In this document: piece by piece, positions 1 through 64,000 of the stretch
Numbering within the stretch: position 1 is the first letter of the stretch
Layout of the letters: each line of letters begins with the position of its first letter
Assembly: GCF_004135345.1 (NCBI RefSeq)
Contig: NZ_CP035495.1
Span: forward strand, 1,116,001 to 1,180,000
DNA length: 64,000 nt
Direction of reading: 5' to 3'
DNA from: Xylanimonas allomyrinae
GTDB lineage: Bacteria; Actinomycetota; Actinomycetes; Actinomycetales; Cellulomonadaceae
Position numbers and translations under genes: made by a program
The notes under the pieces: model-generated
The model's database searches: none
What the model was told of the DNA's origin: nothing
The model's input: only the letters and a program-made list of their open reading frames with translations

Positions 1-43
1 GCGCACGCGGGCGAGCGCCGACCTGGTCGTCGAGATCGTCTGA
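1..43 (+). CDS. C-terminal end of an unidentified protein (partial)
   Basis: An open frame enters from the left edge and stops at TGA 41-43; the last residues read RTRASADLVVEIV. Only 13 codons are visible, so no family can be named. It would be convergent with the GNAT gene that ends 5 bases further on. The evidence is only the open frame and its codon bias, so this is weak. Confidence 0.3.
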   Translation, partial: RTRASADLVVEIV

Positions 44-48
44 GCGGC

Positions 49-810
49 TCAGCGCGAGCTCTCGTTCGCCTGCACCACGACGAACCCGACGCGCGCGTAC
101 GTGCGGCGGGCGGCGTCGTTGTCGGCGTACATCCCGAGCGTGACGATCGGCGCCTCGGCGAGCCCGGCGCGCACCGCGACCGCCGTGGTCGCCGCGGCGA
201 CGCCGCGACGCCGCCACGCCGGGTCCGTCCCGACGGACCCCAGCACCCACGGCGCCCCGGGCACGCGCCGGTCGGCGCCGACGACGCCGCGCAGCACGCC
301 GTCGTCGTCGCGCCAGCCCCACCAGCGGGAGCGCGGCTCACCCACGGCGAGCTCGCCCTCGGGGTGCGCGACGCCGAGCGTCGCGGCCGCCTCCCGGAGG
401 CCGGCCCGGCCGGTGAGCTCCTCCACGCGCTCCTGCCCCGGGAGGTCGGCGGGCGCGCGATCGGTCATCAGCCAGTCCCAGTGGGCCTGCGCCGGTCGGT
501 CGAACGGTGCGGGGACGGCGGCGGTCAGCCGGGCGAGCGCCGCACGCGTGCCGCGCGGGACCGTCGTGCGCCCCACCGGCGCGAGGTCGCCCGCGGCCAG
601 GACGAGGCGCGCGACGGCGTCGGGCGAGCCGACGCCGTAGACCCCGTATCCGTCGGGCTCGGTGGCCGCCAGGCGGCGCAGCCGCAGCAGCAGCGCGTCG
701 TCGTCCCACCACGCGTGCGACGCGTCCCACGCGTGGTGGGCGGACTCCGTGACGACCAGCGGGTGGGACGCCCACCGCTCGGGCAGGTCGACGCCGACCG
801 TGGCGATCAC
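49..810 (-). CDS. GNAT-family N-acetyltransferase (253 aa)
   Basis: A predicted acyl-CoA-dependent acetyltransferase; the substrate cannot be read from sequence. The C-terminal third has the GNAT acetyl-CoA signature: a strand followed by a WRRRGVAAA pyrophosphate loop (about residues 205-215), then the [15 protein letters not shown] helix typical of motif B. The N-terminal 150 residues are a divergent extension. The start is GTG at 810, whose last two bases begin the TGA stop of aspS (GTGA overlap), so it is translationally coupled to aspS. A longer open frame upstream lies inside aspS and is arginine-rich shadow sequence. Confidence 0.8.
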
Positions 811-2621
811 GCCGGGTCGTCGCCCTTCTGCTGACCGCCCTTCGCACCCTTGGCGGTGGCGACGGCGTCGACGCCGGCCTCCTTGCGCTGCTCCGGCGTG
901 ATCGGGGCGGGCGCCTCGGTCAGCGGGTCGAAGCCGCCGCCCGACTTGGGGAACGCGATGACGTCGCGGATCGACGGCGACTTGGTCAGCAGGGCGACGA
1001 TGCGGTCCCACCCGAAGGCGATGCCGCCGTGCGGCGGGGCGCCGAACGCGAACGCGTCGAGCAGGAAGCCGAACTTCTCCTGCGCCTCGGCCGGGCCGAT
1101 GCCCATGACGTCGAAGACGCGCTCCTGCACGTCACGGCGGTGGATACGGATCGACCCGCCACCGATCTCGTTGCCGTTGCAGACGATGTCGTAGGCGTAG
1201 GCGAGCGCGTTGCCCGGGTCCTGCTCGAACGTGTCGATCCAGTCCGGGTTCGGCGAGGTGAACGCGTGGTGGACGGCGGTCCAGGCCGAGTGCCCCAGCG
1301 CGACGTCGCCCTCGTCGGCGGCCTCGCCGGTCGGCTTGAACAGGGGGGCGTCGACGATCCACACGAACGCCCAGGCGTCGTCGTCGATCGCGCCGGTCTT
1401 CCTGGCGATCTCCAGGCGTGCCGCACCCAGCAGCGCGCGCGCCTCCGACGTCTTGCCGGCGGCGAAGAACACGGCGTCGCCCGGCTGGGCGCCGGTCGCG
1501 GCCGCGAGCCCGGCACGCTCGGCGTCGGACAGGTTCTTGGCCACGGGGCCGCCGAGCGTGCCGTCCTCACCGAACGTCACGTAGGCCAGACCGCGAGCGC
1601 CGCGCTGCTTGGCCCACTCCTGCCAGGCGTCGAACTGCCGGCGCGGCTGCGAGGCCCCGCCGGTCATGACGACGGCGCCGACGTACTCGGCCTGGAACAC
1701 GCGGAAGGGCGTGTCGGCGAAGTACCCGGTCAGCTCGACGAGCGGGTTGCCGAAGCGCAGGTCGGGCTTGTCGGAGCCGTACAGGCGCATCGCGTCGGCG
1801 AAGGTCATGCGCGGGATCGGCGTCGGGATGGTGTAGCCGATGAGCTCCCACAGCGCGACGAGCACCTTCTCGGCCATCGCGATGACGTCGTCCTGCTCGA
1901 CGAAGCTCATCTCGACGTCGAGCTGTGTGAACTCGGGCTGCCGGTCGGCGCGGAAGTCCTCGTCGCGGTAGCAGCGCGCGATCTGGTAGTAGCGCTCCAT
2001 GCCGGCGACCATGAGCAGCTGCTTGAACAGCTGGGGCGACTGCGGCAGCGCGTACCAGGACCCGGGGGCCAGGCGCGCGGGGACCAGGAAGTCTCGGGCG
2101 CCCTCGGGGGTCGAGCGGGTGAGCGTCGGGGTCTCGATCTCGACGAAGTCCTCGGCGTCGAGCACGCGGCGGGCGGCCTGGTTGACCTTGGCGCGCAGGC
2201 GCAGGGCGTGCTGGGAGGCGGGGCGGCGCAGGTCGAGGTAGCGGTGCTTGAGGCGTGCCTCCTCGCCGATGACCTCGGTGCCGGGCAGCGCGGTGGAGAC
2301 CTGGAAGGGCAGCGGGGCCGACTCGTTGAGGGTGACGACGTCGGTGGCGATGACCTCGATCTCGCCGGTGGCGAGGTTGGCGTTGGCGTTGCCTTCGGGA
2401 CGCCGGGCGACCTCGCCGGTGACCTGGAGCACGAACTCGGAGCGCAGCGGGTGGGCGACGGACTCGTCGCGGACGACGACCTGGGCGATGCCCGAGGCGT
2501 CACGCAGGTCGATGAAGGCCACTCCTCCGTGATCGCGGCGGCGGTCGACCCAGCCCGTGAGGGTGATGGTCTGACCGATGTGCTCGGCCCGCAGGGAGCC
2601 GGCCGTGTGGGTGCGCAGCAC
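807..2621 (-). CDS. aspS: Aspartyl-tRNA synthetase (604 aa), probably non-discriminating
   Basis: Charges tRNA-Asp with aspartate in the cytoplasm. An N-terminal OB-fold anticodon domain ([11 protein letters not shown], residues 23-33) is followed by class II catalytic motifs, the bacterial GAD insertion and motif 3 (GIAFGWDR) near the C-terminus. Length fits bacterial AspRS. Start GTG at 2621 is preceded by AAGGAAGG, a good ribosome site. Residue His31 and the Gly of RRPEGN are the residues reported for non-discriminating AspRS enzymes that also make Asp-tRNA-Asn for GatCAB; that specificity is inference. The C-terminal tail is lysine/glycine-rich. Confidence 0.97.
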
Positions 2622-2692
2622 GGAGAGGTCCTTCCTTTCGCTGGTGGACACGCGGGTGGGGCGCGCAGAGGTGGCCGCGCCGACGCGCGATT

Positions 2693-4072
2693 CTACCCGG
2701 GGGTCGGTGGCGGCGGCTCCGCGACGGCGGGGCACGTGTGGTGGTCGGGCTCGGCCGTCTTGACCCCCTTGACTCCCTTGCCGCGGATGCGCAGCTTGGC
2801 GTTGAAGACGGGGAACAGCACGAACGCGACGAAGCCGGCGGAGAACCCGTTGTTGTACAGGTTGAGGCCGCCGTGCAGCAGGCCGACGTTGGCGACCAGC
2901 GCCATGTGCAGGAAGCCCGCGACCACGCCGTAGGCGCTGCCGAAGACGCCGCTGACGGGTGCGAGCGTGGTGCCGAAGAGGGCGGCGAGCAGCACGTGCG
3001 TCGAACCGATGTCGGTGTTGGTGAACGCGGTGGCGAGCGCGACGCCGACGAGGATGGGCAGGCAGTTGCGCGGGTGCTTGCCGTACGCGCCGAACCCGAT
3101 CACGGTGAAGATGCCGCCCAGCACGGGGCCGTTGAGGTCGCCGCCGACGATCAGCACGTACGCGGTGGCGAGCACGCCCATCAGGCCCATGTTCATGACG
3201 GTGCGCCCGATGCCCTCGAGGGCGACGAAGTCGCTGGGCGCCTGCCCCGTGCGCCGCAGGAACCCGGCCATGCCGCGCACGGACCGCCCGTTGAGGAGGA
3301 ACCCGCACACGAGCAGCGCGAGGCAGAAGGTGAACGTCAGGACGCTGAGCTCGAACGTGTAGCCGGAGGAGACGTTGTAGACCTCGACGACGTCGTACTC
3401 GAGCAGGTTCATGACGGCGACGATGACCATGCCGACGATGCCGGCGGTGAACCCCACGTTGTACAGGCTCAGGCCGTGGTGGAACTTGGCGAAGTGGCGG
3501 GCCATCGGCGGGATGACCAGGCCGATGAAGATGCCGAGTGCGTACCCGAGCAGGATCCCCTGCCACAGCGGCAGGCCCTTGCCGAACGCCATGAAGCTCA
3601 CGGCCGGGGCGAGCGCGGTGCCGAACAGGCTCTCGACCTGGTAGTCGGAGAACCGCTTGCGCTCCAGCTTGGCGTACAGGAAGACGCCGAGCGTGATGGG
3701 GATCGAGTTGAACAGGTTCTTGCCGAACAGGGCGAACCCGAACACGGTGAAGAGCCCGGCGATGACGGGCCCGGAGAACTCGGTGCGTTCGAGCCGCACG
3801 AGCACGACCGACAGCAGCGTCAGCAGCCCGGCGTTGAAGAACGTGGCGCCGACGGAGGCGATGGCCATGTAGTCGGTCAGCAGGCCGCTCGGCGAGGACA
3901 GGATGGCCAGGGTGCCGCGCATCAGCTCGGCCGGGGTGTCGACGACGAACCCGAGGACGACCGCGCCGAGGCACAGGGTCACGAGCAGCCGGAACTTGAC
4001 CTTCTGCAGGTCGGTCTCGACGTCGTCGCGCATGCGCCGGCCCACGGAGGTCGCGAGAGCGGTGAGCGTCAC
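2693..4072 (-). CDS. DUF1576 polytopic membrane protein (459 aa)
   Basis: An integral membrane protein with about ten hydrophobic helices and internally similar halves: [15 protein letters not shown] near residue 125 resembles [15 protein letters not shown] near residue 320, and [10 protein letters not shown] resembles [10 protein letters not shown]. This two-fold pattern and the conserved Asn/Gly motifs fit DUF1576, a family of unknown function. A transporter role is plausible from topology only. GTG at 4072 is chosen because GAGGGGA lies about 8 bases upstream; an internal ATG at 4033 is the alternative. It is upstream of aspS on the same strand with a 71-base gap. Confidence 0.8.
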
Positions 4073-4225
4073 GGCGGCTCCCCTCGCTGGCCTCCTCGAT
4101 CGTTGAACCGTCGACGATACCGATCGTTCCGCCGCCGATCCAGGCGGCACCGGCCCGCTGTCGCATCGTGTCGGCACCCGCGGACAATGGCGAGCGATCA
4201 GCCCCGCCGGCGCCCCGAGGAGGCC

Positions 4226-4266
4226 CCCGCCGGCCCGCGCCGAGCGCAGCGCGCGGGCCCGGCGGG
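4226..4266 (-). terminator. GC-rich hairpin downstream of hisS
   Basis: The arm CCCGCCGGCCCGCGC (4226-4240) pairs with GCGCGGGCCCGGCGGG (4251-4266) with one bulged C and a 10-base loop. It starts 20 bases past the hisS stop codon in the direction of transcription. There is no U-tract, as is usual in high-GC actinobacteria, so terminator function is inferred from position. Confidence 0.5.
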
Positions 4267-4285
4267 CGGGTGTGCGCGCCCGGCC

Positions 4286-5647
4286 TCAGGCGCCCGGCAC
4301 CACCCGGGGCCACCAGTCCTCGGCCGGCGGCGCCCACTCCCCCGCGTCCGCCGCGGCCTGCTCGCCCGAGCGGATGTCCTTGACCTGGTCGGTCTCGCCC
4401 GGGAACCACACGAACGGGATCCCACGCCGGTCGGCGACCTGGATCTGCTTGCCGAGCTTGGCCACCTTGGGGGCCACGTCCGCGGGGATGCCGCGCGCCC
4501 GCAGCGCGTCCGCGACGGCGTCGGACGCCGCCCGGTCCTCCTCGCTCATGACGGCGACCAGCACCGCCGTCGGGACCCCGCGCGTGGCGCGCACCAGGCC
4601 CGCCGACAGCAGCCGCGACACCAGCCGCGAGACCCCGATCGACAGCCCCACGCCCGGGTAGGTGCTCTTGCCGTCGGACGCGAGCGTGTCGTACCGCCCG
4701 CCCGAGCAGATCGACCCCAGCGCCTCGTGCCCCACCAGCACGGTCTCGTAGACCGATCCGGTGTAGTAGTCGAGGCCGCGTGCGATCTTCAGGTCGGCGA
4801 CCACGACGCCCGGCGCGCGCACCGCGGCGGCCTCGATCAGGGCACCGAGCTCGGTCAGGCCCGTCTCCAGCAGGTCGGTGACCGCCCCGTGGGAGGCCGC
4901 GAGCGCCCGCACGGCGTCGGTCACGGACGCGTCGGAGCCGGAGATCGCCGCGAGCTCCAGGCAGGCCGTGGCCTGCTCGGTCGTGGCCCCGCACTCCTGG
5001 ACGAGCAGCGCGGCGACGGCGTCGGGGCCGATCTTGTCGAGCTTGTCGATGTGGCGCAGCACGCCCTCGACGTCGTCGAGGCCCAGCCCGCGGTAGAAGC
5101 CCTCGGCGACCTTGCGGTTGTTGACGAGGATGCGCACGGGCGGAAGGCCGACGCCGGCCAGGGCGCCCAGCGCGGCGGCCATGACCAGCGGCAGCTCGAC
5201 CTCGTAGTGGTAGGGCAGCTCCCCGGCGCCGACGACGTCGATGTCGGCCTGGACGAACTCGCGGAACCGGCCGTCCTGGGGGCGTTCGCCGCGCCACACC
5301 TTCTGGATCTGGTAGCGCTTGAACGGGAACGCCAGCCGGCCGGCGTTCTCCAGGACGTAGCGCGCGAACGGCACGGTCAGGTCGAAGTGCAGGCCGAGCT
5401 GCTTGTCGGCCTGGGTGTCGGGGGCCGCGGCGTCGTCCTGGGCCTGCAGGCGGCGCAGCACGTAGACCTCCTTGGAGGTCTCGCCCTTGCGCAGGAGCTG
5501 GTCGAGCGGTTCGACCGCCCGGGTCTCGATCCCGGCGAACCCGTGCAGCTCGAACGTGCGGCGCAGCGTGTCGAGGACGTGCTGCTCGACGACGCGGCCG
5601 TCGGGGAGCCATTCGGGGAAGCCGGAGAGGGGGGCGATGCGAGCCAT
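4286..5647 (-). CDS. hisS: Histidyl-tRNA synthetase (453 aa)
   Basis: Class II synthetase that charges tRNA-His. Visible motifs are the motif 2 loop with [13 protein letters not shown] (about residues 118-130), the histidine-A signature RGLDYYTG (about residue 280) and a C-terminal HGTP anticodon-binding domain. Length is normal. The ATG at 5647 gives the typical [15 protein letters not shown] opening. No clear ribosome site is seen; GAGAAT lies 7 bases before the ATG and could be a -10 box of a leaderless transcript, but this is weak. It lies 41 bases behind the metallo-hydrolase gene. Confidence 0.96.
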
Positions 5648-5688
5648 GCGCGCGATTCTCCCAGACGGTGCGCCCGGTCCGGGCGCGC

Positions 5689-6372
5689 TCAGCCGCCGAG
5701 GTACGGGTTGGTCGCCAGCTCGTGGGCGACCGTCGTCGTCGGGCCGTGCCCGGGCACGACGCGAAGCCCGGGGTCCAGGCGCCCGACGACGTCGCGCAGC
5801 GTGGCGCGCATCGCGGCCGGGTCGCCGCCGGGCAGGTCGGTGCGCCCGACGCCGCCCGCGAAGAGCACGTCGCCCGCGAGCACGACGTCGCCGGCCACGT
5901 AGAGGGTTGCGCCCTCGGTGTGGCCCGGGGCGGGCAGCACGCGCAGGCGCACGGCACCGGCGACGAGCGTGCCGTCGTCGTCGGCCTCGGCGCCGAAGGG
6001 CACGACGGCGGACGGCGCCCGGTAGTCGTCGGCGTGCAGGCCCTGGGCGGTCAGCGCCTGGACGAGCGCGCCGCTCACGCCCGGCCCGGTGAGCCCGAGC
6101 GTGCCGAACGGGTCGGCGAGGCGGTAGGTGTCGGCCTCGTGGATGCGCAGCGGCACGCCGAAGGCGTCGCACAGCGCGGCCGCGTCCCACGTGTGGTCGA
6201 CGTGTCCGTGGGTGGCGAGCACGGCCCGCACCGTCCACCCGTGCTCGCGCACGAGCCGCTCGACGGTCGCGGCCACTCCGGCGCCCGCGTCGACGACGAC
6301 GCAGTCGCCGTCCTGCACGACGACGGTGCAGTTGGTGGCGAACACGGGCGCGACGACGAGGTGGACGTCCAT
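5689..6372 (-). CDS. Metallo-beta-lactamase-fold hydrolase, glyoxalase II-like (227 aa)
   Basis: A small binuclear metal hydrolase of the glyoxalase II/YcbL type. The metal-binding motif [10 protein letters not shown] is at about residues 54-63, a further ligand histidine is in APGHTEG, the bridging aspartate is in LAGDVLF and the last histidine is in VPGHGP. A thioester substrate is likely by family, but the physiological one is unknown. MBL-hisS neighbourhoods are common in actinobacteria. The start is ATG 6372, and a TAGCGT box ends 7 bases upstream, so the message is probably leaderless. Confidence 0.88.
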
Positions 6373-6379
6373 GGCCCGA

Positions 6380-6385
6380 ACGCTA
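6380..6385 (-). promoter_or_regulatory. -10 box of a leaderless promoter for the MBL-fold gene
   Basis: Read on the minus strand, TAGCGT is followed by 7 bases and the ATG at 6372. This is the spacing of an actinobacterial -10 element whose transcript starts at the start codon. No ribosome site is present. Confidence 0.55.
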
Positions 6386-6408
6386 GCGCGCCCGGCGGGC
6401 CGCCGAGG

Positions 6409-7254
6409 TCAGCGCAGGTCGAGCACGATGCCCGTGACGCCGTGCAGCACGCTCGCCACGCCGGCCCCGATCGCCTCGGCACCGCGCGCGGCCGTCACCG
6501 TGGCGGGGTCGCGGTCGCCGTCGGTCGCCAGACCCGTGCCGCGGAACGTCGCGCCGGGCCACACGACGGCCGTGACGTTGTCGGTGGGTTCGCCGAGCTG
6601 GGCGCCCAGGACGAGGAACTGCTGGTCCAGGTGCTGGGCGGTCAGCAGCGCGAAGACGTCCACGACGCCGTCACCCGCCCCGACGATCAGGTCGGGGGCG
6701 TCCGCGGCGGCGTGCTCGAGGCGGGCGGCCACCTCGTCGTCGCCGTGCGCGGTCAGCGTCGTCAGCGCGACCTCGTGCGCCGCGGCGTACCGCGTCACGG
6801 CGGCCGCGAGCGTCGTGGTGGCCGGGTCGTCGCCCTCGGTGACCAGCACCATGCGGTAGCCGGCCGCGGGCACGACGCCGTCCCACGAGCCCGGCTCGGG
6901 CGAGACCGTCGACTCGGGCGCGGGCGTGGGCGTGTCGCCCAGGAACCCCGCGCCGAGGGGGCGCGGCGACGGCCCCGGGGCGGGCCGGTCGGGCGCCGCC
7001 GACGGCGCGGGCGCCGCCCCGGACGGGTGCGAAGCCGCAACCCGGGCCACGTCAGCGGCCGCGTGCGGGGAGCAGCCGGATACCAGGCCCGTTGCCAGGC
7101 CCGACGCCACAGCGGCGGCCAGCGCCACCGTGGCCGCGCTGCGGCGCCCGGCGCGCGAGACCCGCACCTTCGCGTCGGCCCGGCGGGTGGCGGCGCGCCG
7201 TCGCCCGGCGGCAGCCGGGGCGCCGCTCGGCGCGGAGGCCCGGTCCGCGCTCAT
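6409..7254 (-). CDS. Secreted lipoprotein, distantly BMP/periplasmic-binding-like (281 aa)
   Basis: A basic N-terminus is followed by a hydrophobic stretch and the lipobox VSGC with Cys61, so the protein should be lipid-anchored outside the membrane. A Pro/Ala-rich linker (about 70-125) precedes a globular part with DLIVGAGDGVVDVFALL and DQQFLVLGAQ, which resemble the BMP family of nucleoside/sugar-binding lipoproteins; the match is only fragmentary and the ligand is unknown. ATG 7254 overlaps the stop of the DUF916 gene (ATGA), so the two are coupled and may act together at the cell surface. Confidence 0.6.
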   Translation of the reverse strand: MSADRASAPSGAPAAAGRRRAATRRADAKVRVSRAGRRSAATVALAAAVASGLATGLVSGCSPHAAADVARVAASHPSGAAPAPSAAPDRPAPGPSPRPLGAGFLGDTPTPAPESTVSPEPGSWDGVVPAAGYRMVLVTEGDDPATTTLAAAVTRYAAAHEVALTTLTAHGDDEVAARLEHAAADAPDLIVGAGDGVVDVFALLTAQHLDQQFLVLGAQLGEPTDNVTAVVWPGATFRGTGLATDGDRDPATVTAARGAEAIGAGVASVLHGVTGIVLDLR

Positions 7255-8465
7255 GCACCGCGCTCCGGCGTTGCGCGGGGCGCCGCCCCGGCGAGGGCGT
7301 CCACGCCCTCGGGCCCGGCCTCCGCTCCAGGCCCGGCGTCCGCTCCGGGCCCGGCGTCCGCCTCGCGTTCGGCGTCCGCCTCGCGTTCGCGCAGCGCCGC
7401 GGCGACGGCGGTCTCGACCCGTGCCGACTCCGCGCGCCGACGACGTCGGCTGCGGACCACGAGGAGCACCGCGAGCGCGGCCAGCAGCACGAGCGCCGCG
7501 AGCGCCGTCCACGGCACCGCCCACCCGGCGGCGGTCGCGCGGGCGCCGTCGACGCCGGGCGTCCGCCCTGCGACGTCGGGCAGACGCGGCGAGAGCGCGA
7601 CCGTGGCCGTGACGTGGACCAGGGGCCACACGTGCGCGACCGGAACCTCGACGTGCCACGTCTCCCCCGGCAGCAGCTCGGGCACGTCGGCCGCCGCCGC
7701 GTCGGCGCGACCCAGCCCGAACGGACCGGCCACGGAGACCGCCTGCCCGGCCGACAGGCGCACGTTGCCGGTGTTGCGGACCGTGTAGGAGACGGTCGCG
7801 TCGCCCGGGACGAACGGGTCGGCGGTGCCGTCGTAGCTCACCCGTGTGTCCTCGATCGCGACGGAGGGCGCGAGGTCGCCGTGCACGCGCAGGTGGATCC
7901 GCACCCCGAGGCGCCGGTCGACCGACACGCCCTCCTCCTGGTGCGGGCGGGGCAGCGAGGTGACGATGGCGCCGACGTGGTCGCCGGGGGTCGCGTCGCC
8001 GGGCACGGTGAGGGTGAACGGGACCTCGGCGTTCGCCCCGGCCGCGATCGTCACGTGCCCGGTACCCGGGGCGACCCAGGCGCCGACGTCGGTCGACGTC
8101 TCGGCGCGGGGCAGCACGTCGAGCTGCCCGCTGGTCGTGGTGAACCCGTCGGCGGCGTACACGTCGAGATCGAGCGGCTGGTCGCCGTGGTTGGCGATCA
8201 CCAGCGTGTCGGTGGCGGACGCGCCCGGGTCGAGGTCGAAGGCGAAGCTGCCGCGCTCGGCGCCGTCGGCGCCGGACGCGGTGCGCACGCCCCAGGTGAC
8301 GTCGTCCTCGGGCGCGGTGCGCGCGGCGGCCGCAGGCGTCGAGCCGGCCGGCAGGAGCGCCCCGGCGGCGGGGGCGGCGGGGGCGAGGAGCGTCGCGCCG
8401 GCCAGCAGGAGCGCGGCGACGCGCGCCGCGGCGATGGTGTGACGCCGTCGAACGGGGGCGTGCAT
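7251..8465 (-). CDS. DUF916-type (WxL-interacting) cell-surface protein (404 aa)
   Basis: Signal peptide (about 1-45), then two Ig-like beta-sandwich regions (about 55-300; motifs FDLDPGASATDTLVIANHG and VPGDATPGDHVGAIV), one membrane helix (about 317-337), an arginine cluster and an acidic repetitive cytoplasmic tail. This order is that of DUF916 / WxL-interacting proteins, which in Firmicutes pair with WxL-domain surface proteins. The gene directly upstream ends in a WxL-like domain, which supports a pairing. ATG 8465 has AGGAC upstream. It overlaps the lipoprotein gene by 4 bases. Exact role unknown. Confidence 0.7.
   Translation of the reverse strand: MHAPVRRRHTIAAARVAALLLAGATLLAPAAPAAGALLPAGSTPAAAARTAPEDDVTWGVRTASGADGAERGSFAFDLDPGASATDTLVIANHGDQPLDLDVYAADGFTTTSGQLDVLPRAETSTDVGAWVAPGTGHVTIAAGANAEVPFTLTVPGDATPGDHVGAIVTSLPRPHQEEGVSVDRRLGVRIHLRVHGDLAPSVAIEDTRVSYDGTADPFVPGDATVSYTVRNTGNVRLSAGQAVSVAGPFGLGRADAAAADVPELLPGETWHVEVPVAHVWPLVHVTATVALSPRLPDVAGRTPGVDGARATAAGWAVPWTALAALVLLAALAVLLVVRSRRRRRAESARVETAVAAALREREADAEREADAGPGADAGPGAEAGPEGVDALAGAAPRATPERGA
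7321..7388 (-). repeat. Two pairs of 18-base direct repeats in the DUF916 gene
   Basis: Positions 7321-7338 and 7339-7356 are the same 18-mer with one mismatch, and 7353-7370 and 7371-7388 are identical. In frame they encode the tail repeats EADAER/EADAGP and GADAGP/GAEAGP. Such in-frame repeats can change tail length by slippage. Confidence 0.75.
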
Positions 8466-8535
8466 GGATGTCCTCTCGCGGTGGTGGGGTGGCCGGGGCG
8501 GTGCGCTGGTGCGCGTTCCCGCCCCGGCCGGTGCG

Positions 8536-10356
8536 TCAGCTCAGCGCGGTCAGCGTGAGCGTCGCGGTGTAGGTGCCGTCGGCGACGTCACCGGGGACCT
8601 TCAGGTCCAGGTCGGCGCCGAGCCGGCCCGTACCGCGGTCGTGGCCGGCCACGGCCGAGGCCAGCGTCGACGACACCGACAGGCCGGCGCCGCCGTCGTC
8701 GAAGCCGGAGACCACCTTGGCGCCCGCGGTGGCACCGCCGCCGGGCTGCGCCAGGCGCGGGGTCCAGCCGAGGTTCGAGCCGGCGAAGGTGGACTCGCCC
8801 GAGGTGAAGTCGCTCACCTGCGCCGAGACCGACCAGGCGGCGCCGGAGCGGCGCGTGTCGGTCACGGTGATCGGGTTGATCGCACCCGACGCCACGAAGT
8901 GGTCGCCGGACTCGACCGCCGTGCCGAGGTCGACCAGGCCGTTGCCGCCGTCGATGCTCCAGGCGAACTCGCCGGGCTGACCCTTCGGAACCTCGACCTG
9001 CAGGCGCTGGTCGGCCTGCTCGGCGCGACGCAGCGTCACCTGGTCGACGACGGAGTTGACGGGCTTCTCGTCGCCGTTGGCCTGCGAGCGCAGCGTCTTG
9101 ACGGTGATCGCCTCGTCCTTGACCTCGACGGCGGTGTAGTTGCGCACCTTCTCCTGGTTGGAGGCCGACAGCCACCAGAAGCCCTGCGGCTGCAGGTCGT
9201 AGTACTTCGAGCCCGACGACGAGTTGCTCGTCACGTACAGCACGCCGCCCGGGCCGGCCACGACCTGGTCGGCGCCCGGCTGCTCGGCGGCGTCGGCCTT
9301 CTCGCCGTTGCGGATCAGGTACGAGCGCGCGTACGAGTGGTCGTGGCCCTGGAGCACCAGGTCGATGCCCAGGTCGGAGAAGAGCGTGGGCCACACGTTG
9401 CGGCGGTCGGCCACGTCGCTGTCGGTGGCGTGCGGGCCCGGCGAGTAGATCGAGTGGTGGAAGGCGACGACCTTCCACTTCGCCTCGTCGCCGTGCTCGG
9501 CCACGACGTCACGCACGAACTTCTCGTGCGAGGCAAAGTCGCGGCTGTTGGAGTTCAGGTCGATGAACAGCACGTCCTTGTAGGTGAAGTAGTAGTCGCC
9601 GCCCGAACTGGTGGCGTTGCCCGGGCCGGCCGCACGGTCGGTGTTGGGCGTGTTGAAGTGCTGCTCGTACGCCTTGTTGCCGACGTCGTGGTTGCCGTTG
9701 GTGGCCACGAACGGGATCTGGCGCAGGGCGTCCGGGGTGAGGAACGCGTCGTACTCGTTCTCGTTGTCGGCGTGCTCGACCTGGTCACCGGCGGAGAACA
9801 GCATCTCGGCGTCCGGGTAGGCCGTCGTCGCGACGTCGAGCGTGTCGGCCCAGCCCGCCGCGTCGCTCGCCACGTTCCCCGACGACCCGATCTGCGGGTC
9901 GCCGAAGAACAGGAAGTCGAAGTCGCCCGAGAACTCCTGGGTGCGGAACGTGTACACGTCCGACCAGCTGCCCTCGGCGCCCACACGGTAGGCGTACTGG
10001 GTGTTCGCCTTCAGGCCGGTGATGGTCGCGAAGCGGTTGTACTCGCGGCTCGTCGTCGCACCGCCGCTCGCGGTGAACGTCGTCGTGCCCTTCGCGGGGA
10101 ACACGCCGTCGGCGACCGCCGCGGAGGGCGCGACCTGCACGACCTGGGAGGTGTCGGCGGGCGTGTACCAGGCGAGGTTGCGCTGCGACTGGTCGGCGCC
10201 GATCCCGAGCACCAGGTCGGAGACGTCGGGGGTCGCCGCGACGGCGGGGCCCGCCGCGAGGGTCGTGCCGCACAGGGCGGCGAGGCCCACGAATGCGGCC
10301 GCCACGCGCGGGCGTCGGTGCACAGGCCGCGGGGCCTGCGTGTCGTTTCTCTCCAT
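8536..10356 (-). CDS. Secreted purple-acid-phosphatase-type metallophosphoesterase with C-terminal WxL-like domain (606 aa)
   Basis: Exported phosphoesterase. A signal peptide ends at AVA (residue 40). An N-terminal fibronectin-like purple-phosphatase domain (about 45-140) is followed by the calcineurin-like catalytic domain with FGDPQ (151-155), SAGDQ (188-192), GNHD (221-224), FHH (299-301) and GHDH (337-340), all binuclear metal ligands. Residues about 450-606 form a beta-rich domain with VTDTRR, AWSVSAQ and a terminal YTATLTL, resembling a degenerate WxL wall-binding domain. ATG 10356 has AGGAACC upstream. It heads an operon with the DUF916 and lipoprotein genes; a PHO-box-like repeat lies in its promoter. 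Confidence 0.85.
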   Translation of the reverse strand: MERNDTQAPRPVHRRPRVAAAFVGLAALCGTTLAAGPAVAATPDVSDLVLGIGADQSQRNLAWYTPADTSQVVQVAPSAAVADGVFPAKGTTTFTASGGATTSREYNRFATITGLKANTQYAYRVGAEGSWSDVYTFRTQEFSGDFDFLFFGDPQIGSSGNVASDAAGWADTLDVATTAYPDAEMLFSAGDQVEHADNENEYDAFLTPDALRQIPFVATNGNHDVGNKAYEQHFNTPNTDRAAGPGNATSSGGDYYFTYKDVLFIDLNSNSRDFASHEKFVRDVVAEHGDEAKWKVVAFHHSIYSPGPHATDSDVADRRNVWPTLFSDLGIDLVLQGHDHSYARSYLIRNGEKADAAEQPGADQVVAGPGGVLYVTSNSSSGSKYYDLQPQGFWWLSASNQEKVRNYTAVEVKDEAITVKTLRSQANGDEKPVNSVVDQVTLRRAEQADQRLQVEVPKGQPGEFAWSIDGGNGLVDLGTAVESGDHFVASGAINPITVTDTRRSGAAWSVSAQVSDFTSGESTFAGSNLGWTPRLAQPGGGATAGAKVVSGFDDGGAGLSVSSTLASAVAGHDRGTGRLGADLDLKVPGDVADGTYTATLTLTALS

Positions 10357-10421
10357 GAGAGTGGTTCCTGTGCCTTTCGGTTCAGGGTGGATGCGCGATT
10401 GCGCACCCACAACCTCGCGTG

Positions 10422-10443
10422 CCCGGATGAACCAAGACTGAAC
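10422..10443 (-). promoter_or_regulatory. PHO-box-like direct repeat upstream of the phosphatase gene
   Basis: On the minus strand two exactly adjacent 11-mers read GTTCAGTCTTG and GTTCATCCGGG. The second matches the actinobacterial PhoP repeat consensus (GKTCAYYYRSG) fully, the first at 8 of 11. They lie 66-87 bases upstream of the ATG. An inverted repeat AACGGT-5-ACCGTT (10441-10457) abuts them. Control of a secreted phosphatase by phosphate starvation would make sense; binding is inferred. Confidence 0.5.
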
Positions 10444-10484
10444 GGTCAGCAACCGTTATCTAGACACCGTCGAAAGTCTCCTCG

Positions 10485-11759
10485 TCACAGTCCGAGCACC
10501 CGCTGGACGAACCAGACGAGCCCCATGACCGCCACTCCCGCCGCGACCACGCCGCCCGCCACGCGGCCGGTGCGCGGCGCACGGCGGCGCAGGAGCGTCA
10601 GCAGCGGGAAGACGATCGCGATGATGCCCAGCTGCACCACCTCGATGCCGACGTTGAACACCAGCAGCGACCACAGCAGCGTCCACGACCACGGCTCGTC
10701 GATGCCGAGCGCGCCCGCGAACCCCAGCCCGTGCACGAGCCCGAAGCAGAACACCACGCCCAGGCGCAGCCAGTCGGCGCCGTCGAGCAGCGCACGCGAG
10801 CGCTCCGGCTCGAGCCGCGCGACGACGTCGCGCCGCCGGCGCAGGTTCCACAGGTGCCAGGCCGCGACCACCGCGATCGACAGCGCGATGACAGGCTCGA
10901 CGACGGCGCCCGGCGCGTGCACCGTCCCGAGGGCGGCGAGCAGGAACGTGATCGAGTGCGCGAGGGTGAACGCGGTCGCGGCCAGCACGATGTCGCGCAG
11001 CCGTCGCGAGCCCACGATGAGCGCCAGCAGGAACAGGACGTGGTCGATGCCGGTCAGCAGGTGCTCGGCGCCCAGCACGAAGAACTCGCCGAAGCGCTGG
11101 CTCCAGGTCTGCCCGGTCGAGAACTCGGGGCGCCCGGCGTCGAGCGCGGCCGACCCGCTGCGCCCGTCGATCTGGTAGGTCACGATCGTCGTCGTGCCGC
11201 GCACGTACCCTTCCCCGTCGGGGAACAGCGCACTGCGCACCACGTGCCCGCCGGGGCCGTGCGCGCCCTGCGCGGCCGGGCACGCGTGGTCCAGCGAGAG
11301 ACGCACGTACGGCACGCCGTCGCGTTCGTGCACCGTCATCGCACCCACCTGCCGCGGCGCGCACGCGCGGCCGTCGGTCGTCACCTGGAACCTGCCGGCC
11401 ACGTAGCCGACCACCGGCTCGGCGAAGCCGGACAGCGCGCGCGCCAGCTCGGCGTCGTCGGCCTGCGCCTCGAACGGCGCCATCGCCGCGTCGAAGAGCT
11501 CGGGCGCGTGCTGGTTCTCGGCCGCCGAGACCACCAGCAGGTCGTACTCGAGGTCCAGGTCCGTGCGCACCGTGACGTCGTCGACCGCCGTGACGTCCGC
11601 GTACACGGTCGAGGAGAAGCCGTGGGCGTGAGCCGGTGCCGCGGTCGGCACGACGGCGCCGACCACGCAGGCAAGGACGGCGGCAAGGGTGAGCAGGGGG
11701 CGCGCAGGGCGCGCGACGCCGCGAGCGCGCCGCGGCGGGCATGAGTCGGAGAGGGTCAC
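10485..11759 (-). CDS. HupE/UreJ-like membrane protein with extracytoplasmic domain (424 aa)
   Basis: A signal peptide ends near AHA (residue 46). An extracytoplasmic beta-rich domain (about 47-220) precedes six or seven membrane helices with the HupE/UreJ_2 signatures FFVLGAEHLLTGIDHVLFLLALI, HSITF and CFGLVHGLGFAG, histidine-rich segments thought to handle metal ions (nickel/cobalt) in this family. Hydrogenase or urease genes are not in the window, so the substrate is unassigned. The GTG at 11759 has a weak ribosome site. It lies 128 bases ahead of the phosphatase gene on the same strand. Confidence 0.8.
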   Translation of the reverse strand: MTLSDSCPPRRARGVARPARPLLTLAAVLACVVGAVVPTAAPAHAHGFSSTVYADVTAVDDVTVRTDLDLEYDLLVVSAAENQHAPELFDAAMAPFEAQADDAELARALSGFAEPVVGYVAGRFQVTTDGRACAPRQVGAMTVHERDGVPYVRLSLDHACPAAQGAHGPGGHVVRSALFPDGEGYVRGTTTIVTYQIDGRSGSAALDAGRPEFSTGQTWSQRFGEFFVLGAEHLLTGIDHVLFLLALIVGSRRLRDIVLAATAFTLAHSITFLLAALGTVHAPGAVVEPVIALSIAVVAAWHLWNLRRRRDVVARLEPERSRALLDGADWLRLGVVFCFGLVHGLGFAGALGIDEPWSWTLLWSLLVFNVGIEVVQLGIIAIVFPLLTLLRRRAPRTGRVAGGVVAAGVAVMGLVWFVQRVLGL

Positions 11760-11907
11760 CCGCGCACTGTGACGACACGCGGTGAACGACGCGGGTCAGC
11801 GGGGTGAAGACCGGGCGAACACGACTCTTCGGGCCCTGGCAGCCACCTCGCGCACCGGCACCCGCACCGAACGCGCTCCGTGCGCGTGTGACCTACGCCG
11901 CGGCGCC

Positions 11908-11913
11908 TAAACT
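11908..11913 (+). promoter_or_regulatory. Possible -10 box for the PPIase-DUF349 operon
   Basis: TAAACT sits in the 227-base divergent gap between the HupE-like gene and the PPIase gene, about 73 bases before the start codon. A matching -35 is not convincing (TGTGAC with a 15-base spacer), so confidence is low. Confidence 0.3.
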
Positions 11914-11986
11914 GTGCAGCGCGCGCGTTCGCGCGCACCCGTCGGCCGCCGAGGCGGCCGGTCCACGCAGTCCGGAGGAGCACGGT

Positions 11987-12736
11987 TTGGCGTCCACCAA
12001 GCGCGAGCGCGAGCTCGCCCAGAAGCGACAAGCCCGCTGGGAGGCGAAACAGGCGCGCGCCCGCAGGCGTCGGCAGGTCGTCGCCGCGAGCGTGGCGGGC
12101 GCCCTGGTCCTGGCCCTGACGGGCGCGGTCATCGCGATCGGCCTGAACGACGACGACACCCCGTCGTCGGCCGCCACGACCACGCCGACGCCCGCCCCGA
12201 CGCCGACGGTCGCCCCCCCGGATCCGTCTCTCGCCGAGAACCGCACCTGGACGTCGACGATCGCGACGTCGCAGGGCGACATCACGGTCGAGCTGTTCGG
12301 CCAGGAGGCCCCGCAGGCCGTGGCCAGCTTCGTGACCCTCGCGCAGCAGGGCTTCTTCGACGGGACGCCGTGCCACCGCCTGACGACGGCCGGCATCTTC
12401 GTCCTGCAGTGCGGCGATCCTACCGGCACGGGCTCTGGGGGCCCCGGCTTCGAGTTCGGGCCCATCGAGAACGCCCCGGCGGACGACGTCTACCCCGCGG
12501 GCACGCTCGCAATGGCCCGACGTGGCGGCGACGGCGCGTCGATGGGCTCCCAGTTCTTCCTCGTGTACCAGGATTCCACCATCCCGTCCGACAGTGCGGG
12601 CGGGTACACCGTGTTCGGACGGATCACGTCCGGCCTGGACGTCGTCCAGGCAGTCGCTGACGCGGGCGTGACCGGCGAGGGCTCCGACGGCCCCCCGGCC
12701 AAGCCGGTCACCATCGAAGGAGTTGACACCAAGTGA
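11987..12736 (+). CDS. Membrane-anchored cyclophilin-type peptidyl-prolyl isomerase (249 aa)
   Basis: Catalyses cis/trans isomerisation of X-Pro bonds, probably outside the membrane. A basic, charged N-terminus (ASTKRERELAQKRQARWEAK) is followed by one membrane helix (about 31-53), a Thr/Pro linker and a cyclophilin domain (about 90-249) with VELFGQEAPQAVASF, GSQFFLVY and the FGRITSGLDVV end. TTG 11987 is chosen because GGAGGA lies 8 bases upstream and because this start gives the family's usual N-terminus; the open frame upstream is non-coding in composition. The stop overlaps the DUF349 start. Confidence 0.88.
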   Translation: MASTKRERELAQKRQARWEAKQARARRRRQVVAASVAGALVLALTGAVIAIGLNDDDTPSSAATTTPTPAPTPTVAPPDPSLAENRTWTSTIATSQGDITVELFGQEAPQAVASFVTLAQQGFFDGTPCHRLTTAGIFVLQCGDPTGTGSGGPGFEFGPIENAPADDVYPAGTLAMARRGGDGASMGSQFFLVYQDSTIPSDSAGGYTVFGRITSGLDVVQAVADAGVTGEGSDGPPAKPVTIEGVDTK

Positions 12737-14349
12737 GCGATCCCGCTGCTGCCACGAACGACCTCTCGCCTGCCGAGGGCGTCGTCGAAGGCGAGGTCAC
12801 CGTGACCACGGACGCGCCTGTCGCCGACGCGCCGGTCGCGGACGCGCCGGTCGCCGAAGAGCCGGTCGCCGAAGCGCCGGTCGCCGAAGCGCCGGTCGCG
12901 GACGTGCCTGCCGCGGACGTGCCTGCCGCGGACGTGCCTGCCGCGGACGTGCCTGCCGAGACTCCCGAGACCCCCAAGCCGGTGGCGCCCAAGCCGTCGG
13001 GCCTGCCCAAGCCGTCGTCGCTGCGCCGGCCCGCCCCCGTGGCCGCCGCCGAGTCGGCGCCCGTCGTCCCCCCGGCCCTCGACGCCGCCGCGGTCACGGC
13101 CGCCGAGGCGTTCGGCCGGGTCGACGACGAGGGCAACGTCTACGTCCGGGAGGCCGCCGGAGAACGCACCGTCGGCCAGTTCCCGGGCGTGACGGCGTCG
13201 GAGGCCATGAGCCTGTACGTGCGCCGCTACCTCGACCTCGCGGCCAAGGTCACGTTGTTCGAGACGCGCCTGTCGAGCGCCGACCTGTCCATCAAGGAGA
13301 TCGACCAGACCCTCGCCAAGCTGGGCGAGGAGACGGCCGAGCCTGCCGCCGTCGGCGACCTGGACGGCCTGCGCTCGCACGTCGAGGCACTGCGCGCGGT
13401 CGCCGCCGAACGCCGCGCGGCCCTCGACGCGGCGCGCGCCGCGGCCAAGGCCGAGGCGATCGCCTCACGCACCGCGATCGTCGAGGCGGCCGAGAAGATC
13501 GCCGCCACCGACCCGCAGCGCATGCAGTGGCGCCCCGCCGGCGCCGAGCTGCGCTCGCTGCTCGAGACGTGGAAGGAGGCGCAGCGCACCGGCCCGCGCA
13601 TCGACCGCGCCACCGAGGAGTCGCTCTGGAAGCGGTTCAGCCACGCCCGCACGGCGTTCGACCGCGAGCGCCGGCACTACTTCGCCGAGCTGGAGCAGCG
13701 CAACTCCAGCGCCAAGTCGGTCAAGGAACAGCTCGTCGCCGAGGCCGAGGCGCTGTCCTCGAGCACGGACTGGGGTGCCACGGCGGGCGCGTACCGCGAC
13801 CTCATGACCCGCTGGAAGTCGGCGGGCCGGGCCGCGCGCCGCGACGACGACGCCCTGTGGGCCCGGTTCCGGGCGGCGCAGGACGCGTTCTTCGCTGCCC
13901 GCGACGCGCAGAACGCCGCCGTCGACGCCGAGTACGGCGCGAACCTCGCCGTCAAGGAGGAGATCCTCGTCGAGGCCGAGGCGCTGGTCCCGATCCGCGA
14001 CCTCGCGGCGGCCAAGACGGCGCTGCGCGGCATCCAGGAGCGCTGGGAGGCCGCGGGCAAGGTGCCGCGCGGCGACGTGCAGCGGGTCGAGGGGCGTCTG
14101 CGAGCGGTCGAGCAGGCCGTGCGCGACGCCGAGCAGGCCCAGTGGGTGCGCACCAACCCTGAGACGCGGGCACGCGCCGAGGGCGCGGCGGCGCAGCTCG
14201 AGGCCGCGATCGAGGGCCTCGAGGCGGACCTCGCGCGGGCGCAGGCCGAGGGCGACAAGCGCAAGGCGGACGAGCTCGAGACGGCGCTCGCGGCACGGCG
14301 TTCGTGGCTCGAGCAGGTGGTGCGCGCGGCCGAGGAGTCGCGCGGCTGA
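12733..14349 (+). CDS. DUF349 domain protein with N-terminal pentapeptide-like repeats (538 aa)
   Basis: A cytoplasmic, strongly helical protein with several DUF349 repeats of about 70 residues (W-containing helices such as WRPAGAELRSLLETWKEAQ, YRDLMTRWKSAGRA and ALRGIQERWEAAGKV) and a C-terminal coiled coil. Function is unknown; the PPIase-DUF349-relA neighbourhood is common in actinobacteria. Residues 27-76 are ten tandem units of the type (D/E)-X-P-(V/A)-A, a flexible acidic arm. The start is GTG 12733, overlapping the PPIase stop (GTGA), so the pair is coupled. Confidence 0.85.
   Translation: MSDPAAATNDLSPAEGVVEGEVTVTTDAPVADAPVADAPVAEEPVAEAPVAEAPVADVPAADVPAADVPAADVPAETPETPKPVAPKPSGLPKPSSLRRPAPVAAAESAPVVPPALDAAAVTAAEAFGRVDDEGNVYVREAAGERTVGQFPGVTASEAMSLYVRRYLDLAAKVTLFETRLSSADLSIKEIDQTLAKLGEETAEPAAVGDLDGLRSHVEALRAVAAERRAALDAARAAAKAEAIASRTAIVEAAEKIAATDPQRMQWRPAGAELRSLLETWKEAQRTGPRIDRATEESLWKRFSHARTAFDRERRHYFAELEQRNSSAKSVKEQLVAEAEALSSSTDWGATAGAYRDLMTRWKSAGRAARRDDDALWARFRAAQDAFFAARDAQNAAVDAEYGANLAVKEEILVEAEALVPIRDLAAAKTALRGIQERWEAAGKVPRGDVQRVEGRLRAVEQAVRDAEQAQWVRTNPETRARAEGAAAQLEAAIEGLEADLARAQAEGDKRKADELETALAARRSWLEQVVRAAEESRG
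12811..12960 (+). repeat. Ten tandem 15-base repeats inside the DUF349 gene
   Basis: Exactly ten units of 15 bases follow each other in frame. The first six resemble GACGCGCCGGTCGCG and the last four resemble GACGTGCCTGCCGCG, three of those being identical. They encode DAPVA, EEPVA, EAPVA and DVPAA repeats. The sharp change between the two sub-families suggests two separate expansions. Confidence 0.95.
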
Positions 14350-14392
14350 CGCACGCGTCCACAGGCGGGCTCCGTGCCCTCGGCCACGCGAC

Positions 14393-14398
14393 TAGCGT
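14393..14398 (+). promoter_or_regulatory. -10 box of a probable leaderless promoter
   Basis: TAGCGT is followed by 8 bases and the ATG at 14407; no ribosome site is present. Confidence 0.5.
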
Positions 14399-14406
14399 CC
14401 GGGGGC

Positions 14407-14958
14407 ATGGAGCCCGTCCTCGTCTCTGAGCTGCTTGCACCGCACGGCCCCCCGCCCGTCTACCGGCCCGTCGACGTCGGCGGACCCGCCGCCTGGTTCG
14501 ACCTGCTGCGCCGCGGTGCGCTGCGGGCGGTGACCGACGAGGTGTCGGTGCCCGCGCTCCGGCGCGTGACGCCCCAGGTGCGCGCCCGTGCGATCGCGTC
14601 ACGGGTGCCCGCCGGCCACGTCGTGTGCGACGCCTCGGCGGTGTGGGTGCACTGTGGCGGCCGCCCGCCCGCGCGTCTGGACGTCGCCCGGCGCGCCGGC
14701 ACCCGGCGGCTGGCGTCGGACTCTGCCGAGATCGGGGGCGTCCTGGTCACCACGCCCGTTCGCACCGCCGTCGACGTGGCGGCGCGGCTGGAGACGGAGC
14801 AGGCGGTCGAGCTGCTGCTCGCCCTCGCGGCGGCCGGCACCGACCTCGCCGCGGTGGGCCGCCGGCTCGAGGGCCGCGCCCGCGTCGTGGGCCGGCCGGC
14901 GGCACGGGTCGCGCTGGACGCGGCGCGAAGGCTCGCCGCGGGCGGAGCAGGCGCCTAG
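14407..14958 (+). CDS. Small protein resembling AbiEi/DUF559-type N-terminal domains (183 aa)
   Basis: The N-terminal part (ELLAPHG to VPAGHVVCDASAVWVHCGG) and the later segment VLVTTPVRTAVDVAARL resemble the region that precedes the nuclease-like part in actinobacterial type IV antitoxin AbiEi/DUF559 proteins. No toxin partner and no nuclease motif are visible, so a toxin-antitoxin role is not supported. The ATG at 14407 directly follows a TAGCGT promoter box. The TAG stop (14956-14958) forms part of the promoter of the next gene. Cellular role unknown. Confidence 0.55.
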   Translation: MEPVLVSELLAPHGPPPVYRPVDVGGPAAWFDLLRRGALRAVTDEVSVPALRRVTPQVRARAIASRVPAGHVVCDASAVWVHCGGRPPARLDVARRAGTRRLASDSAEIGGVLVTTPVRTAVDVAARLETEQAVELLLALAAAGTDLAAVGRRLEGRARVVGRPAARVALDAARRLAAGGAGA

Positions 14959-14961
14959 CGT
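14956..14961 (+). promoter_or_regulatory. -10 box for the polymerase gene, fused to the upstream stop codon
   Basis: TAGCGT begins with the TAG stop of the preceding gene and ends 6 bases before the ATG at 14968. Spacing fits a leaderless transcript. Confidence 0.55.
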
Positions 14962-14967
14962 GGACGC

Positions 14968-16047
14968 ATGGCCCCGTCTGCCGCGCCTGCCGTCGAGCTC
15001 GACGCCGGCGGTCGCACCGTTCGTGTCTCGAGCCCCGACCGCGTCGTGTTCCCCGCGCGCGGCCTGACCAAGCTTCAGGTCGTCGAGTACTTCCTCGCCG
15101 TGGGCGACGGGATCCTCGGAGCGCTGCTGCACCGCCCGACGACGCTCGAGCGTTGGCCCAAGGGGTTCTTCGACGGCGCGGTCATGGCCACGCGCGCCGA
15201 CGGCCGGGGCGACGCCTTCTACCAGAAGCGGGTGCCGCAGGGCGCGCCCGGCTGGGTCGAGACGGCGACCATCGCGTTCCCGTCGGGCCGCACGGCGGAC
15301 GAGGTCGCCCCGGGCGAGCTCGCCGTCGTCGCATGGGCCGCCAACCTCGGCACGCTGACGTTCCACCCGTGGCCCGTGCGCCGTGACGACGTCGAGGCGG
15401 TCGACCAGCTCCGCATCGACCTGGACCCGCAACCGGGCACCACGTTCGACGACGCGGCCCGGGTCGCGCCCGCGCTGCGTGACCTGCTCGGCGAGCTGGC
15501 GCTGACCGGGTACCCGAAGACGTCCGGCGGCCGGGGGCTGCACGTGTTCGTGCCGCTCGCGCCGCGGTGGAGCTTCGTCCAGGCCCGGCGCGCCACGATC
15601 GCCATCGGACGCGAGCTCGAACGCCGCCTGCCCGACGACGTCACGACCAGGTGGTGGAAGGAGGAACGCGGCAGCAAGATCTTCGTCGACTACAACCAGA
15701 TGGCCCGCGACCGCACGATCGCGTCGGCCTACTCGGTGCGCGCCAACCCGCGGGCCAAGGTCTCCGCTCCCCTGACCTGGGACGAGGTCGGCGAGGTCCA
15801 CCCCGACGACTTCGACGTCACGACGATGCCGGGCCGGTTCGCCCAGGTCGGAGACCTGTTCGCGCCGTTGCGCGCGGACCGCGACCCCGCGCTCGACTGC
15901 TCGCTCGACGCGGCGCTCGACCTCGCCCACCGCGACGAGGCCGAGCACGGGCTGGGCGACCTGCCCTACCCGCCGGAGTACCCCAAGATGGCCGGGGAAC
16001 CCAAGCGGGTGCAGCCCAGCCGCGACCGCGACCGCACGAGGTCGTGA
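14968..16047 (+). CDS. LigD-type DNA polymerase/primase (PolD-like, NHEJ), stand-alone (359 aa)
   Basis: An archaeo-eukaryotic primase-fold polymerase that fills and extends ends in non-homologous end joining and other repair. The catalytic acidic pair is RIDLDP (Asp151, Asp153), the nucleotide-binding histidine is in GLHVF (His192) and the third acid is in IFVDYNQ (Asp241). The size is that of the LigD polymerase module alone, like mycobacterial PolD1/PolD2; no ligase or phosphoesterase module is fused. It is convergent with an ATP-dependent ligase gene, stops 7 bases apart, which suggests shared repair use. No ku gene is in the window. Confidence 0.9.
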   Translation: MAPSAAPAVELDAGGRTVRVSSPDRVVFPARGLTKLQVVEYFLAVGDGILGALLHRPTTLERWPKGFFDGAVMATRADGRGDAFYQKRVPQGAPGWVETATIAFPSGRTADEVAPGELAVVAWAANLGTLTFHPWPVRRDDVEAVDQLRIDLDPQPGTTFDDAARVAPALRDLLGELALTGYPKTSGGRGLHVFVPLAPRWSFVQARRATIAIGRELERRLPDDVTTRWWKEERGSKIFVDYNQMARDRTIASAYSVRANPRAKVSAPLTWDEVGEVHPDDFDVTTMPGRFAQVGDLFAPLRADRDPALDCSLDAALDLAHRDEAEHGLGDLPYPPEYPKMAGEPKRVQPSRDRDRTRS

Positions 16048-16054
16048 GCGCCCG

Positions 16055-17188
16055 TCAGGCCGTGCCCGGCGCGCCCGGCAGCAGGGTCGCCAGGTCGTAG
16101 CCCACCGGCTCCTCGAGCTGGGCGTACGTGCAGCCGTCCGGGTCGCGGTCGGGGCGCCACCGCACGAACTGGCTCGTGTGCCGGAACCGCGTGCCCTCCA
16201 TGTGGTCGTAGCCGACCTCGAGGACCCGCTCGGCGCGCAGGGGCGTGAACGACAGGTCCTTGCCCGCGCTCCACCGCGACTGCATCCCCGGGCGGCGCTC
16301 CCCCGCCCCAGGCTCCTGCTCGTCCCGGTGCGGTCCCGGCCCCGCGGCACCCACCCACGGATGGTCCTCTTCCGGGGCGACCGCCAGGGGCGCCAGCTCG
16401 GCATGCAGCGCGGCACGCCGCGCCGTCGGGAACGATGCGGCGACGCCGACGAACTGAAGGACTCCGGCGTCGTCGTACAGGCCCAGCAGCAGCGACCCGA
16501 CGAGCGGCCGCTGCGGCGTCGACGTCTTGTGCTCGCGGAACCCGGCGAGCACGACGTCGGCCGTGCGCGCGTGCTTCACCTTGAGCATGGCGCGCTTGCC
16601 GGGCTGGTAGGGGTCGGCGAGCGGCTTGACGACGACGCCGTCCAGGCCGGCGCCCTCGAACTCCTCGAACCAGCGGCGCGCGAGGTCCGCGTCCGCGGTG
16701 CGCGGGGTCGCGAAGATCTGCGGGCCGGCCAGGCCTAGCGCGTCGAGCGCCGCCAGGCGCTCGGTCAGCGGGCGGCCCGTGAGGTCGTCGTCGCCCAGGG
16801 CGAGCACGTCGAAGACGACCAGGCTCGCCGGGACGGCGTCGGCCAGCATCCGCACGCGCGAGGCCGCCGGATGGATGCGCTGCGACAGCAGCTCGAAGTC
16901 GAGGCGCGCGCGGCCCTGCCCCGGTCGTGCGAGAACGATCTCGCCATCGATGACGCACTGCGGCGGCAACGCGGTCCGCACGGCCTGCACCAGCTCGGGG
17001 AAGTACCGCTGCATCGGGCGCCCGGTGCGTGAGTCGATCCGCACGTCGTCGTCGTCGCGGTAGACGATCGCGCGGAACCCGTCCCATTTGGGTTCGTAGT
17101 TCCAGGCGGCGACCGCCGACTGATCGGGGACGACCGCGACAGGTCTGGCCAGCATCGGGAGCACCGGGGGGCCGATCGGGAGCGTCAT
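16055..17188 (-). CDS. ATP-dependent DNA ligase, LigC-like (377 aa)
   Basis: Joins DNA nicks using ATP. The adenylation motif EPKWDGFR places the nucleophile at Lys34; later nucleotidyltransferase motifs include DGEIV, DGVVVKP and the K-x-K of MLKVKH. A C-terminal OB fold ends in FRHTSQFVRWRPDR. Size and layout fit mycobacterial LigC rather than a full LigD. An acidic Pro/Gly-rich insert (about 275-305) interrupts the OB fold. The ATG at 17188 is preceded by CACGAT and 7 bases, perhaps a leaderless -10. Convergent with the polymerase gene. Confidence 0.9.
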   Translation of the reverse strand: MTLPIGPPVLPMLARPVAVVPDQSAVAAWNYEPKWDGFRAIVYRDDDDVRIDSRTGRPMQRYFPELVQAVRTALPPQCVIDGEIVLARPGQGRARLDFELLSQRIHPAASRVRMLADAVPASLVVFDVLALGDDDLTGRPLTERLAALDALGLAGPQIFATPRTADADLARRWFEEFEGAGLDGVVVKPLADPYQPGKRAMLKVKHARTADVVLAGFREHKTSTPQRPLVGSLLLGLYDDAGVLQFVGVAASFPTARRAALHAELAPLAVAPEEDHPWVGAAGPGPHRDEQEPGAGERRPGMQSRWSAGKDLSFTPLRAERVLEVGYDHMEGTRFRHTSQFVRWRPDRDPDGCTYAQLEEPVGYDLATLLPGAPGTA

Positions 17189-17245
17189 GCGCTCGATCGT
17201 GCCACCAGGGGGGCACGTCGGCCCGCTGCCTGCGCGGCGTGCCCG

Positions 17246-19569
17246 CTACGCCACGGGCAGGTGCGGTTCCCCCGCCGCCTTCGCGCCCGTGATGCGGTAG
17301 ACGTCGAACACGCCGTCGACCTTGCGCACCGCGGCGAGCACCTGCTGCAGGTGCGCCGGCTCGGCCATCTCGAACACGTACCGCGACATCGCGATGCGGT
17401 CCTGGGTCGTGGAGACCGTCGCGGACAGGATGTTGACGTGGTTGTCGGACAGCACGCGAGTGATGTCCGACAGCAGCCGGGACCTGTCGAGCGCCTCGAC
17501 CTGGATCTGCACCAGGAAGGTCGTGCTCGCGCCGGTCGTCCACGACACGTCCACGATCCGCTCGGGCTGGGAGCGCAGCCCCTCGACGTTCGCGCAGTCC
17601 GCACGGTGGACGGACACGCCCGCGCCGCGCGTCACGAACCCGATGATGTCGTCACCCGGGACGGGCGTACAACACTTGGCCAGCTTGACCCAGATGTCGC
17701 CGACGCCCTTGACGACGATGCCCGGGTCGCCGCCGCGCGTGCGGCGCGGCGTGGTCGGCACGCCCGGCACGGCGGCCTCGGCCGTGTCCTCCTCCGTGCC
17801 GTCGGCACCCCCAGCGACTTGACCAGCAGCTCGACGACGTGGGGGGCCGAGACGTGCCCCTCGCCGACGGCCGCGTACAGGGCCGAGACGTCCGCGAACC
17901 GCAGCTCGGTCGCCAGCCCCACGAGCGCCTCGTGCGACAGCAGCCGCTGGATCGGCAGGTTCTGCTTGCGCATCGCCTTGGTGATGGCGTCGCGCCCCTG
18001 CTCGATGGCCTCCTCGCGCCGCTCCTTGGTGAACCAGGCGCGGATCTTGTTGCGAGCCCGGGCCGACTTGACGAACGCCAGCCAGTCGCGGCTCGGGCCC
18101 GACGACTCGGCCTTGGACGTGAGGATGTCGACGACGTCGCCGTTCTGCAGCTGCGAGTCGAGCGGCACGAGCCTGCCGTTGACGCGCGCTCCCATGGTGC
18201 GGTGGCCCACCTCGGTGTGCACCGAGTAGGCGAAGTCGACCGGCGTCGCCCCCGCCGGCAGCCCCATGACCTCGCCCTTCGGGGTGAAGACGTAGACCTC
18301 CGCGCCGCCGATCTCGTAGCGCAGCGAGTCGAGGAACTCGCTCGGGTCGGCCGTCTCCCGCTGCCAGTCCACGAGCTGGCGCAGCCACGCCATGTCGTTG
18401 GTGCGCGGGTCGTCCCCCGGTGTCGCGCCGGAGCGCCCACCGCGCGCCGTCTCCTTGTACTTCCAGTGCGCCGCGACGCCGTACTCGGCCCGCCGGTGCA
18501 TGTCGTGCGTGCGGATCTGGATCTCCACGGGCTTGCCGCCCGGACCCACGACCGTCGTGTGGAGCGACTGGTACAGGTTGAACTTGGGCATCGCGATGTA
18601 GTCCTTGAACCGGCCAGGGACCGGGTTCCAGCGCGCGTGCAGCGCGCCCAGCGCCGCGTAGCAGTCGCGCACCGTGTCCACCAGGACGCGCGTGCCCACC
18701 AGGTCGTAGATCTCCGCGAAGTCGTGCCCGCGCACGATCATCTTCTGGTAGATCGAGTAGTAGTGCTTGGGCCGCCCCGTCACGGTCGCCTTGATCTTCG
18801 CGGTGCGCAGATCGGCCTGGACCTGCTCACGCACCACCGACAGGTACTCCTCGCGCGCCGGGGCCCGCTCGGCCACCAGGTGCACGATCTCGTCGTACAC
18901 CTTGGGGTACAGGGCCTGGAAGGACAGGTCCTCCAGCTCCCACTTGATGGTGTTCATCCCGAGCCGGTGGGCCAGCGGCGCGTAGATCTCCAGCGTCTCG
19001 CGCGCCTTGCGCTCGGCCGACGACGAGGGGACGTACTTCCAGGTGCGGGCGTTGTGCAGCCGGTCGGCGAGCTTGATCACCAGCACCCGGATGTCCTTGG
19101 CCATCGCCACGACCATCTTGCGCACCGTCTCGGCCTGCGCCGCCGCTCCGTACGTGACCTTGTCGAGCTTGGTGACGCCGTCGACCATGAGCGCGACGTC
19201 GTCACCGAACTCGGCACGCAGCCGGTCCAGCGAGTAGTCGGTGTCCTCGACGGTGTCGTGCAGCAGGGCCGCCGCGATCGTGGTGCCCTCGAACCCGAGC
19301 TCGGCGAGGATGGTCGAGACGGCGACCGGGTGCGTGATGTAGGGGTCGCCGCTCTTGCGGACCTGGCCGCGGTGCGCCTCCTCCGCGACGGTGTAGGCAC
19401 GCTCGATCACAGACAGGTCCGACTTGGGGTGCGCCGCGCGCACGGCCTGCAGCAACGGTTCCAGCGCGGGGCTGACGCCGCTGCCACCGCCCCGCACGCC
19501 GAGCCGCACCAGACGGTTGCGCACCCGCACACCGGTTCCGGGCGTGGCGGTGAAGTTCTCGTCGTTCAT
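17246..19569 (-). pseudogene. relA: RelA/SpoT-type (p)ppGpp synthetase/hydrolase with a one-base frameshift
   Basis: Bifunctional stringent-response enzyme: HD hydrolase domain ([13 protein letters not shown]), synthetase domain ([16 protein letters not shown]), TGS domain ([10 protein letters not shown]), a zinc-finger-like CCTPVPGD and a C-terminal ACT domain. The frame running from ATG 19569 (ribosome site GGAGGCG) breaks inside LLVKSLGG at the C-run 17808-17812, GGGGG on the coding strand. Adding one G restores an uninterrupted 774-residue protein of normal length. As read, the protein would lose its zinc-finger-like and ACT regulatory part and end at 17632. Because two other core genes show the same defect, an artefact is more likely than real loss. 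Confidence 0.9.
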
Positions 19570-19602
19570 GCGCGCCTCCGTCCGCCGGTGAGAGGCGCCA
19601 GT

Positions 19603-20196
19603 CTACGACGTGGGCCGACCCCCCACGCGCAGCAGCGTCTCGACCGCCGTGCCCGCCAGCCGCGCACGGCCCCCGAGCCCGTCGAGCTCCATGAGGAACG
19701 CCGCCGCGACCACGTGGCCGCCGCACCGCTCCACCAGCTCGACCGCCGCAGCCGCCGTCCCGCCCGTCGCGAGCACGTCGTCCACCACCAGAACACGCGC
19801 ACCCGCCCGTATCGTTCCCGACCGCAGCTCCAGGGCCGCCGAGCCGTACTCGAGGTCGTAGGAGACGCGATCGACCGGCGGCGGCAGCTTGCCCGCCTTG
19901 CGCAGCGGGACGAACCCGACACCCAGGCGCATCGCGAGCGGCGCCCCGAGCAGGAAGCCTCGCGCCTCCATGCCAGCGACGACGTCGACCCCGTGCCCGT
20001 CGTCCCCTTCGCACAGGCGGGCGAACGCCTCCACGACGTCAGCCAGCGCGGGCCCGTCGGCCAGCAGGGGCGTGATGTCGCGGAAGACGATCGGCTCGTG
20101 CGGGTAGCCCGGGACGTCGCGGATCAGCGACCGGATCTCCGTCGCCCTCTGCGGCCCCAGGCCGCGGAGGGCGACGAGCGAGATGTCGTCCGTCAT
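19603..20196 (-). CDS. apt: Adenine phosphoribosyltransferase (197 aa)
   Basis: Salvages adenine to AMP using PRPP. The type I phosphoribosyltransferase PRPP loop VLVVDDVLATGGTAAAAVEL is at about residues 135-154, with the apt-like FRDITPLLADGPA segment (about 37-49) and GFLLGAPLAMRLGVGFVPLRKAGKLP upstream. The start ATG 20196 overlaps the secF stop (ATGA). apt between secDF and relA is a standard actinobacterial order. The N-terminal extension of about 20 residues is usual for the group. Confidence 0.93.
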   Translation of the reverse strand: MTDDISLVALRGLGPQRATEIRSLIRDVPGYPHEPIVFRDITPLLADGPALADVVEAFARLCEGDDGHGVDVVAGMEARGFLLGAPLAMRLGVGFVPLRKAGKLPPPVDRVSYDLEYGSAALELRSGTIRAGARVLVVDDVLATGGTAAAAVELVERCGGHVVAAAFLMELDGLGGRARLAGTAVETLLRVGGRPTS

Positions 20197-21275
20197 CGAC
20201 GCTTGCGCCGCGGCTGCGCCGCCTGGCCCAGGTGCTGGCCCGGGGCGAGCTGGAGGACGCCTGCCTCGACGGGCACGTCGCCCCCGGCGGCGGCCCCGGC
20301 ACGGGCCGCGAGAACCTTCGCCGTGTGCGCCTTGATCTTCGGCTCACGCTCGCGCAACGCCACGTCGAGCGGCGTCGCCAGGAACAGCGAGGAGGCGGCG
20401 CCGACCGCGATGCCGACGAACAGCGACAGCGACAGGTCGCGCAGCGTGCCTGCGCCCAGCAGCAGCGCCCCGACGAACAGGATGCCGCCCACGGGCAGCA
20501 GCGCCACGACAGAGGTGTTGATCGAGCGGACCAGCGTCTGGTTGACGGCGAGGTTCGCGCGCTCGGCGTAGGTCGTGCGGGTCTGGTCGAGCACGCCGTC
20601 GGCGTTCTCGCGGACCTTGTCGAACACGACCATCTTGTCGTAGAGCGAGAAGCCCAGGATCGTCAGGAACCCGATGATCGTCGACGGCGTGACCTCCCAG
20701 CCGACCAGCGCGTACACGCCGGCGGAGATGAGCAGGTCGGCGAGCATCGAGACGATCGCGGCCAGGGACATGCGCCAGGCGCGGAAGTAGATCGCCATGA
20801 ACGCGGCCGCCGCGAGGACGAAGACGACGACGCCCCACAGGGCGCGGGTCGAGACGCCCTGCCCCCACGTCGGACCCACCGACGACACCGTGACGTCGGT
20901 CGCCGGGTCGATGCCGTACGCCTCCGCGAGACGCGCCGAGATGTCGGCGACCTGCTCGGGCTCGAGCTTCTGCGTCTGGATCCGCAGCGCGCTGCTGCCC
21001 ACCGACGCGACACGCGGCTCGTCACCCGGCACCACGGCCTGCACAGCCGCGATCGCCGGGCCCTGGTCGGTGCTGGTGGTGTTCTCGACGGAGATCTCCG
21101 TGCCGCCGCGGAAGTCGATGCCCAGCGACAGGCCCTTGAACCCGAGGATCGCGATCGAGGCGATCGCGAGCGCCGCGGCGACGGCGAACCACCGCTTGCG
21201 CTTGGCGACGATCGCGTAGGAACGGTGGCCCGTGTAGAGGTCGTTGCCCCAGGCGGCAAAGCTGAAACCGGCCAT
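20193..21275 (-). CDS. secF: Protein translocase subunit SecF (360 aa)
   Basis: With SecD it uses the proton-motive force to complete protein export. A first membrane helix, a periplasmic P1-like domain opened by GIDFRGGTEI, then five helices with the SecF motif LGFSLYDKMVVFDKVREN. The C-terminal tail beyond residue about 320 is cytoplasmic and basic (QPRRKRR). ATG 21275 follows the secD stop with a one-base gap, and the stop overlaps apt. Confidence 0.95.
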   Translation of the reverse strand: MAGFSFAAWGNDLYTGHRSYAIVAKRKRWFAVAAALAIASIAILGFKGLSLGIDFRGGTEISVENTTSTDQGPAIAAVQAVVPGDEPRVASVGSSALRIQTQKLEPEQVADISARLAEAYGIDPATDVTVSSVGPTWGQGVSTRALWGVVVFVLAAAAFMAIYFRAWRMSLAAIVSMLADLLISAGVYALVGWEVTPSTIIGFLTILGFSLYDKMVVFDKVRENADGVLDQTRTTYAERANLAVNQTLVRSINTSVVALLPVGGILFVGALLLGAGTLRDLSLSLFVGIAVGAASSLFLATPLDVALREREPKIKAHTAKVLAARAGAAAGGDVPVEAGVLQLAPGQHLGQAAQPRRKRR

Positions 21276-21276
21276 G

Positions 21277-23280
21277 TCAGCGGCCCCCCTCGTTCTCGTC
21301 GATGCCCTCGGCCGCACCGGCCGCGGCCCTGCGCTCGGCGGCACGCCGCTCCGCGATGGTCAGCCGGCGACCCGACTCGTCCGTCGCGGGCGCCGGAAGC
21401 GCCGACGACGACCTGACCGTGGACAGCGCAGGCTCCTCGCGGGGCACTGCTCCCTCGGCCTCGGCGTTCACCTCCGCCGCCGCGGCCTCGGACACCGTCG
21501 CCGGCATCGCGACGCGGCCCGCGCCGGCGTACCGCGGCCTGGCGGCCGAGATCGTCAGGCGCTCCCGGTTCAGGCCCGAGGCGATGTGCCCCTCGCGGAA
21601 GAACCGCAGCTTGGTCAGCAGCTCCATGACGGGGTGGGTGAACCAGACGACCACCATGACGTCGATGATCGTCGTCAGACCGAGCGTGAACGCGAAGCCC
21701 TGGACGCCGCCGACGGCGAGGTAGTAGAGGATGACGGCCGAGATGAGGTTGACGGCCTTGGCCGCGTAGATCGTGCGGCGCGCACGCTCCCAGCCTCGCT
21801 GCACCGCGAAGTGCAGGGTGCGCCCGTTGCGCAGCTCGTCGCGGATACGTTCGAAGTACACGATGAACGAGTCGGCGGTGAAGCCGATCGCCACGATCAT
21901 GCCGGCGACGCCGGGCAGCGATAGGCGGTAGCCCATCCCCCAGCTCAGCAGAGCGATCGTCACGTACGTCATCGCGCCCGCGACGACGAGCGAGGCGACC
22001 GTGAGCAGGCCCAGCGTGCGGTACTGGAACAGCGAGTAGACGACGACGAGCAGCAGGCCGATGAGGCCGGCGATGAGGCCCTTCTCCAGCTGCTCGGAAC
22101 CGAGCGTCGCCGAGATCTCCTGCTGGCTCTGCACGTCGAACTGCAACGGCAGGGCTCCGAAGCTCAGCTGGTTGGCCAGCGTCGCCGCGGTCTCGCTCGT
22201 GAACGAGCCCGAGATCTGCGCCCGGCCGTCCGTGATCGGCTCGTTGATGCCGGGAGCCGACACCACCAGGCCGTCCAGCACGATCGCGAACTGGTTCTGC
22301 GGGTTGCCGTCGCCGAAGGCGAACAGTCGCTGCGAGGTGGCCGCGAACTGCTTCGCGCCCTCGGAGTCGAGCTCGAGCGACACGCCCCAGATGTTGCTCG
22401 TGGTGTTGTTGGGGCCGGGCAGCAGGCCCGACGTCGCGCGCTTGATGTGCGTGCCCTCGACCTCGACGGGCCCGAGGACGTACTTGAGCATGCCGTCCTG
22501 CGAGCACGCCACCAGCGGCGTGGCCGGGTCGTCGCCGCCGCCCCCGCGCAGGTTCTCCGGGTCCGAGCAGTCGAGCTGGTCGAACTGCTCCTGGATCTCC
22601 GGCGTGATCTGCGCCAGGTCGCTCGGGTTGGACGCCGTCGCAGGCGTGTCGTCGGTCGCGGCCGCGTCGGTCGGCGAGTCGGTCGGCGAGTCCGTCGGCG
22701 ATGCCTCGGCTCCGGCGTCCGTCGCCGGGTCGGTCGCGGCGTCCGTGGGCGCGGGAGAGGCGGCCGCGTCGTCCGCGCCTGCACCGGCAGCGGCGTCGTC
22801 GGCCGCCGGCGTGGACTCGTCCGTCGGCGAGGGGGTCTCGGTGGGCGTCGGGACGCCGTAGCTGTAGGTCAGCACCGGCCGGAAACGCATCTGGGCGGCC
22901 TGGCTCACCAGGTCGATCGTCGCCTGCGACGGCTTGCCCGGGATGCCGACGACGATGTTGCGCCCGCCCTGGCTCGTGATCTCCGCCTCGGAGACTCCGT
23001 TGGCGTCGATGCGCTGGCGGATGACGTTGATCGCCTCGGTGACGGTCGCGTCGGTCACCTGCGATCCGTCGGTCGTCGTCGGCGTCAGGATGATCTGCGT
23101 GCCGCCCTCGAGGTCGAGGGCCAGGCCTGGCGTGAGGCTCGCGCCGTCCGGGTTGTCGGTGCTGCGGCCGTCGACGATCGTGCCGGCCACGAGGCCGGCG
23201 AACGGCAGGAGCATCGTCAGGATGGCGAAGATGACGAGCGTACGTACCGGCCGCGAGCGCCGCGTGCTGGAGTTGGCCAA
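21277..23280 (-). CDS. secD: Protein translocase subunit SecD (667 aa)
   Basis: Partner of SecF. The N-terminal helix, the P1 opening GLALDLEGGTQI (about 52-63), six-helix core with GMIVAIGFTADSFIVYFERIRDE and LTTIIDVMVVVWFTHP are all present. Residues about 144-221 are an Ala/Asp/Thr/Pro/Ser-rich insertion (PTDSPTDSPTD) within the exported head domain, and the cytoplasmic tail after residue about 575 is long. The start codon is TTG at 23280, with AGAAG just upstream, giving the family-typical MANSSTRRSRPVR opening. Confidence 0.94.
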   Translation of the reverse strand: MANSSTRRSRPVRTLVIFAILTMLLPFAGLVAGTIVDGRSTDNPDGASLTPGLALDLEGGTQIILTPTTTDGSQVTDATVTEAINVIRQRIDANGVSEAEITSQGGRNIVVGIPGKPSQATIDLVSQAAQMRFRPVLTYSYGVPTPTETPSPTDESTPAADDAAAGAGADDAAASPAPTDAATDPATDAGAEASPTDSPTDSPTDAAATDDTPATASNPSDLAQITPEIQEQFDQLDCSDPENLRGGGGDDPATPLVACSQDGMLKYVLGPVEVEGTHIKRATSGLLPGPNNTTSNIWGVSLELDSEGAKQFAATSQRLFAFGDGNPQNQFAIVLDGLVVSAPGINEPITDGRAQISGSFTSETAATLANQLSFGALPLQFDVQSQQEISATLGSEQLEKGLIAGLIGLLLVVVYSLFQYRTLGLLTVASLVVAGAMTYVTIALLSWGMGYRLSLPGVAGMIVAIGFTADSFIVYFERIRDELRNGRTLHFAVQRGWERARRTIYAAKAVNLISAVILYYLAVGGVQGFAFTLGLTTIIDVMVVVWFTHPVMELLTKLRFFREGHIASGLNRERLTISAARPRYAGAGRVAMPATVSEAAAAEVNAEAEGAVPREEPALSTVRSSSALPAPATDESGRRLTIAERRAAERRAAAGAAEGIDENEGGR

Positions 23281-23330
23281 CTTCTGTCTTCTCTCGTGTG
23301 CGCGCCGCCGGGGTGGTCGGCGCGGGTGAC

Positions 23331-23355
23331 GCCGGCCGGGAGGGACCCGGCCGGC
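23331..23355 (-). terminator. Perfect 10-base hairpin between yajC and secD
   Basis: GCCGGCCGGG (23331-23340) and CCCGGCCGGC (23346-23355) pair perfectly around a 5-base loop, 7 bases past the yajC stop and about 50 bases before secD. It may be a partial terminator or a processing/stability element inside the operon; which one cannot be told. Confidence 0.5.
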
Positions 23356-23362
23356 GCTCGCG

Positions 23363-23770
23363 TCACTTGCCTTCGTCGTCCTTGCGCTGCTGCTCGCGGT
23401 ACTCGCGCTGGGCGGTGTCGAGACCGGAGATGTCGTCAGGCACGTCGATGGCGTCTGCGGGCGCGATCGTACTCGCCTCGGCCGCCTCGATCGTGTCGGC
23501 TGCGTCGTTAGGCGAACTGTCGACGCGTTTTGCGATGGCGGCGCGCAGCCAGATCGAGCGCGAACCGGCGGAGTCGAGGGTGATCCGGTCGTTCGCCTCG
23601 TCGATCTCGACGATGGTGCCGAACAGCCCCGACGCGGTCATGACCTCCTGGCCGGCGGCGAGCTCGTTGCGGAACTCCTGCTGGGCCTTCTGCTGCTTGC
23701 GCTGGCGTGACGACATGAAGAACATCAGGCCGAGCAGCGCCACGATGAGGATGAGGAACGTAGGGTCCAC
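23363..23770 (-). CDS. yajC: Preprotein translocase accessory subunit YajC (135 aa)
   Basis: Small single-span membrane protein that associates with SecDF. One N-terminal helix (about 4-19, FLILIVALLGLMFFMSS), then the RQRKQQKAQQEFRNEL and ASGLFGTIVEIDE motifs of YajC, and an acidic, low-complexity tail. GTG 23770 has AAGGAAG upstream. The tail makes it longer than the E. coli protein but normal for actinobacteria. Confidence 0.93.
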   Translation of the reverse strand: MDPTFLILIVALLGLMFFMSSRQRKQQKAQQEFRNELAAGQEVMTASGLFGTIVEIDEANDRITLDSAGSRSIWLRAAIAKRVDSSPNDAADTIEAAEASTIAPADAIDVPDDISGLDTAQREYREQQRKDDEGK

Positions 23771-23818
23771 GAGGCTTCCTTGCGGTAGGGGGTCCCGCCG
23801 GGTGACGGCGAGGCCGAA

Positions 23819-24946
23819 TCAGTCTATTCGGTCGCCCAACGGCCCGGCGCCCGCCGGGGTTCCCGCATCGTCGCCCGAGTCTTCGAAGAGCGTGCCCGCT
23901 GTCGCCCCGAGCGCGCCCGCCGGGACGGCCAGCCCGAGGTGCTCCCAGGCGAGCGGCGTGGCGACGCGACCGCGCGGCGTGCGGGCCACGAACCCTTCGC
24001 GGACCAGGTAGGGCTCGGCGACCGTCTCGACGGTGTCGGCCTCCTCGCCCACCGTCATCGCGAGCGTGGACAGGCCGACCGGGCCGCCGCCGAAGCGACG
24101 GCACAGCGCGTCGAGCACGGCCCTGTCGAGCCGGTCGAGGCCCACCGGGTCGACCTCGAAGACCTCGAGCGCCGCGTGCGCGGCGGCCAGGTCGAGCCTG
24201 CCGCTGCCGCGCACCTGCGCCCAGTCGCGCACGCGCCGCAGCAGGCGGTTGGCGATGCGGGGCGTGCCGCGCGAGCGGCCGGCGATCTCGTGTGCCGCCG
24301 CGTGCTCCAGGTCGACGCCGAGCAGCCCGGCCGAGCGGACGATGACGCGTTCCAGGTCTGCCGCGTCGTAGAAGTCCAGGTGCCCGGTGAAGCCGAACCT
24401 GTCGCGCAGCGGAGCGGGCAGCAGCCCCGAGCGTGTGGTCGCACCCACGACGGTGAACGGCGGCAGCGCGAGCGGGATCGCGCTCGCCCCCGCCCCCTTG
24501 CCGACGACGACGTCGACGCGGAAGTCCTCCATCGCGACGTACAGCAGCTCCTCGGCCGGGCGGGCGAGGCGGTGGATCTCGTCGATGAAGAGCACCTCGC
24601 CCTCCTCGAGCGAGGACAGCACGGCCGCGAGGTCGCCGGCGTGCTGGATCGCCGGGCCGCTCGTCACGCGCAGGGACGTGCCCAGCTCGCCCGCGATGAT
24701 CATCGCCAGCGTCGTCTTGCCGAGGCCGGGCGGTCCGGAGAGCAGCACGTGGTCGGGTGGGGCGCCGCGCGCGATCGCGGCTTGCAGCACGAGCGAGAGC
24801 TGGTCGCGCACGACCGGCTGGCCGACGAACTCCGCGAGCCGCTTGGGGCGCAGCGCCGCCTCGGCGGCCCGCTCGACGTCGTCGGCCGACGCCGTGACGA
24901 TCCGCTCGCTGGTGAACTGGGGCTCCTCGTAGCGGCCGTCAACCAC
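23819..24946 (-). CDS. ruvB: Holliday junction branch-migration helicase RuvB (375 aa)
   Basis: Hexameric AAA+ motor that drives Holliday junction migration with RuvA. Walker [12 protein letters not shown] (about residues 66-76), Walker B FIDEIHRL, sensor/arginine-finger region [13 protein letters not shown], and a C-terminal winged helix (RTPRGR). The start GTG 24946 ([11 protein letters not shown]) overlaps the ruvA end by 8 bases, so the two are coupled. The C-terminal tail is about 25 residues longer than in E. coli. Confidence 0.96.
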
Positions 24947-25562
24947 GGCGGCCGCCCAGGGAGCGCAGCGTCGCGCGCAGGGTCGCGGCGACGTCGGGCT
25001 CGGCCACCGTCTCGGCGCCGGAGTCCTTCAGGGCGCGGGCGACGGCGTCCTCGGCGACCTTGCTGGGGTAGCCCAGACCGACCAGGGCCTCGACGACCTT
25101 GCCCCGCTGGTCGCCGGCAGCGGCGGGCGAGCCTGCCGTGGCGCCGTTCCCGGCCCCCGTGGGTGCGCCGAGCTTGCCGCCGAGCTCCAGCAGGATGCGC
25201 TGGGCGACCTTCGGCCCGATGCCCGGCACGCGTGTGAGCGCCTTGACGTCCTGGGTGTGCATCGCGGCGCGCACGGCGTCGGGCGTGTGGACCGCGAGGA
25301 TCGCCAGCGCGATGCGCGGGCCGACGCCCGAGACGGACTGCGCGGTCTCGAACACGTCGCGCTCGTCGTCGTCGGCGAACGCGTACAGGGTCATGGACTC
25401 CTCGCGCACCACCATCGTCGTGTAGAGCATGGATGCCTCGCCGATCCGCAGCCGCGCGAGCGTGCCCGGCGTCGCATGAACGAGGTACCCGACCCCTTGG
25501 ACGTTGATCACGGCCCGGTCGAGCGACACGCGCTCCACGATCCCGGTCAGCGACGCGATCAC
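24939..25562 (-). CDS. ruvA: Holliday junction-binding protein RuvA (207 aa)
   Basis: Tetrameric junction-binding protein. N-terminal OB fold ([20 protein letters not shown]), helix-hairpin-helix motifs ([12 protein letters not shown] and [15 protein letters not shown]) and the C-terminal RuvB-contacting three-helix domain ([18 protein letters not shown]) after an Ala/Gly linker. GTG 25562 is strongly supported by AAGGAGGA 6 bases upstream. The 163-base gap to ruvC is non-coding. Confidence 0.96.
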
Positions 25563-25725
25563 CGGCACTCCTCCTTGTCGAACACCCGTACGAGGCCCCA
25601 ACCTACCAATCCTGCGCCGCCTCCCGTCGACGACACCCCCAGGACGGCACCCGGACGCGCGCGACGATGCGCACGCCGCGCGCGAACCGCGCCACCCGCC
25701 GACGGGGAGCCTCCCCGGGGCGGGG

Positions 25726-26313
25726 CTATCTCGGGGCGGGCCGAGCGGCGGGGCGGGGCGCGTGCCGGGCCGCGTGCTCGGCGGCGGCCCACGCACGCTG
25801 GGCCGGGGTGAGCTCGTGGCGGTCGCCGCCCTGGAGTGCGCCGGCGGGGCGCCACAGGTGGGTGATCGCGAGCGCGAGCGCGTCCGCGGCGTCGGCCGGG
25901 CGTGGCGGGTCGGCAAGACCCAGGAGCGTCTGCACCATGCGCTGCACCTGCGCCTTGCCGGCGCGACCCGAGCCGGTGACGGCGGCCTTGACCTCCGACG
26001 GCGTGTGCAGCGCCACCGGGACCCCGCGGCGCGCGGCCGCGACCATCGCCAGCCCCGCCACCTGGGCGGTGCCCATGACGGTGCCGACGTTGTGCTGGGC
26101 GAAGACCCGTTCGACGGCGACCACGTCGGGCACGTGCTCGTCGAGCCAGTCGTCGAGCTCGCGTGCGAGCGTCAGCAGCCGCAGGTCGACGCTCGCGGCC
26201 GGGTCGGAGCGGATGACGCCGACGGCGACGAGCCGCGCCCGCCGCCCGGGCAGGGAGTCGACCACGCCGACGCCGCACCGGGTCAGGCCAGGGTCGACTC
26301 CGAGGACGCGCAC
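25726..26313 (-). CDS. ruvC: Holliday junction resolvase RuvC (195 aa)
   Basis: Metal-dependent endonuclease that cuts Holliday junctions. The four catalytic acids are in place: Asp7 (LGVDPG), Glu68 (VAVERVF), Asp141 and Asp144 ([10 protein letters not shown]). A Pro/Arg/Ala-rich tail extends the C-terminus. The start is GTG 26313, with TAGGGT ending 6 bases upstream and no ribosome site, so this is a leaderless promoter separate from yebC. Confidence 0.95.
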
Positions 26314-26319
26314 GCTGTC

Positions 26320-26325
26320 ACCCTA
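26320..26325 (-). promoter_or_regulatory. -10 box of the leaderless ruvC promoter
   Basis: On the minus strand TAGGGT is followed by 6 bases and the GTG start at 26313. Confidence 0.55.
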
Positions 26326-26372
26326 CGGAACGCGGCGCCGGACGCGGGCAGCCACGCCCCAGGGCGCGGCGA

Positions 26373-27131
26373 TCAGTCGTCCTCGAGCTCCGCGAGCACC
26401 TCGTCGGACGCGTCGAAGTTGGCGTAGACGTTCTGCACGTCGTCGGAGTCCTCGAGCGCGTCGATGAGGCGCAGGATCTTGCGCGCACCCTCGGCGTCGA
26501 CCTCGACCTGCATCGACGGGTGGAAGATGACGTCGGCGCTGTCGTAGTCGATGCCGGCGTCCTGGATCGCGGTGCGCACGGCGACCAGGTCGGTCGCCTC
26601 GCACAGCACCTCGACGGTGTCGCCCTCGTCCGTGACCTCCTCGGCGCCGGCCTCGAGCGCGGCGAGCATGACCTCGTCCTCGCCCACGCCGTCCGACTTG
26701 GGGACCACGACCAGGCCCTTGCGCGAGAACAGGTAGGACACCGAGCCCGGGTCGGCGAGGTTGCCGCCGTTGCGGGAGAACGCCAGGCGCACCTCGGAGG
26801 CGGCACGGTTCTTGTTGTCCGTGAGGCACTCGACCAGCACGGCGATGCCGTTGGTGCCGTAGCCCTCGTACATGATCGTCTGGTAGTCGACGGCGTCGGC
26901 GCCCTCGCCCGAGCCGCGCTTGACGGCGCGGTCGATGTTGTCGTTGGGGACCGACGACTTCTTGGCCTTCTGGATGGCGTCGAACAGCGTCGGGTTGCCC
27001 GCGGGGTCTCCGCCGCCGACGCGGGCCGCGACCTCGATGTTCTTGATGAGCTTCGCGAAGAGCTTGCCGCGCTTGGCGTCGATCGCGGCCTTCTTGTGCT
27101 TCGTCGTGGCCCACTTGGAGTGACCGGACAT
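26373..27131 (-). CDS. yebC: YebC/PmpR-family protein (TACO1 family, 252 aa)
   Basis: Opens with the family hallmark [25 protein letters not shown] and contains the [15 protein letters not shown] core and the acidic C-terminus. Members have been described as DNA-binding regulators near ruv genes and, more recently, as ribosome-associated factors that relieve stalling at proline stretches; which applies here is not shown. ATG 27131 has GGAGACAGG upstream. The gene sits between pdxT and ruvC as in most actinobacteria. Confidence 0.94.
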
Positions 27132-27156
27132 GGACTACCTGTCTCCTTCGCGATTC

Positions 27157-27798
27157 TTAGCCGGCGGCGACCATGCGGACGAACAGCGCGTGAACGCGCG
27201 CGTCCCCGGTGATCTCCGGGTGGAACGAGGTCGCCAGCAGCCGCCCTTGACGTGCAGCGACGATCTTACCGGCGCCCACCCGCACGGGGCTGCCGTCCGT
27301 CGCGCGTGCGGGGATACGCGCCAGAACCTCGACACCGGGGCCCGCCTGCTCGATCCACGGCGCCCGGATGAACACCGTGCGCACCGGTGCGCCGCCGGGC
27401 TGGTCGGAGATGCCGGCGACGTCGAGGTCGGCCTCGAACGAGTCGACCTGCCGGCCGAACGCGTTGCGACGCACCACCACGTCCATGCCGCCGAGGGTCC
27501 GCTGCCCCTCGATGCCCGCCTCGATGTGGTCGGCCAGCAGGATCATCCCCGCGCAGCTGCCGTAGACGGGCAGCCCGCCCGCGACGAGGGTCCGCAGCGG
27601 CTCGTCGAGCTCGAAGATGCGCAACAGCTTGTCGATCGTCGTCGACTCGCCGCCCGGCAGGACGAGGCCGTCGACCGCCGCGAGCTCACTGCGGCGGCGG
27701 ACGGGGACCGCACGGGCGCCCGCCCGCTCGAGCGCGCCGGCGTGCTCGCGCACGTCGCCCTGCAGCGCGAGGACGCCGATGGTGGGGGTGGAAGTCAC
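27157..27798 (-). CDS. pdxT: Pyridoxal 5'-phosphate synthase glutaminase subunit PdxT (213 aa)
   Basis: Releases ammonia from glutamine for PdxS. Class I glutamine amidotransferase fold with the oxyanion/cysteine elbow YGSCAG (Cys82) and the His193-Glu195 pair in SFHPE. LPGGEST (48-54) is the typical glutamine-binding loop. The start is GTG 27798 with a TAGACT box 7 bases upstream and no ribosome site. It is separated from pdxS by a NUDIX gene. Confidence 0.95.
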
Positions 27799-27805
27799 GC
27801 CCGGC

Positions 27806-27811
27806 AGTCTA
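27806..27811 (-). promoter_or_regulatory. -10 box of the leaderless pdxT promoter
   Basis: TAGACT on the minus strand lies 7 bases before the GTG at 27798. Confidence 0.55.
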
Positions 27812-27834
27812 GGGCGCACGGCACGCCCCCGTGC

Positions 27835-28395
27835 TCAGTCGTCGTGCTCCTCACCGAGGTGCAGCACCGTGCCGTCCCAGCCGGACGCCAGCCTCTCGAC
27901 GACGTCGGGCAGCGCCGTCGGGAACACCTCGAGCGGCTGCTCGCGCAGCTCGACGGGCGACAGCCACGCCAGCCCCTCGAGCACCTCGCGTTCGACGTCG
28001 GTCCAGCCGGAGGCGTCGGGCTCGATGCCCGCCGGCACCCGGGCGAGGAAGAAGACCTCGTCCTGACGGCACGTCTCGGCGAAGAAGTGGAAGTAGCCCG
28101 AGCGCGTCATCACCGGCCCGGTGAGATCGGCCGGGTCGAGCGCGATGCCGGCCTCCTCGCGCAGCTCGCGCAGCGCAGCCTCGACCTCGCTCTCGCCGTC
28201 GTCGATGCCTCCGCCGACCGTGAACCACCACGCACGCTCGGGCTGGTCGGCGTCGTGCCCGCGCACGAGCAGCGCGCGGCCCGCGTCGTCGAGCACGACG
28301 ACGCGGGCCGCGCGGCGGTACCGCAGGCCGTCCTCGCCGCGCACCCAGTCGGGGCCGAGCGAGGAGGCGGTGGTGGCCTCGACGGGCTCACCCAC
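27835..28395 (-). CDS. NUDIX hydrolase (186 aa)
   Basis: Hydrolyses a nucleoside diphosphate linked to X; substrate unknown. The NUDIX box runs from GGGIDDGE through REEAGI (about residues 61-83), with the expected Glu residues of RELREEAG, inside an alpha/beta NUDIX fold (ARVVVLDDAGRALLVRGHD before, VFFLARVP after). The GTG at 28395 follows the pdxS stop by 9 bases with only a weak ribosome site. A NUDIX gene next to the PIM cluster also occurs in mycobacteria. Confidence 0.88.
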   Translation of the reverse strand: MGEPVEATTASSLGPDWVRGEDGLRYRRAARVVVLDDAGRALLVRGHDADQPERAWWFTVGGGIDDGESEVEAALRELREEAGIALDPADLTGPVMTRSGYFHFFAETCRQDEVFFLARVPAGIEPDASGWTDVEREVLEGLAWLSPVELREQPLEVFPTALPDVVERLASGWDGTVLHLGEEHDD

Positions 28396-28404
28396 CGGGA
28401 CGAC

Positions 28405-29328
28405 TCACCAACCGCGCTCGGCGAGCCGCACCGGGGCGGGCTCGGCCTCGACGTTGATGCCGACCATGGCCTCGCCCAGCCCGCGCGAGACCTTCGCGAT
28501 GACGGACGGGTCGTCGAAGAACGTCGTCGCCTGGACGATCGCCTTGGCCCGCGCGACCGGGTCGCCCGACTTGAAGATGCCCGAGCCGACGAACACGCCC
28601 TCGGCGCCGAGCTGCATCATCATCGCCGCGTCGGCCGGGGTGGCGATGCCGCCCGCGGTGAACAGCACGACGGGCAGCTTGCCGGTGCGCGCGACCTCGG
28701 CGACGAGCTCGTAGGGCGCCTGCAGCTCCTTCGCGGCGACGAACAGCTCGTCCTGGGGCAGCGACTGCAGGCGGCGGATCTCCTGGCGGATCTGTCGCAT
28801 GTGGGTCGTCGCGTTCGAGACGTCGCCCGTGCCCGCCTCGCCCTTCGAGCGGATCATGGCGGCGCCCTCGGTGATGCGGCGCAGCGCCTCGCCGAGGTTG
28901 GTGGCCCCGCACACGAACGGCACCGTGAACTGCCACTTGTCGATGTGGTTGGTGTAGTCGGCCGGCGTCAGCACCTCGGACTCGTCGACGTAGTCGACGC
29001 CCAGCGCCTGGAGCACCTGCGCCTCGACGAAGTGCCCGATGCGGGCCTTGGCCATGACGGGGATCGAGACGGCTCCGATGATGCCCTCGATCATGTCGGG
29101 GTCGCTCATGCGCGCGACGCCGCCCTGGGCCCGGATGTCGGCGGGCACGCGTTCGAGGGCCATGACGGCTACCGCACCGGCGTCCTCGGCGATCTTGGCC
29201 TGCTCCGGGGTGACGACGTCCATGATGACGCCGCCCTTGAGCATCTCCGCCATGCCGCGCTTGACGCGCGCCGTGCCGACCTCGCCCGCCGCGCCCGACG
29301 GGGTGTTCACACTCTGGTTGTTCTCCAC
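28405..29328 (-). CDS. pdxS: Pyridoxal 5'-phosphate synthase lyase subunit PdxS (307 aa)
   Basis: Makes PLP from ribose 5-phosphate, glyceraldehyde 3-phosphate and ammonia from PdxT. The TIM barrel is nearly invariant in this family: [17 protein letters not shown] with Asp37, [10 protein letters not shown] with Lys94 and the phosphate loops GEAGTG and [10 protein letters not shown] are all intact. The start is GTG 29328. The promoter box TAGGAT begins with the stop codon of the upstream gene. Confidence 0.97.
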
Positions 29329-29334
29329 GCGGTC

Positions 29335-29340
29335 ATCCTA
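29335..29340 (-). promoter_or_regulatory. -10 box for pdxS, fused to the upstream stop codon
   Basis: Minus-strand TAGGAT, where TAG (29338-29340) is the stop of the LemA-like gene; 6 bases separate it from the GTG at 29328. Confidence 0.55.
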
Positions 29341-29934
29341 CGGCTGGGCCGGTGCGTCGAGCCCCGCCGGGAGCAGGTCGTCGAGCTCGACGGTCTGCGG
29401 CACGGGCGCCCGGCCGGCCAGGTGCAGCGCCCGGATGTACCAGTGCCGGCGCGCGCGCTGCGCCTGGGCGACCGCCTCGTTGTGGAACCGTCGCGCGAGC
29501 TGCGCGCGGTACCAGCCGGCGCCGAGGTTGGCCACGAGCGCGTCCCCCGCAGGCGTCGAACGCAGGTCCTCGAGCGTCCCGGCGTCGTCGAGGGCCGAGC
29601 GCAGCGTCGCCGACAGGGCGCTCTCCGCGCGCTCGCGCGCCGCGCCGAGGCCGTCCATCGCGAGCGCCTGCCCGGGTTCGGTCACCGGCCCCGCGTCGTC
29701 GACGACGGCGTAGGCGGCGTCGGCCACCAGCACCGCCGAGGCCGGGTCGAGCAGCCCGCACGTCGCCAGGTCGGCGGCGGCACTGGCCCTGCGCACGAGC
29801 TGGGCGTCCAGGGCGATGCGCGAGGCGGCGACCTTGCGGTGCAGGCGGTCCAGGCGCGAGGCCCAGATCCACGCGAGCCACAGCAGCACCCCGAACGTCA
29901 CCAGCACGACGAGGGTGATCTCGGACCAGCTCAT
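29338..29934 (-). CDS. LemA-like membrane-anchored protein of unknown function (198 aa)
   Basis: One N-terminal membrane helix (about 7-25) followed by long helices. LDRLHRKVAASRIALDAQLVRRASAAADLA and the C-terminal RRFHNEAVAQAQRARRHWYIRALHLAGR resemble the LemA layout (a helical domain with an NxAV-type motif), but the match is loose. It overlaps pimA by 4 bases (ATGA at 29931-29934), so it is in the PIM operon; a role at the membrane is likely, the function unknown. Confidence 0.65.
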   Translation of the reverse strand: MSWSEITLVVLVTFGVLLWLAWIWASRLDRLHRKVAASRIALDAQLVRRASAAADLATCGLLDPASAVLVADAAYAVVDDAGPVTEPGQALAMDGLGAARERAESALSATLRSALDDAGTLEDLRSTPAGDALVANLGAGWYRAQLARRFHNEAVAQAQRARRHWYIRALHLAGRAPVPQTVELDDLLPAGLDAPAQP

Positions 29935-31135
29935 CGGTCGCCTCCTTCACCGAGCAGCCGCAGCGCGCGCGACGCCCGCCACGCGGCGTCGGGGCGCACC
30001 GGGATCGCCTCGCCCGCGGCCACGGCCATCTCGTAGACCGCCTCGACCTGGTTGGTCACGCTCGCCCAGTCGAAGTGGCGCACCCAGGTGGTCGCGTGGG
30101 CCCGCCGTGCGGCGGTCGCGGCCGGGTCCTCGAGCGCGTCGCAGACGACGCGTGCGAGGTCGGCCGGGTCCTCCGAGCGGAACACCGCGCCCGCGGCACC
30201 GTCGTCGAGCACCCGGCGGAACGCGCCGAGGTCGCTCGCGACGACGCCCGCACCGGCGCTCATGGCCTCGACCAGCACGATGCCGAAGCTCTCGCCGCCG
30301 GTCTGCGGGGCGATGTACAGGTCGACGGACGCGAGCAGGGCGGCCTTGTCCTCGTCGCTGATGCCACCGAGGAACGTCACGGCCGCGGCGTGCTCCCCGA
30401 GCGCCGCGAGGGCGTCGTCGCGCCCGGCGTCGCCGCGACCAGCGATGAGGAACCGCGCGCCCGGGTGCCGGGCGAGCACCTGCGGGATCGCGGCGGCCAG
30501 CACCATCAGGCCCTTGCGCGGCTCGTCGAGCCGGCCCAGGAACGCGATGGTCGGCGCCTGCGGCGTGCCCTGCCACGCCGGGTTGGGCTCTGCCGCGGCG
30601 AACGTGTCGACGTACACCCCGTTGGGGATGACGACCGCGTCGCCCCCACGTGGTCGATGAGCATGCGCCGCGCGTCCTCCGAGACGGCGATGCGCGCGGC
30701 GATCTTCTCCAGGCTCTGGCGCAGCAGCGGGTAGGCCACCTGGAGGGCGCGCGAACGCACCTGCGCGGTGTGGAACGTGGCGACGACGGGCCCCTCGGCG
30801 ATCCACAGCGCGAGCATGGACAGGCTCGGCGTCATGGGCTCGTGCAGGTGCAGCACGTCGAACCGGCCCGCGTCGACCCAGCGCCGCACGCGGGCCGCGG
30901 CGCGCGGGCCGAACGTCAGCCGCGCGACCGACCCGTTGTAGCGCACCGCCACGGCCTTGCCCGCGGGCACGACGACGTCGGGCACGGGCGTGTCGTCGTC
31001 GGCCGGTGCCAGCACGGAGACCTCGTGGCCGCGCGACTGGAGCGCCTGGGCGAGGTCGCGCACGTGGAACTGGACGCCACCGGGGGCGTCGAAGGAGTAG
31101 GGGCAGACGATGCCCACACGCAGCGGCCGGGTCAT
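29931..31135 (-). pseudogene. pimA: Phosphatidylinositol alpha-mannosyltransferase PimA-like, one-base frameshift
   Basis: GT-B glycosyltransferase (GT4) that adds the first mannose to phosphatidylinositol. The N-terminal half (RVGIVCPYSFDAPGGVQFHVRDLA, HLHEPMTPSLS) is read from ATG 31135; the C-terminal half (AFLGRLDEPRKGL, ETGG-type GGESFGIVLVEAM) is in another frame. The break is in DHVGGDAVVIPNGV at the C-run 30643-30647 (GGGGG on the coding strand); one added G gives an intact 401-residue protein. It overlaps the acyltransferase gene (ATGA) and the LemA-like gene. Sequence error is the likely cause. Confidence 0.88.
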
Positions 31136-32148
31136 TCCTGCACTCCCGCCGCGTGCTGTGACGGGGTTGCGGACGCCGGCTCGCCCGAGGCGGCGCGCGT
31201 GCGGGCGTACCGCGCGGGATCGAGGTCGTCGACGAAGACCCTCTGGAGCATGTGCCAGTCCTGCGTGCTCTCGCGCAGCGTGCGGGCCAGCGTGTCGACC
31301 CAGCCCTGCGTCATGGCGGCGACCTGCGTCCGGCGCCGCACGTGGCCGGGCAGCGAGGGGTCGACGTCGGGCACCGGGACGGGCGGGTGGAACGTGATCA
31401 CGATGCCCCACGGCGTGCCCGCGGCCCGGCGCCGGGCGCCGTGCAGCCGTTCGTAGGTGATGCTCGTCGGGAGGAGGTCGACGCCGCCCGCGAGCGCCAG
31501 CGTCGCGGGGCCGGCGGCGACGCGCGCGCGGTGCCCGGCGAGGTCGACCTCGACGCCCGTGGCGGTCAGGTCGCGGTCGGCGAGCAGGGGCACGAGCCGG
31601 CCGCCCGCGGCGACGCCGCGCACGAGCCGGCGGAACACGTCGGCGTCGCCCAGGCCCAGCACCTCGATGCCGATCGAGCGGCGGAAGCCGACGAACTCTT
31701 CGTACAACGCCTCGGGCTGGAGCTTCTCGGCGACGGTCAGCACGGGGGCGAGGTGCGGGGTGGCCCACGCGCCCGCGAGGTCCCAGTTGCCCAGGTGTCC
31801 GAGGGCGAGCGAGGCGGCGGCGCCGTCCTCGGCGACCGCGCGCACGTTCTGCGCTCCCTGGACCCGCACGCGCGCCGCGATCTGCTCGGGGGTGGCTCCC
31901 TGGAGCGTGAACGCCTCACGGAAGTAGCGCATGTAGGAGCGCATGCCGGCGCGGGCCAGACGGCGCAGCGCCCGCGCGTCGAGCTCGGGGCGAACGCGCG
32001 CGTAGTTGGCTTCCAGGCGTCGCACGCCGGCACCGCGCCGCAACCACGCGACGTCGGCCACGAGCGTGAACGCCGCGCGCAGGACGGGTTCGGGGACGCG
32101 TGGCGCGTGACGCCACGCGAACGTGTACGCGCGGGCGACGTCAACCAC
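31132..32148 (-). CDS. Phosphatidylinositol mannoside acyltransferase (LpxL/HtrB family, 338 aa)
   Basis: Acylates the mannose of phosphatidylinositol mannoside at the inner membrane face. The acyltransferase motif GHLGNWDLAG (His with a later acid) is at about residues 116-125, followed by LVPLLADRDLTATGVEVDLAG, as in PatA-type enzymes of mycobacterial PIM synthesis. The start GTG 32148 (GTGGTTGAC) overlaps the pgsA-type gene by 8 bases, and the stop overlaps pimA. The placement between pgsA and pimA matches mycobacteria. Confidence 0.9.
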   Translation of the reverse strand: MVDVARAYTFAWRHAPRVPEPVLRAAFTLVADVAWLRRGAGVRRLEANYARVRPELDARALRRLARAGMRSYMRYFREAFTLQGATPEQIAARVRVQGAQNVRAVAEDGAAASLALGHLGNWDLAGAWATPHLAPVLTVAEKLQPEALYEEFVGFRRSIGIEVLGLGDADVFRRLVRGVAAGGRLVPLLADRDLTATGVEVDLAGHRARVAAGPATLALAGGVDLLPTSITYERLHGARRRAAGTPWGIVITFHPPVPVPDVDPSLPGHVRRRTQVAAMTQGWVDTLARTLRESTQDWHMLQRVFVDDLDPARYARTRAASGEPASATPSQHAAGVQE

Positions 32149-32773
32149 GGGCGGCCTTCCGGCCCGGTGCGAGCTGGCGGTGGACCGCTGCGACGCGCTG
32201 CGCGACGGTCACCAGGCTCGCCAGGGCGAGCAGCGTGAGCACGACGACGAGCACGACGACGGGCAGCCCGAGCGGCACGAACCCGGTCGGGACCAGGGCG
32301 ATGACGAGGCGGTCGGAGCGTTCGGCGATGCCGACGTGCGCGTCGGCGCCGACGGACTCGGCGCGGGCGCGCGCGTACGGCACGACGCCGCCGAGCACCA
32401 GGCACGCGAGCGCCGCGGCCGCGCCCCACCGCTGGTGGGCGACGTCGGGGTGCAGCACGAACCACAGGGTGATGCCGGCGAACACGGCCCCGTCGGAGAT
32501 GCGGTCGAGCGTCGAGTCGAGGAACGCGCCCCACGGACCGGACCGCCCCGACAGGCGGGCCAGCACGCCGTCGAGCGAGTCGAACAGGGCGAACACCCCG
32601 ATGAGCAGCGCCCCCAGGAACAGGTGCCCGGTGGGCAGCAGGCCCAGGGCGAGCCCGGTGACGACGACGGTGCCGGCGATCGTCACGGCGTCGGGGCTCA
32701 CCCCCAGCCGCATGAGGCCCTTGGCCATCGGCGTGAACAACGCCTGCATGGTCGAGCGAAGGCGGGAGAACAT
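32141..32773 (-). CDS. pgsA: CDP-alcohol phosphatidyltransferase, phosphatidylinositol phosphate synthase type (210 aa)
   Basis: Joins a CDP-diacylglycerol lipid to an alcohol, here by context inositol 1-phosphate. The CDP-alcohol motif reads DSLDG-ALSG-FLDS-DRISD-like: LFDSLDGVLARLSGR then GAFLDSTLDRISDG (about residues 66-94). Six membrane helices are visible. ATG 32773 shares one base with the stop of the HIT gene (TGATG). Its neighbours (HIT, PIM acyltransferase, pimA) support PIP synthase rather than phosphatidylglycerophosphate synthase. Confidence 0.9.
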   Translation of the reverse strand: MFSRLRSTMQALFTPMAKGLMRLGVSPDAVTIAGTVVVTGLALGLLPTGHLFLGALLIGVFALFDSLDGVLARLSGRSGPWGAFLDSTLDRISDGAVFAGITLWFVLHPDVAHQRWGAAAALACLVLGGVVPYARARAESVGADAHVGIAERSDRLVIALVPTGFVPLGLPVVVLVVVLTLLALASLVTVAQRVAAVHRQLAPGRKAARG

Positions 32774-33372
32774 CAGGAAGGCTCCTCGTCGGGGTCTTCG
32801 GCAGGGGCGGGCCACGCGGCGGCGAGCCGGGCGCGGGTGTCGGCGAGCAGCTCGGGCACGGCCTTGGTGCGGGCCACCACCGGCAGGAAGTTGGCGTCGC
32901 CCTGCCAGCGCGGGACGACGTGCTGGTGCAGGTGCGCGGCGATGCCGGCGCCGGCGACCTCGCCCTGGTTCATGCCCAGGTTGAACCCCGCCGGGTGGTA
33001 GACGGCCGTCAGGACGCGGATCGCCGTCTGCGTCATCGTCGCGACCTCGACGGTCTCGGCGGGCGTCAGGTCGACGTAGGAGGCGACGTGACGGTAGGGC
33101 ACCACCATGAGGTGGCCCGGGTTGTAGGGGTACAGGTTGAGGATCGCGAGGCAGGTCGCCCCGCGTGCGACGACGAGCCGGCGCTCGTCGTCCTCGGGCG
33201 CGACCCCGCAGAACGGGCACGACGACGCGGTGGCGTCCTTCGGCTTGTCCTGTCCCCCGACGTAGACCAGGCGGTGCGGGGTCCACAGCCGCTGCAGGTC
33301 GTCGAGCGGCGGGGGGAACGCCGCGGCCGGCTCGACCGTGGCGCCCCCCTGCGCGTCGTCCGTCACGCTCAC
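32773..33372 (-). CDS. HIT-family nucleotide hydrolase (199 aa)
   Basis: Histidine-triad protein, by family an AP4A/ADP-type phosphohydrolase or phosphorylase; the mycobacterial homologue in this position is an AP4A phosphorylase. The SCPFCGV zinc motif (about 53-59), [17 protein letters not shown] and the triad [10 protein letters not shown] (about 146-155) are intact. The GTG at 33372 overlaps the thrS stop (GTGA). The C-terminal tail is acidic. Confidence 0.9.
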
Positions 33373-35375
33373 ACCTGTGCCCTGTCGCGCACCGCGGCGA
33401 CGATGCGCTCGATCGCCTCGGCGACCGGCACGCCGTTGTCCTGGCGGCCGTCGCGGTAGCGGAAGCTGACCGCGCCCGCCTCGGCGTCCTCGCCGCCGGC
33501 GATGAGCACGAAGGGCACCTTCTCCTTGGCGGCGTTGCGGATCTTCTTGCCGAACCGGTCGTCGGACAGGTCGATCTCGGCCCGGACGCCCAGCGCCGTG
33601 AGCTGGGCGACGACGTCCTTGAGGTAGTCGTCGAACGCCTCGGCGACGGGCACGGCGAGCACCTGCACGGGGGCGAGCCACGCGGGGAAGAGCCCCGCGT
33701 AGTGCTCGATGAGCACGCCCATGAACCGTTCGATCGAGCCGAACTTGGCCGAGTGGATCATGACGGGCTGCTGCTTGGACCCGTCGGGTGCCGTGTACTC
33801 CAGGCCGAAGCGGGCCGGCTGGTTGAAGTCGTACTGCACGGTGCCCATCTGCCAGGTGCGGCCGATCGCGTCCTTGGCCTGGACGGAGATCTTGGGGCCG
33901 TAGAACGCGGCGCCGCCCGGGTCGGCGACCAGGTCGAGGCCGGACTCGACCGCGACCTGCTCCAGGACGGCGGTCGCCTTGGCCCAGTCCTCGTCGGAAC
34001 CGACGAACTTGTCCTTCTTCTTGTCGTCGCGGGTCGACAGCTCGAGGTAGAAGTCGTCGAGGCCGAAGTCCTTGAGCACGCTCAGCATGAAGCCCAGCAG
34101 GTGCTTGACCTCGTCGGGCGCCTGCTCGGGCGTGACGTAGGAGTGCGAGTCGTCCTGGGTCAGGCCGCGCACACGGGTCAGACCCTGCACCACGCCCGAC
34201 TTCTCGTAGCGGTAGACGGTGCCGAACTCGAACAGCCGGATGGGCAGCTCGCGGTAGGAGCGGCCGCGGCTGGAGAAGATCAGGTTGTGCATCGGGCAGT
34301 TCATCGCCTTGAGGCGGTAGTGCCCGTGGTCTCCGACGTCCTCCAGGTCGAGCGCCGGGAACATGGTGTCCCCGTAGTAGGGCAGGTGCCCCGAGGTGTA
34401 GAAGAGCTCTTCCTTGGTGATGTGCGGGGTGCCGACGTAGGAGAAGCCCTCTTCGATGTGGCGCTGGCGGACGTAGTCCTCCATGACCCGCTTGATGACG
34501 CCGCCCTTGGGGTGGAACAGGGGCAGGCCGGAGCCGACCTCGTCGTGGAACGAGAACAGGTCCATCTCGGTGCCGATGCGGCGGTGGTCGCGCCGCTCGG
34601 CCTCGGCCAGGCGCTCGAGGTGGGCCTTGAGCTCGTCCTTGGACGGCCACGCGGTGCCGTAGACGCGCTGCAACGACGCGTTCTTCTGGTCGCCGCGCCA
34701 GTACGCCGCGGCCGAGCGCATGAGCTGCACGCCCTGCCCGATGAGCTTGGTGCTCGGCAGGTGCGGGCCGCGGCACAGGTCCTTCCACACCACGGTCTCG
34801 CTCTCGCGGCCGGCGCCGCGCACGTTGTCGTAGATCGTCAGCTCCGCGCCCCCGACCTCCACGTTCTCGCCGTTGTCGTCGCCCGCGCTCCCCTTGAGGC
34901 CGATGAGCTCGAGCTTGTAGGGCTCGTTCGCGAGCTCGGCGCGCGCCTCGGCCTCGGTGACGACGCGGCGGCGGAACGTCTGGCCCTCGCGGATGATGCG
35001 CGACATCGCCTTGTCGAGCGCCTTGAGGTCCTCGGGGGTGAACGGCGTCGCGACGTCGAAGTCGTAGTAGAAGCCGTCGCGCACCGGCGGGCCGATGCCG
35101 AGCCTGGCGTCGGGGTTGACCTGCTGCACGGCCTGGGCGAGCACGTGGGCCGCGGAGTGGCGCAGCACGTTCAGGCCGTCGGGCTCGTGGACGGTGACGG
35201 GCTCGACGGTGGCGCCCGCGGGCAGCTCCCGGTCGAGGTCCCACAGCTCGCCGTCGACGCGCACGACGACGACGTCCTTGCGGTCGGCGAAGAGCTCGGC
35301 ACCCGTCGTCGGCGTCGTCTCGACCTGCTGCGGGGCTCGGGTTTCGGCGGTCGGTGACTGCGCGGCGTCGGACAC
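33369..35375 (-). CDS. thrS: Threonyl-tRNA synthetase (668 aa)
   Basis: Charges tRNA-Thr and edits mischarged serine. A TGS domain is followed by the editing domain with [11 protein letters not shown], the catalytic domain with the zinc-binding MNCPMHN and motif 2 ([20 protein letters not shown]), and the C-terminal anticodon domain. GTG 35375 is chosen because AAGGAG lies 6 bases upstream and the sequence before it is not conserved in style. The first 25 residues are a low-complexity Ser/Thr/Gln extension. It leads the HIT-pgsA-PIM operon. Confidence 0.96.
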
Positions 35376-35471
35376 GTGCTGCTCCTTCGGTTCACCGGGC
35401 GACGGACGAAGGCCGCCCGCGTGGGTGGTGGATCCCTGCGTGCGGGCGCGGTACGGCCCGGGACGCGTCAA

Positions 35472-35497
35472 GGGGCGCCGCCCTCGGGCGGCGCCCC
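35472..35497 (-). terminator. Strong GC hairpin between the small Rv0909-like gene and thrS
   Basis: GGGGCGCCGCCC (35472-35483) pairs with GGGCGGCGCCCC (35486-35497). It is 74 bases past the stop of the 88-residue gene and 97 bases before thrS. On the minus strand it is followed at once by TTGACG. It most likely ends the upstream transcript. The rest of the 195-base gap 35376-35570 shows nothing else clear. Confidence 0.6.
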
Positions 35498-35570
35498 TCG
35501 ATCGTACCGACGCGACCGGGCTGCGCCGACGCCATCCGGCGCGGTGCGGCGGTGTGGCGCCGTGCGCGGG

Positions 35571-35837
35571 TCAGGCCCCGGCGGGCGGACCGCCGCGGTC
35601 GTTGAGCTGCTGGGCCTTGTCGGCGAGCGCGTCGATCTTGGCGTCGACGGCGTCGGGGGCGACGCTCTTGAGCTTCTCGGCGGCTCGCTCGATGTTCTCG
35701 TCGCTGGCCAGGTCCTTGGCCTTGTCGGCCACGTCCTCCGCGACGTCCTGCACCTTGTCGGCCACGTCCTCGGCGACGTCCTTCACCTTGTCGACCGCGT
35801 TCTCCGCGGCGTCCTTCATCCGGTCGAGAAAGCTCAC
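35571..35837 (-). CDS. Small helical Rv0909/MT0933-like protein, longer copy (88 aa)
   Basis: Lys/Ala/Asp-rich amphipathic helices with an 11-residue periodicity (DKVKDVAEDVA, DKVQDVAEDVA, DKAKDLASDEN). The second half (KDLASDENIERAAEKLKSVAPDAVDAKIDALADKAQ) aligns with the next small protein, so the two are paralogues. The family carries a putative antitoxin label, but no toxin gene is adjacent. The start GTG 35837 is one base behind the neighbour's stop. Function unknown. Confidence 0.72.
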   Translation of the reverse strand: MSFLDRMKDAAENAVDKVKDVAEDVADKVQDVAEDVADKAKDLASDENIERAAEKLKSVAPDAVDAKIDALADKAQQLNDRGGPPAGA

Positions 35838-35838
35838 G

Positions 35839-36030
35839 TCACTCGCCCCCGAAGTCCTTGGCCTTCTGCGCGACCTGGTCGACGATGCCGTCGACGGCGT
35901 CGGGTGCGATGTCCTTGATCTTGTCCGCGACCTTGTCGACGTTCTCGTCCGTCAGGAACGACTTGGCCTTGTCGAGGTTCTCCTCGGAGGCGAGGTCCTT
36001 CGCCTTGTCGAGGAAGTCATCCAGCCCCAT
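35839..36030 (-). CDS. Small Rv0909-family putative antitoxin-like protein (63 aa)
   Basis: MGLDDFLDKAKDLASEEN opens a 63-residue, all-helical, charged protein that fits the MT0933/Rv0909 putative antitoxin family closely (KDIAPDAVDGIVDQVAQKAKDF). ATG 36030 has AAGGAG 7 bases upstream. No RHH or HTH fold is evident and no toxin follows; a stress or surface role is as likely as a toxin-antitoxin role. It forms a two-gene operon with its longer paralogue. Confidence 0.75.
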   Translation of the reverse strand: MGLDDFLDKAKDLASEENLDKAKSFLTDENVDKVADKIKDIAPDAVDGIVDQVAQKAKDFGGE

Positions 36031-36224
36031 GGCTGCTCCTTCTGTCTCGGGGCGCCCGTGACCGCGCCGCCTGTGAGTCACTGCCGATCGCCGGCCGTGC
36101 GGCGAACGTACCTCTCGCCCTTCGCCGCCGCGAGGGCAAGCACGACCCCCCGAACGACACCCGCTGAATCCCGGCCCCCGACGTCCGGGCGATGTCGCTG
36201 TGAGGCACGTCATGTGGCGCGGAC

Positions 36225-36253
36225 TTGCTGTGGTCTGACCACACAGTTAACGT
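36225..36253 (+). promoter_or_regulatory. Sigma-70-type promoter for the small membrane protein gene
   Basis: TTGCTG (36225-36230) and TAACGT (36248-36253) are spaced by exactly 17 bases. The leader would be about 70 bases. The spacer is almost filled by a perfect palindrome. Confidence 0.6.
36229..36243. promoter_or_regulatory. Perfect 15-base palindromic operator between -35 and -10
   Basis: TGTGGTC-T-GACCACA is a perfect inverted repeat containing TGGTCNGACCA, the site type of FadR-subfamily GntR repressors. Its place between -35 and -10 fits repression. Confidence 0.6.
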
Positions 36254-36263
36254 TTCATCTATC

Positions 36264-36274
36264 AGGTCGGACCA
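36264..36274. promoter_or_regulatory. Second FadR-type half-site
   Basis: AGGTCGGACCA contains the palindrome GGTC-G-GACC and matches the upstream site at 10 of 11 core positions if TGGTCNGACCA is taken as consensus. It lies just after the predicted transcription start. Confidence 0.45.
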
Positions 36275-36332
36275 CACCGGCCCGACCGCCACGAGCGCCG
36301 CCACGAGCGGCTCGTCACGAGGGGACACCACC

Positions 36333-36782
36333 ATGAGCACCACCCACAAGCCCGTGCGCATCCTCGGCATCGTCGGCCTCGTCGCCGGCCTGGCCATGAT
36401 CGTCATCGGAGGCGCCACCTGGGGCGTCGTCTCCGCCCAGCTCGACGACCAGCGCATCACCGTCGCTGCGGACGCCTCGTTCATGGCCGGCACCGCCGTC
36501 AACAACCCGCTCTCGGCGTTCGCACAGGCACAGGTCATCGACAAGCACACGCTCGACATCACCGGAGGCAAGACGTTCGCCGAGCTCGACCGCGAGGACC
36601 CGCTGCGCGCCACGGCGCAGCAGGGCGCGTTCCTGCGCGCGTCGCTGTTCACCTCGGTCATCGCCTACGGCGTCGCCGCCCTCGTCATGGGCCTCGGCGT
36701 CCTCGTCGCCGGCAACGGCTACGCCCTGACCCGCATCGCCGCCGGGGCGAAGGTCGCCCAGCCCACGCCGGTCACCGTCTGA
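36333..36782 (+). CDS. Small membrane protein with two transmembrane helices (149 aa)
   Basis: Helix 1 is at about residues 10-30 (ILGIVGLVAGLAMIVIGGATWGVV), an extracytoplasmic loop of about 75 residues holds the conserved-looking MAGTAVNNPLSAFAQAQVIDKHTLDITGGKTFAELD, and helix 2 is at about 108-130. Proteins like this are widespread in actinobacteria and are sometimes labelled aromatic ring-opening dioxygenase LigA, which the sequence does not support. ATG 36333 has AGGGGAC upstream. Function unknown; expression is probably controlled through the TGGTCNGACCA sites. Confidence 0.75.
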   Translation: MSTTHKPVRILGIVGLVAGLAMIVIGGATWGVVSAQLDDQRITVAADASFMAGTAVNNPLSAFAQAQVIDKHTLDITGGKTFAELDREDPLRATAQQGAFLRASLFTSVIAYGVAALVMGLGVLVAGNGYALTRIAAGAKVAQPTPVTV

Positions 36783-36796
36783 CCGCCGCCGCACCG

Positions 36797-36829
36797 AGCG
36801 CCTCGTCCCCCAGCGGGACGGGGCGCTCG
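36797..36829 (+). terminator. Hairpin downstream of the small membrane protein
   Basis: GAGCGCCTCGTCCC (36797-36810) pairs with GGGACGGGGCGCTC (36816-36829) with one G-U, 14 bases past the stop codon. Confidence 0.6.
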
Positions 36830-36850
36830 CGCGTTCGCGCGACACGACCA

Positions 36851-36922
36851 GCGCACACCGCTCGCACCGCTCGCACCGCGCACACCGCGCACACCGCGCA
36901 CACCGCTCGCGCCGCGCACACC
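36851..36922. repeat. Eight 9-base tandem repeats
   Basis: Units are GCGCACACC (five copies), GCTCGCACC (two) and GCTCGCGCC (one), with no spacer. It lies in non-coding DNA between a terminator and the ATPase gene. The unit size allows slippage; no function is visible. Confidence 0.85.
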
Positions 36923-37164
36923 GAGCGACTGCCGCGCATGCCCTTCACGTGGGCCGCGCTCGAACCCGTCGTGGCGCGGGCGCGGCCCGACGCCGCGGCC
37001 GGCACGGGGACGAGCGGCCGAGCAGGCAGATCGGTGCATCGTTGCTGGTCGAACGATCGCATCGCGCCCCGTCGTGCATGTGGTCCGGCCTCGCACATGC
37101 CCTTGCCCCCGGTCGACGGCAGGATGGGCGCGGGGAACACGTCGGATCAACGGGAGGGATGCGC

Positions 37165-39888
37165 ATGGCCGCTCCATGGGCCCAGACGGCAAACGATGTC
37201 CTCGATGGACTCGACGCACGTCTGGAAGGACTGACCACGACGGAGGCCGAGGCTCGCCTGGCGAGCACGGGGCCCAACCGCCTTCCTCTACAACCACGCG
37301 ACCCGTGGTGGAAGAAGCTCGCCGGACATCTCAACGACGTCCTGATCTTCCTGCTGCTCATCGCGGCACTCATCAAGGCCGCGATCGCGATCTACACGGG
37401 CGACGCGTCCAACTGGATCGACGTGTCCGTCATCGCGGCGGTCGCGATCATCAACGTCGCCATCGGCATGATCCAGGAGGGCCGCGCCGAGAAGGCGCTC
37501 GACGCCATCAAGGGCATGCTCTCCTCGCGCGCCCACGTGATGCGTGACGGCACGGTCAGCGACGTCGACGCCGAGACGCTCGTCCCGGGCGACGTCATCA
37601 AGGTGCGTCCCGGCGACCGCGTCCCGGCCGACGCACGCCTGCTGGACGCCTCCAACCTCCAGGTCGAGGAGGCGGCGCTGACCGGCGAGTCCGTCGCGTC
37701 GGTCAAGACGGTCGACGTCGTCGCCGAGAAGGCGAACGTCGGCGACCGCACCTCGATGCTGTTCTCCTCGACGCTCGTGGTCGCCGGGACCGGTACCGCC
37801 GTCGTCACCTCGACCGGCTCGACCACGGAGATCGGCCGCATCCAGACCATGATCTCCGAGGCCGACGAGATGGACACGCCGCTGGCCAAGACCATGGCCG
37901 TGTTCGGCAAGCGCCTCGCCGTCCTCATCCTCGGCATGGCGGCCGTCATGGTCGTCATCGGCCTCGTGCGCGACATCTCCGGGCCCGACCTCGTCTCGGC
38001 GACCATCGGCTTCGCCGTCGCCGCCATCCCCGAGGGCCTGCCCGCGCTCGTCACCATCACCCTCGCGCTGGGCGTGCAGGCCATGGCCCGCCGCAACGCC
38101 ATCAGCCGCAAGATGGCGTCGGTCGAGACGCTCGGCTCGGTCTCGACCATCTGCTCGGACAAGACCGGCACGCTCACGCAGAACGAGATGACCGTGCGCC
38201 ACGTCTCGACGCGCAGCGGCCAGTACGACGTCGAGGGCACCGGGTACGCGCCCGTCGGCCGTGTCGTCACCCAGGACGGCGCCCAGGCGGCGACCGCCGA
38301 CCTCACCGCGGTGGCCGAGGTGATGGCGCTGTGCAACGACGCCCACCTCGAGCAGGACGGCGAGCGGTGGAAGCTCATCGGGGAACCGACCGAGGGCGCC
38401 GTGCTCGTCCTCGGGCGCAAGGCCGGCGTCACCGGCGACGGCTGGGAGCGCGTCGCCGAGCTGCCGTTCGACTCCGCGACCAAGTACATGGCGACGCTGG
38501 CGCAGGACCCCGCCGGGGCGCGGCACGTGCTGGTCAAGGGCGCGCTCGACTCGGTGCGCGCCCGCTGCACCACGCAGCTCGGCCCCGACGGGACCCCCGA
38601 ACCCTTCGACGCCGGCTTCTGGGACGCCGAGATGGCGGCCCTGGCCGGCCAGGGCCTGCGCGTGCTCGCCGCCGCACGCCAGGAGGTGCCCGACACGCTG
38701 GGCGAGCTGCCCGAGGACGGCCCGCGCGGGCTGACGATGGTCGGCATCACCGGCATCGTCGACCCGCCGCGCCCCGAGGCCATCGCGGCCATCGCCGAGG
38801 CCCGCGAGGCAGGCATCGCGGTCGCGATGATCACCGGCGACCACGCCGACACCGCCAAGGCCATCGCCCTGGAGATGGGCATCATCGACTCCCCCGACGC
38901 ACCCACGCTCACCGGGGCCGAGCTCCAGGCGATGTCCGACATGGACCTCGCCGAGGTTGTGCAGTCCGTCCACGTCTACGCACGCACCAGCCCCGAGCAC
39001 AAGATCCGCATCGTGCGCGCGCTGCAGAAGCACGGCGAGGTCGTCGCGATGACCGGTGACGGCGTCAACGACGCCCCCGCGCTCACGCAGGCCGACGTCG
39101 GCGTGGCCATGGGCATCAAGGGCACCGAGGCGACCAAGGAGGCCGCCGACATCGTGCTGGCGGACGACAACTTCGCCACCATCGAGCGCGCGGTGGCCGA
39201 GGGCCGGCGCATCTACGACAACATCCGCAAGGCCGTGCTGTTCATGCTGCCCACCAACGGTGCGCAGTCGCTCGGCCTGCTGTTCGCGGTGCTGCTTGGG
39301 TGGACGGTCATGCCGCTGCTGCCCGTGCAGGTGCTGTGGATCAACATGGTGACCTCCGTGACGCTCGCGCTGCCGCTGGCCACCGAGCCGGCCGAGCCGG
39401 GCGTCATGCGGCGGCCCCCGCGCAACCCGAAGACGCCGCTCATCACGCCCGACTTCCTGCGGCGCATCCTGTTCGTGTCCGTGCTCATCGGCGGCGCCTC
39501 GCTGCTGGTCTTCGCGGCCGAGTTCTACGGGTTCTTCGGGATCGGCGGGCACCGCAACGGCACGCTCGCGCAGTCGGCCGGCCTGACCATGCTCGCGCTC
39601 GGGCAGGTCGCGTACCTGTTCAACTGCCGGTTCATGCACCGCTCGTCGCTGACGGTCGACGTGCTCAAGGGCAACAAGGCCGTGCTGTGGGCGGTGGCCG
39701 CGCTCGTGGCGCTGCACGTGTTCTTCCTCTACACCCCGTTCATGCAGACGCTCTTCCGCGTCACCGGGATCGGGATGCGTGAGTGGCTCATCTGCATCGG
39801 CCTCGCCGTCGTCATCTTCCTGGTGATGGAGCTCGTCAAGGCGATCGACCGCAGGCTGCACCCGGAGACGGCGCAGCAGCGGTCCTGA
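37165..39888 (+). CDS. P-type cation-transporting ATPase, P2 (Ca2+/SERCA-like, CtpF-type) (907 aa)
   Basis: ATP-driven cation pump of the inner membrane. The cation-ATPase N domain, actuator motif ALTGES, the PEGLP helix ([18 protein letters not shown]), phosphorylation site [11 protein letters not shown] with Asp332, KGAL nucleotide-binding segment and the [12 protein letters not shown] hinge are all present, plus six C-terminal helices. PEGLP and overall length place it in the P2 group with Ca2+-type and CtpF-like pumps; the ion is inferred. ATG 37165 is preferred over ATG 37159 because GGGAGGG then lies at correct spacing. Confidence 0.92.
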
Positions 39889-39895
39889 GCACACC

Positions 39896-39928
39896 GGTGC
39901 GGCGTCGGCCTCTGGCCGGCGCCGCACC
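39896..39928. terminator. Bidirectional terminator between the ATPase gene and panB
   Basis: GGTGCGGCGTCGGCC (39896-39910) and GGCCGGCGCCGCACC (39914-39928) form a 15-pair stem (one G-U) with a 3-base loop in the 46-base gap between convergent genes. Confidence 0.75.
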
Positions 39929-39934
39929 GCTCGC

Positions 39935-40851
39935 TCATGCCGGCCGCACGCTCCGGCCGGTGCCGTCTTCGTCCTGCCGCCGCGCAAGCCCTTCGCGCAC
40001 CGCGTCGAGCACGCCGTCGGGCATCGCGTAGCCGTGCTCCGGCCCGGGATAGACGCCCGTGCGGACGTCCCGCGCGTAGGCGGCGACGCCATCGGCCATC
40101 GCGTCCAGCAGCGACGCGTACCGCTTGACGAACTTGGCGGCACGTCCCTCGGTCAGCCCCAGCAGGTCGTGCATGACCAGCACCTGCCCGTCGACGGCGG
40201 GCCCGGCGCCGATGCCGATCGCCGGGATCGTCAGGCGTGGCGTGATCTCGCGCGCGAGGTCGGACGGGATCGCCTCCAGCACCAGCGAGAACGCTCCCGC
40301 CTCCTCGACCGCGAGCGCCTCGCGCAGCACGCGCGCGGCCGCGGCCGCCGTGCGGCCCTGGGCCGCGAACCCGCCGAGTGCCGTGGCCGTCTGCGGCGTG
40401 AGGCCGACGTGACCCATGACGGGGATGCCGGCGTCGGTGATCGCGCGGATGCGCGAGGCCGGCACCCGGCCTCCGCCTTCGAGCTTGACCGCGTCTGCAC
40501 CTGCCTCCTTGACGAACCGGACGGCGGTGGTGACGGCCTGCTCGTCGCTGACCTCGTAGGACCCGAACGGCAGGTCGGCCACGAGGAGCGGAGCCGTGAG
40601 TCCTCGGCGCACGGCCTGGGCGAGCACGAGCATCTCCTCGACGCCGACCGGGACCGTGGAGGGGTATCCCAGCACCACCTGCGCCCCGAGTCGCCGACGA
40701 GCACCAGGTCGACGCCGGCCCGCTCGGCGGCACGCGCCGACGGGTAGTCGTACGCGGTGACCATGACGAGCTTGTCCCCCGCGGCGACCCGGGCCGCCAG
40801 GCTGGGCACCGTGACGCGTGCGCGGGGCGTGTCGCCCGGCCGGGCGCTCAC
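39935..40851 (-). pseudogene. panB: 3-methyl-2-oxobutanoate hydroxymethyltransferase, one-base frameshift
   Basis: First enzyme of pantothenate synthesis (ketopantoate from ketoisovalerate and methylene-tetrahydrofolate). The N-terminus ([27 protein letters not shown]) is in one frame from GTG 40851, and the rest ([37 protein letters not shown]) in another. The switch is at the C-run 40684-40687; one extra G on the coding strand restores [14 protein letters not shown] and a 305-residue protein of normal length. GTG 40851 overlaps the panD stop (GTGA). Artefact is likely. Confidence 0.9.
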
Positions 40852-41243
40852 GGGCGCGGCCCGTCGAGCAGCTCGGCGACGGCGTCGTCGACGCGCAGGG
40901 CACGGTTCGTGCCGCGCTCGACGTGCACCACGGTGGGCCGGTAGGACGCGAGCTCGGCGGCGTCGTACTGCGCGTAGGAGATGACGATGACGGTGTCGCC
41001 CGTGTGGACCAGGCGCGCCGCGGCGCCGTTGACCTGGACCGTGCCGCTGCCGCGCTCCCCCGCGATCGTGTACGTCTCGAAGCGTGAGCCGTTGTCGACG
41101 TCGACGACGTGCACCTGCTCGTGCTCCAGGATGTCGGCCGCGTCGAGCAGGTCGGCGTCGATCGTGATCGACCCGACGTAGTGCAGGTCGCTTCCGGTGA
41201 GGGTGGCACGGTGGATCTTCGACTTCAGCATGGTGCGCTGCAT
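40848..41243 (-). CDS. panD: Aspartate 1-decarboxylase proenzyme (131 aa)
   Basis: Makes beta-alanine from aspartate. The proenzyme cleaves itself between Gly and Ser in YVGSITID to form the pyruvoyl group; the site is intact, as are the substrate-binding Lys in [13 protein letters not shown] and the NGAAARL and VIVISYAQ strands. ATG 41243 (MQRTMLKS) has GGAG at good spacing and matches the N-terminus of mycobacterial PanD; ATG 41231 is the alternative. It shares one base with the panC stop. Confidence 0.95.
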
Positions 41244-42103
41244 CAGAGGGCTCCGGGGGCGTCGGGGGTGACGGTCACAGTGTCGATGAGGCGGACGGGC
41301 CCGACGCGCGCGGCGACGAGCACGAGGACGGGACGGCCCGGCTCGGCGGGCTCGAGCGTGTCGGGGTCGACCAGGGCGAGGTACTCGGGATCGATGCCCT
41401 CGGTCGCGAGCTCGGTCAGGCCGGCGTCGCGCGCCGCAGGGACGTCCGCTCCGCCCCCGAGCGCGTCCTGCACGGCTCGCAGGGCGCGCGAGAGGGCGAG
41501 CGCGCGGGTGCGGTCGGCCGGGCCGAGGCGCACGTTGCGGCTCGACATGGCCAGTCCGTCGGCGTCGCGGACCGTCGGCCCGACCTCGATCCGCACGGGG
41601 ATGCCGAGGTCGGCGACGACGCGTCGCACGACGACGACCTGCTGGGCGTCCTTCGCGCCGAACCACGCGGCGTCGGGCGCGACCGCGAGCAGCAGCTTGG
41701 TGACGACGGTCGCGACGCCGTCGAAGTGGGCGCGCCCGCGCTGCGCGCCCTCCAGGCTCTCGGCGAGCGGGCCGGTGACCGCGACCGTCGTCGCGTACCC
41801 GCGCGGGTACAGCTCGGCGGGCTCGGGCGCGAACACGAGGTCGGCTCCCGCGGCGGCGGCCAGGGCGACGTCGGCCGCCTCGGTGCGCGGATAGGCCGCG
41901 AGGTCGTTGGGGTCGTCGAACTGCGTGGGGTTGACGAAGACGGAGACCACGACGACGTCGCTGTCCGCGCGCGCGGCGCGCACCAGCGACAGGTGGCCCT
42001 CGTGGAGCGCGCCCATGGTGGGCACGAGCCCGATGCGCTGCCCCGCCGCGCGGTGCGGCGCGAGCGCCTCGCGCAGGGCGGCGACGGTGCGGACGGTCCT
42101 CAT
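41243..42103 (-). CDS. panC: Pantothenate synthetase (286 aa)
   Basis: Condenses pantoate and beta-alanine using ATP. The nucleotidyltransferase HIGH-like motif is [14 protein letters not shown] (about residues 28-41), followed by [15 protein letters not shown] and the KMSKS-like MSSRN. Length is normal. ATG 42103 overlaps the upstream DUF2520 stop (ATGA). The order DUF2520-panC-panD-panB places most of the pantothenate pathway in one transcript. Confidence 0.96.
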
Positions 42104-42843
42104 GCGGTGTCTCCCAGGTCTCGGGTGGCGGCGACGAGCGCGTCGAACAGCTCGAGCGCGTCGGGCGCGCGTTCGGCGACCGCCGCGCGGTGGGCGGCGA
42201 CGACGTCGTCGTCACCGCGCGCGACGGGGCCCGTGAGCGCGTCCCGCGCCCCGAGCCGCGCCCAGTTCTCGACGCTCGCACGCACCAGCGGCACGAGCGC
42301 CTGGCGTCCGACGCCGGCCGTCGCGGCGAGGCGCTCGGCGAGCCCTTCGAGCGTGACCAGGAAGTTCGAGGCGACGGCGGCTGCGGCGTGGTAGGCGACG
42401 CGGTCGGCGTCGGCGACCTCGAACGGGCGCAGGCCCAGCACGGCGGCCAGGTCCAGGGCGACGCCCAGCGCGTCGTCGTCGGAGCCGGCGACGGCCGCCG
42501 GCACGCCGTCGAAGCGCGCGCCCGCCGCCGTGACGGTCGTGAGCGGGTGGAGGCTGAAGGCGCGGTGGCCCGTGAGCGGGGCGAGCGTGGTGGCCCCCGA
42601 CAGGTGCCCGACGAACGCGCCCACGGCGACGCAGGAGGCGGCGTCGGCGATCGCGGCGTCGGGGACGGCCAGCAGGACGACGCGCGCACCGGCCGCGTCC
42701 GCGCCCCGCCCGAGCGGCCCGGTGACCGCGACGCCCGCCCCGCGCAGGGCTTCGGCGAGCGCGCGGCCCATGCGGCCGTCGCCCACCACGCTCACGCGCG
42801 CGAGGGCGCGCGCACGCGGGGCGGCGTCGTGCACGGTGGGCAT
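42100..42843 (-). CDS. Rossmann-fold DUF2520 oxidoreductase-like protein (247 aa)
   Basis: An N-terminal NADP-type Rossmann motif [21 protein letters not shown] (about 18-38) and a C-terminal DUF2520 helical domain ([24 protein letters not shown]). Such proteins precede panC in many actinobacteria; a ketopantoate-reductase-like step has been suggested from position but is not shown here. ATG 42843 is 8 bases from a TAGCCT box that starts with the stop codon of the upstream MFS gene. Confidence 0.85.
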
Positions 42844-42851
42844 GGGCGCTC

Positions 42852-42857
42852 AGGCTA
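42852..42857 (-). promoter_or_regulatory. -10 box for the pan operon, fused to the MFS stop codon
   Basis: Minus-strand TAGCCT, whose TAG (42855-42857) is the stop of the MFS gene; 8 bases precede the ATG at 42843. No ribosome site. Confidence 0.5.
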
Positions 42858-44327
42858 CCCGTTCGCGGCCGCACCCTCGGGCGCCCGAGCGCCCTGTGCC
42901 GCTGTCTGCTGCCTGCCGGGGGGCTCGGCCGGCAGCAGGAACGAGAGCGCCACGGCGAGCATCGTGAACGCGACCGCCACCCAGAACGCCTGGTCGAACC
43001 CGTCCGCCATGTCGGCGACCGTCCCGGCGCCCGCCGTCGCGCTCGCGAGGACCGTCGCCAGCACGGCCGTGCCGAACGATCCGCCGAGCTGCTGGATGAG
43101 GCGGCTGACGATCGACGCGTCGGGGACGTCGTCGTGCGCGAGCCCCGCGAACGCGTGCGCCATGAGCGGGATGATCGCGGACCCCAGCCCGAGCCCCCGG
43201 AAGAACAGCACGACCATGAGCCACGCCTGGCTCGTCGCGGCGCCCGCCAGGGCGAACGGCACGGTCGCCAGGGCGACCATGGCGAACGAGGTCAGAGTGA
43301 TCCAGCGCGGCCCGACCTTGTCGATGACGCGGCCGAGCGCGACCCGGCTCGCGAGCGCCCCGACGCCCTGCGGCACGAGCAGCAGCCCCGCGCCCAGGAC
43401 GTCGTGGCCGCGCACCCCCTGGAAGTACAGCGGCAGCAGGAACATCGCCCCGAACAGGCCGAACCCCGACAGCCCCATGAGCACCGACGACGTCGCGAGC
43501 GGCCGGTGCGCGAGCAGCCGCACGTTGACCAGGGCCGCGCGCCCGCGCGGCACCGCCCACAGGCAGAACGCGGCGACGAGGACCAGCCCCGCGGCGGCGG
43601 GCGCCCAGACGTCGGTCCGCGTGAACCCGCCGTCGCGCGAGACGTTGCTCAGGCCGTACAGCACGCCCACCAGGCCGGGAGCGAGCAGCGCGAGGCCGAC
43701 GACGTCCAGGCGCACCCGCTGGACGGGGCCGTCGGGGGCGAGGAAGCGCCGGGCGAGCACCAGGCCCGCGACGCAGAAGGGCACGTTGACCCAGAACAGC
43801 CACGACCAGTGCAGGTTCTGCAGGATGAGCCCGCCGATGACCGGGCCGATGATGGGTCCGAGCGCGACCGGCAGGCCGATGATGACGGCCATCCGGCCGA
43901 GGTTCTGGCCGCGGGCCGCTTGCATGATGATCGTCATCATGAGCGGCATGAGGATGCCGCCGCCGAGTCCCTGCACGACCCGGAACGCGATGAGGCTGGC
44001 CGCGGACCATGCCAGCGAGCACAGCACCGACCCGAGCAGGAAGATCGCCAGCGCCGTCATCCACAGCCGTTTGGCGCCCAGGACGCGCTGCGCCCAGCCG
44101 ACCAGCGGCACCGCGACGCCGAGCGCGAGCAGGTAGGCCGTGCTCACCCACTGGATCGTGGTGAGCCCGACGTGCAGGTCCGTGGCGAGCGTGCGGATCG
44201 CGACGGCGACGATGGTGGTGTCGAAGAGGACGGCGAGGCCGCCGACGAGGACGGTCCAGGCGGTGCGGGTCACCTCGGGGTCCATCCCGGTGCGGGACGG
44301 GCGCGCCTCCGCGGGTGTTGTCGTCAT
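42855..44327 (-). CDS. DHA2-type (EmrB/QacA) MFS multidrug exporter (490 aa)
   Basis: Proton-driven drug efflux transporter with 14 predicted helices. The DHA2 signature LFDTTIVAVAIRTLATDLH is at helix 1, motif C-like GPIIGPVIGGLILQ at helix 5, and WSWLFWVNVPFCVAGLV follows. ATG 44327 has AGGAG upstream. It is divergent from a TetR gene across 68 bases, the usual arrangement for an exporter and its repressor; the drug is unknown. Confidence 0.9.
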   Translation of the reverse strand: MTTTPAEARPSRTGMDPEVTRTAWTVLVGGLAVLFDTTIVAVAIRTLATDLHVGLTTIQWVSTAYLLALGVAVPLVGWAQRVLGAKRLWMTALAIFLLGSVLCSLAWSAASLIAFRVVQGLGGGILMPLMMTIIMQAARGQNLGRMAVIIGLPVALGPIIGPVIGGLILQNLHWSWLFWVNVPFCVAGLVLARRFLAPDGPVQRVRLDVVGLALLAPGLVGVLYGLSNVSRDGGFTRTDVWAPAAAGLVLVAAFCLWAVPRGRAALVNVRLLAHRPLATSSVLMGLSGFGLFGAMFLLPLYFQGVRGHDVLGAGLLLVPQGVGALASRVALGRVIDKVGPRWITLTSFAMVALATVPFALAGAATSQAWLMVVLFFRGLGLGSAIIPLMAHAFAGLAHDDVPDASIVSRLIQQLGGSFGTAVLATVLASATAGAGTVADMADGFDQAFWVAVAFTMLAVALSFLLPAEPPGRQQTAAQGARAPEGAAANG

Positions 44328-44395
44328 GCTGTGGCTCCTGTGCGATCCTTTGGATACAACCCGGATCTTATTCCGGCTCGACTGAAAGGTACACC

Positions 44396-45013
44396 GTGTC
44401 TCTTGGAAAGGACGAGCAACCGGTCCGGCGCCGCCGGCGCGGCCCCGCGCTGGAGTCCGCCCTGCTCGACGCCGCCTGGCAGGAGATCGTCGAGCACGGG
44501 TACGACGGGCTCACCTACGAGGGAGTGGCCGCGCGCGCGTCGACGAGCCGCGCCGTCGTCTACCGGCGCTGGCCGACCAGGCCCGAGCTCGCCCAGGCCG
44601 CCGTGCTGCACGGCGCACGCGGTGTGCCCTACCACCCCGTCGACACGGGCACGCTGCGCGGGGACCTGCGCGCGCACCTGCTGTGGGCCAACGGCGCCCG
44701 CATCAGCGTGGCCGTCATCGCCGCCACACGCCTGGGCGGGTACTTCGCCGAGACCGGCACCGGGCCGGGCGACCTGCGCGAGCTGCTGCTCGACGGCCGG
44801 GCGCCCCGCACCGACGCGCTCTACGCGAACGCCGTCGCACGGGGCGAGCTCGACCCCGCCCGCCTGACCCCGCGCGTGCGGGCGCTCGCCTTCGACCTGT
44901 TCCGCGCCGAGCTGCTCATGACGCTGAGGCCGGTCGCCGAGGAGACGATCGACGCGATCCTCGACGAGGTCGTGATGCCGCTGCTGATCCCGCCGGTCGC
45001 CGACGGCCGGTAG
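44396..45013 (+). CDS. TetR-family transcriptional regulator (205 aa)
   Basis: The N-terminal helix-turn-helix (about residues 20-65: LLDAAWQEIVEHGYDGLTYEGVAARASTSRAVVYRRWPTRPEL) is canonical; the C-terminal ligand domain is TetR_C-like. GTG 44396 has AAAGGT 7 bases upstream; ATG codons further up would lie inside the divergent exporter gene. The 68-base shared promoter contains CCGGA-6-TCCGG (about 44361-44376), a possible operator. It probably represses the exporter and itself. Confidence 0.88.
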   Translation: MSLGKDEQPVRRRRRGPALESALLDAAWQEIVEHGYDGLTYEGVAARASTSRAVVYRRWPTRPELAQAAVLHGARGVPYHPVDTGTLRGDLRAHLLWANGARISVAVIAATRLGGYFAETGTGPGDLRELLLDGRAPRTDALYANAVARGELDPARLTPRVRALAFDLFRAELLMTLRPVAEETIDAILDEVVMPLLIPPVADGR

Positions 45014-45046
45014 GTCGTAGGCTCGCAGGTCGCCGTCTCGCCGCAG

Positions 45047-45083
45047 CTCGCGCACACGGGCCACGAGGGCCCGCGTGCGCGAG
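45047..45083 (+). terminator. Long hairpin downstream of the TetR gene
   Basis: CTCGCGCACACGGGCC (45047-45062) pairs with GGCCCGCGTGCGCGAG (45068-45083) at 15 of 16 positions, 33 bases past the tetR stop. Confidence 0.65.
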
Positions 45084-45378
45084 GGAGCTGGCCTACGGCG
45101 TCACCACGTTGTGCCACCGCGACAACCCGACGTTAACGACAAGTCCGTCGAATGTGTACGTCGTGTCCACATCTGAACGCATCCGCGGCTCTCCGTCTCG
45201 CCGGGCGGGCCCAAGGCATGACGCGTCGGGCCCCGCCCGGCACCGCCGTGACGGACACCACCACCGTTCGTGGCGCACACGAGGACGCATCGTGAGCCCG
45301 CGGAGCGACAAGGCGCTCCGCGCCCTGCGACGCGCACCTAGTGTCGTCGGGTCCCGTCGTCGACCCGAGGCTCTGGCC
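45084..45378 (+). other. Structured non-coding leader region before the VanY-type gene
   Basis: No gene is evident. Two further stem-loops occur: CCGGGCGGGCCC (45201-45212) with GGGCCCCGCCCGG (45228-45240, one bulge), and GCGGAGCG (45300-45307) with CGCTCCGC (45314-45321). A likely -10, TAGTGT, is at 45339-45344, with CCGAGG about 9 bases before the ATG. I could not match the region to a known riboswitch class. Confidence 0.45.
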
Positions 45379-46722
45379 ATGCCGAAGCAGTACCCGACGC
45401 GCGCCTCGCTGCACCGGCCCGTCGCACCCGCTGCCGACCACGCGACGGCGGCGGACGAGACGGCATCCCACGCGGCGCCGTCCGGCACCCGCGCCCGGGC
45501 AGCGCACCAGATTTCCGCAGCACCCACCACGCGAGCCGAGCGCCGCACCGCCGAGCGCGGACCCGTGCGCCGCCGACCCTCGCTGCACCTGCTGACCCCG
45601 ACGGGTGGCCTCGCCATGATGGCGTCCGCGTTCCTCGTCGCGACCGTCGCAGCCGACCCCGCCCACGTCCCACCCCGCAGCGAGGCTGCCGCAGCGGAGC
45701 ACGCCGCCACGCCGGTGCCGCCCGCCGACCGCTCGGCCGGCGCCGGTCGCGCAGGAGACCGCACCCCGCTCGTCGTCGACGGCCATGCGCAGCCCGACGT
45801 CCACCCGGTCGACGCGGCGACAAGCGCGCTCGAGCGCGCCGCGGAGGTCGTCGTCACCGAGGCGCGTGCCACGCCGGCACAGCGCGAGGAGGTCCTGGCG
45901 GCGTCCGCGGTGCTGCGCGAGCTGGTCCAGCGGGCACACGTCGGCGAGGCTCCGGCGCCCGCCGACCCCGACCTCGCCGACGCCGTCAGGGCCGCGCTGC
46001 AGTCCGCCGCCGACCACCAGGCCGGGCTGGCCGCCGATTCCGACGGCGCGACCCTCCTCTCGGCCGCCACCGCGATCGACGTCGTCGAGGACGAGTCGGC
46101 GGCACCCGACGCAGACTCCCCTGCCACCCTCACGTTCGCCATCGAGCGGGCCACGGCCCACCTCTCCGGCCTCCTGAGCAGCATCGAGCCCGCGGCGGTC
46201 GCCGTCGAGCCCGCGCCGCTGACGCCCGACGCGATCCTCGCCCAGCAGATCGCCGAGGGCCGCGCCGACAGCGAACGCCTGCGCGCGTACGCGGGCGTCA
46301 CGGCCGGTCACGCGAACGGGCGACTGCCGGCCCGCGTGCTCGCCGAGCTCTCGTGGGCGCGCGGTCATCGCCTGCGGCCCGACGCCGCCGCGCAGCTCGA
46401 ACGCCTCAACACCGCCTTCCGGGCCCGTTTCGGCCACGACCTGCACATCACCGACTCCTACCGCTCGTTCGACGGGCAGGTCCGCGCCCGCGCCCTTCGT
46501 GGCCGCCTCGCCGCGACACCGGGCACCTCCAACCACGGTTGGGGCGTCGCCGTCGACCTCGGCTCGGGCGTCAACCGCTTCGGCACGGCCACCCATCGGT
46601 GGATGCGCGAGAACGCGCCGTCGTTCGGGTGGCACCTGCCAGGCTGGGCCCGGGAGAACGGCTCCAAGCCCGAACCATGGCACTGGGAGTTCGAGGGCGC
46701 ACCCGAGTCCTTCGCCGACTGA
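45379..46722 (+). CDS. Membrane-anchored M15 (VanY-type) D,D-carboxypeptidase (447 aa)
   Basis: Trims D-Ala from peptidoglycan stem peptides or a related wall bond. A 70-residue basic cytoplasmic N-terminus and one membrane helix (about 74-92) precede a long Ala/Pro/Asp-rich helical region. The VanY domain (about 330-447) has SYRSFDGQ, zinc ligands His and Asp in SNHGWGVAVDLG and the Glu/His pair in EPWHWEF. All catalytic positions are present. ATG 45379 is preceded by CCGAGG. The long low-complexity spacer is probably a wall-spanning stalk. Confidence 0.88.
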   Translation: MPKQYPTRASLHRPVAPAADHATAADETASHAAPSGTRARAAHQISAAPTTRAERRTAERGPVRRRPSLHLLTPTGGLAMMASAFLVATVAADPAHVPPRSEAAAAEHAATPVPPADRSAGAGRAGDRTPLVVDGHAQPDVHPVDAATSALERAAEVVVTEARATPAQREEVLAASAVLRELVQRAHVGEAPAPADPDLADAVRAALQSAADHQAGLAADSDGATLLSAATAIDVVEDESAAPDADSPATLTFAIERATAHLSGLLSSIEPAAVAVEPAPLTPDAILAQQIAEGRADSERLRAYAGVTAGHANGRLPARVLAELSWARGHRLRPDAAAQLERLNTAFRARFGHDLHITDSYRSFDGQVRARALRGRLAATPGTSNHGWGVAVDLGSGVNRFGTATHRWMRENAPSFGWHLPGWARENGSKPEPWHWEFEGAPESFAD

Positions 46723-46778
46723 GCCGGCAGGCGCATCGCGCGCGCCGGCGGTTGCCGTCGCGCGCAGCACCGGGGACA

Positions 46779-46808
46779 GGGCACGTCGCCGCGGGCCGGG
46801 ACGTGCCC
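46779..46808. terminator. Hairpin between convergent VanY and acyl-CoA synthetase genes
   Basis: GGGCACGTC (46779-46787) pairs perfectly with GACGTGCCC (46800-46808); the loop itself can pair (CCG/CGG). It sits in the 92-base convergent gap, nearer the synthetase gene. Confidence 0.55.
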
Positions 46809-46814
46809 GCGACG

Positions 46815-48497
46815 TCAGACTGCCGGGCCCGCGAGCAGGCTCTCGCGCACCGCGCGGCGCAGCACCTTGCCGATCGCCGAGCGCGGCAGCTCGGTCATGA
46901 CGACGACCGAGCGCGGCACGGCGTAGCGCGCCAGGGTGTCGCCCACCCACTCGCGCACGGTCGCCAGGTCGAGCGAGGCGACGTCGCGGGCCAGCACCAC
47001 GGCCGCCACGACCCGCTCGCCGAGGTCTCCGCCCGGCATCCCGACGACGGCGACCTCCTCGATCTGCGGCATGTCCCGCAGCCGGTCCTCGACCTGCGAC
47101 GGGTAGACCTTGTACCCGCCGGTGACGATGACCTCCTTGGACCGGTCCACGAGCGTGACGAACCCGTCGTCGTCGACCACGACGACATCGCCGGTGCGCA
47201 GCCAGCCGCCGGGCAGCAGCACGGCCGCCGTCTCCTGGGGGCGCTGCCAGTAGCCGGCGAACACCTGCGGGCCGGCGACCTGAAGCTCTCCGCGCTCGCC
47301 GGGCCCCACCTCGCGCTCCGGGTCGTCCGGGTCCACGACGCGCATGCGCGTGGAGGGGAACGGCACCCCGAGCGCACCGGGGCGGCGGCGGGCGTCGAGC
47401 GGGCTGCCGAGCGCGACCGGCGAGGTCTCGGTCATGCCGTAGCCCTCGATCACGAGGCCGCCCGTCGCGGCCTCCCATGCGCGCGCCGTCTCGAGCGGCA
47501 GGGCCATCGACCCGGAGATCGCGATGCGGAAGCTCGTCAGGTCGACGCCGCGCTCCTGCGCGGCCGCCGTCAGGCGCGCGAGCATCGGCGGGACGGCCGG
47601 CAGGAACGTGCCGGGCCGGCGCTTCTGGGCGGCGAGGACCGCACCGACGTCGAACTTGGGCAGCAGCACCACCGTGGCCGCGATCCGCGTGGCGTAGGCG
47701 AGGCACAGCATCATGCCGAACGCGTGGAAGAACGGCAGCACGCCGTAGACGACCTCGCTCTGGGCGGCGCTCTGGCCGGTCCACGCCTGCCCCTGCACGC
47801 AGTTGGCGACGAGGTTGCGGTGGCTGAGCATCACGGCCTTGGGCTCGCCTGTCGTGCCGCCGGTGTAGATGAGCAGCGCGAGGTCGTCGGGCGCCGCGTC
47901 CACGGCCGGGACGCCGGTGCCGGCGTCGCGCAGCAGGCGGTGCCACGGCGTCGTGGTCGGCGGTGTGCCCCGCAGCGCGCGGCGCCGACGGCGCAGCGCG
48001 GGCACGGGCAGGCGCAGCGCCCATCGCTTGGCCGCGGGCAGGTCGTGGGTGAGGTCGACCGGGACGACGGAGGCGTCCGTCGCGTCGAGCGCACCGGACA
48101 GCGCGGCCGCCGCCGCGGACCAGGCGATCACCACCCGGGCTCCGCAGTCGCCGACGAGGTGTGCCGCCTGCTGCGCGCCGAGCGTGGGGTTGAGCTCGAC
48201 GACGACGGCGCCCAGCCGCAGCACGGCCCAGAAGGCGACGACGTGGCTGGGGCAGTTGGGCAGCGAGATCGCGACCCGGTCGCCCGGCCGGACGCCGAGG
48301 CTCGCGAGGGCGCTCGCGGCGCGGTCGACGTGCTGGTCGAGCTCGCCGTACGTGGTGGTCGCACCGAGAAAGTCGAGCGCGACGCGATCGCCGTGGCGCG
48401 CCGCCGCCCGGTCCAGCGCGGAGGTCAGCGGCTCGTCGGGAACCTCGACGGTTGCCGGGGTGTCCATCGGGCGCTGCGGCGCCGGTGAAGTCTTCAC
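46815..48497 (-). CDS. AMP-forming acyl-CoA synthetase/ligase, FadD-like (560 aa)
   Basis: Activates a carboxylic acid, most likely a medium or long fatty acid, to its CoA thioester via an acyl-adenylate. The P-loop-like IYTGGTTGEPKAV, the adenylate motif GYGMTETSP, TGDVVVVDDDGFVTLVDRSKE and the C-terminal catalytic Lys in RSAIGKVLRR are all present. GTG 48497 lies directly next to the operator-like repeats; a methionine ten codons later (MDTPATVEV) is an alternative start. It is not part of the aromatic island's coding strand set, but its promoter is 200 bases from the GntR gene. Confidence 0.87.
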   Translation of the reverse strand: MKTSPAPQRPMDTPATVEVPDEPLTSALDRAAARHGDRVALDFLGATTTYGELDQHVDRAASALASLGVRPGDRVAISLPNCPSHVVAFWAVLRLGAVVVELNPTLGAQQAAHLVGDCGARVVIAWSAAAAALSGALDATDASVVPVDLTHDLPAAKRWALRLPVPALRRRRRALRGTPPTTTPWHRLLRDAGTGVPAVDAAPDDLALLIYTGGTTGEPKAVMLSHRNLVANCVQGQAWTGQSAAQSEVVYGVLPFFHAFGMMLCLAYATRIAATVVLLPKFDVGAVLAAQKRRPGTFLPAVPPMLARLTAAAQERGVDLTSFRIAISGSMALPLETARAWEAATGGLVIEGYGMTETSPVALGSPLDARRRPGALGVPFPSTRMRVVDPDDPEREVGPGERGELQVAGPQVFAGYWQRPQETAAVLLPGGWLRTGDVVVVDDDGFVTLVDRSKEVIVTGGYKVYPSQVEDRLRDMPQIEEVAVVGMPGGDLGERVVAAVVLARDVASLDLATVREWVGDTLARYAVPRSVVVMTELPRSAIGKVLRRAVRESLLAGPAV

Positions 48498-48499
48498 TA

Positions 48500-48530
48500 C
48501 GCCACCGTAACCTACGGTGGCGTAGGTTAC
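48500..48530. promoter_or_regulatory. Two overlapping perfect inverted repeats at the acyl-CoA synthetase promoter
   Basis: CGCCACCGTA-3-TACGGTGGCG (48500-48522) and GTAACCTACG-4-CGTAGGTTAC (48507-48530) are both perfect and share 16 bases. They end 2 bases before the GTG and would overlap any -10. This looks like a repressor operator, probably of a TetR-type fatty-acid regulator encoded elsewhere. Confidence 0.7.
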
Positions 48531-48645
48531 TGGGCGGCTCCACGACCTCTTCACGCGCCGAGCACCCCACGGCGCGCACAGAACGTCGTCCACCGACCGG
48601 ACAGCGGCGATGTCGCGGCGCCCGGCGCCCCTGCGCCGCAAGCAA

Positions 48646-48678
48646 CGTATACGATCGGGTCGATCCGTCGTACGACGG
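48646..48678. promoter_or_regulatory. Promoter/operator region of the GntR gene
   Basis: CGTATACGATCG (48646-48657) includes a -10-like TACGAT and a near-palindrome of the type ATCGTATACGAT (10 of 12). Eight bases on, CCGTCGTACGACGG (48665-48678) is a perfect 14-base palindrome over the expected transcription start. Autoregulation is likely. Confidence 0.55.
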
Positions 48679-48703
48679 CCCGCGCAGGCATCGAGGAGGA
48701 CAG

Positions 48704-49381
48704 GTGGACACGGCAGCCCGCTCCACGCTCTCCAAGTCCGAGCGCGTCTACCAGACGCTGCGCGGACGCATCGCCGACGGCACCTACGTCGGCGGCTTCC
48801 GCCTCGTGCTCGACAAGCTGGCACGCGAGCTCGACGTCTCGCCCGTCCCGGTCCGCGAAGCCGTGCGCCGGCTCGAGGCCGAAGGCCTGGTGACCTTCAC
48901 CCGCAACGTCGGCGCGGAGGTGCGCGGCATCGACGTCCACGAGTACGTCGACGCCATGCAGACCCTCGCCTACCTCGAGGGCGCCGCGACAAGCCTGGCA
49001 AGCCCGCACCTGACGCGCGAGCACCGCCTGCGGGCACGCGAGCTCAACCGCGAGATGCTGCAGCTGCTGGCGCACGGGTTCGACCCCGTGCGCTTCACCG
49101 AGCTCAACGAGCAGTTCCACCGCACGCTGTGCGCCGCATGCCCCAACGCGCACCTCATGTCGGTGCTCGAGCGCGAGTGGCAGCGCATGTCGCTCATCCG
49201 CCGTTCGAGCTTCGCGGCGATCCCCGCCCGCACCCAGGAGTCGGTCTGCGAGCACACGCGCATCCTCGACCTCATCGAGGCGGACGCACCGGCGAACGAG
49301 GTCGAGAGCGCCGTGCGCGACCACAAGCTGCGCACGATGGCGCAGTACCTCGCGACACGCCGCGGCGTCGCAGCCTCCTGA
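48704..49381 (+). CDS. GntR-family regulator, FadR/FCD subfamily (225 aa)
   Basis: N-terminal winged helix (about 10-70: VYQTLRGRIADGTYVGG, LARELDVSPVPVREAVRRLEAEGLV) and a C-terminal FCD ligand domain with metal-ligand-like residues (LNEQFHRTLCAAC, VCEHTRILDLIEAD, VRDHKLRTMAQYL). By position it controls the homoprotocatechuate genes that converge on it. GTG 48704 has GAGGAGGA upstream. Similar sites lie at its own promoter and in the divergent promoter at 55.2 kb. The effector is probably a pathway intermediate. Confidence 0.9.
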   Translation: MDTAARSTLSKSERVYQTLRGRIADGTYVGGFRLVLDKLARELDVSPVPVREAVRRLEAEGLVTFTRNVGAEVRGIDVHEYVDAMQTLAYLEGAATSLASPHLTREHRLRARELNREMLQLLAHGFDPVRFTELNEQFHRTLCAACPNAHLMSVLEREWQRMSLIRRSSFAAIPARTQESVCEHTRILDLIEADAPANEVESAVRDHKLRTMAQYLATRRGVAAS

Positions 49382-49442
49382 GGTCGGGCGTCCCGAGGCC
49401 CCGGGCCACGCGCCGGCGCGCGATCCGGGACCCTGCGGAGCG

Positions 49443-50231
49443 TCAGGCGCGCCCCGCCACCCAGGTGTCGGCGAGCGCCTCGCTCCCGCGCGCGAGCAGC
49501 GCGACGTCGGCCCCCACGAGCACGAACGTCGCGCCCGCGTCGAGGTAGGCGCGCGCGGCGACCGGGTCGAACGCGTTGACGCCCACGGGCGTCCCCGCCG
49601 CGCGCACGGCCTCGAAGGTCGCCAGCACGGCGGCGACGACGTCGGGGTGGGTCTGCTGCCCGAGCAGCCCCATCGACGCGGCCAGGTCGGACGGGCCGAC
49701 GAACACGCCGTCCACGCCGTCGACGGCGGCGATCGCGCCCGCGTTCGCCACCCCGGTCTCCGACTCGATCTGGACGACGACCGCCACGTGCGAGGCGGCG
49801 TTCGCCAGGTAGTCCTCGACGCGGCTCCAGCGCGCGCCGCGCGCGAGGGCGCTGCCCACCCCGCGGATGCCGCGGGGCGGGTAGTGCGCCGCCCGGACGG
49901 CCGCCTCGGCCTGCTCGGGCGTGTCGACCATGGGGACCACGAGCGTCTGCGCCCCCAGGTCGAGGTACTGCTTGATGGTCACCGGGTCTGCCGACGGCAC
50001 CCGCACCACGGCCGTGGCCGGGTACGGGGACATCGCCTGGAGGAGCGACGTCGTCGTCTCCAGGCCCACCGGCGAGTGCTCGGCGTCGACGAGGACCCAG
50101 TCGACGCCCGAGCCGGCGCAGATCTCCGCCACGACCGGGCTGCCCGAGCAGACCCACATGCCCGCGAGGGGGCGGTCGGTGGCGGCGAGACGCTCGCGCA
50201 GCGTCGGCGGCAGTGTCAGACGAAGCGGCAC
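49443..50231 (-). CDS. hpaI: HpaI/HpcH-type class II aldolase (262 aa)
   Basis: Cleaves 4-hydroxy-2-oxo-heptane-1,7-dioate to pyruvate and succinate semialdehyde. The family signature SGVDWVLVDAEHSP (about 36-49), the active-site Arg/Glu region VVVQIESETGV and the GPSDLAASMG metal loop are present. GTG 50231 is chosen; it overlaps the end of hpaH by 16 bases, has GGGGACC upstream and gives the usual N-terminus. Last gene of the minus-strand catabolic operon, convergent with the GntR gene. Confidence 0.9.
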   Translation of the reverse strand: MPLRLTLPPTLRERLAATDRPLAGMWVCSGSPVVAEICAGSGVDWVLVDAEHSPVGLETTTSLLQAMSPYPATAVVRVPSADPVTIKQYLDLGAQTLVVPMVDTPEQAEAAVRAAHYPPRGIRGVGSALARGARWSRVEDYLANAASHVAVVVQIESETGVANAGAIAAVDGVDGVFVGPSDLAASMGLLGQQTHPDVVAAVLATFEAVRAAGTPVGVNAFDPVAARAYLDAGATFVLVGADVALLARGSEALADTWVAGRA

Positions 50232-51001
50232 GAGACGGTCCCCAGCTCTCGGTAGTCGGCCAGCACGGTGTCCCCCGGCTCGACCCACATGGGCCGGGTG
50301 AACGACCCGGCGAGCACGATCTCGCCGGGTCGCAGCACGTCGGAGTGCTGCGCGAGCTTGTTCGCCAGCCATGCCACGCCCGTCGCCGGGTGGTTGAGCA
50401 CGGCGGCGGCGACGCCCGACTCCTCGATGACCTCGTTGCGGTACAGCAGGGCCGAGACCCAGCGCAGGTCCCTCTCGCCGATCGCGACCGGGTTGCCGCC
50501 GTACACCATGCCGCCCATGGCGGCGTTGTCGCTGATGGTGTCGACGATGGTGCGCCCGGCCAGCTCGATGCGCGAGGACAGGATCTCCAGCGCGGGCACG
50601 ACGTACTCGGTCGCGCGCAGCACGTCGAAGACCGTCACGTCGGGCCCTTCGAGCCCGTCGCGCAGGACGAACGCGAGCTCGACCTCGATGCGGACGTTCG
50701 AGAACCGCGCGTGCTCGATGACCGAGCCGTTCTCGAACACCATGTCGGCGAAGATCGCGCCGTAGTCCGGCTCGGAGATCCCGGTGGCCGCCTGCATGAC
50801 CTTCGAGGTGAGGCCGATCTTGCGGCCCACCGGCCGTCTCCCGGCCTCGATCCCCCGGTGCCGCCAGGTGGCCTGGACGGCGTAGGAGTCCTCGACGGTC
50901 ATCTGCGGGTAGCGCCGGGTCAGCAGCGGCACCGTGGTGCGCTCGGCCTCCGCCCGCGCGAGCTCGTCGGCGATGGCGATGCGCGTGGCCTCGTCAAGCA
51001 C
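50216..51001 (-). CDS. hpaH: 2-oxo-hepta-3-ene-1,7-dioate hydratase (261 aa)
   Basis: Hydrates the dienoate formed after decarboxylation, giving the HpaI substrate. Member of the HpcG/MhpD (FAH-fold) hydratase family: GRKIGLTSKVMQ (about 59-70), the metal acids in EVELAFVL and ALEIL, and VAWLANKLA are in place. GTG 51001 has GGAGG upstream, 12 bases behind hpaD. MhpD-type hydratases for related substrates are alternatives, but the hpa neighbours support this name. Confidence 0.9.
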   Translation of the reverse strand: MLDEATRIAIADELARAEAERTTVPLLTRRYPQMTVEDSYAVQATWRHRGIEAGRRPVGRKIGLTSKVMQAATGISEPDYGAIFADMVFENGSVIEHARFSNVRIEVELAFVLRDGLEGPDVTVFDVLRATEYVVPALEILSSRIELAGRTIVDTISDNAAMGGMVYGGNPVAIGERDLRWVSALLYRNEVIEESGVAAAVLNHPATGVAWLANKLAQHSDVLRPGEIVLAGSFTRPMWVEPGDTVLADYRELGTVSCRFV

Positions 51002-51013
51002 GGAACCCTCCGG

Positions 51014-52087
51014 TCACAGCTGGTGGCCCAGCTTGTACTCGGGCTGCGCCTCGCCCTGGCGGGTGTAGGAGAACCCGTCGGCGCCGATCGTCACGGCCAT
51101 CTCGCTGCTCTCGGTGCGCGCGGCGACGGGCTGCGGGTTGCCGTCCAGGTCGAGCACGAGCGACGCGTCGGTGTACCACGAGGGCACGACGGGGTTGCCC
51201 CACCAGTCGCGGCGCTGGTTGTCGTGCACGTCCCAGGTGACCTTCGGGTTGTCGGGGTCGCCCGTGTAGTAGTCCTGCGTGTAGATCTCGACGCGGTGCC
51301 CGTCGGGGTCGCGCAGGTAGAGGTAGAACGCGTTGGAGACGCCGTGGCGGCCCGGCCCGCGCTCGATGCGGTCCGACATGCGCAGCGCGCCCAGCTTGTC
51401 GCAGATCGCGAGGATGTTGTGCTTCTCGTGCGTGGCGAACGCGACGTGGTGCATGCGCGGGCCGTCGCCGCCGGTCATGGCGGTGTCGTGCACGGTGGGC
51501 TTGCGGCGCATCCAGGCGGCGTAGGTGGTGCCCTCGTCGTCCTGGATGTCCTCGGTGATGCGGAAGCCGAGGCTCTCCATGTAGCCGACGGCGCGCGGCA
51601 CGTCGGGCGTGACCTGGTTGAAGTGGTCGAGCCGCACGAGCGCTCCGGGCGTGTGCAGCTCGTAGCGCCAGGTGAGCCGCTCGACGTGCTCGACGTCGTA
51701 GAAGAACTCGTAGGGGAAGCCGAGCGGGTCGGTCACGCGGACCGAGTCGCCCAGGCCCTTGACGAACCCGTCCTTGCGGCGCTCGACGCGGCAGCCCAGC
51801 TCGGTGTAGAAGGCGACGGCGTTGTCGAGCTCCTGCGGGCTGCGCACGCGGAAGGAGAACGCGGCGACGGCGGCCACCGGGCCCTTGCGCAGCACGAGGT
51901 TGTGGTGGATGAACTCCTCGAGGCTGCGCAGGTAGATCGTGTTCTCGTCCTCCTCGGTGACGACGAGGTTGAGCACCTCCACGTAGAAGCGGCGCGAGGC
52001 CTCGAGGTCGGTGACGACGAGCTCCATCGAGGCGCAGCGCAGGATGTCCGGCGGGCCGGACACGGGCGTAGGGATGGGCGTGGTCAT
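51014..52087 (-). CDS. hpaD: Homoprotocatechuate 2,3-dioxygenase, type I extradiol (357 aa)
   Basis: Opens the ring of 3,4-dihydroxyphenylacetate with O2. The metal ligands His155 (RLDHFN), His214 (MHHVAF) and Glu267 (RVEIYT) and the catalytic His200 (TVHDTA) fall at the same residue numbers as in the Brevibacterium fuscum and Arthrobacter enzymes, and total length is nearly the same. Two VOC modules are visible (about 15-135 and 150-275) plus the lid-forming C-terminal tail. ATG 52087 is 3 bases behind hpaE. Whether Fe or Mn is used cannot be told. Confidence 0.96.
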   Translation of the reverse strand: MTTPIPTPVSGPPDILRCASMELVVTDLEASRRFYVEVLNLVVTEEDENTIYLRSLEEFIHHNLVLRKGPVAAVAAFSFRVRSPQELDNAVAFYTELGCRVERRKDGFVKGLGDSVRVTDPLGFPYEFFYDVEHVERLTWRYELHTPGALVRLDHFNQVTPDVPRAVGYMESLGFRITEDIQDDEGTTYAAWMRRKPTVHDTAMTGGDGPRMHHVAFATHEKHNILAICDKLGALRMSDRIERGPGRHGVSNAFYLYLRDPDGHRVEIYTQDYYTGDPDNPKVTWDVHDNQRRDWWGNPVVPSWYTDASLVLDLDGNPQPVAARTESSEMAVTIGADGFSYTRQGEAQPEYKLGHQL

Positions 52088-52090
52088 GGT

Positions 52091-53611
52091 TCAAGCTCCT
52101 TTGCCGAACGTCGGGTTGTGAACCTTGCCGAGCGTGATGTGCACTGCTTGCTGGTCGGTGTAGAAGTCGATCGAGCGGTAGCCGCCCTCGTGACCGAGCC
52201 CGGAGGCCTTGACGCCGCCGAAGGGCGTCCGCAGGTCGCGCACGTTGTTGGAGTTGAGCCAGACCATCCCGGCCTCGATCGACTGCGCGAAGTTGTGGGC
52301 GCGCTTGAGGTCGTTGGTCCAGACGTACGCGGCCAGGCCGTACCGGGTGCCGTTGGTCAGCGCGAGCGCCTCGGCGTCGGTGTCGAACGGCGTGATCGCG
52401 ACGACGGGGCCGAAGATCTCCTCCTGGAAGATCCGCGCGTCGGGCTTGACGTCGGCGAAGACCGTCGGCGACACGTAGTTGCCGTGCGGGAAGCCCTCGG
52501 GGCGCCCGCCGCCCGCGACGAGCCGGCCCTCGTGCTTGCCGATCTCGACGTAGCTCATGACCTTCGCGTAGTGCTCGGGGTGGACGAGCGCGCCCACCTC
52601 GGTCGCGGGGTCGGCCGGGTCGCCGACGACGACGCGCCGGGCCTGGGCCGCGTAGCGCTCCACGAACTCGTCGTACACGGACCGCTCGACCAGGATCCGC
52701 GAGCCGGCGGTGCAGCGCTCCCCGTTGAGGGAGAACACGCCGAAGATCGTCGCGTCGATCGCGGCGTCGAGGTCGGCGTCGGCGAACACGACGGCCGCCG
52801 ACTTGCCGCCCAGCTCCATCGACAGCCCCTTGAGGTAGGGCGCGGCGTTGGCGAAGATGAGCTGGCCGGTGCGCGACTCGCCCGTGAACGAGATGAGCGG
52901 CACGTCGGGGTGCTTGACCAGGGCGTCCCCGGCGTCCTCGCCCAGCCCGTTGACGAGGTTGAACACACCTTCGGGCAGGCCGGCCTCCTCGAAGATGCCC
53001 GCCCACAGCGACGCCGACAGCGGCGTGAACTCGGCGGGCTTGAGCACCACCGTGTTGCCCGTGGCCAGCGCGGGGCCGAGCTTCCAGGACTCGAGCATGA
53101 AGGGCGTGTTCCAGGGCGTGATGAGCCCGGCGACGCCGATCGGCTTGCGGTTGACGTAGTTGACCTGGCGTCCCGGGACCTTGAACGTGTCGTCGGCCTG
53201 GGCGACGATCAGGTCGGCGAAGAACCGGAAGTTCTCCGCGGCGCGGCGCGCCTGTCCCAGCGCCTGCGTGATCGGCAGGCCCGTGTCGAACGTCTCGAGC
53301 TCGGCCAGGCGGGCGTCTCGCGACTCGACGATGTCGGCGACCTTGTGCAGCACGCGCGACCGCTCGCGCGGCAGCAGCCGCGGCCACGGTCCGTTCTCGA
53401 ACGCCTCGGTCGCTGCGACGACGGCGGCGTCGACGTCGGCCTTCTTCCCGGCAGCGGCGTGCACGTACGTCTCGTTGGTCAGCGGGTCGAGCACGTCGAA
53501 CGTCGCGCCGTCGACCGAGTCGACCAGCGTGCCGCCGATGTAGTGCTGGATCCGCTGCGGCAGGTCGGCCGGCAGGCGGCGGGCCGCCGGTGCGGTGTGC
53601 GTGTCGGTCAT
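52091..53611 (-). CDS. hpaE: 5-carboxymethyl-2-hydroxymuconate semialdehyde dehydrogenase (506 aa)
   Basis: NAD-dependent oxidation of the ring-cleavage product to the dicarboxylate. ALDH fold with TPWNTPFMLESWK, the glutamate motif MELGGKS and the catalytic Cys in LNGERCTAGSR, an arrangement close to HpaE. The start ATG 53611 has GGAGAG upstream; an apparent N-terminal extension in the same frame is shadow of the next gene. It lies between the FAH-RraA fusion gene and hpaD in one operon. Confidence 0.93.
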   Translation of the reverse strand: MTDTHTAPAARRLPADLPQRIQHYIGGTLVDSVDGATFDVLDPLTNETYVHAAAGKKADVDAAVVAATEAFENGPWPRLLPRERSRVLHKVADIVESRDARLAELETFDTGLPITQALGQARRAAENFRFFADLIVAQADDTFKVPGRQVNYVNRKPIGVAGLITPWNTPFMLESWKLGPALATGNTVVLKPAEFTPLSASLWAGIFEEAGLPEGVFNLVNGLGEDAGDALVKHPDVPLISFTGESRTGQLIFANAAPYLKGLSMELGGKSAAVVFADADLDAAIDATIFGVFSLNGERCTAGSRILVERSVYDEFVERYAAQARRVVVGDPADPATEVGALVHPEHYAKVMSYVEIGKHEGRLVAGGGRPEGFPHGNYVSPTVFADVKPDARIFQEEIFGPVVAITPFDTDAEALALTNGTRYGLAAYVWTNDLKRAHNFAQSIEAGMVWLNSNNVRDLRTPFGGVKASGLGHEGGYRSIDFYTDQQAVHITLGKVHNPTFGKGA

Positions 53612-53643
53612 CGTCTCTCCCGGGGGGGTCGGGTCGGTTGCGG

Positions 53644-55161
53644 TCAGGACTGGCGCGCACGGCGCGCTGCTTCGTAGGCCGCACGCCAGGTCGGGTTCGG
53701 CGGGAACAGCCCGTCGACGGAGTGGCCCGCGGCGACCTGCTCGGCAACCCAGGCGTCCTCCTCCTCCTGCCGGAGCGCCGCGTCGGCCACCTCGGCCGCG
53801 AGGTGCGGCGGGATGACGACGACGCCGTCGTCGTCGCCCACGATGACGTCGCCGGGCAGGACCGTCGCGCCGCCGCACGCGACGGCGACGTCGGCCTCCC
53901 AGGGCACGTGCCGCCGGCCGAGCACGGCCGGGTGCGGCCCGGCGGAGAACACGGGCAGGCCCGTGGCGGCGACGGCCACCGAGTCGCGCACACCGCCGTC
54001 GGTGACGACGCCGGCCGCGCCGCGCACGCGGGCGCGCAGCGCGAGCACGTCGCCGAGGGTCGCCGAGCCGCGTTCGCCCCGCGCCTCGATCACGATCACC
54101 TCGCCCTCGCCGACGGTGTCGAACGCACGCTTCTGGGCGTTGTAGCCGCCGCCGTGCGTGGCGAAGAGGTCTTCCCGGTGGGGCAGGAACCGCAGCGTCT
54201 TGGCGCGGCCCAGGAGCGTGGTGCCGGGCGTGGCGGGGCGCACGCCCTCGATGACGACGCCGTTCAGGCCGCGCTTGCGCAGCTGGGCGCTGAGTCCCGC
54301 GACGGGCGCCTCGCGCAGCTTGGCGGCGAGCTCGGCGTCGAGCACGAAGGGAGCCGGCTCGGGGGCCAGCCCGGCCGCCTCTCGGCTCCCCCACGCCTCG
54401 GCGCGCTGCACGTCGTCGACCCGGGGCCCGGAGCCGACCTCGGTGAAGGGGACGTCGCCCTGGACGACGGTGGTCACCAGCCGGCCCGACGTCGGCGCCT
54501 GCCCGGTGGCGGGGTCGACGACGCCGGGCGCGTCGACCTCGACCTCGACGACGTCGCCCGGGCCGATGACCGACGAGCCGGCGGGGGTGCCGGTGAGGAT
54601 CACGTCGCCGGTCTCGAGCGTGAGGTGCTGCGAGAGGTCGGCGACGATCTGGGGGAAGTCGAACAGCAGCGCGTGCCGGCCGGTCGTGTCCTGCTGCACG
54701 AGGGTGCCGTTGACCCAGGTGCGCACGCGCAGCGCGTCGGGGGCCACGCTGCGCGCGTCGATGAGGCCGGGCCCGAGCGGGGTGTAGCCGTCGCGCCCCT
54801 TGGAGCGCACGTTCGATCCCTTGTCGGCCCAGCGCAGGTCGTAGACGCCGAGGTCGTTGGCCGCGGTGACGGCGACGACGTGGTCCCATGCCGTCTCGGG
54901 CGGCACGTGGCGGGCGGGGGTGCCGATCACGAGCGCGACCTCGCCCTCGAAGGCGAGCAGCTCGGTCCCGGCGGGCCGTTCGACGACGTCGCCCGAGCCG
55001 GCGAGCGAGCTGGCGGGCTTGAGGAAGTAGGACGGTGCGGCGGGGGTGCGCCCCCGCTGGGCGGCACGCGAGGCGTACGCGAGGTGGACTGCGATGACCT
55101 TGCCGGGCGCCGGATCCACGGGAACCGGGGCCTTCGCGACCGTTCGTGCTTCGTCAGCCAT
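53644..55161 (-). CDS. Fumarylacetoacetase-fold enzyme fused to an RraA-like domain (505 aa)
   Basis: The N-terminal half (about 15-245) is an FAH-family domain (FEGEVALVIG with metal Glu, AANDLGVYDLRWADKGSN, TGTPAGSSVIGPGD); the C-terminal half (about 275-490) is RraA/HMG-aldolase-like (GGGYNAQKRAFD, GGVRDSVAVAATGLPVFSAG, DVIVGDDDGVVVIPP). In the pathway HpaG needs two FAH modules for decarboxylation and isomerisation; here one may be replaced by the RraA-like module, whose family includes oxaloacetate decarboxylase/aldolase activities. That split is inference. First gene of the minus-strand operon; ATG 55161 with GAGGGAG upstream. Confidence 0.85.
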   Translation of the reverse strand: MADEARTVAKAPVPVDPAPGKVIAVHLAYASRAAQRGRTPAAPSYFLKPASSLAGSGDVVERPAGTELLAFEGEVALVIGTPARHVPPETAWDHVVAVTAANDLGVYDLRWADKGSNVRSKGRDGYTPLGPGLIDARSVAPDALRVRTWVNGTLVQQDTTGRHALLFDFPQIVADLSQHLTLETGDVILTGTPAGSSVIGPGDVVEVEVDAPGVVDPATGQAPTSGRLVTTVVQGDVPFTEVGSGPRVDDVQRAEAWGSREAAGLAPEPAPFVLDAELAAKLREAPVAGLSAQLRKRGLNGVVIEGVRPATPGTTLLGRAKTLRFLPHREDLFATHGGGYNAQKRAFDTVGEGEVIVIEARGERGSATLGDVLALRARVRGAAGVVTDGGVRDSVAVAATGLPVFSAGPHPAVLGRRHVPWEADVAVACGGATVLPGDVIVGDDDGVVVIPPHLAAEVADAALRQEEEDAWVAEQVAAGHSVDGLFPPNPTWRAAYEAARRARQS

Positions 55162-55208
55162 GAGCTCCCTCGCTCGTCGTCCGGCGTCTTCGCCTACGCC
55201 TCTGGCGC

Positions 55209-55232
55209 TTCGTATGCGAGATCGTATATCTT
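55209..55232. promoter_or_regulatory. Tandem TCGTAT-type sites in the divergent catabolic promoter
   Basis: TTCGTATGCGAG (55209-55220) and ATCGTATATCTT (55221-55232) are exactly adjacent and each match ATCGTATACGAT at 9 of 12. On the minus strand TATACGATC recurs from the GntR promoter. Position between the FAH-RraA gene and the transporter gene suits one regulator controlling both directions. Confidence 0.55.
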
Positions 55233-55332
55233 CGGCTTGGACGATCGCAAGGGTCGCTGCACCGGAGCAGCCGCAGGCCAGATCCGCTCACCCGTTCACC
55301 GAGTTCCACCTGATGACGAAGGAGTCACGACC

Positions 55333-56721
55333 ATGGCGCTCGAAGGAAGCACGACGGTGCTCAGCACCAAGCGCAAGGAGGACCGACGGGTCGCGCTCGC
55401 GACACTCGTGGGCACATCGATCGAGTGGTACGACTTCTTCATCTACGCGAACGCTGCCGCGCTCGTCCTCGCGCCGCTCTACTTCGACCCGTTCACCGCG
55501 TCGGGCAGCGAGGTCGCCGGGCGCATCCTCTCGTTCGCGACGGTCGGCGTGAGCTTCCTGTTCCGCCCGCTCGGCGCGATCGTCTCCGGCCACCTCGGCG
55601 ACCGCGTGGGACGCAAGGCGATGCTCGTCGGCACCCTCCTGCTCATGGGCCTGAGCACGGCGCTCATCGGCCTGGTCCCCACGCACGCGCAGATCGGCGT
55701 CGCCGCGCCCGTCCTCCTCGTCCTGCTGCGCATCGTGCAGGGCTTCTCGGCGGGCGGCGAGTGGGGCGGCGCCGCCCTCATGGCCGTCGAGCACGCGCCC
55801 GCGCGGAAGCGGGGCCTGTTCGGCGGCTTCCCGCAGATCGGCGTCCCGATCGGCATGCTCGTCGCGACCGGCGTCCTCGCCATCGTCACCGCGACCACGA
55901 CCGACGAGCAGTTCCTGTCCTGGGGCTGGCGCGTCCCGTTCCTGATGTCGATCGCGCTGGTCGCCGTCGGCCTGGTGATCCGGCTGGGCGTGAGCGAGTC
56001 GCCCGTCTTCAAGGAGCTCAACGAGGCCGCCGAGCAGGAGCAGGTCAAGATGCCCGTCCTCGAGGTGATGCGCTACTGCTGGCCGGCCATCCTGCTCGGC
56101 GCACTCACGTTCACCGCCAACAACGGCAACGGCTACATGATCACCGGCGGCTACATCCTGTCGTACTCGACGAACGACCTCGGCGTGAACCGCGCGTCGA
56201 TCCTCGGTGCGGTCACCATCGCGGCCGCGGTCTGGGGCGTGACGACCATGGTGGGCGCCGCCTGGTCCGACAAGGTCGGGCGCACGACCGTCTACAAGGT
56301 CGGCTTCGTGTGGATGCTGCTGTGGGCGTTCCCGCTGTTCTGGATCATCGACACCACCAACCCCACGCTCATCGGCCTGTCGATGTCGGTGCTCGCCGTC
56401 GGGCTCGGGCTCACCTACGGCCCGCAGGCGGCGCTGTTCACCGAGATGTTCCCCGCCAAGGTGCGCTACTCGGGTGCAGCGCTGGCCTACGCCTTCGGCG
56501 CGATCCTGGGCGGCGCGTTCTCGCCGCTGATCGCCACGTGGCTCCAGGCGACCTTCAAGACGTCGGCCTCCGTCTCGACGTACCTCGCGATCTTGTCGGT
56601 CATCGCCCTGACGGCGACGTTCCTCATCAAGGACCGCACCGGCCGCCCGCTCGACGCGAGCGCGACCGACATCCCCGGCGCGCAGCGGCTCGAGGCCGCC
56701 CTCCAGGACGCGCCGCGCTGA
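55333..56721 (+). CDS. MFS transporter, metabolite:H+ symporter (MHS) type (462 aa)
   Basis: Probably imports the aromatic acid. Twelve helices; MHS hallmarks GTSIEWYDFFIYANAAALV (helix 1), LFRPLGAIVSGHLGDRVGRKAML (helices 2-3) and GFSAGGEWGGAALMAVEH (helix 4-5 loop). This family takes up organic acids such as shikimate, citrate and aromatic acids. ATG 55333 has AAGGAG upstream. It leads the plus-strand operon with the flavin monooxygenase and dehydrogenase, divergent from the hpa operon. Confidence 0.9.
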   Translation: MALEGSTTVLSTKRKEDRRVALATLVGTSIEWYDFFIYANAAALVLAPLYFDPFTASGSEVAGRILSFATVGVSFLFRPLGAIVSGHLGDRVGRKAMLVGTLLLMGLSTALIGLVPTHAQIGVAAPVLLVLLRIVQGFSAGGEWGGAALMAVEHAPARKRGLFGGFPQIGVPIGMLVATGVLAIVTATTTDEQFLSWGWRVPFLMSIALVAVGLVIRLGVSESPVFKELNEAAEQEQVKMPVLEVMRYCWPAILLGALTFTANNGNGYMITGGYILSYSTNDLGVNRASILGAVTIAAAVWGVTTMVGAAWSDKVGRTTVYKVGFVWMLLWAFPLFWIIDTTNPTLIGLSMSVLAVGLGLTYGPQAALFTEMFPAKVRYSGAALAYAFGAILGGAFSPLIATWLQATFKTSASVSTYLAILSVIALTATFLIKDRTGRPLDASATDIPGAQRLEAALQDAPR

Positions 56722-56767
56722 CCGTGATCGACCCCACCACGTCGACGTCACACTAAGGAGTGGTCCG

Positions 56768-58729
56768 ATGCAGTTCCATCACCACGGATACGTCAGTGCC
56801 GACCCACAGGTCCAGCCCGCCGCGGGCACCGGCCTCGACCGGCCCGACGAGATCCCCGCAGAGGTCGACGTGCTCATCGTCGGCTCGGGCCCCGCAGGCG
56901 TCATCGCCGCTGCCCAGCTCGCGCAGTACCCCGGGATCACCACCCGGATCGTCGAGCGCCGCGGCGGCCGGCTCGTGCTCGGCCAGGCCGACGGCGTCCA
57001 GGCCCGCAGCGTCGAGACGTTCCACGCGTTCGGGTTCTCCGAGCGCATCATCGCCGAGGCGTACCACATCACGGAGATGGCGTTCTGGGAGCCCGACGCG
57101 ACCCACCCCGAGACCATCGTGCGCAAAGCCCGGCCGCTCGACGACGACCACGGGATCAGCGAGTTCCCGCACCTCGTCGTCAACCAGGCCCGGGTGCTCG
57201 ACTACTTCCTCGAGGCGGCGGCGAACGGCCCGGCCCGCATCCAGCCCGACTACGGCTGGGAGCTGGCCGACCTCGCCGTCGGCGGTCCGGGCGAGTCGCA
57301 CCCGGTGACGGTCACGCTGCGCGGCACCGTCGGCCCGCAGGAGGGGACCGAGCGCACGGTGCGCGCCCGGTACGTCGTCGGCTGCGACGGCGCGCACTCC
57401 GCGGTGCGCGAGGCGCTCGGCTGCACGCCCGTCGGCGACAAGTCCAACCACGCGTGGGGCGTGCTCGACGTGCTCGCCGTCACCGACTTCCCCGACGTGC
57501 GCACCAAGTGCGCGATCCGCTCGCACGACGGCGGCAACATCCTGCTCATCCCCCGCGAGGGGGGGTTCCTGGTGCGCTGGTACGTCGACCTCGGCATGGT
57601 GCCCGACGACGACGACGGGGCGATCCGCCGCACGCCGCTCGAAGAGATCATCGCCCGCGCGAACGCGATCATCCACCCCTACACGCTCGACGTGAAGGAC
57701 GTGCCCTGGCACAGCGTCTACGAGGTCGGCCACCGCGTCACCGACCGGTTCGACGACGTCCCGCTCGACCAGGTGGGCACGCGCGCCCCGCACGTGTTCA
57801 TCACGGGCGACGCCTGCCACACCCACTCCGCCAAGGCCGGGCAGGGCATGAACGTGTCGATGCAGGACGGCTGGAACATCGCCTGGAAGCTCGGGCACGT
57901 CCTCACCGGGCGCGCGCCCGAGTCGCTGCTGGCCACGTACTCGGCCGAGCGGCAGGTCGTCGCGCAGAACCTCATCGACTTCGACCGCGAGTGGTCCACG
58001 CTCATGGCGACCAAGTCGGAGGACCTGCCCGACCCCGACTACCTGTCGAGCTACTACGTCAGGTCCGCGGAGTTCGCGTTCGGCTTCATGACGCAGTACA
58101 CGAAGTCCGCGATCGTCGGCGGCACCGAGCACCAGCACCTGGCGCCCGGGTTCCCAGTCGGCAAGCGGTTCAAGTCCCCCGCGGTCGAGCGCGTGTGCGA
58201 CGGCAACCCGGTGCACCTGGGCCACCACCACCGCGCCGACGGGCGCTGGCGCGTGTACGCGTTCGCGGACTCCCCCGCGGCCGGATCGCCGTCGGCGCTG
58301 ACCGACTGGGCGCACTGGCTCGCGACCGACCCGGCGTCCCCGCTGCTGGTGCACACCCCCGCGGACGCCGAGCTCGGCTCCGTCCTCGACGTCAAGGTCG
58401 TCTACCAGCAGGACCACACGGCGATGAACAACGTCGCCGACGTCCCGGCCGTGTTCCTGCCCCGCACCGGACCGTTCGAGCTCGTCGACTACGAGAAGGT
58501 CTACGCGACCGACCCGCGCGACGACGTGTTCGCCGCGCGCGGCATCGACCGCGGCGGCGTCGTCGTGGTGGTGCGCCCCGACCAGTACGTGGCCGCCGTG
58601 CTGCCGCTGACCGCGAAGGCCGAGCTGGCCTCGTTCTTCGCCGACGCCCTGCTGCCGGCCGCCGTGCCCACGCCCGCCCAGGTTCCCGCCGCCCCGGTGG
58701 CCGCCGCACCGGCCGCCGCCGCCCTGTGA
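56768..58729 (+). CDS. FAD-dependent aromatic hydroxylase, phenol 2-monooxygenase / 3-hydroxybenzoate 4-hydroxylase type (653 aa)
   Basis: Inserts one oxygen into a phenolic ring using NAD(P)H. The Rossmann GxGxxG is IVGSGPAGVIAAA (about 37-49), the DG motif is VGCDGAHSAVR and the second FAD motif is ITGDACHTHSAKAGQGMN; a thioredoxin-like C-terminal domain (about 465-630) marks the phenol hydroxylase/MobA group. By context it may make the catechol that HpaD opens, but the substrate is not proven. ATG 56768 has AAGGAG upstream. The last 25 residues are Ala/Pro-rich. Confidence 0.87.
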   Translation: MQFHHHGYVSADPQVQPAAGTGLDRPDEIPAEVDVLIVGSGPAGVIAAAQLAQYPGITTRIVERRGGRLVLGQADGVQARSVETFHAFGFSERIIAEAYHITEMAFWEPDATHPETIVRKARPLDDDHGISEFPHLVVNQARVLDYFLEAAANGPARIQPDYGWELADLAVGGPGESHPVTVTLRGTVGPQEGTERTVRARYVVGCDGAHSAVREALGCTPVGDKSNHAWGVLDVLAVTDFPDVRTKCAIRSHDGGNILLIPREGGFLVRWYVDLGMVPDDDDGAIRRTPLEEIIARANAIIHPYTLDVKDVPWHSVYEVGHRVTDRFDDVPLDQVGTRAPHVFITGDACHTHSAKAGQGMNVSMQDGWNIAWKLGHVLTGRAPESLLATYSAERQVVAQNLIDFDREWSTLMATKSEDLPDPDYLSSYYVRSAEFAFGFMTQYTKSAIVGGTEHQHLAPGFPVGKRFKSPAVERVCDGNPVHLGHHHRADGRWRVYAFADSPAAGSPSALTDWAHWLATDPASPLLVHTPADAELGSVLDVKVVYQQDHTAMNNVADVPAVFLPRTGPFELVDYEKVYATDPRDDVFAARGIDRGGVVVVVRPDQYVAAVLPLTAKAELASFFADALLPAAVPTPAQVPAAPVAAAPAAAAL

Positions 58730-58737
58730 GGTCGCCC

Positions 58738-60216
58738 ATGACTGACACCGACATCACCACCCTCCTCGACGACCCCACCCTGCTGCGGCGTGCCGCGTAC
58801 GTCGGCGGCGCCTGGGTCGCCGACGGCGCCTCGGGCGCGTTCGCGATCACCAACCCGGCCACGGGCGCGACCATCGCGCACGTGCCCCGGCTCGACCGGG
58901 AGCAGGTCGCGGGCGCGATCGCGGCGGCCGACCAGGCCTTGCCCGGCTGGCGCGCACTGTCGGGCAAGCAGCGTGCGGTGATCCTGCGTCGCTGGTTCGA
59001 CCTGGTCACCGAGCACACCGAGGACCTCGCCCGGCTCGTCACGCTCGAGGAAGGCAAGCCGCTCGCGGAGGCGCGCGGCGAGATCACCTACGCGGCGTCG
59101 TTCATCGAGTGGTTCGCCGAGGAGGCCAAGCGCGTGCGCGGCGACGTCTTCGGTGCGCCTCAGCCGAGCGCCCGGGTGATCGTCCTCAAGGAGCCCGTGG
59201 GCGTGTGCGTGGCCATCACGCCGTGGAACTTCCCCGCGGCGATGATCACCCGCAAGGCAGCCCCGGCCCTGGCCGCCGGGTGCACCATGGTGGTCAAGCC
59301 CGCCGAGCAGACGCCGCTGACGGCGCTCGCGCTCGCCGAGCTGGCCGCGCGAGCGGGCGTCCCGGCGGGCGTGCTCAACGTCGTCGTCGGGCAGGCACGC
59401 GAGATCGGGCCCGAGCTGACCGGCAACCCGGCGGTGCGCAAGCTGAGCTTCACCGGGTCGACCGAGGTGGGCCGCGTGCTGCTCGAGCAGGCCGCCGCCA
59501 CGGTCAAGAAGGTCTCCATGGAGCTCGGCGGCAACGCGCCGGTCCTCGTGTTCGACGACGCCGACCTCGACGCCGCCGTCGACGGGGTCATCGCCGCCAA
59601 GTACCGCAACACGGGGCAGGCGTGCGTCAGCGCGAACCGGGTGTACGTCCAGTCGGGCATCTACGAGCGGTTCGCCGCCGAGCTCGCCCGGCGGGTCGGG
59701 CAGATGCCCGTGGGCGACGGGTTCGCGCCCGGCGTCATGCAGGGCCCGCTCATCGACACCAACGCCGTCGCGAAGGTCGAGGAGCACGTGCGGGACGCCA
59801 CGGGCCACGGCGCGCGCGTCGTCGCCGGGGGCGGGCGACACGAGCTGGGCGGGCTGTTCTTCCAGCCGACGGTGCTGGCCGACGTCACCTCCGACATGCT
59901 CGTCACGCGCGAGGAGACCTTCGGTCCGATCACCCCGCTCATCCGGTTCGACGACGAGGCCGAGGCGGTGCGTCTGGCCAACGCGACAGAGTTCGGGCTC
60001 GCCGCCTACCTGTGGTCGCGCGACGCGGCGCGGGTGTGGCGCGTGGCCGCGGCGCTCGAGACGGGCATGCTCGGCATCAACACCGGTGCGATCTCCCACG
60101 AGATCGCACCGTTCGGGGGCGTCAAGCAGTCCGGCATCGGGCGGGAGGGGTCCGTCTACGGGATCGACGAGTACCTGGAGCTGAAGTACCTCGCCTGGGA
60201 GGGCGCCGGCGTCTGA
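58738..60216 (+). CDS. gabD: NAD(P)-dependent succinate-semialdehyde dehydrogenase type ALDH (492 aa)
   Basis: Would oxidise the succinate semialdehyde released by HpaI to succinate. GabD-like features: EGKPLAEARGEI, TPWNFPAAMITRK, VKPAEQTPLTALA, catalytic Glu in MELGGNAP and Cys in NTGQACVSANR. ATG 58738 follows the monooxygenase stop by 8 bases with GAGGT upstream. A strong terminator follows. Other semialdehydes are possible substrates, but the pathway fits. Confidence 0.9.
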   Translation: MTDTDITTLLDDPTLLRRAAYVGGAWVADGASGAFAITNPATGATIAHVPRLDREQVAGAIAAADQALPGWRALSGKQRAVILRRWFDLVTEHTEDLARLVTLEEGKPLAEARGEITYAASFIEWFAEEAKRVRGDVFGAPQPSARVIVLKEPVGVCVAITPWNFPAAMITRKAAPALAAGCTMVVKPAEQTPLTALALAELAARAGVPAGVLNVVVGQAREIGPELTGNPAVRKLSFTGSTEVGRVLLEQAAATVKKVSMELGGNAPVLVFDDADLDAAVDGVIAAKYRNTGQACVSANRVYVQSGIYERFAAELARRVGQMPVGDGFAPGVMQGPLIDTNAVAKVEEHVRDATGHGARVVAGGGRHELGGLFFQPTVLADVTSDMLVTREETFGPITPLIRFDDEAEAVRLANATEFGLAAYLWSRDAARVWRVAAALETGMLGINTGAISHEIAPFGGVKQSGIGREGSVYGIDEYLELKYLAWEGAGV

Positions 60217-60228
60217 CCCCTGCCTCGC

Positions 60229-60277
60229 GACCCTGATCGTGGTGCCGCCCCGAAGGGCCGGCGCCACGATCAGGGTC
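60229..60277 (+). terminator. Very long hairpin ending the transporter-monooxygenase-dehydrogenase operon
   Basis: The 19-base arms 60229-60247 (GACCCTGATCGTGG...) and 60259-60277 (...CCACGATCAGGGTC) match at 18 of 19, and the loop can extend the stem with CCC/GGG around GAA. It begins 13 bases past the gabD stop. Confidence 0.8.
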
Positions 60278-60313
60278 GTTATCAGGGTGTTCACGCGTTT
60301 TCGGGGCCTCGCC

Positions 60314-60326
60314 CCCTGTGACAGGG
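60314..60326. promoter_or_regulatory. Palindrome CCCTGTGACAGGG at the ABC operon start
   Basis: A perfect 13-base palindrome whose right end overlaps CAGGGT, which lies 7 bases before the ATG at 60335 and could be the -10 of a leaderless transcript. A repressor site is plausible. Confidence 0.45.
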
Positions 60327-60334
60327 TGGCGGGC

Positions 60335-61246
60335 ATGGAACCGGCAATCGTGACGCACGGCGTCACCAAGTCGTTCGGCCGCGTGACCGCGCTGTCGGAC
60401 CTGTCGGTCGAGCTTCCCCCGGGGGTGGTCGGGCTCGTCGGCGCCAACGGCGCAGGCAAGTCGACCCTCTTGAAGATCCTGCTCGGCCTGCTGCCCCCGA
60501 CCTCCGGCACCGCGACGGTGCTCGGCCACGACACGCTCACCGAGGGTCTCGAGATCCGCCGCATCGTCGGCTACATGCCCGAGTCCGACTGCCTGCCCGC
60601 CGACGTCTCGGCCTCCGAGCTCATCGTCCACCTGGCCCGCATGTCAGGTCTGCCCGCGGCCGCGGCCCGCGAGCGCGCCGCCGACACCCTGCGCCACGTC
60701 GGGCTCGACGAGGAGCGGTACCGGCCCGTCGGCGGGTACTCGACGGGCATGAAGCAGCGGGTCAAGCTCGCGCAGGCCCTCGTGCACGACCCGCGGCTCG
60801 TGTTCCTCGACGAACCGACCAACGGCCTCGACCCCACGGGCCGCGACGAGATGCTCGCGCTCATCCGGCGCATCGGCACCGAGTTCGGCATCTCGGTCGT
60901 CGTCACCTCCCACCTGCTGGGCGAGCTCGAACGCATCGCCGACCACGTCGTCGTCATCGAGGGCGGCACGTTGCAGCGCTCGACCTCGACCGCCGAGGCC
61001 ACCGCCGCCTCAGGCGTCGTCCTCGTCGAGGTCACCACCCGGCGCGACGCCGTCGTCGAGACCCTGCGCGCCGCCGGCATCGCCGTCGAGGCCCCCGACG
61101 GCGCCGACATCTTCACCGTCACGGTCGACGACGCGACCGTCCTCGACGCCGTGACCGCGGCCGTCGCCACGACCGGCGTCGGGCTCGTGCGCCTGCAACC
61201 GCGGCGCCACCACCTCACCGAGATGTTCACGGGGGCGAACCGATGA
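60335..61246 (+). CDS. ABC transporter ATP-binding protein (303 aa)
   Basis: Energises the permease encoded next. Walker A GANGAGKST (about 38-46), the signature YSTGMKQR, Walker B LVFLDEPTNGLDP and the switch His in TSHLLGELE are intact; a C-terminal 70-residue extension is typical of ABC-2 exporters. ATG 60335 is favoured by the family-typical start MEPAIVTHGVTKSFG. It overlaps the permease gene by 4 bases. Substrate unknown. Confidence 0.9.
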   Translation: MEPAIVTHGVTKSFGRVTALSDLSVELPPGVVGLVGANGAGKSTLLKILLGLLPPTSGTATVLGHDTLTEGLEIRRIVGYMPESDCLPADVSASELIVHLARMSGLPAAAARERAADTLRHVGLDEERYRPVGGYSTGMKQRVKLAQALVHDPRLVFLDEPTNGLDPTGRDEMLALIRRIGTEFGISVVVTSHLLGELERIADHVVVIEGGTLQRSTSTAEATAASGVVLVEVTTRRDAVVETLRAAGIAVEAPDGADIFTVTVDDATVLDAVTAAVATTGVGLVRLQPRRHHLTEMFTGANR

Positions 61247-62121
61247 CCGACGTCATCCACGACATCGGGTTCCGGCACTACGACGGGCCGCGGCTCGGCC
61301 GCGGCTGGATCACCCGGTCCCTGCTCGTCGACACCGTGCGCGGCGTGTTCGGGCTGGGGCGCCCCGCACGCGCCAAGGTCATGCCCTGGGTGCTGATCGT
61401 CGTCACGGCGCTGCCCGCCCTGGTCGTCACGCTCGTCGTGATCATCGCCGGCGCCGACGAGCTGCCCGTCTCCCCGACGGCCTACCTCGTGCAGGTCCAG
61501 GTGCCGATCGCGCTCTTCGCCGCGCTCGCCGCGCCCTACGCCGTCTCCCGGGACCAACGGTTCGGGGTCATGTCGCTGTACCTGTCGCGGCCCATGCTGC
61601 GATCCGACTACGTCGGCGCACGCTACCTCGGGCTCGCGGCGGCCCTGTGGGCCGTGATGGCGCTGCCCCAGACCCTCCTGCTGGCCGGCGCCCTGCTGGG
61701 CAAGCTTCCCGTGGGGCACAACCTCGTCCAGTGGGCCGGCGGCCTGCTCGCCTCGCTGCTGCTGGCGGCGGTGCTCGCTGCCCTCGCCCTGACCGTCGCC
61801 GCCTTCACCCCGCGCCGCGGGATCGGCGTCGCCTCGATCATCGCGATCCTGCTCGTCGCCAGCGGCGTCTCGCTCACGCTCACGGCCCTCGCCGCCGGCC
61901 AGGGACGCGACGACCTCGCGGCGCTGGCCGGGGTGCTCGACCCGTTCCGGCTGGTCGACACGATCGCCTCCTGGGTGCTGGGGGTCGACCCCGCGCTCGC
62001 CGAGGCGGCGCCGACCGGCGGCGGGCAGGTCGCCCTGTTCGCGCTCGTCTACGCCCTCGTCCTCGGCGCGTGCGCCCTGCTGCTGCGCCTGCGCTACCGG
62101 AAGGCGGGTGGTGCGCTGTGA
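61243..62121 (+). CDS. ABC-2 type permease (292 aa)
   Basis: About six membrane helices after a cytoplasmic N-terminus (FRHYDGPRLGRGWITRSLL), with YLSRPMLRSDYVGARYLGL matching the ABC-2 permease pattern in which the first helix pair is followed by an R-rich coupling segment. ATGA overlaps on the left and GTGA on the right tie it to both ATPase genes. No substrate can be read. Confidence 0.85.
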   Translation: MTDVIHDIGFRHYDGPRLGRGWITRSLLVDTVRGVFGLGRPARAKVMPWVLIVVTALPALVVTLVVIIAGADELPVSPTAYLVQVQVPIALFAALAAPYAVSRDQRFGVMSLYLSRPMLRSDYVGARYLGLAAALWAVMALPQTLLLAGALLGKLPVGHNLVQWAGGLLASLLLAAVLAALALTVAAFTPRRGIGVASIIAILLVASGVSLTLTALAAGQGRDDLAALAGVLDPFRLVDTIASWVLGVDPALAEAAPTGGGQVALFALVYALVLGACALLLRLRYRKAGGAL

Positions 62122-63029
62122 GCGCGATCGTCCTCGACAAGGTCTCCCGCTGGTACGGCAACGTCGTCGCCGTCAACGACGTCAGCATGACCATCGGGCC
62201 CGGCATCACGGGCCTGCTCGGCCCCAACGGGGCCGGCAAGTCCACCCTCATCGCCATGATGGGCGGCTTCCTCGCCCCGTCCGCGGGCAGCGTCACGCTC
62301 GACGGCACCGGAGTGTGGAAGTCCCCCGCGATCTACCAGCGCATCGGCATCGTGCCCGAGGCCGAGGCCATGTACGACATGGTCACCGGCGCCCAGTTCC
62401 TGCTCGCCAACGCCCGGCTCCACGGCCTTCCCGACGCCGGCGCGGCAGCCCGCCGCGCCCTGGAGCTCGTCGACATGGTCGAGCCGAGCACCCGACCGAT
62501 CGCCACCTACTCCAAGGGCATGAAGCAGCGCATCAAGATGGCGACGGCGCTGGTGCACGACCCCGAGGTGCTGCTGCTCGACGAGCCGTTCAACGGCATG
62601 GACCCCCGCCAGCGCCTCCACCTGATGGACCTGCTGCGCGGCCTCGCGGCCGAGGGCCGCACCGTGCTGTTCAGCAGCCACATCCTCGAAGAGGTCGAGC
62701 AGCTCGCCTCCACCATCGAGGTGCTCGTCTCCGGGCGGCACGCCGCCTCCGGCGACTTCCGGCGCATCCGCCGCCTCATGACGCAACGCCCGCTGCAGTA
62801 CACCGTCTCCTCCAGCGACGACCGCCGCCTCGCCGCGGCCCTCGTCGCCGACGGCTCGGTCGACGGCGTCACGCTCGCCGACGGCGCGCTGGCCGTCCAG
62901 ACGTCGCAGGACGGCCGGTTCGTGCTCGCCCTTCCACGCCTCGCCCGCGACGCGGGCATCCGGCTGCTCGAGGTGTCCCCCACGGACGAGTCGCTCGAGT
63001 CCGTCTTCTCCTACCTGGTGGCCCGATGA
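62118..63029 (+). CDS. ABC transporter ATP-binding protein, second copy (303 aa)
   Basis: Walker A GPNGAGKST, signature YSKGMKQR, Walker B LLLDEPFNGMDP and switch His in SSHILEEVE are intact. It has the same length as the first ATPase but clear differences, so the pair came from an old duplication or the complex uses two distinct ATPases. GTG 62118 overlaps the permease stop; the stop overlaps the next permease. Confidence 0.9.
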   Translation: MSAIVLDKVSRWYGNVVAVNDVSMTIGPGITGLLGPNGAGKSTLIAMMGGFLAPSAGSVTLDGTGVWKSPAIYQRIGIVPEAEAMYDMVTGAQFLLANARLHGLPDAGAAARRALELVDMVEPSTRPIATYSKGMKQRIKMATALVHDPEVLLLDEPFNGMDPRQRLHLMDLLRGLAAEGRTVLFSSHILEEVEQLASTIEVLVSGRHAASGDFRRIRRLMTQRPLQYTVSSSDDRRLAAALVADGSVDGVTLADGALAVQTSQDGRFVLALPRLARDAGIRLLEVSPTDESLESVFSYLVAR

Positions 63030-63754
63030 ACCTCGTCGTCATGCAGCTCACGTCGCGCGCCTTGCTCGGCCGGCGCCGCTCGCTGCTGCTCCTGATCCTC
63101 CCCCTGGTGCTGCTCGCCCTCGCGGCCCTGGTCCGCTGGACCGCCGACGGCGCACCCGAGGTCTCCGCGAGCGTGACGAGCGACTTCGCCATCGGCACCG
63201 CGCTGCCGCTGCTGTGCCTCCTGATCGGCACCGGCGTCATCGGCCCCGAGATCGACGACGGCTCGATCGTCTACCTGCTGGCCAAGCCCGTGCCCCGCTG
63301 GCGCATCCTGGTCTCCAAGCTCGCCGTCGCGCTGGCGGCGACCGTCGTGCTCGCCGTCCTGCCGATCGTCGTGGGCACCGCCCTCGCCGGCGACGACGGC
63401 CTGCGGCTCACCACGGCGTTCGGCGTGGGCGCGCTCCTCGCCGGTATCGCCTACACGACGATCTTCGTGGCGCTGTCCACGGTGACGCGCAACGCCGTCG
63501 TGGTGGGCCTGCTGTACGCGCTGGTCTGGGAGTCGCTTCTCGGCGGGTTCGTGCCCGGCGTGCGCAACGTGTCGGTCCGCCAGTGGGCGCTCGCGTCCTC
63601 CGAACGGCTGCTCGGCGACGACGCCGCCCGCTTCGGCGTCGACTCCGCGGTGAGCATGACCGCCGGGTGGGTGCTGCTCGCGGTCGTGTCGGCTGGAGCC
63701 ACCTGGATCGCCATCAGCCGGCTGCGGACGCTGCGCCTGACCGGTGCGGACTGA
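63026..63754 (+). CDS. ABC-2 type permease, second copy (242 aa)
   Basis: Six membrane helices, with GPEIDDGSIVYLLAKPVPRWRILVSKL after the second, the ABC-2 coupling region (cf. the first permease). Shorter than the first permease by 50 residues. ATG 63026 overlaps the ATPase stop (ATGA). The four genes are one transcription unit with no gaps; the order ATPase-permease-ATPase-permease suggests either two exporters or one four-part exporter. Confidence 0.85.
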   Translation: MNLVVMQLTSRALLGRRRSLLLLILPLVLLALAALVRWTADGAPEVSASVTSDFAIGTALPLLCLLIGTGVIGPEIDDGSIVYLLAKPVPRWRILVSKLAVALAATVVLAVLPIVVGTALAGDDGLRLTTAFGVGALLAGIAYTTIFVALSTVTRNAVVVGLLYALVWESLLGGFVPGVRNVSVRQWALASSERLLGDDAARFGVDSAVSMTAGWVLLAVVSAGATWIAISRLRTLRLTGAD

Positions 63755-63803
63755 ACGCCGGCCCCGCTCCGGTGAGCCCGCACGGTGCCCCACGTCGGCC
63801 GGT

Positions 63804-63809
63804 TAGGCT
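63804..63809 (+). promoter_or_regulatory. -10 box of a leaderless promoter for the last gene
   Basis: TAGGCT is followed by 6 bases and the ATG at 63816; no ribosome site. Confidence 0.5.
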
Positions 63810-63815
63810 CCGGGG

Positions 63816-64000
63816 ATGGAGCTTGCCGACGACGTCGGGCGCGGGGCATGGCTGGCCGGCCGCGCCGGCGGCTGGGGCCGGGTGGGCGGCGTCGCCGGCA
63901 CCGGGTTCGAGGCGTACGCCCGCCTGCTGCATCCCGTCGACGCCTGGCGCGACGACCCCGTTCTCCTGACCGCGTGGGGAACGCCCGTCGTCGCGGAGGA
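63816..64000 (+). CDS. Unidentified protein, N-terminal part only
   Basis: ATG 63816 opens a frame that runs off the right edge (61 complete codons: MELADDVGRGAWLAGRAGG... then GFEAYARLLHPVDAWRDDP). Codon use is that of a real gene. No domain is recognisable in the visible part. The promoter box directly ahead supports the start. Confidence 0.65.
   Translation, partial: MELADDVGRGAWLAGRAGGWGRVGGVAGTGFEAYARLLHPVDAWRDDPVLLTAWGTPVVAE

Follow-up and report, generated by a model that had tools for sequence, protein, structure and literature searches.

In the passages cited here, bacterial genomes assembled from long reads are described as carrying homopolymer indels that break genes by frameshift, 16S genes included, and an unpolished long-read assembly is reported to contain hundreds of disrupted genes (PMC8306402, PMC12007338). 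The indels of one of these studies were mostly false deletions, and most deletion errors there followed runs of four to five bases (PMC8306402, PMC12007338). The GeneTack survey, in the part cited, expected sequencing error where a frame switch is present in one genome only and similarity is found on both sides of it (PMC3711429). A paper in which X. allomyrinae is named describes genomes built from nanopore reads with Illumina polishing (PMC13151695).

Here, we describe three genes of Xylanimonas allomyrinae (G000; 3.85 Mb in two contigs), each of them broken by a frame switch at a short run of G. They lie in the window, by which we mean the whole 64-kb stretch of DNA that was analyzed (C1:1116001-1180000). 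It is highly probable that the breaks in these genes are consensus artefacts, due to sporadic one-base under-calls at G/C homopolymers, and the living strain almost certainly has intact relA, pimA-type and panB genes. An earlier note on this DNA had proposed homopolymer under-calling rather than decay, a reading supported by the excess of losses, the context of the runs, the comparison with relatives, the presumably essential genes affected and the rRNA copies.

Interrupted genes in the window

The genes and the runs at which they switch frame are as follows.

17246..19569, minus strand, relA/spoT-type gene, read in two frames with the switch at a G5 run
17808..17812, minus strand, G5 run in relA, one base short in the window compared with relatives
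29931..31135, minus strand, GT4 glycosyltransferase gene (pimA-type; the name pimA is that of the earlier reader), read in two frames
30643..30647, minus strand, G5 run in the pimA-type gene, one base short in the window compared with relatives
39935..40851, minus strand, panB, read in two frames, with the start according to the open reading frame (ORF) list
40684..40687, minus strand, G4 run in panB, one base short in the window compared with relatives

The runs of 5, 5 and 4 G reported in the earlier note were found on the coding (minus) strand at 17812-17808, 30647-30643 and 40687-40684, and the lengths given there for the restored proteins (774, 401 and 305 residues) match arithmetic on the gene ends, given the starts chosen by that reader; for panB, the start is at 40809 in the frame-tracking model and at 40851 in the ORF list. 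The upstream piece of relA showed 96% identity to the genus relative G002 and matched the RelA/SpoT family TIGR00691, and the downstream piece, with an ACT domain, showed 89% identity to the genus relative G008. In the pimA-type gene, the downstream piece (86% identity to G002) gave generic GT4 matches in NCBIfam, below their cut-offs, and the upstream piece a Glyco_transf_4 match. The downstream piece of panB matched TIGR00222 (panB) with 84% identity to G002, while its 50-residue upstream piece matched PF02548.

Such conservation, with the longer piece of each gene 84 to 96% identical to G002, argues against real one-base deletions, that is, against a mutator or decaying strain in which these genes are true pseudogenes, which we regard as very unlikely. 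Several inactivating changes per gene, the sign of decay that was looked for, were not found in these three genes, each of which has one switch. Actinobacteria rely on NucS, described in the cited part of the source as leaving indels uncorrected, so that slippage at runs could go unrepaired by it (PMC8228993). However, the loss of nucS is described there as raising transitions rather than short indels (PMC8228993), and a search for this domain only gave a NucS_C match without stops in G000, which is among the 10 of the 11 genus genomes that have a match.

Comparison with relatives

To compare the three sites with other genomes, about 245 nt around each was aligned by blastn to the loci of relatives, counting non-self rows; many rows represent the same genome more than once. 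The genus set comprised 11 genomes, X. allomyrinae included. At the relA site, all 18 spanning rows were longer than the window by a net one base; these rows come from 8 genus genomes, five of them represented three times over. The same was true for 99 of 99 spanning rows at the pimA-type site, including all 80 named loci, and for 26 of 26 at the panB site, where one further panB row did not span it. The panB rows correspond to 5 genus genomes, three times each, and 11 distant ones, which at 66 to 71% identity and with mixed gaps still showed a net gain of one base. The claim that each of the three genes is one base short thus holds in every non-self row that spans its site. Comparison of the relatives' open frames with the window also placed one-base losses at the same three sites. 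A homology-only frameshift search over all open frames gave many shadow-frame matches, and its candidates near 19597, 23339 and 29332, which fall between gene calls, were discarded because no switch is present there in the frame model.

A frame switch at a run has the right geometry for recoding, in which intact proteins would result from ribosomal frameshifting or from slippage of the polymerase at these G runs. Yet the switches in relA, the pimA-type gene and panB are absent from all the aligned relatives that span the sites, and slippage sites often consist, according to the cited part of the GeneTack survey, of a homopolymer of at least eight bases or of two shorter ones (PMC3711429). More than a hundred switches in a third of the genome, and losses of the same type in untranslated rRNA (see below), also speak against recoding, which we consider extremely improbable.

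Scale of the losses along the genome

The frame-tracking HMM was trained on codon use and applies a penalty on frame switches. Applied to the window, where 60 gene calls span 59,997 bases, it detected the switches in relA, the pimA-type gene and panB and no others. Its first run had given six, of which those at 817, 20203 and 24953 were dropped as overlaps of neighboring genes according to the ORF list; they were gone when both strands were run forward. The warning in the earlier note that other long G/C runs here may also be short was therefore not borne out in the 59,997 bases of gene calls, to which the test was confined (about 4 kb of the window lies outside them), and where the HMM could mistake a switch with a stop directly behind it for a gene overlap and so miss it.

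We also examined 1.19 Mb more of G000 beyond the window and, as a control, 0.875 Mb of G002, the nearest complete relative, around the matching region. Raw switches in the larger stretches numbered 127 in G000 and 53 in G002 in the first run and 97 and 22 in the second. Counting as internal only those switches more than 30 nt from the gene start and more than 60 nt from the gene end, we found 119 losses and 14 gains in the 1.256 Mb of G000 examined (window included, a third of the genome), the excess of losses that homopolymer consensus error predicts, against 8 losses and 2 gains in the G002 stretch, i.e., about 95 candidates per Mb versus about 9. The 864 kb around the window held 75 internal losses, with a Poisson probability of about 3e-46 at the G002 rate. 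For the 64-kb window, 0.6 losses would be expected at that rate (P for three or more = 0.02) and about 6 at the rate of G000 itself. Extrapolation from this third of the genome gives about 365 one-base losses genome-wide.

Few such losses were found in other members of the genus, which is a further argument against real deletions: internal switches amounted to 2 losses in 76 kb of G008 and 1 gain in 74 kb of G010, and the HMM found none in G005 (60 kb) and G001 (40 kb). In the 80 family loci (1.54 Mb in all), 15 losses and 8 gains were counted. Eight of these losses are in 20.7 kb of a single locus, L101 (Cellulosimicrobium sp. CUA-896), versus seven in the other 79 loci, and its contig is possibly another error-rich assembly.

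The count of losses in G000 holds some real cases. At least two losses among the 119, at C1:754305 and C1:2438418, have one and the same context in two copies of a gene of about 1.2 kb and appear natural. Both copies switch frame about 252 nt into the gene, which is perhaps, at a guess, a transposase with natural frameshifting and no error. On the second contig (32,160 bases), a single gene call some 1.7 kb long contains five switches, at C2:11182-12405, and could be a decayed gene or reflect either unusual codon use or poor coverage.

Candidates were checked by alignment to G002 in the 864 kb, where they amount to 97 (85 losses and 12 gains) when gene ends are included. Thirty-six could be aligned across the site, and 33 of them were losses with a net of -1 modulo 3. 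One clean gap accounts for 29 of these losses, whose other 4 sites show mixed gaps (1053131, 1267717, 1099730 and 739566). The other three of the 36 were one loss with a net of +1, one loss with a net of 0 and the sole gain, with a net of 0 modulo 3. Another 49 had no match in G002 and 12 were not spanned, so that the support for these comes from the model alone. In the reverse test, 5 of the 22 G002 candidates were spanned, with no clean one-base case among them.

Length, letter and strand of the runs

Within 15 nt of the 75 internal losses, the longest G/C run was of 4 bases in 36 cases, 5 in 16, 3 in 20 and 2 in 3. Random coding positions would give 12.2 cases at runs of 4 and 2.9 at runs of 5, and hence 52 of 75 losses were at runs of 4 to 5 versus about 15 expected. 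On the coding strand, the longest run at the 119 losses was of G in 53 cases and of C in another 53, with a tie in 7, and the remaining 6 had a run of another letter or none; G, C or both thus form the longest run at 113 of the sites. Runs of C and of G are hit equally often, with no strand bias, and we take it as chance that all three cases in the window are G runs in minus-strand genes.

Loss rates for true runs of 4, 5 and 6 come to about 0.3%, 2.6% and 9%, although these are rough figures in which each site was taken as a run one base longer and attributed to the nearest run. G/C runs of 5, 6 and 7 number 1591, 184 and 9 per Mb in G000 and 1535, 201 and 6 in G002, and four other genus stretches have 1716 to 1933 runs of 5 and 197 to 417 runs of 6 per Mb. 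A strong depletion of runs of 5 to 7 in G000 was not found against G002 and these four stretches. A mild depletion is possible, and the loss rates above would give a slight one. Under-calling is sporadic, and most runs of 5 to 7 are intact.

Disagreement between copies of the rRNA operon

Repeated copies within the same genome disagree at runs, both in the rRNA operons and in one near-repeat. Three 23S matches are present in G000, and the three operons were aligned with 1.5-kb flanks over 4,837 columns, in which 10 groups of differences were found. Six are clean single-G losses in pure runs of G4 to G6, five in the copy at C1:1710467 and one in that at C1:3066839. Of the remaining four groups, two are substitutions, one is a two-base repeat unit and one is mixed, with a single-G loss included. 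The copy at 1710467 (the 23S gene being C1:1710467-1713568) lacks all three G6 runs present in its sisters, and one of the rRNA losses lies in a 23S stretch that we take to be nearly universal.

This disagreement is the strongest evidence for under-calling and is hard to explain by decay, which would be expected to bring more than the two substitutions that accompany the losses. On the other side, 22 of 32 repeat pairs in G000 were gap-free, although so small an amount of sequence would be expected to hold few errors. Like the rRNA copies, near-identical tandem copies at C1:1228921-1233486 disagree by a single G, here within a G5/G6 run.

Identity of the missing base

The earlier note took the missing base in the three genes to be a G. 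The rRNA copies make this likely, but the protein-coding sites themselves do not show it, because the relatives mostly have the run broken by another base. Opposite the gap at the 32 protein-coding sites that could be placed, G002 has C in 17, G in 6, T in 5 and A in 4. With the runs mostly interrupted in G002, a lost C would explain many of these sites as well, and at any single one of them the interrupting base may be what is missing. An artefact of this other kind, in which the base interrupting a near-run (e.g., a C between G's) is lost, would be a variant of under-calling compatible with it. The C found opposite the gap at 17 of the 32 sites and the codon model, where GGC has about three times the frequency of GGG, would favor it; nevertheless, we consider it unlikely, since the clean rRNA losses are from pure G runs whose longer form is seen in the sister copies.

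Intact in-frame runs of G000 offer a second comparison, as they are pure in G002 in 34% of 1627 runs of 4, 15% of 355 runs of 5 and 7% of 44 runs of 6. At called runs of 3 to 5, G002 has the pure full run at 4 of 30 sites, which is what intact runs show (about 4.7 expected). Both tests, the intact-run comparison and the rRNA operons, favor the loss of a member of the run over that of an interrupting base.

Presumably essential genes among the broken sites

One piece from each of 20 of the 33 aligned sites was searched against NCBIfam, and 19 had a match. The matches include alanine--tRNA ligase, cytidylate kinase/Der, UvrC, AroB, DXS, proteasome alpha, an ATP-hydrolysing topoisomerase subunit A, RelA/SpoT and PanB. 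These genes are expected to be essential. A single alaS match exists in the genome, and it is broken, which speaks against real deletions. The dxs piece also has a single match in the genome, and dxs is among the four sites with mixed gaps. It is scarcely credible that deletions at short runs, both in essential genes and in one of the rRNA operons, are real and that the strain is rescued, for instance, by slippage on short G/C runs.

Sporadic under-calling would instead act at G/C homopolymers with a true length of about 4 to 6 on both strands, and would account for three errors here, one each in relA, the pimA-type gene and panB. The probable cause is insufficient coverage or polishing of a long-read consensus. 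Most likely, this is a recurring, ordinary artefact with no biological meaning. It is nevertheless a warning about quality, as losses of the extrapolated number would split genes or mimic pseudogenes, and claims of gene loss for the species should therefore not rest on this assembly. Such errors can be checked for at little cost, and without reads, by comparing the rRNA copies of a single assembly.

Comparison with published error patterns

G000 resembles the under-polished long-read assemblies described in the cited passages in that its indels lie in homopolymers, its genes are frameshifted and its rRNA is affected (PMC8306402, PMC12007338). It differs from the 59% GC genome described in PMC12007338, where A/T runs were commoner, in that G/C runs dominate (113 of 119). 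Like the GeneTack singletons (PMC3711429), the switches of G000 are found in one genome only and have protein similarity on both sides; unlike them, about 95 candidates per Mb are concentrated in this one genome.
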